A stretch of DNA of 64,000 bases from Blepharisma japonicum. Its lineage: Eukaryota; Ciliophora; Heterotrichea; Heterotrichida; Blepharismidae. The position numbers and the translations under genes are program-made. Below are positions 1 to 64,000 of the stretch, one piece after another. The notes beneath the pieces are model-generated. The model was not told the origin of the DNA. It made no database searches and worked only from the letters and a program-made list of their open reading frames with translations. Positions within the stretch are counted from its first letter, which is position 1; each line of letters starts with the position of its first letter. The DNA is taken from the NCBI GenBank assembly GCA_949751835.1, contig CATKHK010000010.1, positions 248,001 through 312,000 of the forward strand. Reading direction: 5' to 3'.

Positions 1-708
1 CTCTTGGATAATTTCTGATAATGCTAAGCACGCAGTATCTTTTTCTTTTATTTTCAGCTCATCATCTTCATTAATCTTGACTTTTACTAAGTCGTTCATT
101 TTCCCACATACTGGAACTTTGCTACTGTAAGCGAGAGCTTCTATATAAAGATAGTCTAGGATTAATTTTACATCTTCTTCTTCATGAATTTGGAAAGATT
201 CCTGAAGATAATCAGAAATTTCAGTAAGCTTATAAACCGCTCTTTTGCTCGATCTGGCTCATTTTATAAGGTCTCTTGATATTTTTTGCATCTTGCTTCT
301 GCAAACAAAAACATTTGTGGGCTGTAGCTTTGAACCTAAGCCTCCAAGGAGTTTTTTACCTATCCAAGAACCCCATGATAGTTCTTTATCATTTTTTTCT
401 TGAACTTTTACTCTGATGGTATCTATATCAATTAAGTCTCCTCTCTGCTCAAGAGCTTTGCAAATTGTTATGAGACCTAATGGTTTTCTACCTTTTCTGT
501 CAAATAATACTCTAAGTTCATCTATTGTCAATCGTAATGAAGGGATGAAATTATTAAAGACTTTGTCGATGGCCCGTTTCCAAAATTCCAGCATAAATTC
601 CTCACTTTCATCACCGTCATATTCACAAAATAAAGCATGCATTTGAGAATCATATTCCCACTCAGGAAGCTCGCTGAGGACTTGTGACAAATGTTTACTT
701 TGATCCAT
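1..708 (-). CDS. CHMP7-like ESCRT-III protein, N-terminal part (runs off the window)
   Basis: The reading frame starts at 708 and is still open at base 1, so only about 236 N-terminal residues are seen. It needs TGA=Trp at 256-258. The early PEWE motif, the RKGRKPLGL segment near residue 75 and the SWGSWIGKKLL segment near residue 112 match the tandem winged-helix N-terminal region of CHMP7. In known eukaryotes CHMP7 recruits ESCRT-III to the nuclear envelope and endosomes through membrane contacts in this region. The SNF7 helical domain would lie beyond the left edge, so ESCRT-III membership is inferred from the N-terminal match only. The 5' flank (709-982) is AT-rich and shared with the divergently transcribed carrier gene. 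Confidence 0.7.
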
Positions 709-982
709 TTTGAAAGCAAAAATATTTTAATTTCTTTGCTTTAAGAAGATTTTTATGATACCTAATATTATAAGTAATAATGTTTTAATTAAAATAATTC
801 TTCACAAAAATGAATTTATTTCTTAATAGTAAAGCATAGTTATATTATAATGCAAAATTAATTGAATACTTCATATCAATTATTAATTATCATTTATTTT
901 TCAAAGACACTATAAATCAATATTATTTTTTAATTATTTTAGACATAAGATTCTTTCTAACATTTACCTTAATTTCCCTCAA

Positions 983-1951
983 ATGAAAATCTTTCCCTTA
1001 ACCAACAAAAAAATGGTTGGAAGGTTATTCGATTTTTTCACTCGCGCATTTGTTCCTCAGCCTGTTCATTGTGCAGGCCCACCTGCAAAGCATGGTGAAG
1101 ACAAGGTTTTCTGGAAAGCGACTCTCAGTGGTGGCATCACAGGAGGTATTGAAGCTTGCATAACCTATCCTACTGAATTCATTAAGACAATGCAACAACT
1201 CTACCCTGAAAAGCGTGCAGGAATAATCCAAGTCGGCAAAGATACAGTTAACGCTCACGGCATTCGAGGATTATATAGAGGACTTTCCTGTTTGCTCTTC
1301 TTCTCAATCCCAAAGACAGGCACCAGGTTTGGATCTAAGGAAGTGTACGATAAGTACATCTTTACCACTCCTGGAAAACTCAATACTTTCTTGTCAGGAG
1401 CATGTGCTGGAGCTACTGAAGCAGTTTTTGTGGTCACTCCTATGGAAACTTTGAAGGTTAAGTTAATCCATGATAGGATGAGCCCTACTCCTAAATACAG
1501 AGGCCTTTTCCACGGGATTTCTGCTATTTATAAAGCTGAAGGATTCCCTGGTGTCTATAGAGGAATGTTCCCAACCTTAATTAGACAAAGCTCAAACCAG
1601 GCTATTAGGTTCTTAGTATATGGAGAATGCAAGAAGTTAATTGAGACGACTTTCCCTAACAGCCCATTGACTGTACAAACTGCTTTATCAGGAGCTATTG
1701 CTGGTGCAGCATCTGTGCTAGGAAACAACCCTATTGATGTCGTAAAAACTATTATGCAAGGGTTAGAAGCTAAGAAATACAACGGAGCAATCCATTGCTT
1801 CTTTGCAATCGCTAAAAGAGACGGAATAAGAGGATTCTATAAAGGCGCTGGTGCAAGACTTACTAGAGTAGTTTTAGATGTGGCGATTACCTTCACTCTC
1901 GTTGAGCATATTCGTCATATCCTTGATTACCTCTTCCCAACTAAAAAATAA
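983..1951 (+). CDS. Mitochondrial tricarboxylate (citrate) carrier, SLC25A1-like
   Basis: A 322-aa protein with the three repeats of the mitochondrial carrier family. The carrier signatures PxD/ExxK are visible as PTEFIK (63-68), PMETLK (153-158) and PIDVVK (250-255). The first repeat, with GGIEACITYPTEF followed by GLYRGLS and SIPKTGTRFG, is closest to citrate/tricarboxylate carriers, which exchange citrate for malate across the inner mitochondrial membrane and feed cytosolic acetyl-CoA synthesis. An N-terminal extension of about 40 residues precedes repeat one. All codons are standard and no TGA occurs in frame. It converges on eIF6 with only 14 bp between the two stop codons. Substrate is inferred from family resemblance. 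Confidence 0.9.
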   Translation: MKIFPLTNKKMVGRLFDFFTRAFVPQPVHCAGPPAKHGEDKVFWKATLSGGITGGIEACITYPTEFIKTMQQLYPEKRAGIIQVGKDTVNAHGIRGLYRGLSCLLFFSIPKTGTRFGSKEVYDKYIFTTPGKLNTFLSGACAGATEAVFVVTPMETLKVKLIHDRMSPTPKYRGLFHGISAIYKAEGFPGVYRGMFPTLIRQSSNQAIRFLVYGECKKLIETTFPNSPLTVQTALSGAIAGAASVLGNNPIDVVKTIMQGLEAKKYNGAIHCFFAIAKRDGIRGFYKGAGARLTRVVLDVAITFTLVEHIRHILDYLFPTKK

Positions 1952-1965
1952 GAAATTAAGCATTA

Positions 1966-2706
1966 TTAATTCTTATAAGTGTCCATCAGCTCTGTCCTAA
2001 CCCCTTGTGGGCCTCCTAAAGTTTTTGCTTCGTTTAGTCGATAAATGTTTTCTATCACAGAAATTTCAGTCGATGTTGAATCGATGCCACAAAAAGCACT
2101 CCAGTCATTGGCTACAAGACCAGCTGCTAGAACATCGCTTCCTCTATTAACAGTGCCAGCACATAATGGAATTTGTAATAATGAACTTAATTCATCTAGC
2201 TCTTCTACCGCTATCATCGGATGTATCAATCCTCCTAAATTTGTAAGGACACAATAGCTCCCTACTAGCACATTTCCTGCAACCATGGTACGGAAAACTT
2301 CGACTTTCAATGTATCAGCGATTATTTCTTCCGTTTCTTTATCTAAATCTGGGTGAATGATAGCGACATAATCATTACAAGCTATACAATTCCCTAGCGC
2401 TGATAGTCTTTCATCAATTCTTTCTACTTTAATTTTATCTGGAAGAGAATTTCGAATGGTTTGCAGCTCGACATCAGTTGTGATACTTGGAAGCAAAAGC
2501 CCATTAGAATTACCACAAGAGACTCGACCTACTATGCGGGTTCCTGCTATAGAGGAGTGAATTACTGGAATGTGACCACCTAACTCACTTTCAAAGACGC
2601 TGTAAAAGTTTTCGTTGCCACCAATTGGGACTAAGCAGTATGCGTTGGTAAGTTTGCAAAATACTCCAATTTCGTTTGAGTTTTCGAATTGTGTGCGAGT
2701 TGCCAT
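1966..2706 (-). CDS. EIF6: Eukaryotic translation initiation factor 6 (eIF6/Tif6)
   Basis: A complete 246-aa eIF6 of the usual family length, with the five-fold pentein fold expected from motifs such as NSNEIGVF near the start, [13 protein letters not shown] around 105, a central TLKVEVFRT block and [12 protein letters not shown] near 200. eIF6 binds the 60S subunit, keeps it from joining 40S prematurely and is required for 60S biogenesis in the nucleolus. The start at 2706 gives the canonical short lead [14 protein letters not shown]. It uses TGG for tryptophan and has no in-frame TGA. It converges on the citrate carrier gene. It belongs with KRI1 and RPS5 in the ribosome-biogenesis content of this half. 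Confidence 0.97.
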
Positions 2707-3270
2707 TTTAATTCTTATATGATCTGATAATATGGGATTTTATCTAAAACATTTTTAGTTTGCAATAGTGAATATAAAATGATTAATCTAAATAAATTTT
2801 AAAAAAATATAGTGCATTCATTATATAAAATGATAAAAAAGTCTTAATAAAAGAAAATCTATTTTATCAACTTATAAATTGATATTAATTATCTTTAAAT
2901 AGCATTCTTAATTTTAATAATTGAGTGCAGTATAATTTACATTTCAAGTGTAAAAAATAATTGTATAGATTTTTTTAGTTTTCATTATCAATATCAATCT
3001 TATATGATTATCTGCTCTTAGACTTCAAATATTTAGAGATGATTTAATTTTATTTCTTTCATTATTTAATTTTTACATCATAAATTGCTGAAAATTTAAT
3101 CAATTCACTGTAAAACTTACTAAAAAATAGATGAAAATGGCATATTCTTAATTTCTTTAAATATATTTATAATTAGTTGATTTCTTCCTTCTTAATAAAA
3201 TTTTTCATAAGACATCTTTATTATATTTATATCAAATGTAGAAACAAGAATTTTATATAATAATCATAAA
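2707..3270. other. AT-rich intergenic spacer
   Basis: About 560 bp between two divergent starts (eIF6 on minus, P-loop gene on plus). Very AT-rich with no coding frame of note, no tRNA and no obvious repeat. It presumably holds both promoters, but I see no distinct element. Confidence 0.6.
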
Positions 3271-4761
3271 ATGAGCGAAGATGAAGCAAATGCATCTTCT
3301 CAGGTTAAAGCTACAGGCAGTTCTTTTAAAGAAAAGCTTAATTCAGCCATTCAAAATAATATACTAAAAACAGCTATCTTGTTTGGTCCTCAAGGAAGTG
3401 GAAAAACAACTCTTTTGCATTATCTAAATGAAGACCAACTAATTGTTCAGAACGGAGATAGAGGTCCTGTGCTAAAAGTTGGTAATTATTCTCAAATCCC
3501 AGGAAATATTGGAAATGGTATAAACTCAGAAACTTCTGAGCCTAATTTGTATTACAATCAAAGAACAAGAATTTTATATGTTGATTGCTCTGAACAAGAA
3601 GATACTCAAAATCAAGCCAGTGCATTTAATTGGTTCAATATATTCTCTTCATGTCAAAACAAAATTCTGCTATATATAATCAGCGAGTATGAGTTGCAGG
3701 GAAGAGCAGTAGGTTTTCATAATTCGTTGAAACAATTACTTAAACTGTTTGAAAGCAAAACAGAAGATCTTAAACACAATTGCATTTTGGTATTTACAAT
3801 GAAAAATTATATCCAAGATTTTGGATTAGCTATAAGAAGTATCGGCCTTGATCCACTTTGCATGGAATTTTTAGCATTTCTTATTGCTAATAGCAGAATT
3901 ATAAATTTCCCTCATCCTTTTCAATTTTATGGAAGACTAGCCATTGATGGAGATGTCGTTCCTGAAATTTACAAAAACGAAATCTTAGCCAAAATAGCCG
4001 AATTGCCAGGTATGGAGGAGCTGCAAAAGTCGAATGTTCCAGTTATTAATGCAACCATAGTAAAACTAGAGAATCCTGAAGATAGAATTAAGAAAGAATT
4101 TTATGATTATTTAGATGGGTATATAAAAGTTGAAATTGAAAATAAGGCAAATGAAATCGTGATTCTAGGCCAAAGAAATAATATGAAAGCTGAAACTGTG
4201 AAAAATCAATTATTAGATTATGCCAATAGTTTAGACGCTATCAGCAGATCTCCAGATTATAGTAATTTTATAGAATCAATTACATATTTTTGCAATAAAT
4301 ATGCAATACAAATAAATTTATCAAAACTCCAAAATATCTTAAATTTCATAACGCAGCTTCGACAATTACAACCTCAATCTTTCCCTATTCCGAGTTTTAT
4401 CCAAGCCATTTCTCAAACTATCGGTCCAATCAAAACAAAAATTACTGCAATTTCAAATTATTCTCAAAATTATAATATTGAAAATGATAAACGTATTAGA
4501 CCTGAGCTATTAAGGGAATATACACATTCATCAGATCATATGCAAGGAATATTCAAGCAAACAACGAAAGCTCATTATAATTACTATCAAGTATATGATA
4601 ATTATCATAGACAAGTTGTGAGATTTATATTTACACTCCCAAATTATCAGAGAGTTGAATTTGTTGACTATGGGGAATGACAATGCGTTGGAGAAGCAGA
4701 AAGAGTGCTTGATCATACAGATTGGGAATTTACAAGACAGGAAGAATGCACTCTATTTTAA
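3271..4761 (+). CDS. P-loop NTPase with G-domain-like N-terminal half
   Basis: A 496-aa protein once TGA at 4678-4680 is read as Trp; the frame then runs to TAA at 4759-4761. A clear Walker A motif, FGPQGSGKTT, lies near residue 38. The stretch ISGxINSETSEPN-like and RILYVDCSEQEDTQ resembles the switch/G3 region of ciliate G-domain proteins, and VFTMKN near 175 sits where a G4 TKxD would be but lacks the classic residues. The C-terminal half is helical, rich in Asn and Gln, without a domain I recognise. I infer a nucleotide-binding role but cannot name substrate or pathway. A decayed paralogue follows immediately downstream, indicating a tandem duplication. Confidence 0.65.
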
Positions 4762-4873
4762 TTAGTCTTGATTCTTAAATATGAATGCATTAAATAAAAT
4801 AATGTAGAACATGGCGATTTTTTAAAATTTCGTACTGAAATTTTGAAGATTAAATAAAGTAATAATAATAAAA

Positions 4874-6105
4874 TGAGTGATTATTATATTGAAGCCTTTT
4901 CAGAGCTTAAAACAAGACTTGATATCTTTAAATAGAAACTTGACTCAATCAACCAGAATAACATTCAGAAGTCATCCATCTTCTTTGGCCCTACATGCAA
5001 CGGAAAAACGACACATATGCATGCTGTAAAAGAAGGCCAGCTAACTATTCGAATGAGTAGCAGAGGATTATCTTAACAGCTAATGAAAATTTAAAAATCC
5101 CTGGCAAGATTGGTGAGAAAATAAATTCAGAAACTTCTGAGTCCAATTTGCATTGCAATCAAGTCACCAAAAATTTATAATTTATTGTCCTGGGCAATAA
5201 GATATTCACAGCTGGATTCAAGACCTTATCAATGCATTTATTGCTTTATCTTGCTATCCTCATGTCGGAATAAAATCCTATATATGTCGTAAGTGAGTAT
5301 GATGTAACTGCAAGGGCGTTTGCATTTCCAAAATTCTTTGCAACAATTGCGAAAATAATTTGATGAGCTAAAGGGAACTCATATTTGATTTTTACGATGA
5401 AGCAAAATATTCCGGATTTTGCTTTACCCTAAGTGATATTAGCTTGGAGCAGCATTGCTCGGAGTATCTCAGATTCCTCATTGAAAATAGCAGAATTTAG
5501 TTTTTCTGCATTTTTATGGGAGGAACCCTCCTAATGGCGATATAGTGCCGGAAACTTATAAAAATGAAATTTTAACCGAAATTATAAAATTAACAAGAAT
5601 AAATAAGCTACAAATTTGAATATTTCAGTCGCAACTAGAACTAAATTGTCTCTAGATGGAATTGAAGAATGCACCAAAAAAGAATTTTATGACTATGTGA
5701 ATGGCACTTCAAGTAATGCAATTATGAGTAAAGCAGATGAGATGATAATTTTAGGTAAAAGGCAAAATCAAGACCCAAATGATATAATAAGGAAGCTATT
5801 ATCATTTATTAATGATTTAGATATTCCCATTAATTCCAAAACACTATGGCTGCTTAATCGAAGATATTAATATTTTCAATAAAAAGCATGAGATAAATCT
5901 AAACTCATCAAATCTTTAAAAAAACTTATATTGTATAAATCTTTTCAGGAAATTAATCCTGAAGCTTTTCCAATTCAAAGTTTTATTGAAGTGAAGTCTG
6001 TAATCATTGATAAAATTATAAAAAGGCTAATTTCAATTTCAAATCCACTCAAAATCTCTCCACAGGTGCTTTTTCTCAAGCAAATCCTATTAATTTTCTT
6101 ATGAA
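4874..6105 (+). pseudogene. Decayed paralogue of the upstream P-loop NTPase
   Basis: Fragments in different frames line up in order with the 3271-4761 gene: a start MSDYYIEAFSEL, a Walker-A-like FGPTCNGKTT around 4985-5010, a SETSESN block around 5125, then the longest open piece 5616-5870 containing KKEFYDYVNG (compare KKEFYDYLDG in the intact gene) and a C-terminal PEAFPIQSFIE block near 5965-6000. A TAG interrupts the frame about 20 codons in (4932-4934) and several frame changes follow. TAG remains a stop in the code used here, so recoding does not rescue it. The copy starts about 110 bp after the parent stop, so it is a tandem duplicate in decay. End coordinate is approximate. Confidence 0.75.
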
Positions 6106-6135
6106 ATAACAAATTTAAAATTTATTAAAGCTTTA

Positions 6136-6837
6136 CTATATAGCAATATGTTTACCTGTTCTACAGCCGGGAGAACATTTGATGCATTTATTGCAACAAT
6201 TATAGTAAGCATCCTCGCCACATCCTTTACAGCTATAATATTTCATTTTTCCAGGGTGATAAAAGCATTCACCATCTCTATTCTGTTTTGGCACAAATTC
6301 CTTTTTACAGTTTTTGCATCTATGATTGCTCTTTTCTTCCTCAAACGCAATTCCAATGTCATTTCTCAACTTTTGATTAACTTCTTTTGATCTTTTATTT
6401 TCAATTTCCAAGTTATAAATTTCTCTTTCCAAATTCATAATAAATTCATCCATCTCGTTATTTACTTCTTCTTGATTTGCCCTTTCAAAGAGTTGATTAG
6501 CATATTGTCTATACATTTCAGCTCTGCCTGAATTCAATGCTAAATCTCTGCCATGATTTAGAGCTATTTCTAATATATTTATTTGCTCATTGCAAGACTC
6601 CAACTCCGTCTTAGTCTTCTGAAACTTTATATTTATTTTTTCCTGATCTTCTGAAAGGATAACATCTCTTGTTGATTCATATTGAAGTTTTGTGTGAAGT
6701 TCGTCGTTTTCCTTCTTTAATTGCTCTAATTCTACTGTAAAGATTCCCAAAGCACTTTGAAAGGATTGTACCATGTTCTGGACTTCATCTTTGGACATAT
6801 AAGTTGGAGTCTCGTCTATAAGGGTGTCACGGTCCAT
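6136..6837 (-). CDS. Coiled-coil protein with CHORD-like C-terminal zinc domain
   Basis: A 233-aa protein. Residues about 20-170 form heptad-rich coiled coil with many Glu, Lys, Leu and Gln. The last 60 residues carry CKNCKKEF, then a CFYHPG motif, then closely spaced Cys pairs (SCKGCG, NCCNKC, CSPGC) and a final GKH. Spacing C-x2-C-x3-F-x7-C-x-Y-H-P-G resembles one half of a CHORD zinc domain, but with extra cysteines. CHORD proteins are HSP90 cochaperones; that role is not implied here. Expected to bind two zinc ions. The 3' end abuts the decayed P-loop copy; the 5' end faces the tRNA-Ala gene. Confidence 0.65.
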   Translation of the reverse strand: MDRDTLIDETPTYMSKDEVQNMVQSFQSALGIFTVELEQLKKENDELHTKLQYESTRDVILSEDQEKINIKFQKTKTELESCNEQINILEIALNHGRDLALNSGRAEMYRQYANQLFERANQEEVNNEMDEFIMNLEREIYNLEIENKRSKEVNQKLRNDIGIAFEEEKSNHRCKNCKKEFVPKQNRDGECFYHPGKMKYYSCKGCGEDAYYNCCNKCIKCSPGCRTGKHIAI

Positions 6838-6966
6838 TTATTATGAGTAATATTTATAAGAAAAATTCAGTAAAAAGTGATTTTATTGGATTTTCTCGAG
6901 GTAAGACATTGTGAATTGAGGAAATTAATCAATATAAAAGGAATAAAAATAGGAAGATAGAGACTA

Positions 6967-7038
6967 GGGTGAATGGTGAAGTGGTATCACATCTGCTTTG
7001 CAAGCAGAAGGCCCCGAGTTCAATCCTCGGTTCATCCA
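6967..7038 (+). tRNA. tRNA-Ala (anticodon UGC)
   Basis: The cloverleaf can be folded by eye: acceptor GGGTGAA pairs with TTCATCC, D stem GTGA/TCAC, anticodon stem TCTGC/GCAGA around loop TTTGCAA (anticodon TGC), T arm with TTCAATC. The acceptor has the G3-U70 wobble that identifies alanine tRNAs. A-box TGGTGAAGTGG and B-box GTTCAATCC are present. Downstream T runs (from 7039) fit a Pol III terminator. CCA is not encoded and no intron is seen. Confidence 0.95.
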
Positions 7039-7503
7039 TTTTTGATTTTTGATTTATGAAAGATGGATCATCGCTTATAAATGACAGTCCCAAGTAAATT
7101 TTAATTATCGTTCATGGATCAAATTTAATGCAATATATTTCATTAGGATTTAAAAATCTTATAGTAAATGTAATAGATGTTGATTAATTTTGATAAATTT
7201 CTTACCAAAGAAATTTAATAAATATTATATTATATATAATCTTGCTAAAATGGATCATTGAGTTTAATGAAAATATTTATCAAAAAAATGCATTATCAAT
7301 AAATTAAACTAAAATTATTTTTATTTTTAAGTAATTAATCAAAATAATTCTACTAGTTTTTTCATCGATAAAAATATTTAAATTATTGTCTTTAATATAA
7401 CATTCTTACATATAATTTGCTCAATAAAACGGCTTTAACTTAGTAGTAGCTTTCATATGGCAAATCCCCATCATTACTACTTATCTCTTTTATATAAGCA
7501 AAA
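7039..7503. other. AT-rich spacer before KRI1
   Basis: Starts with T-rich tRNA terminator sequence, then about 450 bp of AT-rich DNA without open frames or repeats I can define. It must hold the KRI1 promoter. Confidence 0.5.
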
Positions 7504-9090
7504 ATGTCTGGTAAAAGACATAGAGAAGAAAGCCCAGAAGATGTTGGATTCACAATCAACAAAAAGTTCGCAGAATCATTTGAAAGACGCAAAAGGAGAG
7601 AAGAAATAATAAAAGCCAAAGAGAAAGCCAAAGCTTTAAAAATTAATCCAGAATCTGAATCTGAAGAAAGTGAGTCAGAAAGCGAAGACTCAGATGCAGA
7701 ACTTCTAACTAAAAAAGCAAATGCAAAATTCATGAAAGCTATATATATGATTAGAAAAAAAGATCCAAAGCTGAAAGACCCTAATTATAAAATTTTCAGT
7801 GACTCAGATTTTGATACTTCATCAGAGAAATCTAAAGATGAAGAAAAGCCGATCCGCTATAAAGAATTAATTTCCCAGGAAATTAAAAAAGGAAAAATAA
7901 TTGACGAAGACGAAATCCGGCCTGAAACCAAGATTGAGGAACAAAAAAGGCTCAAAGATGAGTTTAAGGCTGCAGCAAATAGTTGGAAAGTGGATGATGG
8001 CGATGAAATTCTTAGCTTAAGGAAAAAAACAGCCCAAGAAATCAAAGATGAAGAAGCAAAATTCCAGGAGTTTGTGGAAGAGCATACAAAATTTGAGAAA
8101 AAAGAAGAGAAAGATATAAATGAGCTCAAAGAATTTTGGCTTTCTAAAAAGGATAAAGATGAAGAATTCTTAAAAAATTTTGTGATCAACCGTATGTGGA
8201 AAGATGAAGGAGAAACCTTAAAAACTTATGACGAAATCGTAGATGTTGAGGATGAAAAAAACTATGAAGAAGTAGAAAAATTTGAACATGTTTACAACTA
8301 CAGGTTTGAAGAAGAAGGTGCAGACAAAATTATAAGTAATTTCTAAATAGCCCACTCAAGAGAGGTTGAAGGAAGTGTCAGACTTAAAGACAATAAAAGA
8401 AAAGAACAAAGAGAAAATTTAAAAGAAAGAAAAATGAAAGAAAAAATAAGAAAGGAAGAAGAAATCAAAAGGTTAAAAAATCTGAAAAGACAAGAGTTGC
8501 AAGATAAATTAAAAATGATTAAAAAACTAGGAGGGATCGACCCAAATTTGGGCAAAAAAGAACTAGAGGAAGATTTTGACCCTGATAAATACGACAAATT
8601 AATGGACTCAATGTATGGAGAAGATTATTATGAGGAAGAGGAAGAAAACTATTCTGACTTAGAAATAGAGGATATTGAGAAAATGGTAGAAAATGCTGAA
8701 GAAAACGCTGAAGAAGCTATGAATATTGAAAAAGACCCTCAAGAGAAGTCAGTGCATGATATCTTAAAAGAATTAAAGGCTTTAGATTATGAAGATATGA
8801 TTGGTGATATGCCTTGCAAGTTTAAATATCGCCAAGTGGATGCTGAAGATTACGGCCTAAATGATGATGACATTCTCAATTGGGATGATGCAAAGTTAAA
8901 CCAATTAGTCAGTCTCAAAAAACTAGCTCCATATAGAGAAGACCAAGGAAAGGTAAATAAATCCAAGATCAAAAAGAAAAAAAAATTCTTGGAGAAAGCA
9001 CACAAGTCCTCAAAAAAAGAGAAGCACCACAAAAAGCATCACAAGCACGAAAAGCAAGACCGTTTGGATTCCTACAAGTTACAAGACTAA
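7504..9090 (+). CDS. KRI1: KRI1 ribosome-biogenesis protein (one 15-nt intron)
   Basis: Two frames join across a 15-nt intron at 8336-8350 to give 523 aa. The order of features matches the Kri1 family: basic start, Glu/Ser-rich acidic block (residues 50-70), the YNYRFEEEG motif before the intron, then HSREVEGSVRLKDNKRK after it, a Lys/Arg coiled segment with KRLKNLKRQELQDKL, DFDPDKYDKLM, acidic EDYYEEEEEN and a Lys/His-rich basic tail. Kri1 works with Krr1 in the nucleolus for 18S rRNA processing and 40S assembly. Retaining the intron would stop translation at a TAA inside it. The gene converges on the ankyrin gene with 15 bp between stops. Confidence 0.93.
8336..8350 (+). other. 15-nt spliceosomal intron in KRI1
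   Basis: GTAATTTCTAAATAG. Removal joins two halves that together match Kri1 across the junction. It splits a codon after its first base. Confidence 0.92.
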
Positions 9091-9105
9091 TAATATTAAT
9101 AAAAT

Positions 9106-10041
9106 TTATGACACAAGAGCACTTCTTCCTAAGGATGGAAATCTTGATTGCGTTGATTGAGTAGGAGATTCAGAGTCTTTTGAAAATGTAGATCCTGGGC
9201 ATTTGTATCTTGAAAGATTAAAATAAGCCCTTTCCTCATTGTTATGTTTTGCTGTTATACATTTGAACATAGCATTTTTTGTTTTCAGATAGCTTTCTAT
9301 TGTTTGACGAGTTTTAAATGGTGCAGAGATTTTAAGTGTTCTTGAAATTTTTTCTGGTAAAATTGATACTGGAGCTAAATTATCTCCGCTGATGTTATTT
9401 CCAATGCTTTTTTGCCTACAATGCCTTAGATGAACTGATGGCTGAGGGGTTCCGTAGTGTTTTTCATTATGGATCTGATGTTTTGATTTCAATTCTTCTT
9501 GAGTCTTTCACAAATATTCAATAACTTCTTGCAAATCTTCTATTTCTTTTAAATTTTTACTTTTATCTTGTTTTTCTTTGCAAAGATCTATCGGTGTCTG
9601 TGATTTCTTATTTTTAACTGATATTGGGATTTTTAACTCTTCCACGTATATTTCGATAAATCGCAGTTTTGCATTAGCCGCAGAAATATGCAAAACTGTA
9701 TTTCCATAATGATCTCTGGCTGAAATGTTAGCCCTGCGTGACACTAAAACTCTTAAAATTTCTTCATTTCCAACTGCAGATGCAACAAGAATTGCTGAGC
9801 GCCCATAAGAATCAATAGCATTTATCTGTGCCCCTAGAGATATTAACGACTTTATTACTTCAATCAATTGATATTCAATAGCCATAATCAAAGGGTAGGT
9901 GTGGCCTAATAAGTAATTTCCATTTGTGTCTCGAAATCGTATCATAAAATTGGGAGGAAAACCTGATTTTAGTATGTCAATCAAGCCGCTTTCGTTTTGG
10001 GTTTCTAAAGCAGCTTCAAATTCAGCTTCCCAGGCATTCAT
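9106..10041 (-). CDS. Ankyrin-repeat protein
   Basis: A 311-aa protein when one TGA (9505-9507) is read as Trp; the two open pieces are in the same frame. Residues about 45-140 hold three or so ankyrin repeats, seen as YPLIMAIEYQLIEVIKSL, DSYGRSAILVASAVGNEE and DHYGNTVLHISAANAK. The C-terminal 130 residues are basic, Ser/Thr-rich and probably disordered. Ankyrin repeats mediate protein binding; no partner can be inferred. The start at 10041 is the first ATG after an AT-rich leader. Downstream it abuts KRI1. Confidence 0.85.
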
Positions 10042-10119
10042 TGAATTAGTTTTTTAATTATTATATGTAACTTATAAGGAAAAGGGAAATTATTTTGGAA
10101 ATTGGTTAATTAATAATTC

Positions 10120-11592
10120 TTACACAGCAGCATCTTTAGCTAGCATAAATGGATTTTCTAATGCTTTCATTTTGTCAAATAAATTAGGCAAAGGTGTATG
10201 ATCAATATCTATTTTTTGTGTTAAGCTTTTTTTGTTTTTTCTTACTTTCGTTTCTCCCAGCACAAGTTGTGAGGGTACTGGGCTGACATTAACTCTAGTA
10301 AGAAAATGTGAATTATTTTTCTTGGAAACTTTTAATCTGTTTTTATGTGTATTTGTAAATGGCCTTGATGTGATTTTAAAGCCTGATTTATGAGTTTTCA
10401 AGCCTAACTTGTCGTGCTCTATAGGTGACAAAGCAAGCTGATTATTAGAATCTTGGAAAATGTTTGCTTCGGACTTTATTTTTTGCATGATCCCTTTACT
10501 ATTTGCCTTAGGCGTTAAATAATCTTCATATAGCCCTTTCTTTCGTAATTTTGCCCGAAGTTCTGGATATTTACTGAGTTCTAAGTATAAGGCTAATTTT
10601 TTTTTAGCTTCTAACCTTTTTGCGTTCTGAATAAGCTCATGGTTAACTTTTCTTTCAGATTTAGGAGTGTTTGAGCTGTGCTCTTTTGCTAAAGCTTCTT
10701 TTCTAATTTCTTCTGAATAAATATTGTTGTCAGGAGTATCGGATCTTTTGAACTCGTCTGGTCGCAATATTTTTATCGGGATATTTAAATTGCTTTCTTT
10801 ATTTCTCAAGTGCCCTCTTTTATTTACATATCTTTCATCCTCTTCATCCATTGACTTTGAGTCATCAAAATTTATTAAATTTCTTCCTAAAATATATTTT
10901 GGATGCTTTTTTAACGGAATTGTTCATAAGTCTGATGGATCCTTTATAGTTTTTGTCAAGCACACTTCTGGTTTTGCAATTTGTATTTCTTTGGCAAAAG
11001 CCAGTCAAACATTTTTATCAATATCTTCAATGAATTCCAGTTCTAAAATCATGACTCTTTTGAATTCGGATTTTTCAACTAAAGTCAAAATGGTTAATGC
11101 AAAATCACAGACAATATTGAAAATTTGAGGGTCACTTTCTTTTACTGTTTTATCTGAAATACTTTTATTAAGAGAGCTCACATAACCCTGCTGTGTATAC
11201 TCAATTCTGAAGTTATAAATAACTTCATATATATCTGAGTTTGGCCTTGCAGGCTGAATGTAATGTATAACCTGCGAAGTTGTAACCCCCGATATGATAT
11301 CTTTTAAATCTCTTTCATATATCTTCCTTCTTTCATTTTTTGATATGAAATAACACACTAGTGACCCAGAATTTCTTATTTTTTGACGTCAGAGAAACTC
11401 CTTATACATTTTATTGAAGAATTCTAAATTGGTTTGTGCATGCTGAAATGAAACCCCCAATCCATAACTAATATCTCTAAAATGAATTGCTGAAGGTTTC
11501 GAGTCAGTGATCAAAATTGTTTCTAGGATTTTTAAGCTTGTCGAATTGCCTGATAATAATTTAAGAAGCCAATGATAAGGTTTTTTTTCCAT
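10120..11592 (-). CDS. Uncharacterised 490-aa protein
   Basis: Three open pieces lie in one frame and merge when TGA is read as Trp (at 11386-11388, near 10990 and near 10925). The N-terminal 250 residues look folded, with alternating helices and beta segments (for example MEKKPYHWLLKLLSG at the start and YNFRIEYTQQGYV in the middle). The C-terminal half is charged and low in hydrophobics, with Lys/Asn-rich stretches, and is likely disordered. I recognise no family. The gene is transcribed away from phosphoglycerate mutase with about 100 bp between starts and is followed after 78 bp by the ankyrin gene on the same strand. Confidence 0.75.
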
Positions 11593-11694
11593 AATTTAAT
11601 TTTTATAATTCTGTTTAGGTTATTTAACCTTAAATGGCAATAAATTCACATAAGCCTATTATAATAATCCCAAAAATCTAATAATAAATATTTA

Positions 11695-12447
11695 ATGGCT
11701 ACCTATCGTTTAGTTCTTGTTCGTCATGGAGAGTCCACCTGGAATAAAGAAAATCGCTTTACAGGCTGGACTGATGTTCCATTGACCCAACATGGAGTTG
11801 ACGAAGCCAGAGAAGGTGGAGAAATGCTCAGACGCCAAGGCCTTACCTTTGATGTCGTTCATACTTCAGTCCTCAAGAGAGCAATTCAAACAATGAACCT
11901 CGTTCTTTCAGAAATTGACCAAGAATATCTACCAGTAAATAAGCACTGGAGGCTAAACGAAAGGCACTATGGAAGTCTCCAAGGGCTCAACAAATCAGAG
12001 ACTGCTGCTTTGCACGGGGAAGAACAAGTCTTAATATGGAGAAGATCTTATGATATCCCACCACCAAGTCTTGAAGAAGCTGACGAAAGACATCCAGCTC
12101 ATGATAAAAGATACGGAAAATTACCTAAAGACTGCATGCCAAGGACTGAGTGCTTAAAGGATTGCATCCAAAGGGTTCTACCTTATTGGTATGATGCAAT
12201 TGCACCAGATATTTTGAATGGGAAAAATGTCTTAATTGTAGCTCATGGAAATTCTTTGAGAGGACTTGTGAAACACTTAGATAACATGAGTGAAGAAGAT
12301 ATCTTGAAGCTGAATATACCAACTGGAATTCCATTGGTTTATGAACTCAATGAAAGACTTCAGCCTATAAGACACTACTATTTGGCTGATGAAGAGGAAG
12401 TCAGAAGAAGAATTGAGGCTGTGGCCAACCAAGGTAAAGCTAAATAA
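11695..12447 (+). CDS. 2,3-bisphosphoglycerate-dependent phosphoglycerate mutase
   Basis: A complete 250-aa dPGM. The phosphohistidine signature [10 protein letters not shown] lies at residues 8-17, followed by [12 protein letters not shown]. The RRSYDIPPP segment near 116, RLNERHYG near 86 and the second catalytic histidine in VAHGNSLRG near 182 are all present. The enzyme interconverts 3- and 2-phosphoglycerate in cytosolic glycolysis through a phosphohistidine intermediate. Length agrees with bacterial GpmA and animal PGAM. Tryptophans are TGG. The upstream gap to the divergent neighbour is about 100 bp. Confidence 0.97.
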
Positions 12448-12708
12448 ATCTTAGGCATTAATTGATAAAAATTGTAGTTCTTGGACTCTAACATTAAAGA
12501 GTCATAAGTTGGCATTTAATAAATACCTTTTTATATTGTAGATCAGCCTTTATTTTAATCAAAAATGAATTTTCTATTTTAATGGGGTTTAAAAGTACAT
12601 TAAAAATTATAATATAGTTGATGGGGTTTTATTTTAGCAAAAATAATTATAATCTAGTTATCTTTCAAGATATGAAGGAAAAAGCAAATAGACTATATAA
12701 TTTTAATC
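12448..12708. other. Convergent 3' spacer
   Basis: About 260 bp of AT-rich DNA between the stop codons of phosphoglycerate mutase and the TPR gene. An internal pair of similar segments (GATGGGGTTT near 12620 and AATGGGGTTT near 12582) is the only pattern noticed. Confidence 0.4.
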
Positions 12709-14703
12709 TTATCTTTTTATATCTTCAATTTTCTTCTGGATTTTTCTAACTAACTCATTATTCTCTCCATACAAATTGATGAAAAATTGTTTGCCCTTCG
12801 TGAAATTTTCGACAGCGCTTTCTGTATCTCCTTTCATTTCATAGACTTCTCCAAGTAAAATATATCCTCCTCCATAATAAGGGTGCTGATTTCCATAAAC
12901 CTGCAAATAAATTTGGCTTGCTTTTTCATGGAATTCTATAGCTTTGTCCCAATCTTTCAAAGCTCTATAGTCAAAAGCAAGATTATTATAAGATAGGCCG
13001 ACCATGAAATCTTTTTCCCCACCAGATCCTTTTCTGATTTCAAGCGCTGCGTTGTGCGCTCTTAAAGCATCTTCAACCTGGCCAGATTTTCTATAGACAT
13101 CTCCTAATAAATCAATATAAGTAGATGTCGATGCATGCTCTCTTCCTAGTGTTTTTTCATTCATTTCGATAGCTTTTTTGAAAGCTTCAATAGCCTCTGG
13201 TATTTTGTTCCACTTTTCATATGAAATCCCTATATGCGCATAAGTGTTAGCGATGGCTGGATGAAGATCTCCTAGACTTTTGACTTTTAATTCAATTGTT
13301 TTTTCATGGGATTCTATTGATTCAGGATATTTTTCTTGGTCCCTATATAAGAGCCCTAATGTTGTATAGATGGAATCTAATATTGACTGGTCTGGACTTT
13401 TTGATTCTTCTGCTATAAATTTCGCTTGCATTAAGTAAAACTCAGCCTCTTTAAGATCCCCTTTAGAATGATAAATTGACCCAAGCCCAGCATAAGAATA
13501 GGCCATCTCCTGTTTGCTGGCTTTAGCATTTCTTTTTATTTCTAGTGATTTATGTCCATATTCAATAGCACTATCAAACTCTTTATTAGTGTATGCAAAT
13601 GCTGATAAGTTTTCATAACAAAGAGATATTTCTTTTGTGTTTTCTTGAGGAATTTTTTGCAATATTTCTAAAGATTTATTAAAGAACGGCTTGCAAAATC
13701 TCCTATCGCCAAGTAGTCTGAAATTGTTTCCGATATCATTATAATAGTAAGCTAAAGTTGAACTATTCTCCCCACGTGAACCTTTTACGATTGTTGCTCC
13801 TCTTTCAAAGGCTTCGGTAGAATCCTTTATATTTTTCATGTCTTTATAGAGAAATCCCAATTTCTTATATAGCTCAATCAAAGTGGTGTCAAGGAGTCTT
13901 AAGGTTTCTCTAATGTTGATTGCATTTTGTAAATGCCTTTTGGCATCTTCAAACTGTCCAGCATTCCAGTGAACATAAGCGATATGGGTTTCAACATCAG
14001 CAACATCAGCTGAGTTAGGCCCTGTAATTCTTTCATATATTTTTTTGCTTATTTGATAGCAATCAATAGACTCAGCAACTTTTGACTTTAATGAAGTAAC
14101 ATAGCCATAATTAAGAAAATAGATAGCTACATCTTGATCATTCCCATCAACTTGCTGCTGCATGTAGGGTAAAGCTAATTTTAGATATTCTTGAGCTTTT
14201 TCAAGATTTCCATCATATTTATAAAGGTTTGCGATGTTGTTAAGAGTCAAAGCGACTTCTTTGCTAGTTTCCCCAAATTTCGCTTTTTCTATATTCAGAG
14301 CTTTTTCATAGTATAAAATAGCTGCTTTCATATTTCCTATTTCCTTAAATATATGGCCTAAACTACTGAATCCAATACTAAGCTCTTGATAGTCGCCTCC
14401 GAGCTCTTTCTCAGCTATTCTTAATGATTTCTCAAGATAAATAGCAGCTTTTGGTAATTCTCCTTTATCTCTAAGCGCTATTCCAAGCTGGTTATAAGGG
14501 ACTATGAGTTTTATGCTATTTTCGCCGTGCTCTTTTTCAGCTTTTTGAACTTGGTATTGAAGTGCTTCAATCGTATTTTGTTGAGTAGTAAAATATCTGA
14601 TAGAATTAAAGTTGGTGAATCTGGCTGGCAAAGGTTTAGAATATCTAATGGTAGGCTTAAAAGATAAGGATCTTGCCAGCCTACATAGAGATCTAAAAAC
14701 CAT
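12709..14703 (-). CDS. TPR-repeat protein with probable mitochondrial targeting leader
   Basis: A 664-aa protein. The first 40 residues (MVFRSLCRLARSLSFKP and onward) are rich in Arg, Ser and aromatics with no acidic residues, as in mitochondrial presequences. From about residue 45 to the end it is a continuous run of tetratricopeptide repeats of the 42-residue kinesin-light-chain/NB-ARC type; I see at least a dozen units with motifs such as AIEFHEKASQIYLQVYG and YNNLAFDYRALKDWDKA. TPR arrays act as protein scaffolds. The exact partner is unknown; mitochondrial location is inferred from the leader. Confidence 0.85.
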   Translation of the reverse strand: MVFRSLCRLARSLSFKPTIRYSKPLPARFTNFNSIRYFTTQQNTIEALQYQVQKAEKEHGENSIKLIVPYNQLGIALRDKGELPKAAIYLEKSLRIAEKELGGDYQELSIGFSSLGHIFKEIGNMKAAILYYEKALNIEKAKFGETSKEVALTLNNIANLYKYDGNLEKAQEYLKLALPYMQQQVDGNDQDVAIYFLNYGYVTSLKSKVAESIDCYQISKKIYERITGPNSADVADVETHIAYVHWNAGQFEDAKRHLQNAINIRETLRLLDTTLIELYKKLGFLYKDMKNIKDSTEAFERGATIVKGSRGENSSTLAYYYNDIGNNFRLLGDRRFCKPFFNKSLEILQKIPQENTKEISLCYENLSAFAYTNKEFDSAIEYGHKSLEIKRNAKASKQEMAYSYAGLGSIYHSKGDLKEAEFYLMQAKFIAEESKSPDQSILDSIYTTLGLLYRDQEKYPESIESHEKTIELKVKSLGDLHPAIANTYAHIGISYEKWNKIPEAIEAFKKAIEMNEKTLGREHASTSTYIDLLGDVYRKSGQVEDALRAHNAALEIRKGSGGEKDFMVGLSYNNLAFDYRALKDWDKAIEFHEKASQIYLQVYGNQHPYYGGGYILLGEVYEMKGDTESAVENFTKGKQFFINLYGENNELVRKIQKKIEDIKR

Positions 14704-15840
14704 TTTATTATTATAATTAGCGATATTAAAATACTTTAAGACTCAAGCGATGCTTATAAAATTGAATAATCATTCTTACTACTAAAATTTTATAGCTTCT
14801 AGCAATGCTGCCAATAAATTTTATTTGATATTTTGGCAAATAACTAAAGATCATTGAAATTCCTATAATTTCAACTGGATTAAAAAAGCTTTTAAAATAT
14901 GAGAGAGAATTAATTTTGTTATAGGCATTATTTCAGCTTAATAATTTTTTTCAAAAAAGCCTTTTAATTCTTTTCTGATAGATATTTCATGAAATAAAGG
15001 ATGCTGGGATTCTCATTCGAGCTTGAGCCGAGAAGAAGTTTAAGACTATGAAGGTTAAGACTTGTCCGCTAGAAAGAGCAAAGGTATTGCTGATGGATGA
15101 TGATATCATTATAGAAAGTATTAAAAATTTGCAAGTGAAGAAGCTTTTAATATAAAATGAGCCCTATCCTAAATCTCTCAAATTCTTTGTGATGATATCA
15201 TCAAAAATAGCAAGGTCATAATTTATCGAGGGAATGCATGCTTCTTGGCATCTAGGATCTTGTGGCTTTATATTCTATTTGATTGGATAATCAGCGTAGA
15301 GGTAATAGTTTTGGCCTTCTTCACATCCCAGCTCTGCCAAAAATCATCCCAACATCTTTTACTCGTGAAATTTGTTATTGCGAGCCCAAAGGACTCAGGA
15401 AAAAGTTCAGTTTTGTTTGCAAAACTCATATCTGATCTTCGCAGGGTTCGAACTCATGGAGCATAGACCATGATCTCTTTGACACTAGAGCATGGGATAA
15501 TTTTCCGCATGACACAAAATAAGTGTTTTTAAAATATAAAGAAGCTTAAATTATTAAAATTTTTGCACAGCATTAATCTTTTAGAAAAAGAAAATAGAGG
15601 CTTTATCAAGCTTAAAATGCTATTAGCTGAGATAATTTAATAGCAAAGTGGATAGATGAGAAAACTCTACAATTTTTTAATTGATAAAAGAAAAATATCC
15701 CAGCATTGCTAAAAAAACTACTCACAAAATAAAGCGAATATTCAAATTTGTTATTAAAAAATATAAACCAACTTCCACAGAATTTATTCTTTTATATTAA
15801 ATCAAAATAATTTTATTCAATTATTTATTCTAACAGATTA
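14704..15840. other. Long spacer with a less AT-rich island
   Basis: About 1.1 kb without a convincing gene. The flanks are AT-rich. The part 15000-15510 is clearly richer in G and C and looks like former coding or repeat sequence; see the separate entry at 15268-15510. Confidence 0.5.
15268..15510 (-). other. Possible gene fragment in a GC-richer island
   Basis: An 80-codon open frame (ATG at 15510, TAA at 15268) that needs one TGA as Trp. The composition looks protein-like, with motifs such as ELFPESFGLAITNF and CWDDFWQSWDVKK, but I recognise no family. The neighbouring 15000-15260 also reads as decayed coding-like DNA. It may be a fragment of a larger lost gene or of a dispersed repeat. 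Low confidence that it is expressed. Confidence 0.25.
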
Positions 15841-16596
15841 ATGGATTCTGAATTCCCACTCGTTTTCGACAAATCGAATCGATACAATCATTCTTTACTA
15901 ATGAAACTGTCCGAAGCAGTAAAATCTATTTAGGAAATAAAAAACAGTGAACTAACTGCCGCATGTTTAGCCAGAGATTCTGAGATTTTGAGGCTAGAAA
16001 ATAAAATTCATGAATTATCTTCTACTCTTAGAAATTCAGAACATGAAAAGACTTCTCAATTAATTTCAATATCGACTCAAACTGAAGAACTGTCCAACGC
16101 TCAGAAAAATGAAAACATAGAAAATTTCGAGAACGAAAAGAAATCTCTTTTATTAAAGATAAAAAGCTTAGAAAAATCGCTTACAAATTCTGAATACAAA
16201 TGTACAGAGCTAGAAGAGCATTTAAAATCAAAAGAAAAAGAAATATTGAAAATAAAAGTGCAAATAAAAGAGCAGGATTCAACTAATGAGTCCATGTCTT
16301 TTGTCAAAGGGAACTATACAGATAGATCAATGAGAAATAATAATGATTTCAGAGATGGGGCCTCACCAAGGTCATTTTCACATGAAATCAAGGGGAAATC
16401 AAAAAGCTCCAAAAATTTATCAGTGCCAAAGTTATCCCTTATAACAATTATCAATGCAAATAATTCAAATATTAATGTGCTTAAAGAATCACCAGTTAGT
16501 GAAAGAAAGCAAGCATACTATTCATCAATTTATAAATCTATGAGAAATTCACCAGTGAAGTGCTTACAAAAAAATTTCCTGAGCAATTTCTCATAA
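15841..16596 (+). CDS. Coiled-coil protein (one 15-nt intron)
   Basis: The ATG at 15841 and the long downstream frame are joined by removing a 15-nt intron at 15919-15933, giving 246 aa. Without splicing a TAG inside the intron would stop translation after 30 codons. Residues about 20-140 are strongly heptad-like and rich in Glu, Lys, Ser and Leu (for example KSLEKSLTNSEYKCTELEEH). The rest is Ser/Asn-rich and probably unstructured. No family recognised; structural or cytoskeletal scaffold is a guess only. Confidence 0.8.
15919..15933 (+). other. 15-nt spliceosomal intron
   Basis: GTAAAATCTATTTAG, between codons for Ala and Glu of the coiled-coil gene. Matches the other five introns in positions 1-3, 7, 9, 10 and 13-15. 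Confidence 0.85.
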
Positions 16597-16845
16597 TCAA
16601 TATTAACTGTTTATGAATTTATAATAACTCAATATATAAATAATCTATTGATCTTAATTTATTAGCAAAATTAAATACAAAGTTTCTTTAACTTTAAAAT
16701 TGATTATTTTTAACTACGAGCTTATCTCTGCGTATTCATACGCGCAAGATAATTAATTATCCTAATTCAAGAGTCAAAACCCAAAACTAAGTCAATTTAT
16801 CGTATATTTAATCTATAGTAATTCCATATAATAAATATCAAGAGA

Positions 16846-18513
16846 ATGATGCTGGTAAGCTCTAATTAGCAACCTCAAATTTTGCTCTTACGTGAAGGCA
16901 CAGACACTTCTCAAGGCCGCGGCCAAATTTTATCAAACATAGGTGCTTGCACAGCCATTGTGGAGTGTGTCAAGTCAACTTTAGGTCCTCGAGGTATGGA
17001 CAAGCTGATTCATGTAGGAGATAAAGCGACAATCACAAATGATGGAGCAACAATCATTAACCTTCTTGATATTGTGCATCCAGCTGCCAAGTCTCTCGCA
17101 GATATCGCGACCGCACAAGATAATGAAATTGGTGACGGCACAACCTCTGTAGTTGTCCTGGCTGGCGAATTTCTTAAAGAAGCAAGAGAACTTCTTGAAG
17201 ATGGGATGCATCCACGAGTTATCATCAGAGGTTTCAGAGAAGCTTCCCAAAAAGCTATTGGAAAAATCAGAGATATCGAACACAAAGTCAATTCCACAGA
17301 TACCAAAGAATTCAGAGAGCTGCTTATAAATTGCGCCAAAACTGCCTTAAATTCAAAACTCGTCAGCTCTTATAAAGAATTCTTCGCTGAAATGGTCGTC
17401 GATGCTATATTAAAGCTCGATGCAGATTTAGATAAAAGTATGATTGGAATTAAGCACGTAAAAGGTGGAAGTGTAACTAATTCCTTTTTAGTTGATGGAG
17501 TCGCCTTTAAGAAGACTTTTTCATATGCAGGGTTTGAGCAGCAGCCTAAAAAGTTCGAAAACCCAAAAATCATTATGCTGAATTTGGAGTTAGAATTGAA
17601 GAGCGAAAAAGAAAATGCAGAAATAAGGATCGAAAACCCTGAACAATACCAAAGCATTGTAGATGCAGAATGGGAGATTATATATCAAAAATTAGATAAA
17701 ATCGTTCAATCTGGCGCTCAAGTTGTGCTATCTAAGCTGCCAATTGGAGATTTAGCTACACAATATTTTGCTGATAGACAGCTATTCTGCGCAGGAAGAG
17801 TCCCTATAGAAGATTTACAAAGAATTGCAAAAGCCTCTGGTGGGCAGATTTTGACAACAGTTACCAATATCCCAGCCGAAGCTTTGGGCTCTTGTGCCAA
17901 TTTTGAAGAAGTCCAGTTAGGAAGTGAAAGATATAACATTTTCAGAGGATGCCCAAGCTCACACTCTGCAACTATTGTTCTAAGAGGAGGATCTGAACAA
18001 TATATTGAAGAAGCTGAAAGATCATTAAACGACTCTATTATGATTGTCAAAAGAGCTATCAAAAACTCAAACGTCGTTGCTGGAGGTGGAGCTATTGAAA
18101 TGGAGTTAAGCAGATTTTTAAGAGATTACAGCAGATCTATTAGTGGCAAACAACAACTTGTCATTAATTTATACGCAAAAGCTTTAGAAGTGATACCAAG
18201 GACCCTTGCAGAAAATGCAGGATTTGATGCTATAGAAGTTTTGAATAAGCTCAGACAAAAACATTCTGTAGGTGGCTTAGAAGGCAGGTGGTTTGGAGTT
18301 GACATCAATAATGGAGGAATCTGCAATACTTTTGATAATTTTATTTGGGAGCCTTCACTCGTAAAAATTAATGCAATTTCTGCAGCAACTGAAGCAGCGT
18401 GCTTAGTTTTGAGTGTTGATGAAACTGTCAAGGCACCTAAAAACGAACAAGAAGTGACTGCAGCCGAAAAAGCATTAGCAGCAAGAGGCAGAGGCAGAGG
18501 AAGAAGATTCTAA
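16846..18513 (+). CDS. CCT7: Chaperonin CCT/TRiC eta subunit (one 15-nt intron)
   Basis: The true start is 16846: ATG ATG CTG, a 15-nt intron at 16855-16869, then CAACCTCAA and onward, giving [19 protein letters not shown], which matches the eta N-terminus (MMPTPVILLKEGTDSSQG in human). Total 550 aa, the usual length. Group II chaperonin motifs are clear: LGPRGMDKL, the phosphate-binding [11 protein letters not shown] around residue 90 and [14 protein letters not shown] near 403. The C-terminus ends in an Arg/Gly repeat instead of the usual GRGR variants. CCT folds actin, tubulin and WD40 proteins in the cytosol. Another CCT subunit gene, CCT6, lies 2.3 kb downstream in the same direction. 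Confidence 0.97.
16855..16869 (+). other. 15-nt spliceosomal intron in CCT7
   Basis: GTAAGCTCTAATTAG directly after the third codon. Splicing restores the conserved eta-subunit N-terminus. Confidence 0.93.
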
Positions 18514-18542
18514 AAATAAAATAGAATTTAGTATTAAAAAAT

Positions 18543-19283
18543 ATGGCTTTGAAAGGAATTGTAACACTCATAACTAGAAAGATAGGATCCGATATGAAGG
18601 GAATATATGAGGGATTTCAGAAAATAAAGGAAATTACTGATAAGCCATTGGACATTGAAAGAGTTTCCAAAGTAATCGACACGAGTTTAGATCCGAAAAT
18701 AGTGAGGTTTCATTCAATTGTAGGGCTAATTTTAAGTGCGAGAACAAATAATATAAACACTATTAAAGCGATAAAGAAACTCTTAAATAAAGGATTAACT
18801 GTTGAAAAAATAGTGGAGACCCCTATTGAGGAAATTGCTAATGATATTTATGGAGTGAGCTTTCATAATAATAAAGCCAAATATATAAAAAATGCTGCGA
18901 AAATGATACTTGAAAAATATGATGGAGACATTCCTAATGACTTTAAAAAAGTTATTGCTTTGCCTGGAATTGGCCAAAAGTCAGCCAATTTCTTTTTGCA
19001 AATAAGATATGGCAACATAAATGCAATGGCTATTGATGCTCATGGGCATAGGATAGCAAATCGGCTTGGATGAGTAAAAACTAAAAGTGTCCCTGAAACA
19101 GTCAGAAGTCTTCAAGAAATTTTTCCAAAGGACCAATGAGATGAAGTCGGCTATGCCCTCGTTGACTTTGGAATGGGAGTTTGCTCTTCTCAAAAACCAA
19201 AATGTTCGAAATGTAATTTGCATAATTTTTGCTCATTTTATAAATCAAACTCTCAAGCCAATGAAAATATAACCCAACAGTAA
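18543..19283 (+). CDS. Endonuclease III homologue, divergent copy
   Basis: A 246-aa protein read with TGA=Trp at 19074 and again about 22 codons later. It has the helix-hairpin-helix LPGIGQKSANFF with catalytic Lys146, the catalytic Asp165 in IDAHGHR, and the iron-sulfur ligands C214-x6-C221-x2-C224-x5-C230. These are the hallmarks of the Nth/NTH1 base-excision DNA glycosylase/AP lyase that removes oxidised pyrimidines. Compared with its neighbour it has LSARTNN where the family has LSAQT and IDAHG where it has VDTHV, so it is diverged, but both catalytic residues remain. It starts only 29 bp after the CCT7 stop. Confidence 0.93.
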
Positions 19284-19466
19284 TTTGGCGATTCAAAATT
19301 ATTATAAAATCAATAATTTATATTCAAAAATAAAAGCATCTTTTATATAAGTCATCCAAATTCAAAAGCAGCGAATAAATACTTACTAATAAACAAAAAT
19401 TTAGAATAAAATTCAAATCGCTACATTCATTTAAAATTCAATTACTTTTTTATTGTAACTGTTAAA

Positions 19467-20186
19467 ATGGTGAAAAAGATCAAAGGACCAGTGGGTTCCT
19501 CAAGAGTTAAAGAGCAATGAAGAGAAGTCTATGATGGAATACACAAAATGCGAGAGAATATTCAAGCGCCAGTAGACGTAGATGGCGCAGTTGCAACTTT
19601 TGATGAATCCATTGATCCAAAGCTAGCACGTTTCCAAAGTTTAGTTGGAATCCTTTTAAGTGCTCAAACAAAAGATGCTACAACTGCTCGCACTGTTGAA
19701 ACACTTAAAGCTAATGGTCTAACTCCAGAGAGAATGGCTGATATACCTCTTAAAGATTTGTGTGAAGAAATCCGCGGAATTCGTTTTCAAAACAATAAAG
19801 CAAAACATATTAAAGAACTTGCTCAAATTTTACTAGAAAAATATGATGGTGATGTCCCTAATGATTTTAAAGTAGTCGTATCATTGCCTGGGGTAGGTCC
19901 GAAGATGGCTCATATGTTTCTGCAAGTTTCCTATGGCACTGTGGAAGGCATCGCAGTAGATACTCATGTCCATAGAGTAGCGAATAGACTTGGTTGGGTA
20001 AAGTCTAAAAAGCCTGAGGAAACTATGGAACAATTGCAGGATCTTTTGCCAAGAGAATTGTGAGATAAGGTTAATATGATGTTGGTAGGCTTTGGACAAG
20101 TAATTTGTACTAAAAAGAACCCAAAATGTGAAGAATGCGAAGTAAAGAATCTTTGTGAATTTTATAGCGCAAAGCACAAGAAATAA
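19467..20186 (+). CDS. NTH1: Endonuclease III (NTH1), canonical copy
   Basis: A 239-aa protein from ATG at 19467, needing TGA=Trp at residue 17 and in the LPRELWDKV segment. LLSAQTKD, the helix-hairpin-helix LPGVGPKMAHMF with catalytic Lys146, Asp165 in VDTHVHRVANRLGW and the cluster C214-x6-C221-x2-C224-x5-C230 are all conserved. It removes oxidised pyrimidines and cuts the abasic site in base-excision repair. It is co-linear residue for residue with the upstream copy, so the pair is a tandem duplication with 183 bp between them. No mitochondrial leader is seen. Its stop is 3 bp from the stop of the convergent DUF1349 gene. Confidence 0.95.
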
Positions 20187-20189
20187 TTA

Positions 20190-20765
20190 CTATAATTGCT
20201 TTATTTTAAAGTTTTTAAATGAGATGTCAAATCCAGTCTCTGATTTTGGAGCAGCACACATAATTCCGACTTTGAGATTTTCAGAGTTTGTTAAAAACCC
20301 TACGCGGTACATTGAATAGATAACCCCATCCAAAGAATAAAAGATTTCAAAGGATTTATCCTTCATAATAAGTTTGAAGTGAACAACCTGAGTTGGATCA
20401 AAATTTCCCAAAGAAATTACTGACCAATCAGAATAATCTCTTGTTACTACAGCACTAACGTTTGCAATTCCATTTACATACTCAATTCCAGCTTTAACCC
20501 AGTTTTCTTCGTTTTCTCTGATCATCAATCCTCCATGGTCGTATAAGCTTGCATATCTTCCTTCAATTTCAAGGTAGACTTCAAAGTCTCCTGACACATT
20601 TTGGTATAGGAAATGTCCATTATCACTTATAAAGCCATTATGCGACTTCCTCCAAAAATCCGTGTGAGGGTCTGTATGAACCGTTAAGAGCCTAATAGAA
20701 TTGATATAATTTTCCTCTTGGGAATATTCAACTGTCCAATTTGAAGGAGGATTTAGTCATTCCAT
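20190..20765 (-). CDS. DUF1349 concanavalin A-like protein
   Basis: A 191-aa protein from the ATG at 20765, read with TGA=Trp at the third codon. The DUF1349 hallmarks are plain: TDFWRKSHNGFISDNGHF near residue 42, then GDFEVYLEIEGRY, YDHGGLMIRENEENWVKAGI, and SAVVTRDYSDWSVISL. This family (regulation-of-enolase protein 1/YesU type) has a jelly-roll fold similar to laminarinase-like lectins; its biochemical role is not settled. The gene is complete and intron-free. It starts only 54 bp from the divergent CCT6 gene. Confidence 0.92.
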
Positions 20766-20819
20766 TTGAGATTGACTATTAAGTTAATTTCCCTTTGATC
20801 TGAATCATGGCTTATAATA
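20766..20819. promoter_or_regulatory. 54-bp bidirectional intergenic region
   Basis: The whole space between the DUF1349 start (minus) and the CCT6 start (plus). Any core promoter and 5' UTR of the two genes must fit here or overlap coding DNA. An out-of-frame ATG at 20807 precedes the CCT6 start. No motif recognised. Confidence 0.5.
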
Positions 20820-22415
20820 ATGGCTTCTCTTCAATACGTCAACTCTAAAGCTGAAATCCTAAGGAAAGCTCAAGCCCTTAATCTCAATATCTCAGCCTCC
20901 AAAGGTCTTCAAGAAGTTCTCAGAAGTAATCTTGGACCAAAAGGCACAATAAAAATGCTTGTCGGTGGAGCAGGACAAATCAAGCTTACCAAAGATGGTA
21001 ATGTTTTGCTAAAAGAAATGCAAATTCAGCACCCAACCGCAGCCATGATTGCAAGAGCTGCTACCGCACAAGATGAAATTGTTGGGGATGGGACAACTTC
21101 AAATGTGCTTTTTATTGGAGAACTGATGAGACAGGCTGAAAGATTCATCGGGGAAGGAGTTCACCCAAGAGTTATCGTTGATGGTTTCGATCAGGCTAGA
21201 ACTTTTGCTTTGCAATGCCTGGATGAAATCAAAGAAGAGGTAGAAATTGACAGAGAGCTATTAATCAGTGCTGCAAGGACTAGCTTATATACAAAACTCC
21301 ACCCAGTTTTGGCAGCTCAACTGACAGAAATCGTTACTGATGCAGTTCTTGCAATAAGAAGGGACAACAAAATCGACCTGCATATGATTGAGATTATGCA
21401 TATGCCTCATAAAATGGCCACTGAAACCAAACTGATCAGAGGATTAGTATTAGACCACGGTGCAAGACACCCTGACATGCCTACCAGGCTTAAAAACTGC
21501 TACATTTTATGCTGCAACATCAACCTAGAGTATGAAAAAACTGAAGTAAACTCTCAGTTCTTCTATAGCACGGCCGAACAACGAGAAAAACTCCAAGCCT
21601 CTGAAAGAGTCCTAATTGACGAAAAAGTTGAAAAAATTTTGGACTTGAAGAGAAGACTCTGCCATGAAAACGACAAAAATTTCGTAGTCATCAATCAAAA
21701 AGGAATCGACCCAGTCTCCTTAGACATGTTCGCTAAAGAAGGCGTTATTGCTTTGAGAAGAGCCAAAAGAAGAAACATGGAAAGAATTCCATTAGCTTGT
21801 GGAGGAAACGCTATTAACGCAGTAGAAGATATAAATGAAGCTGACTTAGGATGGGCTGGATTAGTTTATGAGCATCAAATAGGTGATGAAAAATACACAT
21901 TTTTGGACGAGGTGCCAAATACCTTTTCTTGCACTGTGCTGATTAAAGGACAGAATGAACATACTATTAACCAAATTAAAGACGCTGTCAGAGATGGCTT
22001 AAGAGCTGTTGCCAACACTATTCAGGATAAATGCATTGTTCCAGGCGCTGGAGCCTTTGAAATCGCTACTTCAGTCAAACTCAAAGCTCACTTAAAGAAT
22101 ATTGAAGGCAAGTCTAGACTTGGTGCTGAAGCTTTTGCGGAAGCTTTACTTATTATCCCTCGAGTCCTTGCAGAAAACTCTGGCCTTGACAGCCAAGAAA
22201 CTCTTCTTAAACTTGTTTCAGAATACGAGCGAAATGGAACCATAGTAGGCTTAGATGTCGCCACAGGCAACCCAATCAGTCCAAAAGCTGAAGGAATTAT
22301 TGATAACTATTGTGTAAAGCGCCATTTCTTACAATTAGCCCCAGTACTTGCCCAACAATTGCTTTTAGTCGACGAAGTGATGAGAGCTGGCAAACAGATG
22401 GGAGGAGGCCAATAA
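20820..22415 (+). CDS. CCT6: Chaperonin CCT/TRiC zeta subunit
   Basis: A complete 531-aa zeta subunit. Diagnostic segments are the N-terminal [37 protein letters not shown], nucleotide-binding [18 protein letters not shown] around residue 85, [20 protein letters not shown] near 296 and the C-terminal [14 protein letters not shown] is the cytosolic hetero-octameric chaperonin that folds actin and tubulin. All tryptophans are TGG and codons look like those of a highly expressed gene. No intron. The start is the ATG giving the family-typical [15 protein letters not shown]. Confidence 0.97.
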
Positions 22416-22463
22416 GATAATTTAGTTTAGTATAATTATAAATCAAAAAAAAATTATAAAATC

Positions 22464-23612
22464 ATGCAGCATTCTCTCTATTCAATTCCTACCCCAGAAA
22501 CCTCTAGTCTTGATCTAGCGAACTCTTCAGCGTGTTTATTATTTTTCAACTATGAAACTCGTTACTTTATTAAAGCCATCCCAGATGAAATCTTGATGAA
22601 ACTGACGCTCATTTTTGTGGGGCAGGATTATATCCCACTGCAGCAATGAAAGCAAGCAGAATCTTTCCCTTATCAAATACAATGATCTGGGCCACAAGGA
22701 ATAAGCTGTCCACTGTGTACAGATTTAGGGATAAAAGAATTCCCGACTTACATTGCTTGCATTGCAAGTGAAATTGTGTATTTTTCAAGAGAAACCCCAA
22801 CACTCAGATTTTTAAATGAGTTTGAAACTGGGAATGTAAAAAATCGTGTGGAAGAAATTTGCAAAAGTTTAACACTACAAATCATTGAAGATGTAACTTC
22901 TATATGTAATTTAGACATCGAACCACCCATCCAAGAACAATCATATGCTGATACCATCTCCTTACTACAAACAGAAATAGTGAATTATCAAGGCTTGTGC
23001 CAACAGCAGAAATTAATTATTGAAGCTTTAAGAGAAGAGCTTGAAGATAAAAATAAAAAATTAAAAAGCTTGACTGACATTGTGTAACTTCTATGTAGAA
23101 ATAGCCAATCTGTGTTAGCAGAACAATACCAAAGAGTGCAACAAAACATCCAGTTCGAAAAGTTTTATCAAGGAAACAAAGATGTGAAGCCTCCACCTAT
23201 TAAAGATGCTGATTTTTGGAGGGTTCAGGCTGATGAAGAATTTGAAGCGGATAATACTTATGGGATGAAATTTGAAGATATTGCGTCAACTAAAGGCTTA
23301 TGAATACTCAATATGGAGAATGATAAGCCAATTAAAAAAAATGAGCCCATAGCACCTATGCTAAGTATAGAATCTCCACAACCACCGAAGGCAGAAAAAA
23401 AGAAGAATAATTTCCTTGACCAAAGAGATAAACACTTAAAAATGCTTCAAGACAAGCAACCAGTTGGAAGAGATGGGATCAAAATCCCAATACCATTAGC
23501 AAGAAGTTATAATAGAAAATCAAGCACATCACTTAAAAGCACTTCTTCAAACTTGAAGAGAACTGGCGAATTAATTTCATCTCAAAAGAACTTAAAAGGC
23601 ATTTTCAATTAA
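22464..23612 (+). CDS. Uncharacterised protein with Cys pair and coiled coil (one 15-nt intron)
   Basis: Four open pieces in one frame merge into 377 aa when TGA is Trp (22647, about 22681 and 23301) and a 15-nt intron at 23084-23098 is removed. N-terminal 150 residues look globular with a SCPLCTDLG Cys pair. Residues 150-220 are helical/coiled coil (LIIEALREELEDKNKKLKSL). The C-terminal 100 residues are Lys/Pro/Ser-rich and probably disordered. I recognise no family. It follows CCT6 after 48 bp and precedes the importin alpha gene by 36 bp, all in the same direction. Confidence 0.78.
23084..23098 (+). other. 15-nt spliceosomal intron
   Basis: GTAACTTCTATGTAG, splitting a Val codon after its second base. 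Retention would give an in-frame TAA at once. Confidence 0.88.
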
Positions 23613-23648
23613 TCTAACGAGAATAATAGATAATTTTACTTTAAAGAA

Positions 23649-25256
23649 ATGGAAGAATCTAATAATGACCGCTTTTCAGAAAGAACCAAAAATTTCCAGA
23701 AAACTCCTGATGAAGATGAATCCAACAAGCGTCGCTATAATTTATCTGTAAAGCTAAGGCGCAAAAAAAGAACTTTAGATTCTGCTAAAAAAAGAGCACG
23801 CAAAACAGGATCAATCCAGGCATCAGCACTAGATGGGGAAGAAATCTTAGTAATCAATGAAATTCCTACACAATTAATTGAACTGCGGCCAGAATTAGCA
23901 AGCACAGAAATTTCTGATGTAGAAAAGCTAAAAATTCTCAAAGAAATTGCAGAAAATAATCCTCCATTAAATATTCTTTCTATCACCCTAGCTACTTTTC
24001 GATCAATGATTGCAATAGAGCAAGCAGCTCCAATAGGAATTTTTTCCAACCTTGGAATAGGAAATTTATTGGTGAAATACTTAAGCAACGAGTATGGCGA
24101 TATCATACAAAAAGAAGCCGCATGGATCATTTGTAATTTATTATCTGGGTCTCATGATTATGTCGAAATTCTATTAAAAAGTGATGTTGTAAATCATCTT
24201 GCAAACGCTGTAGTTTACAGTGCAAATGAAGTAAAAGAACATTGCATATGGGCTCTGTCAAATATTGCAGGCGATTGCATGCAGTATCAGATTTCATTAG
24301 TGAATTATGGGCTTATAGATTTGCTAATTTCTGTTATTGTTGATGTTCAAAATGTTTCTTTAGATTTAAAGAGCATTGTCTCGCATTGCCTTTGCATTTT
24401 ATCTGGATGCTCAAACTATATTACATGTGAGTACACAAAAAAGATAATTCAATGCGTATCGCTATTAATTGATATAGATAATGATGAAATTCATGCTAAC
24501 TGTTTGAGATCATTAGGACATATAAGCAAAAAAGAAAATATTAAGGTGCAGCAAGTTATTGATTCTGGATTATTCACTTATGTTATAAAAGGATTAGAGT
24601 ATTATAAAAATATAATTGTTGAGCCATGCATAAGGATCGTAGGAAATATCAGCTCGGGAACTCCAGCACAAACCCAGTGACTTCTTGAAAAGGATATATT
24701 AAGTGTACTAATGAATATACTTGGCAATGAAGATATAAAAATACTGAAAGACATTTATTGGACTATCAGTAATATTGCAGGTGGCACTCCAGAGCAGTCA
24801 GAAATTCTCGTAAATCATGAAATTTTCCCTAAAATTTTAGAAAGCTTGATTTATCCGAATTCAATAATTAGGAAAGAAGGTAGTTTCATTGTAAAGAATT
24901 TATTCGCATTAGGTAAGGATGAAGTAAAACTTAAAATCATTCAAATGAACATTATTCCTCTGATTACTGTAGCGCTTAAAGAAATAGACACAGAGTTGGT
25001 GATGAATTTATTGCAGGCTTGTGACTCAATATTAAGATTAGGTAAAAATGGGGATGAAGATGTTAGTGCTTTTTTATATTTATTTGAAAGCTCAGGGTGT
25101 CTTAACCAGTTAGAAATATTACAAAATCATATAAATGAAGAAGTTTCACAATGTGCAGCATGCATTGTCGACACATATTTTGGAGCAGCTCCTAATAGTG
25201 ATTTACAAATTAATTTTAATTCAGAAACGTTCCAATTTTCACAGTTTATTAATTAG
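23649..25256 (+). CDS. Importin alpha (karyopherin alpha), divergent
   Basis: A 535-aa protein when TGA at about 24679 is read as Trp. The N-terminus has an importin-beta-binding-like basic block (KRRYNLSVKLRRKKRT and following, residues 27-50). ARM repeats follow; typical pieces are KEAAWIICNLLSGSHDYVE, VKEHCIWALSNIAGDCMQY and YWTISNIAGGTPEQSEILV, with the Trp and Asn residues that bind nuclear localisation signals mostly in place. Importin alpha carries cargo with classical nuclear signals into the nucleus together with importin beta. The sequence is more divergent than usual and may be one of several ciliate paralogues. Confidence 0.9.
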
Positions 25257-25313
25257 TTATGTATGTATTTATTTATATTGTATAGGGAAATAAGATGAGT
25301 AAGTTGTAAATAA

Positions 25314-25553
25314 ATGTTAATTAATGTTGTACTCCTAGACGATGATATACTGCAACTTGAAGTTGAGCCGCATAATACTATGAAGCAGCTTAAGTATCTA
25401 ATTGGAGCTTCCCAAGGTTATCCGCCAGAAGATATCGTATTTATGCATATGGGTGAAGTAACCGACAATGCCACCATTGAAAGCCAAGGTATTAGACAAA
25501 ATTCATATGTAAAATTTGGCGTCATCTCTCATAGTGATAACGAGGACATGTAA
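25314..25553 (+). CDS. Small ubiquitin-like protein
   Basis: A 79-aa beta-grasp protein. It aligns with ubiquitin through LQLEVEPHNTMKQLKYLI, the GYPPEDIVFMHMG segment and the ending SYVKFGV. It lacks the C-terminal Gly-Gly needed for conjugation and ends in an acidic SDNEDM tail, so it is probably a stand-alone ubiquitin-like domain instead of a modifier. It lies 57 bp after importin alpha and converges on TRM10 with 40 bp between stops. Function unknown. Confidence 0.7.
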   Translation: MLINVVLLDDDILQLEVEPHNTMKQLKYLIGASQGYPPEDIVFMHMGEVTDNATIESQGIRQNSYVKFGVISHSDNEDM

Positions 25554-25593
25554 AAAATTAATCAATAATTAAAACAAGTGAAAAATATATATC

Positions 25594-26466
25594 TTAATTC
25601 TTAACTTCCTCAATTTTTGGGCTTTTATCAATCTTTTTCGGTGTCAAAATTTGATTTTCTTGAGATTTCCTATTGCTTTCTTCTACTTGTCTAAAAAGAC
25701 GCTGTGGGATACTCGAATTTAAAGCTTCTTTCCAAGGCATACCACTTGCTTTTTTATGCAAAATTTCTACTACTGTGTTAATATTTAAAACAACCCGTAT
25801 TTTCTATATAAAGTTTACTTGTGTCAGTTCTTCCTGTATTGGCAATCTATATGCACGAAAATTCTTTTGTACTGCTTTGTTTAAGGTTATTGAGTTTTTA
25901 CGAGTTCTATCTACAAGTCCTCCTATGACGTAAACAGAATTTTCTAGATCTACATCAATTAAAGGATCTGGAGCGTCAGGTGACATCATAATTATTTGTT
26001 TTCCTGATAATTCAGGCAAAGCATCAATGTCTTCTTCTCTTAATTGCAAATTCCAGTTTTTGCCACTTCTCTTTTCCAATTTTTCTTTGACTTCTCCAGC
26101 CACACTGCAGCAAATCAGCTTGAAAAATTGCTTTTCATTTTTACGTAAAAAGCCTATCGAATGGGCAATCTGGGTGATTAAAGAGTTTATTTCTAGCTCA
26201 TTCATAAGACTGCAAAAAGATAAATCAAAGATTAAAGGTGTCCCTTCATTAATAACTCTAAGCCATTCAGCTTCTAAGATTTGATTTGAAGATTTTTCAT
26301 TAGCTATAAACTCTGCTCTTTGTTCATCTGTCATTGATGCTAGCATTTCAGCTCTTTTCTCTTTTTTAGCTTTATTGTTCTTTTTCTTTTGATTTTGTTT
26401 GAACTCTTTTGATTTTTGGTATTTGAGCAACTTCTTTTCCTTTTTAGACAATCGTGGGTTTTCCAT
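25594..26466 (-). CDS. TRM10: tRNA (guanine-9-N1)-methyltransferase, TRM10 family (one 15-nt intron)
   Basis: Two exons joined over a 15-nt intron (25804-25818) give 285 aa. The SPOUT family motifs are LIFDLSFCSLMNELE near residue 79, MMSPDAPDPL near 161, VYVIGGLVDRTRKNSIT near 178, and after the intron VVLNINTVVEILHKKASG and SIPQRLF. A Lys-rich N-terminal extension precedes the fold. TRM10 methylates N1 of guanine 9 in tRNAs using S-adenosylmethionine. The C-terminal exon restores the conserved NxVxEIL helix, so the intron is well supported. The catalytic Asp of VDR is present. Confidence 0.93.
25804..25818 (-). other. 15-nt spliceosomal intron in TRM10
   Basis: On the minus strand GTAAACTTTATATAG. 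Removal links the catalytic knot to the conserved C-terminal helix of TRM10. Confidence 0.92.
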
Positions 26467-26747
26467 ATTGAAAAGCTATATAAAAGATTAGCTCAGTATA
26501 ATTCAGGTTTAACTAAAGTATACTTTAAGAATTATTATTGATAGAGGACAAAAATAAAATAAGTATAATGCTCTTTTTTACTTGAGGCTAAAATTCTTTA
26601 TTCTCAAGCATTTAAACAATCAAAATTTTCAGAATTTAAATAAAAAATAGGAAAGCCAAAACTTTAACTTTATAAATGAAAAAATAAACTAGAGATAATG
26701 ATCTGTTTAATTGTTTTTAATAATTTTTTAATATAATTTTCATATTG

Positions 26748-27167
26748 ATGCATACAGCAATTCCACGAAATTTCAGACTTTTAGATGAGCTTGAAAAAGG
26801 CGAAAAAGGTCTTAGAGACCCCAATATCAGTTATAGCCTTGAAAGAGCTGACGATAATACATTAAGCAACTGAAGAGGCATGATAATCGGCCCATCAGGG
26901 AGTGTTCACAAAGATAGATTTTACTCATTGCATTTCCATTGCAGTGAAAACTATCCACAAGAAGCTCCGCAAGTAAGATTTCTGACCAGAATAAACATGG
27001 ATTGTATTAATAAGTGTAATGGCTATATTGAGCCATCACAATTTCGAATTCTGGGTAATTGAAATTCTTCTTATACAATGGAATCAATACTCATCGAATT
27101 ATATAACGAAATGAAAAATATTTGTAATAAGAATCTGCCTCAGCCTCCTGAAGGTGAGTGCTTTTAA
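26748..27167 (+). CDS. Ubiquitin-conjugating enzyme variant (UEV, MMS2/UBE2V-like)
   Basis: A 139-aa protein from ATG at 26748, needing TGA=Trp in [13 protein letters not shown] and in [12 protein letters not shown]. Both positions are conserved Trp in the UEV family (compare TGMIIGP and KWQNSYS), so this gene is good evidence for the code. [16 protein letters not shown] at the start and LPQPPEGE at the end are typical. The active-site Cys of true E2 enzymes is absent, as expected for UEVs, which pair with Ubc13 to build Lys63-linked chains in DNA damage tolerance. Confidence 0.93.
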
Positions 27168-28091
27168 TTTAATTATTTTGGGACAATTTATCTATGTTTA
27201 ATAAGTCTGAGGATTTTTTTTCTTTATTTAAAAGGCTGGATATTTGCCATATTTACATTGTAATTTTAATTCAATTTTATTATAAGTAATTCTAAAACTT
27301 AATTATGAATGCGTGTCTTTATTTAAATTCAGTATTCAAATCCTTCCAGACTCCCACTGTTGCTCCTAGATTCCCCATTCATTGCTATTCTTGCATATCG
27401 GCTTTGATTTGAATAGTCTATCAGCCTTATTTATTCAAATTTCGACTGCTATCATTCTCAAGCATTTAGATTTTAATGGTTATCCTTTTATTCCTCAAGC
27501 ATCAATATGGATATGAAAGGCATTAAGGGTCATAGTCTCTATCGCATTAGATTGGCAGTGAGATTCTAAACTTTATTTCCCTAAAGATGAAAGAATCCTA
27601 CCGTGCACATCGTAGACTCTTACTTTCTTGGCATAGCTGAAGGCAAATAATAATTAACATTGGCCAAATGAAAAATCCATTAGGGAGAACAGAAAATTTT
27701 AAGACGCCATTTTGGTTATATTATAAAGAATAAGCAAATAATGATATATCTACTTATTGGGATATATAGTATTATAATAGCTTTCATATTGCAACCTCTC
27801 TATAAAGTATATTCTCATGCTCAACTATTAAACTTCCTATCCAAGTTTTATTAAATTCTAAATACTAATAAGCACAAAATCATCCAAAGTAAATCACCTC
27901 ATTTTATAATTAATAAGAGTAAATGCTTTTTAGCTGTAAATTTAAAAGACTAAAAATATCCTTTAAATAAATTTGTCTTCGACTGAATAAGTGTTTGTTT
28001 TCCCAATTAGCATATTTTAAATATTGCAATCCATATTAAGATATTTAATATAATTTCCACAAAATTCCAAACTTCTTAATTTCTAATAAAA
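27168..28091. other. Long spacer with coding-like remnant
   Basis: About 920 bp. The parts next to the genes are AT-rich. The middle, 27330-27650, is richer in G and C, and on the minus strand contains a coding-like piece (KKVRVYDVHGRILSSL) followed by stops. It may be a relic of a lost gene; see findings. No intact gene seen. Confidence 0.4.
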
Positions 28092-30389
28092 ATGACTACA
28101 CCTGGGAAGCCTCCACCTGTCTCAGCTCCTCCTCAATTTTTTGTTGACAACAAAAAAAGTGAAGTAAACGAGCTTCGTACACTTCTGAAAGGCATAATGA
28201 ACGAACGTAACGTCAATAAGCGTCGTGAAGTAATCAAAAAAGTGATTGCATATATGACATTAGGCATAGACGTGTCCAAACTATTTACAGACATGGTTTT
28301 GATTTCATCAACGAGTGATATTGTGCAGAAAAAAATGATTTATCTATATCTAGTTTCCTATGTAGAAGCTAACCAAGATCAGGCACTTATGGCAATCAAT
28401 ACATTTTCAAAAGACTGCAGAAGGACCAATCCTGATGCTAAAATAAGAGGCTTAGCCTTAAGAACGCTGTGCTCCTTAAGATTCCCAGGAGCAGTTGAAT
28501 ATATCCAAGGGGCTATTACAGAAGGATTAGGAGACCCAGATCCATATGTCAGGCGAACAGCTATCATCGGGCTTATAAAATTGCATCGACATTCTAAAGA
28601 ACAAGGGACAGACGGTTCTTTTATAAATACTCTTTATGAACTCATAAGAGATCCAGACCCAACAGTCTCTTCTAATGCAATCATAGCGCTGAATGAAATA
28701 TTGGAAAATGAAGGAGGAATTGCCATTAACCGAAAAATGGTTATTTATTTGTTAAATAGGATTCACCAATTCAATGAGTTCGGACAAAGCACGATTTTTG
28801 ATATAATAGCAAAATATACGCCTCAGGATGATGAAGAAATGCTGGATATTTTAAATATTTTAGAAGACAAACTAAGGCATGCATCAAGTAGTGTTGTATT
28901 AGGCTGCATCAAAGTCTTTATGAACCTCACCAAAGATAACCCAGTGCTGCTGAAGCAGGTATTTTCTAGAGTTCAAGCCCCTCTTATCACGCTTTTTGTA
29001 GGAGGAGAGGTTGCTGAAGCTTATGAATTATCATACTGTGTACTTGCACATATAAACTTGATCATATCCAGAGGAGCTGCAGAAGTCTTTGAAAATGACT
29101 ATAAAAATTTCTTCTGCAAGTACGATGAGCCTACATATATCAAATTTTTAAAAATAGACATATTAAAGATGATTGCTACTGAAAATAATTTAAATGATAT
29201 TGTGAATGAACTTTGCGCTTATGTCACTGATGTCAATATAGAAATGAGCAAACAATCAATAAGAGGCATTGCGACCATCGCCATGAGAATTCAGTCATCA
29301 AGCACTGCAGTTATTAGACAACTTATAGGATTTCTAAGCTGTGGCATTGATTATGTTATCACTGAAACCTTGGTTGCTATGAAAGATTTATTAAGGAAAT
29401 ATAGAAATTTAAGCTCGGAAATCATAAACCAGCTTGCAAGTTCTTTGGAAATAGTGAATAATGATGAAGGAAAAGCAGCGATAATATGGATGATCGGTGA
29501 ATTTGGTAATGAAATTGAAGATGCTCCTTATATTTTGCAAGGAATTGTTGATAATACTAATCCTAGTGAGAATTTGCAAATAACGCATGCACTATTAACT
29601 GCTTGTGTGAAGCTCTTTTTGAAGCGTGCACCTGAAATGCAAAACACCTTATCAACTCTTTATAAACTGCTTTTTAATGATTGTGACAACCCTGATATTC
29701 ATGACCGAGCAGGGTTTTATTATAAGCTTCTTCAAAGTAATCCAGATATTGCTGACCAAATAGTAAATTGTGATAAACATCCCATACAAATTTTTTATGA
29801 AGATGACCGCACCCAGCTTACAGAAACCTTATGCCAAGAATTCAATCAGCTGAGCGTAATCTATCAGAAACCTTCAAAAGCCATCTTAAAGCCTGCCGCT
29901 CAATTAGTTACTGACGAAGGTGAAGGACACATAATAAACTCCTCAAATAATCAACCTGAGCCACAGCCCACAGACTTGCTATCATTAGAATTAATAGACC
30001 AAAATATAGGAGAATTAAGGCCATTTTCTTTTTCACTTGAAAATAACCCTTCGATGGAGTCTGATGAGTTTCAGAATTTATGGGCAACTGCAACAGATCA
30101 ACAGTTTCTTAATGAAAGATTATCCAGGCCAGCTGGACTTGATGAGGTAGAAAATAATTTTGCGAGACTGAACATTTTGTGCATGGCTAGCGGAGAAGAT
30201 AGTGGGCTTTTGAAGTTATATTTTTATGCAAGAGAAGCCAGCAGTGGAAGTCCGTTTTTAATAGAATTGAACGTCTTTAATAGGACTGGAGAAGTGCAGC
30301 TAACGGCTAAAGCACAGAATGGAAGATGGATGCAAGAATTTTTAGGAGTTGTTTATCAAGCGCTAACACCTATAATTAATAGAAGTTAA
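28092..30389 (+). CDS. Beta-type adaptin, most like AP-4 beta
   Basis: A 765-aa protein with the long HEAT-like trunk of the beta adaptins. AIAYMTLGIDVSKLF-like, INTFSKDCRRTNPDAKIRG and ALRTLCSLRFPGAVEYIQG match the family N-terminus. The pieces YLLNRIHQFNEFGQSTIFDI, FFCKYDEPTYIKFLK and KAAIIWMIGEFGNEIEDAPY are closest to AP-4 beta, and a C-terminal appendage (residues about 640-765) is present after a short hinge. AP-4 sorts cargo at the trans-Golgi network. AP-1/2 beta remains possible because I could not run a tree. No in-frame TGA and no intron detected. Confidence 0.83.
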   Translation: MTTPGKPPPVSAPPQFFVDNKKSEVNELRTLLKGIMNERNVNKRREVIKKVIAYMTLGIDVSKLFTDMVLISSTSDIVQKKMIYLYLVSYVEANQDQALMAINTFSKDCRRTNPDAKIRGLALRTLCSLRFPGAVEYIQGAITEGLGDPDPYVRRTAIIGLIKLHRHSKEQGTDGSFINTLYELIRDPDPTVSSNAIIALNEILENEGGIAINRKMVIYLLNRIHQFNEFGQSTIFDIIAKYTPQDDEEMLDILNILEDKLRHASSSVVLGCIKVFMNLTKDNPVLLKQVFSRVQAPLITLFVGGEVAEAYELSYCVLAHINLIISRGAAEVFENDYKNFFCKYDEPTYIKFLKIDILKMIATENNLNDIVNELCAYVTDVNIEMSKQSIRGIATIAMRIQSSSTAVIRQLIGFLSCGIDYVITETLVAMKDLLRKYRNLSSEIINQLASSLEIVNNDEGKAAIIWMIGEFGNEIEDAPYILQGIVDNTNPSENLQITHALLTACVKLFLKRAPEMQNTLSTLYKLLFNDCDNPDIHDRAGFYYKLLQSNPDIADQIVNCDKHPIQIFYEDDRTQLTETLCQEFNQLSVIYQKPSKAILKPAAQLVTDEGEGHIINSSNNQPEPQPTDLLSLELIDQNIGELRPFSFSLENNPSMESDEFQNLWATATDQQFLNERLSRPAGLDEVENNFARLNILCMASGEDSGLLKLYFYAREASSGSPFLIELNVFNRTGEVQLTAKAQNGRWMQEFLGVVYQALTPIINRS

Positions 30390-30409
30390 TAGATAGGAGA
30401 AAAAGAAAA

Positions 30410-30480
30410 TCTGAGGTGGTGTAGAGGTAGCATCTTCGGCTTTCATCCGAATGACCCAGGTTCAATTCCTGGCCTTAGAC
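30410..30480 (+). tRNA. tRNA-Glu (anticodon UUC)
   Basis: Acceptor TCTGAGG pairs with CCTTAGA (one G-U), anticodon stem TTCGG/CCGAA encloses CTTTCAT (anticodon TTC), T arm CCAGG-TTCAATT-CCTGG. A-box GGTGTAGAGG and B-box GTTCAATTC. Starts with U1-A72, as eukaryotic tRNA-Glu does. It lies 21 bp after the adaptin stop; only a short T run follows. Confidence 0.93.
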
Positions 30481-30661
30481 TCTTTGCAAATTTTTACTAA
30501 TTTGTTTTAAAATATTCTGCATTATTTTATTTTCTAAAACGAAATTGATTTCTAAAATATTTCAACCTTATAATTATCGCCCTTATATGTATATTTTGGT
30601 AACTTTTTGGGCTAAGATAGAATCTGGCATAGAAGTACTTGTTTGATAAGCACCATTTTAA

Positions 30662-30733
30662 TCTGAGGTAGTGTAGTGGTTATCATACTCGGCCCACGCC
30701 CGAGTAACCCAGGTTCAATCCCTGGCCTCAGAC
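30662..30733 (+). tRNA. tRNA-Val (anticodon CAC)
   Basis: Acceptor TCTGAGG pairs perfectly with CCTCAGA; anticodon stem CTCGG/CCGAG encloses CCCACGC (anticodon CAC, reading GUG); T arm CCAGG-TTCAATC-CCTGG; D arm GTAGTGTAGTGGTTATCA of Val/Glu/Asp type. TTTT follows at 30735. Acceptor and T arm are almost the same as in tRNA-Glu 180 bp upstream; see findings. Confidence 0.9.
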
Positions 30734-31291
30734 TTTTCTATCATTTTTTTTACCCATTAATTTGAGTTATTAAATCTCTATAGTAACTTAATAGTTGATT
30801 TTTGATTGATAATCTATTTTCCACAATAATTAGTAAATATATAATAATTGCACAATCTTTCTTTAAGATATAAATGAGGCTTAAAGCATGAGAAAATCTT
30901 AGGTTTTTATATTGGCTTCATTTTATTAAAGCTTGTAAAAATGGTTAAATTGGATTTCTTATTGCTCATCAAACTTTGCACTTCTCAAAAATAATATGAC
31001 CAGCAAAATTTCCAAAATAGCATATGTTAATTTTGTTTGAAGTTTTTATCAATTTCATCTTTAAGCTGTATCTAATAATAATTCTGCTATTCTGATTTTC
31101 ATTTATCCCAGTAAAAATCTAAATAATCTTAATTTCTCATCTTCTTTTTCTAATCCTTCTTTAGATTTATTTTAAATTACTTTTCGCTCAACACTATCTC
31201 CAACATCTCGCTTTCTCCTTAAAAGCTTCCAAATAATCTCAAAAATTTCTAAAAATCTCTTCATCTCACATACTCATAAATTTCTAAAAAT
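30734..31291. other. Spacer and pyrimidine-rich leader before RPS5
   Basis: About 560 bp without genes. The first part is AT-rich. The last 190 bp (about 31100-31285) are strongly C/T-rich on the plus strand, unlike other spacers here. A pyrimidine-rich leader just before a ribosomal protein gene is a plausible expression signal, but this is inference. Confidence 0.45.
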
Positions 31292-31951
31292 ATGGCACAG
31301 AGTGGATGGGAAGAGACGCCTGCTCAACAGGAGACACCTGTCGAAGCTCAACAACCAGAAGCTCGCGAATTCGAAGAAGAAGTCAAACTCTTTGGTAAGT
31401 GGACTTACTCTGATCTTGAAGTCCGTGACACCTCTCTCACCGACTACATCAGCATTTTCAACTCCAGGGCCAAAACCTTCGTCCCACATACTGCTGGCAG
31501 ATGGCAGAAAAAGAGATTCCGCAAGGCTGCTTGTCCTATCATTGAAAGACTTGTAAATTCTTTGATGATGCACGGGAGAAACACAGGCAAGAAACTTATG
31601 GCTGTTAGGATTGTGAAGCATACTTTAGAAATCATTCACTTGCTCACAGGAGAAAATCCAATCCAAGTCGTCATTAATGCTGTCAGCAACGCAGGACCAA
31701 GAGAAGACTCCACAAGAATTGGAACTGGTGGTGTGGCAAGACGTCAAGCTGTTGATGTGGCACCTCTTAGAAGAGTCAACACAGGAATTTACTTAATCTG
31801 CATGGGAGCAAGAGCTTCAGCTTTTAGAAACGTCAAAACAATTGCAGAATGCTTGGCTGATGAAATCATGAACGCTGCTAAAGGATCAGCAAACAGCTAC
31901 GCAATTAAGAAGAAAGACGAAATTGAGAGAATTGCTAAGGGTAATCGTTAA
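31292..31951 (+). CDS. RPS5: 40S ribosomal protein S5 (uS7)
   Basis: A complete 219-aa uS7. Motifs include [20 protein letters not shown] near residue 32, [18 protein letters not shown] near 69, [19 protein letters not shown] near 90 and the C-terminal [18 protein letters not shown]. uS7 sits in the head of the 40S subunit at the E site and contacts mRNA. A 30-residue Glu/Gln-rich N-terminal extension is present as in other eukaryotes. All codons are standard; the composition is GC-richer than the neighbours, as expected for a strongly expressed gene. Converges on MCMBP with 43 bp between stops. Confidence 0.98.
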
Positions 31952-31994
31952 CTTAATCTGGTTAAGATTTTATATGGAGGAGTAGAAAAAGACT

Positions 31995-33311
31995 TTAATT
32001 AGTTTGTCTTGATTTTAGACCAGCGAGAAGAGATTTGGCTTGCTCCCAATGAGAGATTTCTGCACTGGATTTTCTTTCACTTTGGGCGATATATCTTGTT
32101 AAGGTTAGCAATAAGTGGAATTCTTCTTCAGAAATACTTGAACTTTGTCTTTGATTTACAAAGTAATCTTGGGCAGTTTTTATTATTTCTTCTGACATAG
32201 ATACAGCAATTTTTGAGCATCCTTTAATATAGTCTGCATGAGCAGTGGTAAAATTTACTGCAGCAGGGGCTGCATCCGCTCTTACAGCTATGAATAAAGG
32301 TAATTTTAATAGAGATCTTCCGTTTGAGATGCTTATGATTTTGATATCAGTCTGAAAATCTGACTTGTAATATTTGAAATCATATGATAATTGTTGTCTT
32401 TCAATAAGATATGCTAATGTTTGCAAGTTCTTTATTCCTTGCTCATTTAGCTGTCCAGATGACAGTTGGGTTTCATCTAATATTAGTAAAGAGTTATCTG
32501 GGATTTGTAAGGGAGACGGTTCAAGCTCATCATTTTCGTAGTTTTTAGTTGGGGTAAAGTTTTGGGATGATAGAGAATTTATTGTAAGAGGCAAGGAAAC
32601 TGTTCGAATTAATGATGATATGAAAGAAATAAATGCTTGAGGGTCAGAAATGTTGATAAGGTTTATAGGAAGTATTCCAATCATTGATCGCCGTTCTTGA
32701 ACTTTTGATAAAAGATTATACAAGACAAATTCGGCTGCTAATAAATCTCCACCTAAACTCTGAGAAATTCCTGACAAAACTTCAGATTTTCCATCAGGGA
32801 TTTCTATGACTTCAGGCTCATTTATAAGCTTTATCATATGGAATTCTCCTTCAATGAATATTCCAAATCCATCAATAATTGTATTTAATTTAATACTTTC
32901 TCCAGATTCATCATATAAAAAGACTCTGGGAACTTCTCCACAATTTCTTTCACCAGGGACTGAGATTACTTTAATTGGATATCTCTGTATGATAATTGAA
33001 TCTATTAGAGAAGATGAATCTTTTGGGACTCTTCCAAATTTAGTTGAATATATTTTGTCTTCTTCTATAAAAAAACCAACCATCATTTCTGGCTCTGATT
33101 GGTTTTGGACCATACCTCGTAGACGACAATAGGAAATCCCTGATGTTTCATACCAAAAAATCTGTGTATCTGGAAGATTTATTGTTGGATGCCAAGATTT
33201 TAAAGCTTCACAAGACTATATAAAGGATACGTTTATGTTCAGTGGAAGTGAAAGCTGGCTATCTCTTATAAAAGCCCAGAGAGATTCTGCTATTGCATCC
33301 AAGACTTCCAT
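31995..33311 (-). CDS. MCMBP: MCM complex-binding protein (MCMBP; one 15-nt intron)
   Basis: The frame from 33113 lacks its start; adding an upstream exon over a 15-nt intron (33216-33230) gives a 433-aa protein beginning MEVLDAIAESLWAFIRD. The exon junction yields a LPDTQIFWYETSG segment leading into YCRLRGMVQNQSEPEM, which matches the conserved FVRFRCMVQDMFDPEF of MCMBP. Further matches are GGDLLAAEFVLYNLLS, LILDETQLSSGQL near the middle and GRSLLKLPLFI. MCMBP binds MCM3-7, replaces MCM2 and helps assemble or unload the replicative helicase. The P-loop is degenerate, as in the family. Confidence 0.93.
33216..33230 (-). other. 15-nt spliceosomal intron in MCMBP
   Basis: On the minus strand GTATCCTTTATATAG, the only one of the six that lacks the A at position 4. 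Splicing is needed to reach the conserved N-terminus. Confidence 0.88.
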
Positions 33312-33824
33312 ATATCAATTTTATTTGTATAGAAATTTGTGAGTTTTGGTATGAATTAATAGGATATATAGCAAATTTTAGCAGTTACTGAAGTATAATA
33401 TTTTATTAGAATAATTTATCATTTCGACTCGAGATTTATATTGCTTGTGAGTTTAAAATTATTGGCTATCAATATATACAGACAGTTTAAACATTTTCTA
33501 GCTTTTAAATAGCTAAGGCTCAACATTCATTAGATTTCCGATTTATTATATTTTCCAAAAATTTTAGAGAAATTAATATTTTTTTTCGATACAGATTTCA
33601 AAATATGTTAATATTTTGTTTTAGAAGTCCCAAAAAAGGCATTTAATTTAAAATAAGTGGCGAAAATAAAAATAAGTAAGAAATCCTCAATATTTACTAA
33701 AACCCTTTAGTAACTTCAAATCCATTTAATTTTTAAAGATTAATTTAATCAAATTATTGTTGACTCTTTAATTGTCTTATATTTTGTTTCTTTAATTTTA
33801 TTATTAAACCCCCATATTGATTAA
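33312..33824. other. AT-rich spacer
   Basis: About 510 bp between divergent starts. Very AT-rich; no gene, tRNA or repeat recognised. Confidence 0.5.
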
Positions 33825-34958
33825 ATGGAAGCTATCAATTCTTCCAGCTCAAAACAACCCTCTCAAGACTTAAATGCCCAATACCAGTACTCTGATAATG
33901 GAAAAGTTTTAAATATCAATGAAATTGATTATAATCCCCAGCCTAACTATAAATTTGTTAAATCCAAATACTTATCAGTACCCGTAAGAGTAAAATTAAA
34001 AGGATCCGAAGAGCTTGATAAATCGCTTGAAGAAACCAAATTTGAAAGCCAAGAAAATGAGCTTCCTCGTAAAAGGCTAAGGAAGCACAAACTTTCAAAT
34101 AAAAACTTAAAAAATGAAGATTCACAAATTTTAAATGGTAGGAAAAAATCTCAAAGCATTGAAGGCTCCTATGAAAGTGAGTCTTCCTTTGATTCAGAAA
34201 GCTCTCAATCTTTGTTTGATACAGAATCTTCCAGTGAATCTCAAGAAGAATTTATTGAAAAAGACACATATTGCGCTCTTGAAAAAAACCACGAAAACAT
34301 TACTATGTTAATTGATGATCTCCATGCAAACCCTAGCAAGGGGGCAAAAATTTTAAATGCATTTGATAGCATTTTTGATCCATTTGACCAAGAATCAATG
34401 ATAATAATTTCGAATACGAATTTGATCAAAATCTTGAAGTCTTATGGATGAAAAAATGATCTTCACGAAGTTGCTGAAAAACTGATTAAAAAATGAAAAA
34501 ATAGCAAATATTTATTGTTGTATCCAGGAGAAGATTGAGAAAGAATACACGAAAGTTTAGGTAAAAACTTCATGAAAAATGCAGTGAAACAAGTTTCGGC
34601 TGATCTTAGACGAATTGCTGACAATTTTCCAGAAAAATTAAATAAAACTTTGATAAAATGAATGAGCCCTATGATGGAAATTGTACAAAAAATTGCTGCA
34701 GGAAGTGAAGGAGAAATAAAAATTAAGGCTCAGAGTATAATGAAAGTCTGGAACCAGAAAAAGGAAGAAATTTCAAAAAAAGTCCCGGAAAAGTCTCTCA
34801 GAGAGCAAATGGATGAAAAATTAAATCAATATAAAAGCCTTAATAAGCCTATTGTAGAAGAAAAAGAAATTGATAAAAAAGCAATTAACGTTGATCTTAA
34901 TGCAGTAGTAATAAAAAGAAGGAGAAGGAGAACAGCAAAGCCTAAACCTAATAAATAA
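33825..34958 (+). CDS. Protein with TFIIS N-terminal (LW)-like domain
   Basis: A 377-aa protein when five or so TGA codons between 34449 and 34661 are read as Trp. Residues 1-165 are charged, Ser/Glu-rich and disordered, with a basic RKRLRKHK stretch (possible nuclear signal). About residues 173-225 (ILNAFDSIFDPF to VAEKLIKKWKN) follow the pattern of the TFIIS N-terminal helical bundle, including the closing WK. A second helical stretch ending AQSIMKVWNQKK may repeat it. The C-terminus is basic with a run of Arg. This suggests a nuclear transcription-elongation-type adaptor (IWS1/TFIIS-N class); the assignment is tentative. It is the last ordinary gene before the repeat array. Confidence 0.6.
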
Positions 34959-36119
34959 ATGGTAATTATATAATCAAAATATATTCCATTATATTTTATA
35001 TTAGAAGCTTTGGTGAATTTCAAGCTCAAATTTTATTTATTCCTCACTATCAATTAATACCGATAAAACTTAAATTAAATTTTATTTACATTTTTATATA
35101 CTTTAATTGTCTTAAAATATCATAAAATATCAAAGCAATTATAGCTAAGTTTTTTTTTTAAATATCTTTACGGGCTATAAATGATTGAACTATTCTATAA
35201 AAAATTTAAATCATTACAGTTTAGACAAATTATGATTATTGATTTAAATTTAATAAGCCTGCAATTCTACTATCTTTCAAAGAATTTTCTATTCTACTTG
35301 AGTTTTCAAATAAATTTGAAGTCAGTAATAAAAATTTCAACTTTATTCTTTGTTAGTTCCTTAATGAATTAATTTTAAAATTGCAAATTTAATTTGAAAC
35401 TTATTAGGTATTACCTTTTTTGGAAATAATTTGAATAAGAATAAGCATTTAAATATTATAATGATAATATATTTTAAGAATTAGTATTTTACAGACTATG
35501 AGGCATCTTTTTGTTTAAAAAAATTTTTTAAACTCAATTTTTTGAGCGGAATATGAACAATTTAAGAAAGCTTAACTTAGTTTTAATCATGAGGCAATCT
35601 CTTAAAAATTAATTAATACTCCAAATAGATAATTTCATTGGTAACATTATTAAACTGCTGTAAATTAGATTTTAGAAGATAAATAAATGTGGTGTTAATA
35701 AAAATTATAGCAGGCTAATTAATTTAAGGCAAGATTTGTTTGATTTGAGTATACTTTATATTAAATATTTAAATAAATTCTAAAGAAAGAAGAATTTTAT
35801 AAATTCTTATGTAACTTTTTGTATGCTTTTGGCATAGAAATTTAATATTTTTTAATTTCATTAAAATTTCTCATAGTATTTTTAGATGTTAATAGCTTGA
35901 ATTTGATAAAATTCATAATAATTTTTTTCTGTAAAAGTAAATGGCTGATAAAATCTAAATTTTTGCAATTAATTTCTTTAAAGCTATTATACAAACTATA
36001 ATCATCTCTTCGCTCATTTCCTTGCTTCATAGCAAATAAATTCTTTAAATTTTATTATAAAATTTGAATTTGATATTAAATGCAAAACATAAGAAATCGT
36101 TATTATTTATTATAAGGTC
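34959..36119. other. Left edge of the repeat array, non-coding
   Basis: About 1.16 kb, very AT-rich. From about 35180 it becomes homologous to DNA elsewhere in the array: 35200-35250 (ATCATTACAGTTTAGACAAA) matches the 3' flanks of B1 (39540) and B2 (46330), and 35490-35960 matches 40660-41110 and 47450-47870. So this is an old copy of the B-A spacer from which gene B has been lost. No open gene. Confidence 0.6.
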
Positions 36120-37013
36120 CTAATTTTTTTGAAAAAAATCATCAGGATTCAAGTCATTGTAATCTATCAATCCATCACAAAACTCTTCAATTTTAATAAT
36201 ATCAGGATCTTTATCTTCAGAGCCCATATTATTTATAAGATCATCGTCTTTTTCAATTTTCATTTTTTTATTACTCGTCTTTTGAATACATTTCATTGAT
36301 TGTATTCCTCTGGTTCTTTTAGTATTTTGATTTTTAAGTTTTTCAATTTTATTTTTCTCTATAAAATTAAACATAGCTATTCGATCACCTCTATCTGCAT
36401 AAGGAATCGCATTTAATAAAATCATATCAACGTAATAGTTATAACTTATAAAGCAATAATCGTTTTCACTATCTTTGACTGCTTTCAGCATATTCAGTTT
36501 CTGATTAATCATTTTTAAATTTACTTCAAACCCACCTTCATATTTTTTAACTCAAGATTGGAAGCGTTTTTCAAAATCATTTATCTTTGCGACTAGATAC
36601 GTGTGATAAGGTTCAATTCTATCTCCGTTGAAGTACTGCTTTGCATTGTATGCTGAAAATAAAAGATGCTGCTCTGTATATGTATCAAAGTTCTTCCATA
36701 CTACATTTTCTAAGTAAATAGCTCATAGCGCAATCTCCAATTCATTGAGCATAAGTTCATCAATAATTCCTGATAAATTTATATATATAGGTTTTGCTTC
36801 GAAATCTCTAGAGATATTATTACCTTTTGTGAGACGCCTAAGCATTCGCTCTGCTGATTCTGGCCTTCCTGTAATTTCAAATTGGCTCTTTAAATAATAA
36901 TAAAGTTTTATCATGCTCTCTTCTCCTTGAAGTCTTTCAATTTCATTTGGTTCTTTTATTGCTGTTGCTAAAAGGTTATTATCGCTTGAAAAGCTTTTAA
37001 TGTTTTTTTCCAT
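36120..37013 (-). CDS. Array family protein, subfamily A, copy 1
   Basis: A 297-aa protein from ATG 37013 to TAG 36120, reading through TGA twice. Layout: short variable N-terminus; GRPESAERMLRRL near 49; core KPIYINLSGIIDELMLN to LEIALWAIYLENVVW around 75-108; LLFSAYNAK near 117; a helix INDFEKRFQSWVKKYE; LKMINQKLNMLK; YYVDMILLNAIPYADRG; then a Lys/Arg/Asn-rich tract and an acidic end, FCDGLIDYNDLNPDDF. Predicted mostly helical, with no signal peptide or membrane span. The basic tract could be a nuclear signal. No known family recognised. Confidence 0.75.
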
Positions 37014-39589
37014 AGTTCGAAACTCTTCTTTTTATATCTAATTGATTATTCAAATGGTTAAAATGGATACAATCAGATTTAAAGGCTACTGATATATATC
37101 TAAGAATGAAAAATTATAATATAAATAGTTATTTAAAGATTAGATTACTATTAGAATGATGAATCTATAGCACCAATTACCTTAAGCAATAAGAATTGTG
37201 TTAAGTAATAATTGATATGCTATAAATTGATGCAAAAAAAATCTTTGATAGCATCACTTGTTAATGTTATGATTTTTCAGTGACTTTTCTTTTCTTTGTT
37301 CATAGAATTATTGATCCTTTCTATGAAAAATAGACCATAGGGGTTTCAATTTTTGAATAATAAATTTTATTAGGAATAAAAATGAAGACTTAAGTGACAT
37401 CTTGTTTAAACATTCCAATTATTTTAATTCTAGAAAATTTAAACTTAAAATCTTCAATTTGATTATTAACTATTATGAACTGCTCTGATTTAATGATATT
37501 TGCTAGCCGAAATAAGATGTTTAGAAATTTAAATTAAATCTACAAAAATTTTATATCAAATATTTATTTATTAGCAAAAAAGGATAGCTTATAATTTGAT
37601 ATTTTAACGGAGATGACAATGAAATTAAATTGCAATAATAAAATTTATAAGAAATTATTAAAAAGTAATATCTTAAAAATCAAAAAAAATGTATTTTTCT
37701 TCATGCACGATAATTGATTGATCCTATTAAAATATTTTCATATACTTCCATATATACTCCCGATAAAATCTAAATTTTATTTATAAATTCAAAATTTGCT
37801 ACTCTATATTCAGGATGATTAGAATCAATTTGTAGATAAATTATTTAAATTCTGAGACTTTATTATTATGATTATTGTGCTCAATATTCTTAATTTTTTA
37901 AAATTCAATTATTTTTATTAAAAATCAGATTAGACGCTTTATTGCTTTTCTTTTATTATAAATTACAAAACTCTCTTTTTAATTGGTTATTTTTTTCTGA
38001 TAGTATCCATATAAATAAAATCATATGATCTTTAATTTCAAAAATATTTTTTTAAAAATTAGGTTGCTTTTAATATGTCTTTCTGTAGCATAACATTTTC
38101 AAAGTCTCCTTTAATTTATATTTCCTACTTATAAAAGGATTTTAATTAGCAATTTATAGATAAAATGATCATTAAATGCGTGCTAAATTTTAGAAAAATG
38201 ACTTATTGAAGGAAAAAGAATAAAGAAACATATATTTGAAAATTATAAGGACTAAATTATAGGGTAATTTGACTAGCAAATATGATTTTATCTAAATATT
38301 TAAAGAAATATAAAATCCCCAAAAACTAGGAAGATTTGGTCTAAAGAAATTAAGTTCTTTAACATTAAATATAACAGCAGATTATAGTTATGCTTTCAAA
38401 TAGCTTTTATACTTGCGCTATTTGAAAGAGTTCCTAAACTTTTTCAGACTTTGACTTAGAAGATAGGTCAAGTTAAGTTAAGATATCGCAAAAAACATTG
38501 GACATATTGATATGGTTACTAAAATATCTTGAGGCTCATCCAATACTCCAAACTCTAGGAAGATGGTGAAGAAGGATTTCCTTCTTGCCTAATGCAAGAA
38601 TTTGATGAGCATCTTAATAATATCTGCAGCCGTAATTTGCAGGTGTTGGTGTGGCTGTTTTCGAAATTTTTCTTTTTGGAATCAATCAAATATTGAAATA
38701 GTTTCTTTCAGTAGCTACAGAAATAATTTCTTCTTATTTCAGAGCTGAAGCTTTGTTTTTAGAATGTAGTCACCAGGTCTATAGAGAATTGCTAGGCACT
38801 TGTTCTTCAAGCACATAAATACAGCTAAAATCTATCCAAATTCATATTTAATCTTTTTCTATCCTATTTCGCCCTATCTTAAGGTTTGGCTTGCTACACT
38901 AAGCAGCTAGGTTGCAAGCTTGTTCATTTTTGTGCATAGCTTAATAAGTTATTTTTAAATTATTTCAGAAAATAAACTAAATAGATAGAAAGTAATAAAA
39001 ATCGAGCTTTTGTTCTAACATACGAGGCTTGGATAAGCTTTAGCTTATGCTGAGTTATAAAATTGTGATAGCTGCAAGCCAAATAATTTACAAGCTTAGC
39101 ATGTACTTTCAATTTTTATCAGGTAATTTGATATTCAACCTAAAATCTGATAAAGCAAGAAGAGGCATTTTCAAAGCTTCTTAGCTCAAGTATAAGTCAA
39201 AATCCTTCCTAGATGTAGAATAATTGTATAATAAAAAGATAATTAGGAAAAGATAAAAATATAAAACCAAGTAGAACTCTTAAAAATATTGAAATACGAA
39301 TTTTATTATTTAATCAAAAAATTCCAAAGCTTATTCCTTAGCTATCGCTTTTTACTAAACTTTCTTATAAACTAATTAAGATATATAATAAAAAATAAAA
39401 ACTTTTAATCTTCCACTTTATTAGATTATATTAATATGAAATTTCTTATAACCGAGATCGATTCCAGCAAAATTCCTATTAATTTAATTCCAACAGAAAT
39501 TCGAACAATTAAAGTTGAACTATATTAAAACCTATTTTAAATCATTCAGTTTAGACAAATAATGATTATTTTTTACTTTTGATAGCTCT
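37014..39589. other. 2.6-kb non-coding array spacer (left copy)
   Basis: AT-rich, no gene recognised. From about 37390 onward it is closely similar to 43865-46360, the matching spacer of the second repeat unit. It holds a conserved motif CTTCCATATATACTCCCGAT near 37745 and a less AT-rich block 38400-39200 with a hairpin-forming part at 38530-38630; see findings. Confidence 0.6.
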
Positions 39590-40489
39590 TTAAAAATCAT
39601 CAGGATTGAGATCATCGTTTTTATATAAGCCATCACAAAATTTCTCAATTTTTTCTATTTCAAGATCTTGCTTTACTTCTGTGATATCATCATTAAGCCC
39701 TACTATTTTATCAATTTTTTCAGCTTTTCTTATTTTTCTTGGCTCTGATACATATTTTATAGTCCTTGCCTTCTTAGCTTTTACCATTAGCTTTGGTATT
39801 TTGTGTACAATCTTTTGCTCTTCACTTTTATCTTGTTTAGCCTTTTGATTTTCCTTTACTTTCCTTTCTGCATACGGTGTTGCTGTTAGCAATATTGCGT
39901 CAACATAAAAATTATAGCTCAACTCTCCATAATCAATTTCTGCGGCTTTAAACTTTTTTAAGTAATTTAATTTGCTGTTAATCGCTTTAATCTCTATCTC
40001 AAATTGATTTTCATATTGTTGATGCCACAAATTAAAATTTTTTTTAAAATCTTCAATTTTTGCCATTAAATAAACTTTGATTGGTTTAATGTTTTTCCCA
40101 TTTAAATATAATTTTGCCTTGTATGCTGAAAATAACAAAACTTGCTCAGAGAAAGTATCAAAATTCTTCCAAACTATTTTTTCTAAATAAATTGCCCAGA
40201 GCGCTATTTCGATCTCACTCATCATAAGTTCGTCGATTATTCCTGATAAATTAACATAAAGCGGTTTCATTTGAAAGTCTCGGGAGATGCTTTTGCTCAT
40301 CATAATTCGTCTGAGCATTCTTTCTGTAAGCTCTGGTCTTCCAAGAAGCTTAAATTGGTGATTTATAGAGCTGTAGATTTTAAGTAAGCGAGCAATTTTA
40401 CTCTCTTTCGAAGAGTTTTCTATTCTGCTTGAGTTCTCATCTAAATCTGGAAGAGTGTGATAAACCGCTGAAGATTCCACCTTATTCAT
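39590..40489 (-). CDS. Array family protein, subfamily B, copy 1
   Basis: A 299-aa intact frame that uses only TGG for Trp. Same layout as subfamily A: GRPELTERMLRRIM near 56; core YVNLSGIIDELMMSEIEI then ALWAIYLEKIVW (about 80-112); VLLFSAYKAKLYLNG; LMAKIEDFKKNFNLW; KAINSKLNYLKK; YNFYVDAILLTATPYAER; a long Lys/Arg-rich stretch (residues 215-265, possible nuclear signal); acidic end FCDGLYKNDDLNPDDF. Its counterpart B2 differs by about 27 residues by eye, mostly near the N-terminus. Unknown function. Confidence 0.8.
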   Translation of the reverse strand: MNKVESSAVYHTLPDLDENSSRIENSSKESKIARLLKIYSSINHQFKLLGRPELTERMLRRIMMSKSISRDFQMKPLYVNLSGIIDELMMSEIEIALWAIYLEKIVWKNFDTFSEQVLLFSAYKAKLYLNGKNIKPIKVYLMAKIEDFKKNFNLWHQQYENQFEIEIKAINSKLNYLKKFKAAEIDYGELSYNFYVDAILLTATPYAERKVKENQKAKQDKSEEQKIVHKIPKLMVKAKKARTIKYVSEPRKIRKAEKIDKIVGLNDDITEVKQDLEIEKIEKFCDGLYKNDDLNPDDF

Positions 40490-41276
40490 CTTAATTTACA
40501 GAATGATTTAATTTATTCATTGTTTTAAAATGGTAATAAAATGAGCTTAATTTTGGAATTTATTAGACGTTATTTTCTTCTGGGCATAAGCTAGAAAGAA
40601 AGAATGAGGTATTTATATATATATATATTAATGTAAGACTCAGTGCTTTATATACTTTAGAGGTACCTTTATTGATATAAAAAAATTTTTGTTTTAAATT
40701 CAATTTTTTGAGTAGAATTAAAACTATTTAAGGAAGTCTAACCTGGTTCGAACCTTGAGAAAGATTTTCGTAACAGTCTTTTGAAAATTCATTCATTGTT
40801 CAAAATAGAAAAAAATTATGATTTTATATATCTACTGTAAATTAGATTTTAGAATATAAAAAATGTAGTTCAATTGAAATTAAAAATATACTCTAAAGAA
40901 AAAACGGAAGAACTTATAAATTCTTTTGTGATGTTTTATTCCCGTTTAGCATAAAAATCTAGGGATTTTTATTTAACAATTACTTTAAAAGTTCTTTAGG
41001 TTTCTTTTAGATGCTAATAACTTTAACTTGATAAAAAAAAAGAATAGCCTTTTTTTCTGTAAAAAAGCAAATGGCTAATGAAATCTAAATTCATTATAAT
41101 TAATTTATTTTATGTAAAAATTAAACTCTACATAAAGTATAATCATTTCTTAGCTTATTTTTTTATTTCATACTTTATCGGGCACTTTTTGATTTTTAAA
41201 ATTTTAGTTTGTATTTGATATTTAAAATAAAAGCCTAATATCAGAAAATCTTAATAAAGAAGAAATATCGTTTCAT
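40490..41276. other. B-A spacer (first unit)
   Basis: About 790 bp of AT-rich non-coding DNA, homologous to 35490-36119 and 47280-48036. Contains a TA run (about 40614-40628) and the motif ATGAAATCTAAATTCATT near 41080. Confidence 0.55.
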
Positions 41277-42178
41277 TTAATCTGAATATTTTTGTAGAAA
41301 TTCTTCAGGGTCCAAATCATTGTAATCTATCAATCCATTACAAAAATCTTCAATTTTTGCAATGTCAGGATCTTTATCTTCAGGATTCATAGCATTTATA
41401 ATACCATCGTCTTTTTCAATTTTCATTTTTTTTCATTCGCCTTTTGAATTCTTTTTGGTGATTTAAATTTTTGGGTTATATTACCATTTTCGTCTTTAAT
41501 TTCTTCGATTTTATTTTTCTCAACAGATTTTAGCATAGATAATTGATTGCTTTTAACTGTATATGGTGATGAAGTCATTAAAATAAGGTCAATGCAATAT
41601 TTATAATTCAAAAAGCAATAATCACTTCACTATCTTTGACTAATTTCAGCATGCTCAGTTTGATTAATCATTTTTAAATCTGCCTTAAATCCAAGCTCAT
41701 ATTTTTTAATTCAGGATTGGAAATTTTCTTCAAAATCATTTATCTTTGCAATGAGATACATTCGATATGGTTCAATGTTATTTCCATTAAAATATTGTTT
41801 TGCCTTGTATGCTGAAAATAAAAGAAGCTGCTCAGTATAAGTATCAAAGTTCTTTCATACTAAGCTTTCTAAGTAAATTTCTCACAACGCAATTTCTAAT
41901 TCATTTAACATAAGCTCATCGATAATTCCTGATAAATTTATATATAAAGGCCTTATCTGAAAGTCTTTTGGGATATCATCATTTTTTATGATGCGTCTAA
42001 GCACTCGCTCTGTCAATTCTGACCTTCCTAGCATCTTAAATTGGCTCTTTAATTCATGATAGTTCTTTATAGAGTTTACTCTGTTCCTATCTCCTTGTAT
42101 TCTTTCAGTTTCATTTGTTCTTTTAACTGATGATTGTAAAAGGTTGCTTGAGAAGCCTTTAATGCTCATTTCCATCAT
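41277..42178 (-). pseudogene. Array family subfamily A, copy 2 (decayed)
   Basis: Collinear with A3 (48037-48972), with the same start region, core (GIIDELMLNELEIALW with TGA), LLFSAYKAK and acidic end. A 2-nt loss in the run after ATGATTAATCAA and a 1-nt loss about 35 bp later shift the frame for a short stretch that contains a TAG; a third 1-nt loss in a poly-A run near 41430 shifts the last 50 codons. TAG is a stop in this code. It is a recently inactivated copy lying inside the left unit of the large duplication, whose right-hand twin A3 is intact. Confidence 0.8.
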
Positions 42179-43041
42179 TTGAAATTCTGCTTTATTATCT
42201 GATAATGATTAAAAATGGATAAAATAGATTCTATCAGGATTTAAGAGCAATCTACATAGTTTACCTAAGAATGAAAAAGAATGACATAAAATAGTCACAG
42301 AAGTTTAATTATCTGCTGATCACTATTAGAATGATTAATAAAGATGTGAAATGCTTTAAGCAATCAAAACGGTATTCAGCAATAATTTATATGAACTCAT
42401 AATTGATGTAAGTATAATCTTTAAATTTAAATTCCAATGATTTTGGGTTCTTATTGAAAATATCTTTTCTTTTGCTCATGATATTACTGGCTCTTTTCTC
42501 TTATAAGAGACTATCTATTTAATTTTCAAATAAACCATTTATTAGGCTTAAAAAATAAAAGGTTTAATTGACTTTTATCAAGCATTCTTAAATATGTTTT
42601 AATTCATGCAATTTTAGACTCAAAATCTTCATTTGATAATAAAATATTGATTTAACGATTTTTGTTAATAAAAATAGTGTTTTCAAAAAATTGTAAAAAT
42701 TTAAATCTGTTGGGGGTTTATTAACTAAACTATATTTATTTAGAAGTAAATTAGTATGTCAAATTTGATTTGCATTTTTTTGATTTTAATTAATATATAA
42801 ACTTAGATTATATTCACAATTGATTCCAATTTTTTGCAAAATGGGGGTTTAAAATTCCAAACAATAAAATTTAAATCAATTTTAAAAAAATAGTCAAGCA
42901 TTGGGTCTTAAGAATGGTGTAAAAACAATTATGCTATTTAAATATTTTAGAATTAATTAATCTGGCTCTTTACAATCCTTAATTTTATAAATTTTGAATA
43001 TTTAATTGTTTTACTGCTAAATTGCTAAGTGAATGTATTTA
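42179..43041. other. A-C spacer (first unit)
   Basis: About 860 bp, AT-rich, non-coding. 42180-42795 matches 48973-49560. About 130 bp (42797-42925) have no counterpart in the second unit, where about 1.17 kb of different DNA (49565-50735) lies instead. Homology resumes at about 42925. Confidence 0.55.
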
Positions 43042-43828
43042 TTAGTTTTTCTTTTCACCCTCTGCGATAAAACTCGATTTTTTCGGTTCTGTAGCTTCAA
43101 GCACAAATATCTGACCTCCAAGTTCAAAATAAGATTTTTCTTCAATTTGATTTTCTTCTATATGCTTCTCAATTTTGTACCTTTTCAAAGATATATCCCT
43201 TCCTAAGCAAATATGCTTATTCTTATTAAAATAAGTTGAAAGACCAGACAAAGATCGTGTACTTAAAGTAGAAAGTTGCTCTTTAGATGCATTCTCTATA
43301 TAGTTAATAAATGTCTTTTGCTTTTTCCTTTTAATAAATAGTGGTTTCTTTTTGGATCAGATTTTAACAGTATGATTTGGAAAACCTTTATCAATATAAA
43401 GGGCATTTCTAAGCTCATTGAATTTATCATTTATTTCATTAGGTGTGTACTTCAAGCTCTTTTTATTAGCTAAGGCCCATCTCAAATATTTATTTTTGAA
43501 TTCGGGCATCTTCTGACTAATAAATGAAAAATATGGTTCTATACTATCAACCAGCTCTATCTTAGCTTTGAAGGCAGAAAATATAAGTAACTCTCCATCA
43601 AATTTTTGCAATGCTTTAAATGGGAATCTTTCTAAATAAAGTACCCAGAGGGCTAATTCAAGTTCATTAAGCATTAAATCATTTACAATTTCGTTTAGTT
43701 CTTTTTGGATAGAATAGCTTTCGGCTCTTGAATAAGAAAATGCTTTTCGTATTAATCGACTTATCATTTGCTCTAAGACTTGAGTCCTTCCATTAATTTT
43801 GTATTGAGAATTAAGTTTTTCATAAGCA
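43042..43828 (-). pseudogene. Array family subfamily C, copy 1 (5'-truncated at duplication junction)
   Basis: An open frame (one TGA=Trp) matching C2 along its length: NGRTQVLEQMISRLI, core IVNDLMLNELELALWVLYLE, LLIFSAFKAKIELVD, a MPEFKNKYLRWALANKK helix, EINDKFNELRNALY, and a C-terminus ending in YFELGGQIFVLEA. The first 22 or so codons of C2, including its ATG, are missing: homology to C2 stops at about 43828 and DNA homologous to 37390 begins. An internal ATG at 43767 could still start a shorter protein of about 241 aa, so expression is not excluded. Confidence 0.75.
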
Positions 43829-46367
43829 AATATAACTTAAAAAAGTTGACCCTGAATCAGTTATGTGGCATTCTTGTCAAAACATTCTCAACTATTTTAA
43901 TTCGTGAAATTTAGACTCAAAACTTCAATTTGATTATTAACTATTATGAACTACTCTAATTTAATGATACTTGCTGGCCGAAAATAAGATGTTTAGAAAT
44001 TTAAATTAAATCTACATAATTTTTATATCAAGGATTTATTTATTAATTAAGTTTCGAAGCTCAAGCTTCATTTAATGTTTATAATCAATTTCTTTTAAAA
44101 TTTAATTTTAATTAATATAAATAAGAAATTTGTTCTTAACAAAGGAATAAAATATGCTTCAGAATAGCAAAAAGGATAGCTTATGATTTGATATTTTAAC
44201 GGGGATGGCAATCAAAAAATTTCTTGAATTAATTTAAATTGCAACAATAAAATTTATAAGAAATTATTAAAAAGTGATATTTTTAAAAATCAAAAAAATG
44301 TATTTTTCTTCATCAACAATAATCGATTAATATATTTAAAATATTTTCATACTTCCATATATACTCCCGATAAAATCTAAATTTTATTGATAAATTCAAA
44401 ATTTGCTGCTTTATAAATAGGATGATTAGAATCAATTTTTAGATAAATTATTTAAATTCTGAGACTTTATTATAATGGTTTATGTGCTCAATATTCTTAA
44501 TTTTTTAAAATTCAATTATTTTTTATTAAATATTTAGATTAGACGCTTTGCGACTTTTCTTTTATTATAAATTGCAAAACTCTCTTTTCAATTGGTTATT
44601 TTTTTTCTTCTGACAGTATCCATATAAATAAAATCATATGACTTTAATTTCAAAAATATTTTTTTTATAAATTAGGTTGTTTCTAATATATCATTCTTTA
44701 GGCATAATATTTTCAAAATATCCTTTAATTTATATTTCCTACTTATAAAAGGATTTTTAATAAGCAATTTATGGATAAAATGAGCACTAAATGCGTGCTA
44801 AATTTTAGAAAAATGACTTATTGAAGGAAAAAGAATAAAGAAGCATATATTTGAAAACTATAAGGACTAAATTATAGGGTAATATGACTAGCAAATATGG
44901 TTTATCTAAATATTTAAAGAAATATAAAATCCTCGAAAACTAGGAAGGTTTGGTCTAAAGAAGCTTAACTCCTTTAACATTAAATATAATAGCAGATTAT
45001 AGTTATGCTTTCAATTAGCTTTTTATACTTGTGCTATTTGAAAGAGCTCCTAAACTTTTTCTGACTTTGACTTAGAAGATAGACTAAGTTAAGTTTAGAT
45101 ATCGCAAAAGAATATTGGATATATTGAAATGGTTACTAAAATATCTTGAGGCTCATCCAATACTCCAAAACTCTAGGAAGATGGTGTAGAAGGATTTCCT
45201 TCTTGCCTAATGCAAGAATTTGATGAGCATCTTAATAATATCTGCAGCCGTAATTTGCAGGTGTTGGTGTGGCTATTTTCGAGATTTTTCTTTTTGGAAT
45301 CAATCAAATATTGAAATAATTTCTTAGTAGCTACAGAAATAATTTCTTCTTATTTCAATGCTGAAGCTAAGTTTTTAGAATGAAATGGTCAGGGTCTATA
45401 GAAAATGGGTGGGCACTTGCTCTTTAAGCATATAAATACAGCCAAAACTTATCAAAATTCATATGTAATCTTTTTCTATCCTATTTCGCTCTATCTTAAG
45501 GCTTGAAATGCTACGCTAAGCAGCTAGTTAGTAATTGTCTTCATTCTTGTACATGACCTAATAAGTTATTTTTAAACTATTTAAGAAAATAAAGCTAAAT
45601 AGATAGAAAGTAATAAAATATCGAGCTTTTGTTCTAACAGATGCAGCTTGGATAGGCTTTAGCTTATGCAGAATTATAAAACTGTGATAACTACAGCCAA
45701 AATAATTTACATACTTAGCATGTGTTTTCGGTTTTTATCAGGTAATTTGATATTCAACCTAAAATCTGATAAAGCAAGAAGAGGTGTTTTCAAAGTTTCT
45801 TAGCTCAAGAATAAGCCAAAATCCTTCCAGGATGTTGTATAATAATAAGATAATTAGGGGAAGATGCAAATATAAAGCCAAGCAGAATTCTTAAAAATAT
45901 TGAAATACGAATTTTATTATTTAACAAAAAATTCCAAAGCTTGTTTCTTAGTCTTTCAGTTTTAGCTCATATTTATTCCTTCTATTGCAGTTTATATTGA
46001 AACTCGCAAAATCATCAGAGCATTTGATTAAAAAATATTCTGATTATGCATTTCATGGGAGAAGCTTACTTTTTATCATAGAACTATAAAAGACCTCAAT
46101 ATCTGAAGCTTAATTAAATTGAGGATTTAGCTATCGCTTTTTACTAAACTTTCTTTTAAACTAATTAAGAAATATAATAAAAAATAAAAACTTTTAATCT
46201 TCCACTTTATTAGGTTGTTTTAATATGAAATTTCTTATATCCGAGATCGATTCCAGAAAAATTCCTATTAATTTAATTCCAACAGAAATCCGAACAATTA
46301 AAGTTGAACTATTCTAAAGCCTATTTTAAATCATGCAGTTTAGATAAATAGTGATTATTTTTTACTT
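43829..46367. other. 2.5-kb non-coding array spacer (right copy)
   Basis: Homologous to 37390-39589. Differences are small indels plus two larger ones: about 120 bp near 44040-44165 and 179 bp at 45952-46130, both present only here. No gene recognised. Confidence 0.6.
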
Positions 46368-47279
46368 TTAATAGCTGCTAAAAAAATCATCAGGATTGAA
46401 ATCATCGTTTTTATATAAGCCATCACAAAATTTCAAGATTTTTTCTATTTCAAGATCTTGCTTTACTTCTGTGATATCATCATTAGGCTCTACTATTTTA
46501 TCAATTTTTTCAGCCTTTCTTATTTTTCTTGGCTCTGATACATATTTTATAGTCCTTGCCTTCTTAGCTTTTACCATTAGCTTTGGTATTTTGTGTACAA
46601 TCTTTTGTTTTTCGCTTTTATCTTGTTTAGTCTTTTGAATTTCCTTTACTTTCCTTTCTGCATACGGTGTTGCTGTTAGCAATATTGCATCAACATAAAA
46701 ATTATAGCTCAACTCTCCATAATCAATTTCTGCATCTTTAAACTTTTTTAAGTCATTTAATTTGCTGTTAATCGCTTTAATCTCTATCTCAAATTGATTT
46801 TCATATTGTTGATGCCACAAATTAAAATTTTTTTGAAAATTTTCAATTTTTGCCATTAAATAAACTTTGATTGGTTTAATGTTATTCCCATTTAAATATA
46901 ATTTTGCCTTGTATGCTGAAAAGAGCAAAACTTGCTCAGAGAAAGTATCAAAATTCTTCCAAACTATTTTTTCTAAATAAATTGCCCAGAGCGCTATTTC
47001 GATCTCACTCATCATAAGTTCGTCGATTATTCCTGATAAATTAACATAAAGCCGTTTCATTTGAAACTCTCGGGTGATGCTTTTGCTCATCATAATTCGT
47101 CTGAGCATTCTTTCTGTAAGCTCTGGTCTTCCAAGTAATCTAAATTGGTGATTTATAGAGCTGTAGATTTTAAGTAAGCATCCAATTGTACTCTCTTTCG
47201 AAGAGTTTTCTATTCTGCTTGAATTTTCATATGAATCTGGAAGAGTGTGATAAATCGTTGAAAATCCCGCTGTATTCAT
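46368..47279 (-). CDS. Array family protein, subfamily B, copy 2
   Basis: A 303-aa intact frame, the twin of B1 in the second repeat unit. It has the same GRPELTERMLRRIM, core GIIDELMMSEIEIALWAIYL, VLLFSAYKAK, KAINSKLNDLKK, VDAILLTATPYAER, Lys/Arg-rich region and acidic end, with four extra C-terminal residues (FSSY). Differences from B1 cluster in the first 40 residues, while the core is almost unchanged, which suggests purifying selection on the core after duplication. Only TGG encodes Trp. Confidence 0.8.
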   Translation of the reverse strand: MNTAGFSTIYHTLPDSYENSSRIENSSKESTIGCLLKIYSSINHQFRLLGRPELTERMLRRIMMSKSITREFQMKRLYVNLSGIIDELMMSEIEIALWAIYLEKIVWKNFDTFSEQVLLFSAYKAKLYLNGNNIKPIKVYLMAKIENFQKNFNLWHQQYENQFEIEIKAINSKLNDLKKFKDAEIDYGELSYNFYVDAILLTATPYAERKVKEIQKTKQDKSEKQKIVHKIPKLMVKAKKARTIKYVSEPRKIRKAEKIDKIVEPNDDITEVKQDLEIEKILKFCDGLYKNDDFNPDDFFSSY

Positions 47280-48036
47280 CTTAATTTACCGAATTAATTA
47301 ATTTATTATTCTTTTAAAATGCTTATAAAATTAGCTTAATTTAGGAATTTATTAAACATTATTTTCTTCTGATCATAATTTAGAAAGAAAGAAAGAAAGA
47401 ATGGGTATTTTATATATTATAAAATAAGACCCAATGCTTTATATTCTTTAGAGGTACCTTCATTGATCTAAAAAAATTTTGTTTTAAATTCAATTTTTTT
47501 GAACAAATTAAAACAATTTAAGGAAGCCTAGTCTAGCTCTAGCCTTGAGAAAGATTTTTGTGGAATCTTTTGGAAATTCAGTTATAATTCCAAATAGAAA
47601 GAATTTTTGAATGATTACTAAATCTGCTGCAAATTAGATTTTATAATATAAAAAATGTATCTAATAAAATTTAAATCTTATAAATTCTTATGTAAATTTT
47701 TATTCGCTTTTAGCATAAAGATCTAGGGTTTTTTATTTAAGGATTGCTTTAAAAATTCTTTAGGCTTATTTTAGATGCTAATAGATTTAGCTTGATAAAA
47801 AATTAGAGTAGCCTTTTTTTCTGTAAAAAGCAAATGGCTGATGAAATCTAAATTCATTATGATTAATTTCTTTTATGTAAAAATTAAACTCTACACAAAG
47901 TATAATCATTTCTTTGCTTATTTTTTTATTTCATAAATTATCGGGCACTTTTTGACTTAAAATTTTAGTTTGCACTTGATATTTAAAATAAAAGCCTAAT
48001 ATCAGAAATCTTAATAAAGAAGAAATATCGTTTTAT
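47280..48036. other. B-A spacer (second unit)
   Basis: About 760 bp, AT-rich, homologous to 40490-41276. A GAAA repeat (47383-47400) lies upstream of B2. Contains GATGAAATCTAAATTCATT near 47840. Confidence 0.55.
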
Positions 48037-48972
48037 TTAATCCGAATGTTTTTGTAGAAATTCTTCAGGGTTCAAGTCATTGTAATCTATCAATCCATCA
48101 CAAAAATCTTCAATTTTTGTTATGTCAGGATCTTTATCTTCAGGATCCATAGTATTTATTAGATTGTCGTCTTTTTCAATTTTCATTTTTTTTTCACTCG
48201 CCTTTTGAATTCTTTTCGGTAATTGAATTTTTGGGGTTATATTACCATTTTCGTCTTTAATTTCTTCGATTTTATTTTTCTCAACAGATTTTACCATAGA
48301 TATTTGATCGCTTTTAACACTATATGGTGCCGAAGTCAATGAAATAAGGTTAATGTAATCATTATGATTTGTGAAGCAATAATCGCTTTCACTGTCTTTG
48401 ACTAATTTTAGCATATTCAGTTTTTGATTAATCATTTTTAAGTCTACTTTAAATCCAAGTTCGTATTTTTTAATTCAGGATTGGAAACTTTCTTCAAAAT
48501 CATTTATTTTCGCAATGAGATACATTCGATATGGTTCAATGTTGTTTCCGTTGAAATATTGTTTTGCCTTGTATGCTGAGAATAAAAGAAGCTGCTCAGT
48601 ATAAGTATCAAAGTTCTTCCATACTAAATTTTCTAAGTAAATTGCTCACAACGCAATCTCTAATTCATTTAGCATAAGCTCATCGATAATTCCTAATAAG
48701 TTTATATATAAAGGCATTGCCTGAGAGTCTTTTGGGATATTATCATTTTTTATGATGCGTCTAAGCATTCGCTCTGTCAATTCTGACCTTCCTAGCATCT
48801 TAAATTGGCTCTTTAAATAATCATAAGACTTTATAGAGTTTACTCTGTTTTCATCTCCTTGTATTCTTTCAGTTTCATTTGGTCTTTTATCCGACGATTG
48901 TAAAAAGTTGCTTGGGAAGCCTTTAAAGCTCATTTCCATCCTTTGAAATTCTGCTTTATTATTTGATAACAA
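48037..48972 (-). CDS. Array family protein, subfamily A, copy 3
   Basis: A 311-aa intact protein, read through TGA=Trp twice (48643-48645 and the SWIKKYE helix). Motifs: GRSELTERMLRRI near 70, core LLGIIDELMLNELEIALWA, LLLFSAYKAKQYFNGNNIEP, KINDFEESFQSWIKKYE, LKMINQKLNMLK, a Lys-rich stretch (EKKMKIEKDDN) and the acidic tail FCDGLIDYNDLNPEEF. The twin A2 in the first unit is broken, so this is the intact member of the pair. Function unknown. Confidence 0.78.
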
Positions 48973-50857
48973 TTAAAAATGGAGAAAATGGATTCTATCA
49001 GATTTAAGAGTAATCTAAAAAGTTTACCTAAGAATGAAAAAGAATGACATAAAATAGTTGCAGAAGTGTAATTATCTGCTGATTACTATTAGAATGATGA
49101 ATAAAGATGTGAAATGCTTTAAGCAATCAAAATGGCATTAAGCAATAATTTATGTGTACTCATAATTGATGTAAGTATAATCTTGAAAATTTAAATTCTA
49201 ATGATTTTGAGTTCTTAGTGAAAATATCTTTTCTTTTGCTCATGATATTGCTGGCTATTTCTCTTATAAGAGACTATCTATTTAATTTTGAAATAAACCA
49301 TTTATTAGGCTTAAAAAATGAAAGGTTTAATTGGCTTTTATCAAGCGTTCTCAAATATGTTTTGCTTCATTCAAGTTTAGACTCAAAATCTTCAATTTGA
49401 TAATAAAATATTGATTTAGCGATTTTTGTCGATAAAAATAGCGTTCTTAAAAAATTGTAAAAATTTAAATCTGTTGGGGGTTTATTAACTAAAGCTATAT
49501 TTTATTTAGAAGTAAATTCGATATGTCAAATTTGATTTAATTTTTTTTATTTTAATTAATATATATAAGAAAATTTAGCATCTGCATAGATCGATTGAAG
49601 CAGCTTTTGAGCTTTCAGTCCTAGTTAAACTTTTTCAAATGAAATAGCAAACTGAGGATTAAGAAGTTACCATAAAAGTGCTGGCTATTAAGCTTCGATA
49701 AAATATCTGTTGGGAACTAAAACTCTAAAACTACTTTAGAATAGTTCGCCACTACTAATAAGGTATAGCTTCCATATATAAACCTAAAATTTAATCATAA
49801 ATTTAAAATTTACTGTATTATATGTAAATGATTGCATTTATTTTTTTAGCTAAATAATTAAATTATTCAAATCTCGACAATTTTATTATTATGGCTAATA
49901 TGTGCAATAGTCATAATTTTTAATATTCAATAACTTTTTATTTTAAATTTTTTGATTAGATGTCTAATCGCTTTTTAATAATTGAAATCACTTTTCCAAT
50001 TATTACTTGCTTTTTCTTCCATCAGTATCCATATAAATAAAAAATATAGCTTAAGCATCAAAGATATTTTCCACTCAAATTAAATTGCTTCTTATATGTC
50101 ATTCTATCTCATAGCATTCATAAAGTACTTTTATTAGATATTCCTTTACAAAAGAATTCTAAATAGCCATTTGTGAAAATAAACTATAAATTAGTGCTAG
50201 AACTTTTCGAAAATGATTTATTTTAAAGAAAAGTAAATTTTGACTAATATAATGAAATTACAATTGAAAATTATGAGCATTAAATAATAGGCAGAAAAAA
50301 TGGCTAAGTATATTATGAGATATTTCTGCTGAAATTAAAAGGATATATAAAATTTCTCAAAAACTGTTTAGATAAATATATATTTGTTGAATAAATTTTT
50401 TATAGTGTTTGATAAACTTTATATTTTGTGAGGTATATAGAGCAGTCCTACACATGATAAATAAAATTCAAAAAATTGAAATGCCCATATAGTAATGCTT
50501 CATTAATATAATATTTTGTGTTTTTTACTCTTGATTAATAATAATCTTTAAGCATTTGCTTCTTCTTTTCAGTTGAAAGCGTTTTAAACATCGTAATTCA
50601 ACTTGCAATATTTTCAGTAGAGTAAAGGACTAAACAACAAATAAAAATTAAATTCATAACTATGAATTCATTTGAAATAAATTCAAAAAACTATATCAAT
50701 TAAATATTTTTTTTCTTATTATATTCTTTAGGCCACTAAAAACAATTATGCTATTTTAATTATTAGAATTAATTAATCTGGCTCTTTACAATCCTTAATT
50801 TTATAAATTTTGAATGTTTAATTGTTTTACTGCTAAATTGCTAAGTGAATGTATTTA
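48973..50857. other. A-C spacer (second unit), with 1.2-kb extra block
   Basis: About 1.9 kb, AT-rich. The part 49565-50735 is absent from the first unit but has partial homology to 55460-56400 (for example CATCTGCATAGATCG near 49582 and ATCTGCATAGATCGGCTGAA near 55468). So the block is older than the duplication and was probably lost from the first unit. Confidence 0.55.
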
Positions 50858-51700
50858 TTACTTTTTCTTTTCATCCTCGGCAATAAAACTCGTTTGTCTC
50901 AGCTCAGTAGCTTCAAGCACAAATATCTGACCTCCAAGTTCAAAATAAGATTTTTCTTCAATTTGATTTTCTTCTATATTCTTCTCAACTTTGTGCCTTT
51001 TCAAAGATATCGCGCTTCCTAAGCAAATAGGCTTATTCTTATTAAAATTATTTGAAAGACAGGGCAAAGATCGTGTATTTAAAGTAGGAAGTTGCTCTTT
51101 AGATGCATCCTCTAAATAGTTAATAAATGTCTTTTGCTTTTTCCCTTTAATAAATAATGGTTTCTTTTTGGAACAAATTTTATTAGTATGATTTGGAAAA
51201 CCTTCATCAATATAAAGGGCATTTCTAAGCTCATTGAATTTATCATTTATTTCATTAGGTGTGTACTCCAAGTTCTTTTTATTAGCTAAGACCCATCTTA
51301 AATATTTATTTTTGAATTCTGGCATCTTCTGATCAATAAATGAAAAATATGATTCTATATTATCAGCCAGCTCCATCTTAGCTTTGAAGGCAGAAAATAT
51401 AAGTAACTCTTTGTCAAATTTTTGCAATGCTTTAAATGGGATTTTTTCTAAATAAACTACCCAGAGGGCTAATTCAAGCTCATTAAGCATTAAATCATTA
51501 ACAATTTCGTTTAGTTCTTTTTGGATAGAATAGTTTTGGGCTCTTGAAGAAGAAAATATTTTTCATATTAATTGACTTATCATTTGCTCTAAGACCTGAG
51601 TCCTTCCATTAATTTTGTATTGAGAATTAAGTGTTTCATAGGTCATTTCTTCATTTGGTGCGTATATCTCTTGAGCTTTGTCTTTACTTGAAGTAACCAT
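50858..51700 (-). CDS. Array family protein, subfamily C, copy 2
   Basis: A 280-aa intact protein from ATG 51700, reading one TGA as Trp in SQLIWKIFSSS. Motifs: TLNSQYKINGRTQVLEQMI near 30, core IVNDLMLNELELALWVVYLE around 75, LLIFSAFKAKMELAD, MPEFKNKYLRWVLANKKN, NEINDKFNELRNALY; C-terminal 110 residues are Lys/Asn/Ser-rich, with a KRHKVEKN stretch and a short hydrophobic FELGGQIFVLEA near the end. It lacks the FCDGL acidic tail of A and B. This copy shows the 5' end that C1 lost. Confidence 0.78.
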
Positions 51701-52099
51701 TTTAATTAGATTTTTATAACCTCTGCATTTTTTTTAACATTATCACTAGAATGAACCGCTGAGCCTAAGATAAATCAAATATAATTAAATGCATACTAAA
51801 TTGGCTTCAGCAACGCTCTATATATAAATTTTAAGGAGTTAGAGGAGTTATCTTATTTATTAAAAACTAAAATAAGTTTAATATAGCTAAACTTGTTAAT
51901 TTCTGCTTTAAATTATTAGGCCTTATAAAATATAATCTTAGTCTATTTTTTATATTTAATATTTAAAATAATAAAATAAAAATCTCTTTATTTAATTTAT
52001 ATTTTCTTAGAAATATAATTTAATAATTTTCTTATTTCTATATACTCTTTTTTATGAGTATATTTAATTATTTTCTTAAATAAGATTTTGGTGAATTTT
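51701..52099. other. C-D spacer
   Basis: About 400 bp, AT-rich. Homologous to 58440-58770 (upstream side of D2) and 62560-62760; shared wording includes GCCCAAGATAAATGAAAT-like and TTGGCT(G/T)(A/C)AGCAAC-like segments. No gene. Confidence 0.5.
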
Positions 52100-52816
52100 T
52101 TTTGATAAAGCAAGCCAGAATCATTAACTCTGCTTTAGGAATTCTCCCTTCAATGCTTTATGATTTTTAAAAAGGCAGCTATATTTGCCATCCTTCAATT
52201 TCATCAATAATTTTTATGCATTTTTGATAGGTTGATTCGAAATCAAAAGTGCTCTGTTTTCTTTATTTTCATTTGATTCAGCTTTATTTTCCATGTAAAT
52301 TCAGAAGATCTCATAATGCATTCTGAGAAAAATGCAAATATTGTTATAGGCTATCTGAATTTGTTATTAATATCTGTATACTATCATCAAAGATTCTTTT
52401 TTCTTTTTATTTTTGGTATTATAATTTAAAATTTTGGGTATTTTTGTTATAGAAGAGCGAAAAATGCTCTCTATCATCCAGCTTTATTTTATTTAAATGC
52501 TGCAAAGGTTAAGATATCTTCATTGCAACCTTTTATCTTCTCTTTCATAATATATTTCTAAGCAAATAGTTTATAAGGCTAATTCGAGTAATCAAACATG
52601 AATTCGTCTACTATTTCACTTATGATCAAATGAAAGCATATTAACTAGCACCTGCAAGAACAACTTTCTTTATTAGCAGTATTAATATTATTCTATTTCT
52701 TTAATTTATCTTGAATTTTGTGTTAATTCTTTGAATTGCTCTAATGATGCCTCTTTGGTTTTTTATTTTATTAAATGAAATAATGCGATTTCTGAGCTCT
52801 ATTCTTCGATTATCAT
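52100..52816 (-). pseudogene. Array family subfamily D, copy 1 (decayed)
   Basis: Homologous to D2 and D3 along the full length: the start MIIEE is followed at once by TAG, and later blocks such as a FMFDYSN-like core, NAAK, and a QEFAFFSE-like helix can be followed only across several frame changes and stops. Order and orientation match D2 and D3. Clearly inactive; it is the most decayed recognisable copy in the array. Confidence 0.75.
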
Positions 52817-53732
52817 ATTATAAAATATTGCAGAATTTTTACTTAAACACAAAATGGTTTTAATATTAAGAAATTAAGATTGAGTGAAAAAATAATTGAT
52901 ATTTTTAGGCGTTACTCAAAATTTTAAAGACATTCTTCTTATAAATATTAAATTATAATTTTTAGAATTTTAAAATATTGAATTCATCAACAATAAATTT
53001 TTTTGAGGATATTTTGGTTAACCCGCTCTCGAGTGAAAAGGTGTTATGTATAATCCATTGGGATTATTTGCTACCAGGCTCCTACTTGAAGCCATTTTTC
53101 ACATGGAGCTCAAATTTTGCCTCTCCAATTAAAAAGAGCTCTTGGATTGGGTGATCTGACTGGTTAAAAGTGAGTTCGAAGTTAAAAATTGTGCTGCCTG
53201 GCAAAGTCTATCTCCAGACTAAAAGTTTGCTTTGCATCGATAAGTCAGGGTTTTGCTCAGTACCCAAGTTTGTTTTTGATTGCCCAAAGCTTTTGTTGTG
53301 AAGCATGCACAATTCAACAGTAGAAACTTTCATATAATTGCTTAATAAATATTTTTATTTTATAATAAATTATTTGGCAAAGAGGCTAGTATAGAAAGAT
53401 TAACACTAATAATGGTTTTAAAGTTTCCCTAGTTCTTTTAGATGCTAATGGTTTAATTTGATAAAAAATTAGAGTAATGATTTTCTGAAAAAGATATAGC
53501 TGATAAAATCCAAATTCATTGCAATTATTTCCTTTAGGCAAAGATTAAGTTCTATACAAATTGCAATTTAGCTTATTTTCTTATTTCATGAATTTATTGG
53601 ACACTTTTTGATGAGACAAATGAATTCTTTAAAAAAATTCGTTAAAATTTGATTATAAATTTTACATTGATACTTAAAACAAAACTAAGCCTAATATAAG
53701 AAAATATTAATAAAGAAGAAATATCGTTTTAT
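52817..53732. other. Spacer with GC-richer island
   Basis: About 920 bp. 52817-53010 resembles the DNA upstream of D3 (63816-64000). 53015-53335 is a sharply GC-richer island unlike the rest of the array; see findings. 53380-53732 matches the spacer downstream of other A genes. Confidence 0.55.
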
Positions 53733-54603
53733 TTAATCCGAATATTTTTTTAGAAATTCTTCAGGGTCGAAGTCATTGCAATCTCCAATCCATCACAATA
53801 CTTTTCAATTTTTATAATGTCAGGATCTTTATCTTCAGAATCCATAGTATTTATTAGATCGTCATCTTTTTCAATTTTCATTTTCTTTTCAGTCATCTTT
53901 TTAATTCTTTTTGGAGATTTAAATTTTTGAGTTATATTATCATTTTCGTCTTTAATTTATTCGATTTTATTTTTATCAACAGATTTAGCATAGATAATTG
54001 ATCACTTTTAACTGTATATGGTGCTAAAGTCAATAAAATAAGGTCAATATAATAGTTATAATTCAAAAAGCAATAATCGTTTTCATTATCTTTGACTAAT
54101 TTCAGCATATTTAGTTTTTGATTAATCATTTTTAAATCTACTTTAAATCCAAGTTCATATTTTTTAATTCAGGATTGGAAACTTTCTTCAAAATCATTTA
54201 TCTTTGTAATGTGATACATTCGATATGGCTCAATATTTTTTCAATTAAAATATTTTTTTGCCTTATATGTGGGTTTATATATTATTCAAAAAAATACTAA
54301 GTAAATTGCTCATAGCGCGATCTCTAATTCATTTAACATAAGCTCATCGATAATTCCTGATAAATTTATATATAAAGGTCTTTTCTGAAAATCTTTAGGG
54401 ATATTATCATTTTTTGTGATATGTCTAAGCATTCGCTCAGTTAATTCGGACCTTCCTAACATCTTAAATTGGCCCATTAACTCATGATAAGTTTTTGTAA
54501 AGTTTATTCTATTCCCATCATATTGCATTATTGCAGTTTCATTTGGTCTTTGAGTTGATGACTCTAAAAGTGTATTGTTGCTTGAAACGCCTTTAAAGCT
54601 CAC
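53733..54603 (-). pseudogene. Array family subfamily A, copy 4 (decayed)
   Basis: The start MSFKGVSSNNTLLESST and the core (GIIDELMLNELEIALW) are intact, but the segment corresponding to ENLVWKNFDTYTEQLLLFS is replaced by a shorter unrelated stretch without loss of frame, removing the conserved LLFSAYKAK helix. The frame continues through INDFEESFQSWIKKYE and MINQKLNMLK, then shifts near 53985 and ends at a TAA; the C-terminal tail survives out of frame. Likely inactive. Confidence 0.75.
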
Positions 54604-56573
54604 TTCTATTTCTTTTGATATTTACTTTTATTATCTAATTAATTATTATGAAAAAAATGGATTTCATCAGGACGTAACTAATAATTTACTTAAGAATGAA
54701 AAAGAATGATATAAAATAGTTATAAAAAGGATAATTATTTGCAGATCAATATAAAAATGATGAATAAAAAACTTTAAAGTCTTTAAGAAATCAAAATGAT
54801 ATTAAGTAATAATCGAGGCATTCTATAATTTGATTTAAGTATATTTTTGAAATTTTCGATTTCTGATGATTTTAAGTTCTTAGAGTTCTTTTGCTCACAG
54901 TATTACTGGCTCTTTCTCCTATAAGAAGATTATTCGCTTAATTTTTCAAATAAACCATTTATTAGAAGTAACAAAATGAAAGATTTAGTGATGCTATTAC
55001 TGAACATTCTCAAATATGTTTTAATTCATGATATCTTAGATTAAAAAATTTTCAATTTGAAAATGAAATATTAATTTAGATACGTTGATTGACCAAAATT
55101 ACAAAAATTTAAATTAAAACTATAAAAATTTGAATATATTGAGGAATCATTATTTAAAGTTGAAAATTAATACTTATACCAAATTTAATAAAAAAATTTT
55201 AATTTTAATTGATGTATATGCAGAAATTTATTCTGCTGATTAGTTCTAATAAGGACATAAGAATTATTTTCATAATAGCAAAAAGGATGGATTTACAATT
55301 TGATTTTTAACAGGGAAGATAATTAAACTCTTTCTAATTATATTTTATCAGTAAAATTTATATTGAAATATTAAAAAATAGATGTTTCTTAAAAATCAAA
55401 AAATTATTAGTTCACGCACACTAAATTTATTTAATCTATATAAAAATATTCTCATATCTAAGTTGAAAATCTGCATAGATCGGCTGAAGAAACTTTTAAG
55501 CTTTTAATCTAAGTAAGCTTTTGTGAAATAAAGTCGCAAACTGAGAATTAAAAAGTTTTAGTTTTTAATATTTCTATGAAAGATCTTTTGGGATCTAAAA
55601 CTCAAAAATGCTTCATTATAATCACCAATGCTTTGAGCTATAGCTTCCATATATACTCCCGATGAAATCTAAAATTTTGATTATAAATTTAAAATTTCTT
55701 TGTCATAGACAATTAGAATTATTTTTTATTTATTCAAATTCTGATGATTTTATTATTATTGCTGATATGCTCAATATTCATCATTTTTAAGATTCAATCA
55801 TTTTTTATTTTAAATTGCTTAACTGGATGCTTTATCTCTCTTTCTAGAATTTTAATAAGTGAAAACACTTTTTCAATATATTGTGTCAATTTCTTATAAG
55901 AATAAAGCATATGACCGCTATAATTAACAATATTTTTTTCTTTAAATAAAATTGCTTCTAATTGACTTTCTATAGCAAGACATTCCCAAATATATCTCTT
56001 ATAAAATTATTATAATTAGCGATTTATAGAAATAGCTGTGCTAGAATTTGGAAATGATTTATTTTAAGGGAAAAAAAATTCGACTTAAATATAAAGAAAC
56101 TATATATATTAAATTCAAATAATTAAAGCGCTTATATAAATAATACCTCATCACATGTGAAATATTCTTTGAATGCAATTTGTGTAAGACTTCATTTCAT
56201 ATTTTGCACTTTTACTCTTGATTTAATAAAAAATTAAAAAAATTTGCTTTGTCTCTTAATTTGTAAACATTTTAAAAATCGTGTAAAAATTTCATTGTAA
56301 TAAAGAGTTAAATAGAAAATAAAAATTAAATTCATTACTGTTAACTTTTTTGAAGAAAATTCAAAAACTATATCAATTAATTGTTATTCATCTTATTTCT
56401 TTATTTTTTTAGTTTATTAAGCTATATTTAATAAAATATTAAATTCTCCAAAAATTTAGAAGCCTGTATTTTGAGCTTAACATCCAAAATTTTGATAATT
56501 AAAATCAAAATTTTAGACTAATAATTATAAAAAGAAATTAATTATAAAATCTTTACTTAGCCCTAATATTTTG
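54604..56573. other. 2-kb non-coding array spacer
   Basis: AT-rich with no gene. 54604-55200 resembles the upstream flanks of A2 and A3; 55460-56400 resembles 49570-50735. Contains the repeated CTTCCATATATACTCCCGAT motif near 55645. Confidence 0.55.
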
Positions 56574-57446
56574 CTAAAAATCATTAGGATCCAGGTCATT
56601 GCAGTCTACCAAGCCATCACAGAACATTTCAATTTTTGTCATATCAGGGTCATATTCTATAGAATTTGTGCTTATGGAAATACCATCTTTTTCAATTTTC
56701 TTCTTTTTCATGCCCACCGCTTCAGTCTTACTCATCTTTACTTTCATTGATGCCTTTTTTTTAGGTTTTTCATTTTTATACTCTTCATTTTTTCTTTTTA
56801 ATACAGCTATTTGATCTCCTCTATCCACGTAAGGAGCTGCAGCTAATAAAATCATGTCAACGTAATAGCTATAATCTAGCGCACAATAATCACTATTAGC
56901 ATCTTTTACTACTTTTAGGGTATTCAATTTTTCATTTATCATTTTTAGATTTACTTTAAATCCGCCCTCGTATTTTATAAGCCAAGAGTTGAAATTTTTA
57001 TCAAAATTTTTTATCTTTAATTGGAGATACGCGCGAAATGGTTCAATGCTATTTCCGTTGAAATATTGTTTTGCCTTATATGCTGAAAACAAAAGAAATT
57101 CCTCTGTATAAATATCAAGGTGTTTTCAGACTAAATTTTCTAAATAAATAGCCCATAAAGCAATCTCTAATTCATTGAGCATGAGCTCGTCAGTAATTCC
57201 TGATAAATTTATATATAAAGGTCTTACTTGGAAGTCCTTTGGAATCTGCTCACATTTTGTGATGCGCCGAATCATTCGCTCTGTTAATTCTGACCCCCCT
57301 AGTGACTTAAATTGGAGGTTCATTTCATAGTAGATTTTTAGAGAATTTATTGTGTTGCCTTCGAGTTGAGTTTTTTTCTTTTCTTTTGAGTCTTTAAGTA
57401 ATGATAATGAGGTCGGACTATTTTTTGAGAGGCTATTGTTGATCAT
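56574..57446 (-). CDS. Array family protein, subfamily A, copy 5
   Basis: A 290-aa intact protein, with one TGA=Trp (LENLVWKHLD) and TGG elsewhere, including the core LEIALWAIYLE. Motifs: GGSELTERMIRRI near 49, core INLSGITDELMLNELEIALW, LLFSAYKAKQYFNGNS, LKIKNFDKNFNSWLIKYE, LKMINEKLNTLK, YYVDMILLAAAPYVDRGD, then a Lys-rich run (KPKKKASMKVKMSK, GMKKKKIEKD; strong nuclear-signal character) and the acidic tail FCDGLVDCNDLDPNDF. It is the most divergent of the intact A copies, so an older duplicate. Confidence 0.78.
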
Positions 57447-58770
57447 TTATATTTCTCTGGTAAAATATTATTATCTGATTTAAACTATTCAAAATGGAAG
57501 AATAATGTTTTATCAGGATTTAAAAAGCAATTAAAAGCAATTAAAAATTAAGTAATTATAGAATTTTCAATAGAAATTGTCATTGAATAAGAAGGATTTA
57601 TAGCTTTCTATTGAATTACGAATAAAGAATCTTGAATTCTTAAAAAAATAAAACATCGTTGTTGCCAAACAATAATAATGCTATTTGGGCATTATATATA
57701 AAATCTAAATAATTTTACTTAACAGCCATTTCAATGTTTTTCATATATCTTGCCAATAATCTAAATTTTGAAAAAAAAGTAAATTTAGAGTGTTTAGTTG
57801 AATTTTCAGTAAATCAATTAGAATTGATGATTTTATCTATAGCTTTCATTTGCATACTTGCTTCGATAATGATATTATAACAAATTTTTGACCCTTATTT
57901 CTCCCCTCCTTGCTTCATTTTATCAAAAATTTATTATTTGTCATTTAATAGCGTACTCACAATAGATTTTCCATTTTATTTTATATTAGATTTAGGCACC
58001 ATAAGAGCATGAAGAGTTTTGTGGAAGCTCTTATTTAAAATTAAGACAAAGACTTATAATTATTGATCAAATTTTATAATATCACTTCTATTAATAAATT
58101 TGTTAGTTAAAAAAAATGTTTTGAATAAAAACATTTCTCATAATCTGTAAAGATATAAATATTTTCAAATTAATTACTTGTTTTTATTTACAAAATTTTA
58201 CAAAAAATTCATTTGAAATCTTTTTTCGTTTCTATTAAGCGAGAGAATTTTGCTTCCTTTAGATGTTTTTTGGGAAAATTATAAACATAAAATAGATTGT
58301 TAAAATTTTTTATATAAATTTTATTATTAAAAAACTTCCATATATGCCTAATAAAATCTAAATTTTCTAAAATTTACTTAAATTTTTCTTAATAAAAAAG
58401 ATTAAATCATGTTTAAACTTAAGTAAATTATAATAGCATATTTTTAATATTTTCTTTAGAATGAGGCACTTAAGCCCAAGATAAATGAAATAAAAATTAA
58501 ATATATATTAAGTTGGCTGAAGCAACTTTATATATTTGACTTCTAAACATAAAGGTTTTATCCAATAAATTACAATTTTAAATAATTTTAGTTTAGCTAA
58601 AAATGTTAACTTCTCCTTTAATATAAAGCCTTATAAAATATTTCTACTAATAATTGTTAATTAATGATTTAGATGTGCTATCTCCTGGCATAATAGATTG
58701 AAACTAAAAGAACTATTAAATAAATAAAATAAAAATCTCTCTTTAAATTATATTTTCTTGGGAATATAAT
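57447..58770. other. 1.3-kb non-coding array spacer
   Basis: AT-rich. Between A5 and D2 a C gene would be expected from the order in other blocks, but none is recognisable; part of the C-upstream/D-downstream flank (58460-58600) is present. Contains ACTTCCATATATGCC near 58335. Confidence 0.5.
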
Positions 58771-59595
58771 TTAAAAACTACCCTTTAATATTGAATCCTC
58801 CCAATCTAAATAAGAGCTGGGCGAATTTTGATAAACCAATTCAGAATCATTATCTTCCGATGAGGACGTGCTCCTTTCAGTGCTTGATGATCTTCCAAAG
58901 GCAATTATATCTGCTCACTCTTCAATTTCATCATTGATTTTTATGTATTTTTTAGTTGAGTTTGATTGAAAATCGAAATTGCTCCTATTTTCATTTGATT
59001 TAGCTTCATTTTTGCAATTAAAGTCAGAAGATCTCATAATATATTCTGAGAAAAATGCAAAATTTATCGAACTTAGCTCTTTGTCTAGATTAGCTAAATT
59101 TGTAAGCTCTCTGAATTTGTTATTAATATCTGCCATACTGGTATCAAAGATCTTTTTGTTCTTTTGAGTTCATTTCTGGTATTTTAATTTAAAATTTGGG
59201 TATTTTTGAGATAAATTAGCGAAAAAAGGTTCTGCATTACCCAGCTCTGACTTTACTTTAAACGCTGCAAAGTTTAAGATATCATTATTGCAACATTTTT
59301 CCCTCTTTCATGATATCCTTTCTAAGTAAATAGTTCATAATGCAAATTCGAGTTCATCAAGCATGAATTCGTCTACTATTTCACTTATGATTAAATGAAG
59401 AGGCCTATTAGTACCTGCAGGAACAATTTTCTTTATTAGCAGTCTTAGTATCATTCTATCTATTAGTTTGTTTCTTTTATTTATCTTGGATTCTGCACTT
59501 AATTCTTTGAATTCCTCTAATAATGCTACTTTGGCTTTGTGAATTCTTATTGAATGAAATAGTGTGACTTCTGAGTTTGATTCTTCGATTTCCAT
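58771..59595 (-). CDS. Array family protein, subfamily D, copy 2
   Basis: A 274-aa intact protein reading four TGA codons as Trp. Motifs: KRNKLIDRMILRLLIKKIV near 39, core HLIISEIVDEFMLDELEFAL then WTIYLERISW, a shorter ILNFAAFKVKSELGN in place of LLFSAYKAK, SQKYPNFKLKYQKW, DINNKFRELTNLANLD, FAFFSEYIMRSSDF. The C-terminus is acidic and Ser-rich (SSSTERSTSSEDNDSE) and ends SYLDWEDSILKGSF. Same fold pattern as A-C, but with N- and C-termini of its own. Function unknown. Confidence 0.75.
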
Positions 59596-59779
59596 ATATT
59601 AAAATTACTGCAGAATTTTTACTTATTAAGTTGCATTTTGATATAGCAAATAAATTATTTGAAAATTTTGATTTTAAAATTTTTATAAAATTTGCATTTG
59701 ATATTTAAACAAAATTAAACATAAATTAGAAAACATTTAATAAAGAACGAATTAATCGTTATATTTCATCCTAATATTT

Positions 59780-60673
59780 TTAAAAAAACTCTTCAGGATT
59801 TAAGTCATTGCAATCTATCAACCCATCACAAAATTCCTCAATTTTTGCAATATTAGGATCTTTATCTTCAAGATCTATATTATTTATAAGATCGTCGTCT
59901 TTTTCGATCTTCATTTTTTTTTTACAAATTTTTTGAACTCTTTTCATTGGTTTATTGTTTTTGGTTGTTTTAGTATTTTCATCTTCAAGTTTTTCAATTT
60001 TATTTTTCTGCATAAATTTTAACTTAGCTATTTGATCGTCTGTCTTTGCATAAGGAATTGCAGTTAATAAAATCATATCAACATAATAATTATAATTCAA
60101 AAAGCTATAATCACTTTCATTATCTTTGATTACTTTCAGGAGATTCAGCTTTTGATTAATCATTTTTAAATCTACTTCAAACTCACCTTCATATTTTTTA
60201 ACTCAGGATTGGAAAATTACTTCAAAATCGTTTATCTTTGCTATGAGATACTTGCGATAAATTTCAATGTTATTTCCATTGAAGTATTGCTTTGCCTTAT
60301 ATGCTGAAAATAAAAGAACCCTCTCTGTATAGGTATCAAAGTTTTTCCATACTAAGTTTTCTAAGTAGATTGCTCAAAGAGCAATCTCCAATTCATTTAG
60401 CATAAGTTCATCAATAATTCCTGATAAGTTTATATATAAAGGCCTTGTTTGAAAATCTTTTGGGATATGATCAAATTTTATTATATGCCTAAGCATTCGC
60501 TCTGTTAATTCTGGCCTTCCTATCATTTTAAATTGTCTCTTTAAGTAATAATAATGTTTTATAGAATTTTTTATGCTGCCTTCTCCTTGTAGTCTTTCAG
60601 CTTCATTTGGTCCTCCAATTGCTGATGCAAAAAGGCTATTATCGTTTGAAACGCTTTTAGAGCTTATTTCCAT
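59780..60673 (-). CDS. Array family protein, subfamily A, copy 6
   Basis: A 297-aa intact protein, with TGA=Trp in the core and in FQSWVKKYEG. Motifs: GRPELTERMLRHI near 52, core LYINLSGIIDELMLNELEIA, VLLFSAYKAKQYFNGNN, LKMINQKLNLLK, YYVDMILLTAIPYAKTDD, a basic stretch with KKKMKIEKDDD and the tail FCDGLIDCNDLNPEEFF. Closest to A1 among the intact copies. Only 184 bp separate its stop from the D2 start downstream, the tightest spacing in the array. Confidence 0.78.
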
Positions 60674-60965
60674 TATTTTGCAACTTTCCTTTTATTATCT
60701 AATTGCAAATGAAAAAAATGGAGAAAATGGATACAATCAGGATTTAAAAGCAACTGATAAAAATCTTAAGATTGGAAAAAAATATAAATTGGTCCTCCAA
60801 TTGTTGATATTAAAAGGTTATTATTGTTTGAAAAGCTTTTAGAGCTTATTTCCATTATTTTGAAACTTTTCTTTTATTATCTAATTGGCACTAGAAAAAA
60901 TGGAGAAAATGGATTCCATCAGGATTTAAAAGCAACTGATAAATATCTAAGATTGAAAAAAGAAA
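60609..60965. repeat. Tandem direct repeat, about 175 bp x 2, over the A6 5' end
   Basis: 60609-60785 and 60791-60965 are similar copies, both starting GGTCCTCCAATTG. The first includes the A6 start codon and first 21 codons plus upstream DNA; the second repeats those codons and upstream DNA as an inactive fragment. By eye the two are roughly 85 percent alike. Confidence 0.8.
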
Positions 60966-61806
60966 TAAAATAGTTAATTATTTGAAGATCACTATTAGAA
61001 TGATGAGTATAAAACTTTAATTACTTTAAGCTATCAGAATAGTGCTCAATAATATATGATATAAATTCTATAAATTAATGAGTGAAATCTTTAAAAATTT
61101 CGATTTAATGACTTATAATTCTCAGAATTTTGGATTCAATATCTTATAAACAGACAATTATTTTTAATTTTTCATTAAAATAATAGATTTCGAATAGGAA
61201 ATGAAGGGTTTAGTGATATTCTTGTCAAGCATTCTTAAAAATCTTTAATGCTATTATGAAATATTAACGAACAAGAGATATTTGCTTTGAACATTATAAT
61301 TTTTCATTAATCAATTTTAAATTTACTACAAAGCTGCCTTTATATTTTGCTAAAAAATTATATTCATAATGTTTTCTTAATAAATAGATAGAACAAAATT
61401 TACTTAATTCTTGAAAAATTTTTAAAGATTTCTAATATTTTTTAAATGATAAATTTTATTACTAATAAAATCCATTTTCAATACATAATTAAAAGTTGTA
61501 TGAAGTGATAAAATTTATATTTAGCTAAAATAATTAATTTCCTCATAAAATTATATAGTGATGGTTTCTGATAAAATCTAATAATTAAGTCATAATTCAA
61601 AATTTATTAAATTTTTCTTATAAACACTAAAATCATGATTAAACTTAAGAAAATAAGATATTTTATTTTTCAGAATTAATAATTAAGTCGATATTTATAA
61701 ATTTGAATATTTAATCATTTTTTTATTAATGACTTTTATGATTTTCTCTATTGACTCTTACTCTCCATCTTGATCTAGCGGCTTATATGAAAAGTATTTA
61801 GCTTTT
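60966..61806. other. A-C spacer (third block)
   Basis: About 840 bp, AT-rich, non-coding. Contains TCTGATAAAATCTAATAATT near 61568, a diverged form of the motif repeated in other spacers. Confidence 0.5.
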
Positions 61807-62553
61807 TTATTTTTTTCTTTGTTCGATAGCTTCATGAATAAAAACCTGACCACAATTATTTTTTTCTTCAAATTTATTTGCTTTTATATCTTGCCCAACT
61901 TTATGTCTTTTCAATGATGTGATATTTTCTAAGTCTTCTTTCATAAGATATTCCAAGGGCTCATTATTACTAAAATAATTTCATCAATTAGGTGGAGTTG
62001 CTATACTTGAAGGAGGGAGTGGCTCTTTAGACTCATAATCTATATTAAAATTATTTGGAAAATCTTCATCAATATTCGTAAGCTCATTGAATTTATCATT
62101 TATTTCATTAGGTGTATACTCCAAGGTCTCTTTATTTGCTAAGGTTCATTTCAAATATTTATTTTTGAATTCGGGCACTCTCCGAGTCAAAAATGAAAAA
62201 TATGGCTGTATATCATCAACGAGCTCTGACTTAGCTTTGAATGCTGAAAATATAATTAATTTTTCGTTAGCTTTTTTAAGTTTTTTAAATGGGAATTTTG
62301 CTAAATAAAGTGCCCAAAGGGATAGCTCAAGCTCATTTAGCATTAAATCGTTTACTATTCTGTTCAAATTATTTCGGATAGAATAGCTTTCGGATCTTGA
62401 AGAAGTAATCATTTTTAATGATATCTGATTTATCATTCGATCTAAAACCTGGGTCCTCCCATTAATTTTGTACTCAGAATTCAACTTTTCATAAGTAATG
62501 TCTTCTTTTGGTTTGCAAATCTCTTGAATTTTGTCTTCGCTTTGGTCAGCCAT
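61807..62553 (-). CDS. Array family protein, subfamily C, copy 3
   Basis: A 248-aa intact protein, reading three TGA codons as Trp (one in YLKWTLANKE and a tandem pair in PPNWWNYF). Motifs: KLNSEYKINGRTQVLDRMI near 24, core RIVNDLMLNELELSLWALYL, LIIFSAFKAKSELVD, VPEFKNKYLKW, NEINDKFNELTN. The C-terminal part is shorter than in C2 and keeps KRHKVGQD and a GQVFIHEA ending. The start MADQSEDKIQEICKP differs from C2, so this is an older duplicate. Confidence 0.75.
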
Positions 62554-63035
62554 TTTAATTTGACAAATTATAATAAGAGTTTTCTGATATAATTACCTTA
62601 AATGAACTGTCAAGCTTTCGAAGAATCAATTAAGAATTAAATTGGCTTTAAAATTTTATATATTTTTATTTAGCAATTAAAGGTACCATAATGTAAATAT
62701 AAATTAAAAAATGATTAATGCAGCATAAATCATGATTATCTCTTGTGAAATATGAAACCTTATTAATTTTTTCCGCCAATAATCATAATTTAATATTTAG
62801 ATTTTCTATGTAATGCATGTAGCTAAAATGAAATTTCATAATTTCTAATGTAGAATATGTAAAATTTATATCATGTATAGCTAACTTACATTTATGAAGA
62901 TTATAGTTGATTGCCTCATAAAACATAATTTTAGTACATTCTGAGAAATTTAGGATTATTAAATTAAAATTTCTTTATTTAAATTTTATTTTCTTATTAA
63001 ATATTGATTTTTTGCAAACATATTTGGATTGAAAA
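62554..63035. other. C-D spacer (third block)
   Basis: About 480 bp, AT-rich. Partly homologous to 51701-52099. No gene or RNA recognised. Confidence 0.5.
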
Positions 63036-63815
63036 TTACGAAAAAAAATGCGATTTTCATCCATGTTTTAGAGTAATACGAGGCCTAAGAGTCATTTTTG
63101 TTCTATCATTTGATTGAAATACGTGACACCCAGTTATATCTATTCCCTCTTCAATTTCATTATTGATTTTTATGTATTTTTTGCCTAAGCTTGCTCTATT
63201 TTCTTCATTCTTATTTGATTTAGCTTCATTCTTGTAAGTAAATTTAGAAGATTTCATAATGTACTCTGAGAAAAATGCAAAATTTATAGCACTCAGCTCG
63301 TTGTCTAGATTAGCTATATTTGTAAGCTCTTTGAATTTATTATTAACATCTGCTATACTAGCATCAAAGATACTTTTATTCTTTTGAGTTCATTTCTGGT
63401 ATTTTAACTTAAAAATTGGGTATTTTTGAGATAAATAAATGAAAAAAGGTTGCGCATCATCCAGCTCTGATTTTACTCTAAACGCTGCAAAATTTAATAT
63501 ATCATTATTGCAACCTTTTTCCCTCTTTCATGATATCCTTTCTAAGTAAATGGTTCATAAGGCAAACTCGAGTTCATTAAACATGAATTCGTCCACTATT
63601 TCGCTTATAATCAAATGAAGAGGCTTATTAATTCCTGCAGGAACAATTTTCTTTATTAATAATCTTAGTATCATTGTATTGAGAAGCTCATTTCTTTTAT
63701 TTTTCTTGAACTTTGTATATAATTCTTTATATTGCTCTAATAATGCCTCTTTAGCTTTTTGAGTGTTTATTGAATGAAATGATGTAGTTTTTAAACTTGG
63801 TTCTTCGATTTTCAT
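63036..63815 (-). CDS. Array family protein, subfamily D, copy 3
   Basis: A 259-aa intact protein, reading TGA as Trp four times; the last TGA (63057-63059) extends the protein by nine residues to TAA at 63036. Motifs: KRNELLNTMILRLLIKKIV near 39, core LIISEIVDEFMFNELEFALW, ILNFAAFRVKSELDD, SQKYPIFKLKYQKW, DVNNKFKELTNIANLD, FAFFSEYIMKSSKF. The C-terminus is basic (RTKMTLRPRITLKHG), unlike the acidic one of D2. Twin of D2 with similar N-terminus. Confidence 0.75.
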
Positions 63816-64000
63816 ATATTAAAATTATTGCAGAATTTATGGCTGAGCAAAATGACTAAAAAATAAGAGTCAACTCAAAAAGGCTATTGTATTTTATCGA
63901 CGTCACCCGAAATTTTAGCTCATTATAATTAATGATTATATTGTTTTGCATGATAGAATATTGAATTCATCAAAAGTAATTTTTTGGACGATATTTTTCT
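63816..64000. other. Upstream flank of D3
   Basis: 185 bp of AT-rich DNA. 63950-64000 (GAATTCATCAAAAGTAATTT) matches 52980-53020 upstream of D1, just before the GC-richer island begins there. The window ends before it can be seen whether the island follows here too. Confidence 0.5.

Follow-up and report, generated by a model that had tools for sequence, protein, structure and literature searches.

A tandem gene array of Blepharisma japonicum and the predicted cyclin-box fold of its products

What kind of protein is encoded by the repeated genes in a 64 000-nucleotide stretch of the Blepharisma japonicum genome (C10:248001–312000, here called the window), and how does such a set of genes grow and decay? 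When 54 family open reading frames (ORFs), with TGA read as tryptophan, were compared by tblastn with the window and the 20 kb beyond it, the 14 same-strand copies described in the initial annotation were recovered, all on the minus strand and spanning positions 36117–63815, and a fifteenth, also on the minus strand, was detected just past the window end (C10:312158–313169). The annotated left limit of 35180 agrees with the start of the repeated DNA at about 35185, but not with that of the first gene, which begins only at about 36120. The array region has a G+C content of 23–27% as against 30–38% to its left. A search of positions 33000–64000 for RNA genes returned none at gathering score.

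Copies, genetic code and growth of the array

Ten array copies are intact, running from ATG to TAA or TAG over 248–303 codons with no inner TAA or TAG; the ten open copies annotated before thus stand, the upper figure of 311 having been a stop-to-stop length. Because these ten copies stay open and tryptophan falls on conserved columns, which are encoded by TGA in some copies and by TGG in others, the code is one that reads TGA as tryptophan, and the standard and Tetrahymena-type codes were ruled out on the same grounds. The B. stoltei genome paper likewise gives a TGA=Trp code (PMC9942806). Three window copies (at 41.3, 52.1 and 53.7 kb) are broken and a fourth (43.0 kb) has lost its start region; even broken copies resemble others beyond chance, the best tblastn match to another copy having an E value of 9e-130 for that at 41.3 kb and of 6e-19 for that at 52.1 kb.

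A tree of 69 sequences (13 window ORFs, one just beyond, 39 dispersed family members and 16 proteins) was built from all but the fragments P0006, P0015, P0019, P0020 and P0021, one piece of the fifteenth copy, the 52.1-kb remnant and four loci found later. It reproduced the previously described division into four branches, with support of 0.998 for A+B, 0.979 for C+D and 0.823 for the whole array clade (17 tips). Branch A (36.1, 41.3, 48.0, 53.7, 56.6 and 59.8 kb) comprises four intact copies, at 36120–37013 (297 aa), 48037–48939 (300 aa), 56574–57446 (290 aa) and 59780–60673 (297 aa), and two pseudogenes, one at 41280–42178, frameshifted and about 91% identical in DNA to 48037–48939, the other at 53736–54609, a relative of the same copy that carries a frameshift and an inner deletion. 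Branch B (39.6 and 46.4 kb) consists of two intact copies, at 39590–40489 (299 aa) and 46368–47279 (303 aa), the second being a recent duplicate of the first (dS 0.077). Branch C (43.0, 50.9 and 61.8 kb) has intact copies at 50858–51700 (280 aa) and 61807–62553 (248 aa), and a copy at 43042–43767 that reads 241 aa from an inner ATG; in-frame similarity of the latter to 50858–51700 extends about 20 codons above this ATG, and the true start region of 50858–51700 is absent from it. Two intact copies make up branch D in the tree (58.8 and 63.0 kb), at 58771–59595 (274 aa) and 63036–63815 (259 aa), the last inside the window, and a third member, outside the tree, was assigned to D by its best matches, namely the remnant at 52077–52816, which has many stops and matches in three frames. 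All of these are minus-strand genes. The fifteenth copy, which is split between two frames, groups inside C+D, where its precise position is unsupported (0.274).

Self-comparison of the 33–72 kb region by blastn (E 1e-6, low-complexity filter on) yielded 53 repeat pairs, all 53 direct and none inverted. Two block pairs, 37.57–39.34 with 44.17–45.95 kb (89% identity) and 39.34–42.80 with 46.13–49.57 kb (90%), indicate one segmental tandem duplication, whose left half lies at 37572–42799 and whose matching right half, likewise of blocks of 1.8 and 3.5 kb, lies at 44165–49565. Together with the mixture of intact, truncated and decayed copies, this duplication bears out the birth-and-death pattern proposed in the initial annotation.

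The 1.8-kb block is a repeated and apparently non-coding spacer (37572–39341 and 44165–45951) with weaker copies at 49780–50291, 55276–55457 and 55639–56030. This block, the only spacer block searched, has no copy in the genome (45.2 Mb, 224 contigs) outside the array. A coding gene in the spacers was ruled out for the four stretches examined, none of which holds a stop-to-stop frame of more than 100 codons.

Selection and the wider family

The pairwise dN/dS comparison called for in the initial annotation, which had regarded selection on protein as likely, was made by the Nei–Gojobori method with code 4 on 11 ORFs; 23 of the 55 pairs had a dN below 0.8, and 22 of these gave a finite ratio. 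In 21 of the 22, dN/dS lay between 0.11 and 0.66, values that are given without a significance test and with dS saturated in distant pairs; the outlier, 0.93, was the pair of the 43- and 50-kb copies, one partner of which is without its start region. No pair exceeded 1 over the whole gene. A finite ratio was obtained separately for core and tails in 16 pairs; in 15 of these it was lower for the core (0.24 versus 0.74 in the tails for the 58- and 63-kb copies, for instance), the exception again being 43/50 kb. Purifying selection on most copy pairs is thus supported.

The family extends beyond the array, as at least 43 dispersed loci on at least 33 contigs of the same genome were found (E ≤0.001) by five single-protein genome searches, the counts of which are lower bounds; with the 15 array copies the family totals at least 58 loci. 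The named proteins closest to the array copies are from Blepharisma stoltei. Outside Blepharisma, the relatives found by a search that needs shared five-residue words were one Stentor protein (P0005) and environmental proteins. Array copies are 67–74% identical to their nearest B. stoltei proteins (59.8 kb with P0001, 39.6 kb with P0003 at 74%), as against 78–91% for two dispersed members, one of which, the orthologue of P0008, is 91% identical over the whole protein. P0003 groups with branch B (0.981) and P0002 with the 56.6-kb copy (0.967), so that both lineages are older than the species split, and the longest contig given for P0002 and for P0003, 913 618 bases in both cases, suggests that the two lie on one B. 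stoltei contig. With the 39.6-kb copy as query four proteins were returned, none of them a transcript record; the 107 residues of the MMETSP transcript peptide P0020 recur without a mismatch in the dispersed member L025. The array is thus part of a large family that evolves fast in heterotrich ciliates, and its members are probably single-domain cyclin-fold proteins.

Predicted fold and conserved residues

The proteins consist of a helical core of about 130–150 residues, flanked on either side by a divergent tail that is for the most part disordered. Fold prediction, which had also been called for, was run on the 59.8-kb copy with AlphaFold2 (residues 31–180, pLDDT 73–95 per block of ten), and P0008 provided a second AlphaFold model, free of array sequences. 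Both models matched the cyclin-box fold best. Cyclin-fold proteins came first by a margin in each, the top ranks being taken by p25/CDK5 activator, cyclin Y and Pho80 and the highest Z for the array model by p25/p35 (10.1); Speedy and cyclins B, T and H were placed below these, and archaeal TFIIB was among the lower rows for P0008. On these models, the core is predicted to fold as a cyclin box. Comparison with viral structures (BFVD) gave no match with E <0.001, and no cyclin was named among the best 50 of 111.

Identification from sequence alone failed, as Pfam, PDB sequences and profile–profile comparison were all without a significant match. The Pfam scan of seven window ORFs, 44 family members (25 of 28 families listed) and 10 homologues gave no credible match, and no cyclin family was listed. 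The earlier statement that no known family fits therefore holds for Pfam but not at the level of the fold, where two models best match cyclin-box proteins. In a search of the genome with the cyclin profiles PF00134 and PF08613, 86 distinct loci were matched at E ≤0.01, 85 of them over the cut-off, and the positive controls L051, L059 and L061 matched both profiles; none of the array copies or of the 43 dispersed loci was matched. Profile comparison with 20 Pho80-type cyclins of the same genome over all columns was not significant, scoring 16.5 (17.8 with the array only, 15.2 with dispersed members only), with column shuffles reaching up to 17.2. Restricted to the core, the comparison was borderline, with E 0.04–0.06 for three core definitions and 0.16 for the narrowest; in those three alignments helices α1 to α3 followed in the expected order, with the lysine one column off.

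With residues numbered as in the 59.8-kb copy, Lys128 and Glu96 are each found in every one of the 69 aligned sequences, Trp100 in 65 and Asp/Glu105 in 57 of the 69, and Trp157 in 62 and Asn173 in 65 of 68. Lys257 and Glu286 of cyclin B1 are the pair taken as defining cyclins according to PMC6971155. P0008 Lys146 falls on cyclin B1 residue 257 in two rows and on 256 in a third, a placement read off the end points of the aligned segments, on the assumption that these contain no gap. Of the features by which PMC6971155 recognizes a cyclin, the CDK-binding lysine is present in all 69 sequences, within one residue of Lys257, and the cyclin-box fold in the predicted models, but a match to PF00134 or PF08613 was not found. 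For the partner Glu286 no clear counterpart was seen: its two possible registers fall on Trp157 (62/68) or on Phe/Tyr/Leu176 (66/67), neither with a conserved acid, and the most acidic column within 140–182 is 171 (74%). As the Pfam match is absent and no counterpart of the glutamate is evident, we describe these proteins as candidates that may work like an atypical cyclin, not as members of the cyclin family.

The C-terminal motif [IL][DEN]x[FI]C, possibly a docking peptide, occurs in 14 of the 69 sequences, at a distance from the core and within tails that otherwise diverge; its carriers are in branches A and B, with L009, L010, L013, L018, L028, L032 and three B. stoltei proteins, and the 46.4-kb copy has a near-match outside the pattern. 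An AT-hook-like RGRP motif is found N-terminally in seven of the 69 (L010, L012, L020, L021, P0007, P0009 and P0010); the 14 array sequences that were screened all lack it. As a separate observation, the C-terminal tail of L031:886–2148 is made up of a tandemly repeated sequence rich in N-S-T-F-S-S-F-Q-S-P, of which the open frames of its close paralogues L027 and L033 showed no sign.

Proposed role and alternative readings

We consider it probable that the array encodes atypical CDK-activating subunits resembling Pho80 and cyclin Y, which evolve fast and expand by tandem duplication and decay. The core would dock on a cyclin-dependent kinase in the manner of Pho80, cyclin Y and p25, by way of the invariant lysine; since the best structural matches are partners of Pho85-, CDK5- and CDK16-like CDKs, the kinase may be of that type. 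Location or choice of substrate would depend on the tails, which change quickly, and tandem (unequal) duplication, with decay, would yield alternative regulatory subunits. A bolder version can be put forward only tentatively, namely that these proteins form a separate heterotrich class of CDK activators, standing as far apart from textbook cyclins as do Speedy and p35, with the array supplying new kinase-targeting subunits to the unusual nuclear and developmental cycles of these cells and with some relatives bringing the kinase to DNA through AT-hooks.

Among the other explanations, it is unlikely that the family has kept the cyclin fold but given up CDK binding, its proteins now serving as nuclear scaffolds or DNA-associated factors. 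TFIIB too has the cyclin fold, and this reading draws on an archaeal TFIIB in the lower rows of the second model, on the defining glutamate that is not evidently kept, on the RGRP motif in some members and on basic patches, which are common; the motif is, however, missing from the array sequences screened, CDK activators are the best rows for both models, and the lysine is invariant. That the core is an unrelated all-helical fold, with the likeness to a cyclin box due to convergence, appears quite improbable, given the margin by which cyclin-fold proteins lead both rankings and the position of the invariant lysine within one residue of that of cyclins.

The initial annotation had itself suggested a self-recognition, mating-type or conflict-related gene cluster, a role that we regard as very unlikely, even though the tandem mixture of intact and decayed copies and the lower identity of array copies than of the two dispersed members to B. 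stoltei proteins are in its favour, as are the nine of 55 non-array sequences with a 19-residue stretch above 1.6, the usual hydropathy of a membrane helix. Only one further sequence of the 69, the frameshifted piece at 53.9 kb (1.74), exceeds this value. In a simple hydropathy screen no intact array copy contained a membrane-like stretch; 12 of the 13 window ORFs had an N-terminal 12-residue hydropathy of ≤0.67 and a 19-residue maximum of ≤1.39, and the maximum was 1.31 in the fifteenth copy. Gamone 1, the Blepharisma mating pheromone, is described as secreted. A protein of the gamone 1 type has an N-terminal signal, which the same screen did not find in the intact array copies. The suggested role is thus left without support, as that screen showed neither a membrane nor a secretion signal in an intact copy, dN/dS stays under 0.7 in all but one of the 22 pairs and reaches 0.93 at most, members are spread over at least 33 contigs and the fold predicted is one of kinase activators that work inside the cell. 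A mobile element, whether whole or decayed, which the copy number, the low G+C compared with the left flank and the decayed copies might bring to mind, is scarcely credible: the Pfam scans of the copies showed no transposase or integrase gene, none of the 53 repeat pairs is inverted, the searched spacer block occurs nowhere else in the genome, and most copy pairs show purifying selection.

Of known systems, Pho80/Pcl proteins (PF08613) and cyclin Y are those that both models match best or nearly best in structure, and they share with the family a single cyclin box, predicted in the latter. The family has E-x-N at the start of a late helix (Glu/Asp 50/68, Asn 65/68), for which E-[ILM]-N is the counterpart in 11 of the 20 Pho80-type cyclins of the same genome; unlike Pho80 and cyclin Y, it is missed by both Pfam profiles, has a near-invariant tryptophan in a helix of its own and lacks a conserved acid at the glutamate position in either register. 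The CDK5 activator p25/p35, an animal neuronal protein, activates a CDK without significant sequence similarity to cyclins; the resemblance is one of fold only, its family being absent among the 25 of 28 Pfam families listed for the 44 members. Speedy/RINGO, also absent among those listed Pfam families, had a lower structural score, and no sequence link to it was seen. Diatom-specific cyclins (dsCYC) are also a lineage-specific expansion of divergent cyclins, but they came from a cyclin-profile screen (PMC2872877), whereas the Pfam cyclin profiles miss the heterotrich family.

The same paper reports 144 matches to a cyclin profile for Paramecium tetraurelia and 29 for Tetrahymena (PMC2872877), between which the 86 PF00134/PF08613 loci of this genome fall; expanded cyclin sets are therefore already known in ciliates. 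A cyclin-fold family invisible to Pfam is not described in the listed titles and abstract openings of the open-access literature searched for Blepharisma, heterotrich and ciliate cyclins. If our favoured reading of CDK-activating subunits is true, Pfam-based counts would miss 58 loci beside the 86 in the cyclin-fold repertoire of these giant cells, a further CDK activator unseen by cyclin sequence searches would join p35 and Speedy, and the paralogue series, from conserved dispersed members to the fast-turning array, could serve for studying how CDK partner and substrate choice evolve. As Stentor regeneration is reported to use cell-cycle genes, including cyclins (PMC9371601), the family would also offer concrete candidates for that process.

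Apart from this family, five Pho80-type cyclins of the genome (L059, L061, L060, L062 and L064) carry long N-terminal extensions; Pfam lists only cyclin domains in L059 and L061, and the region that the five extensions share looks SAM-like.
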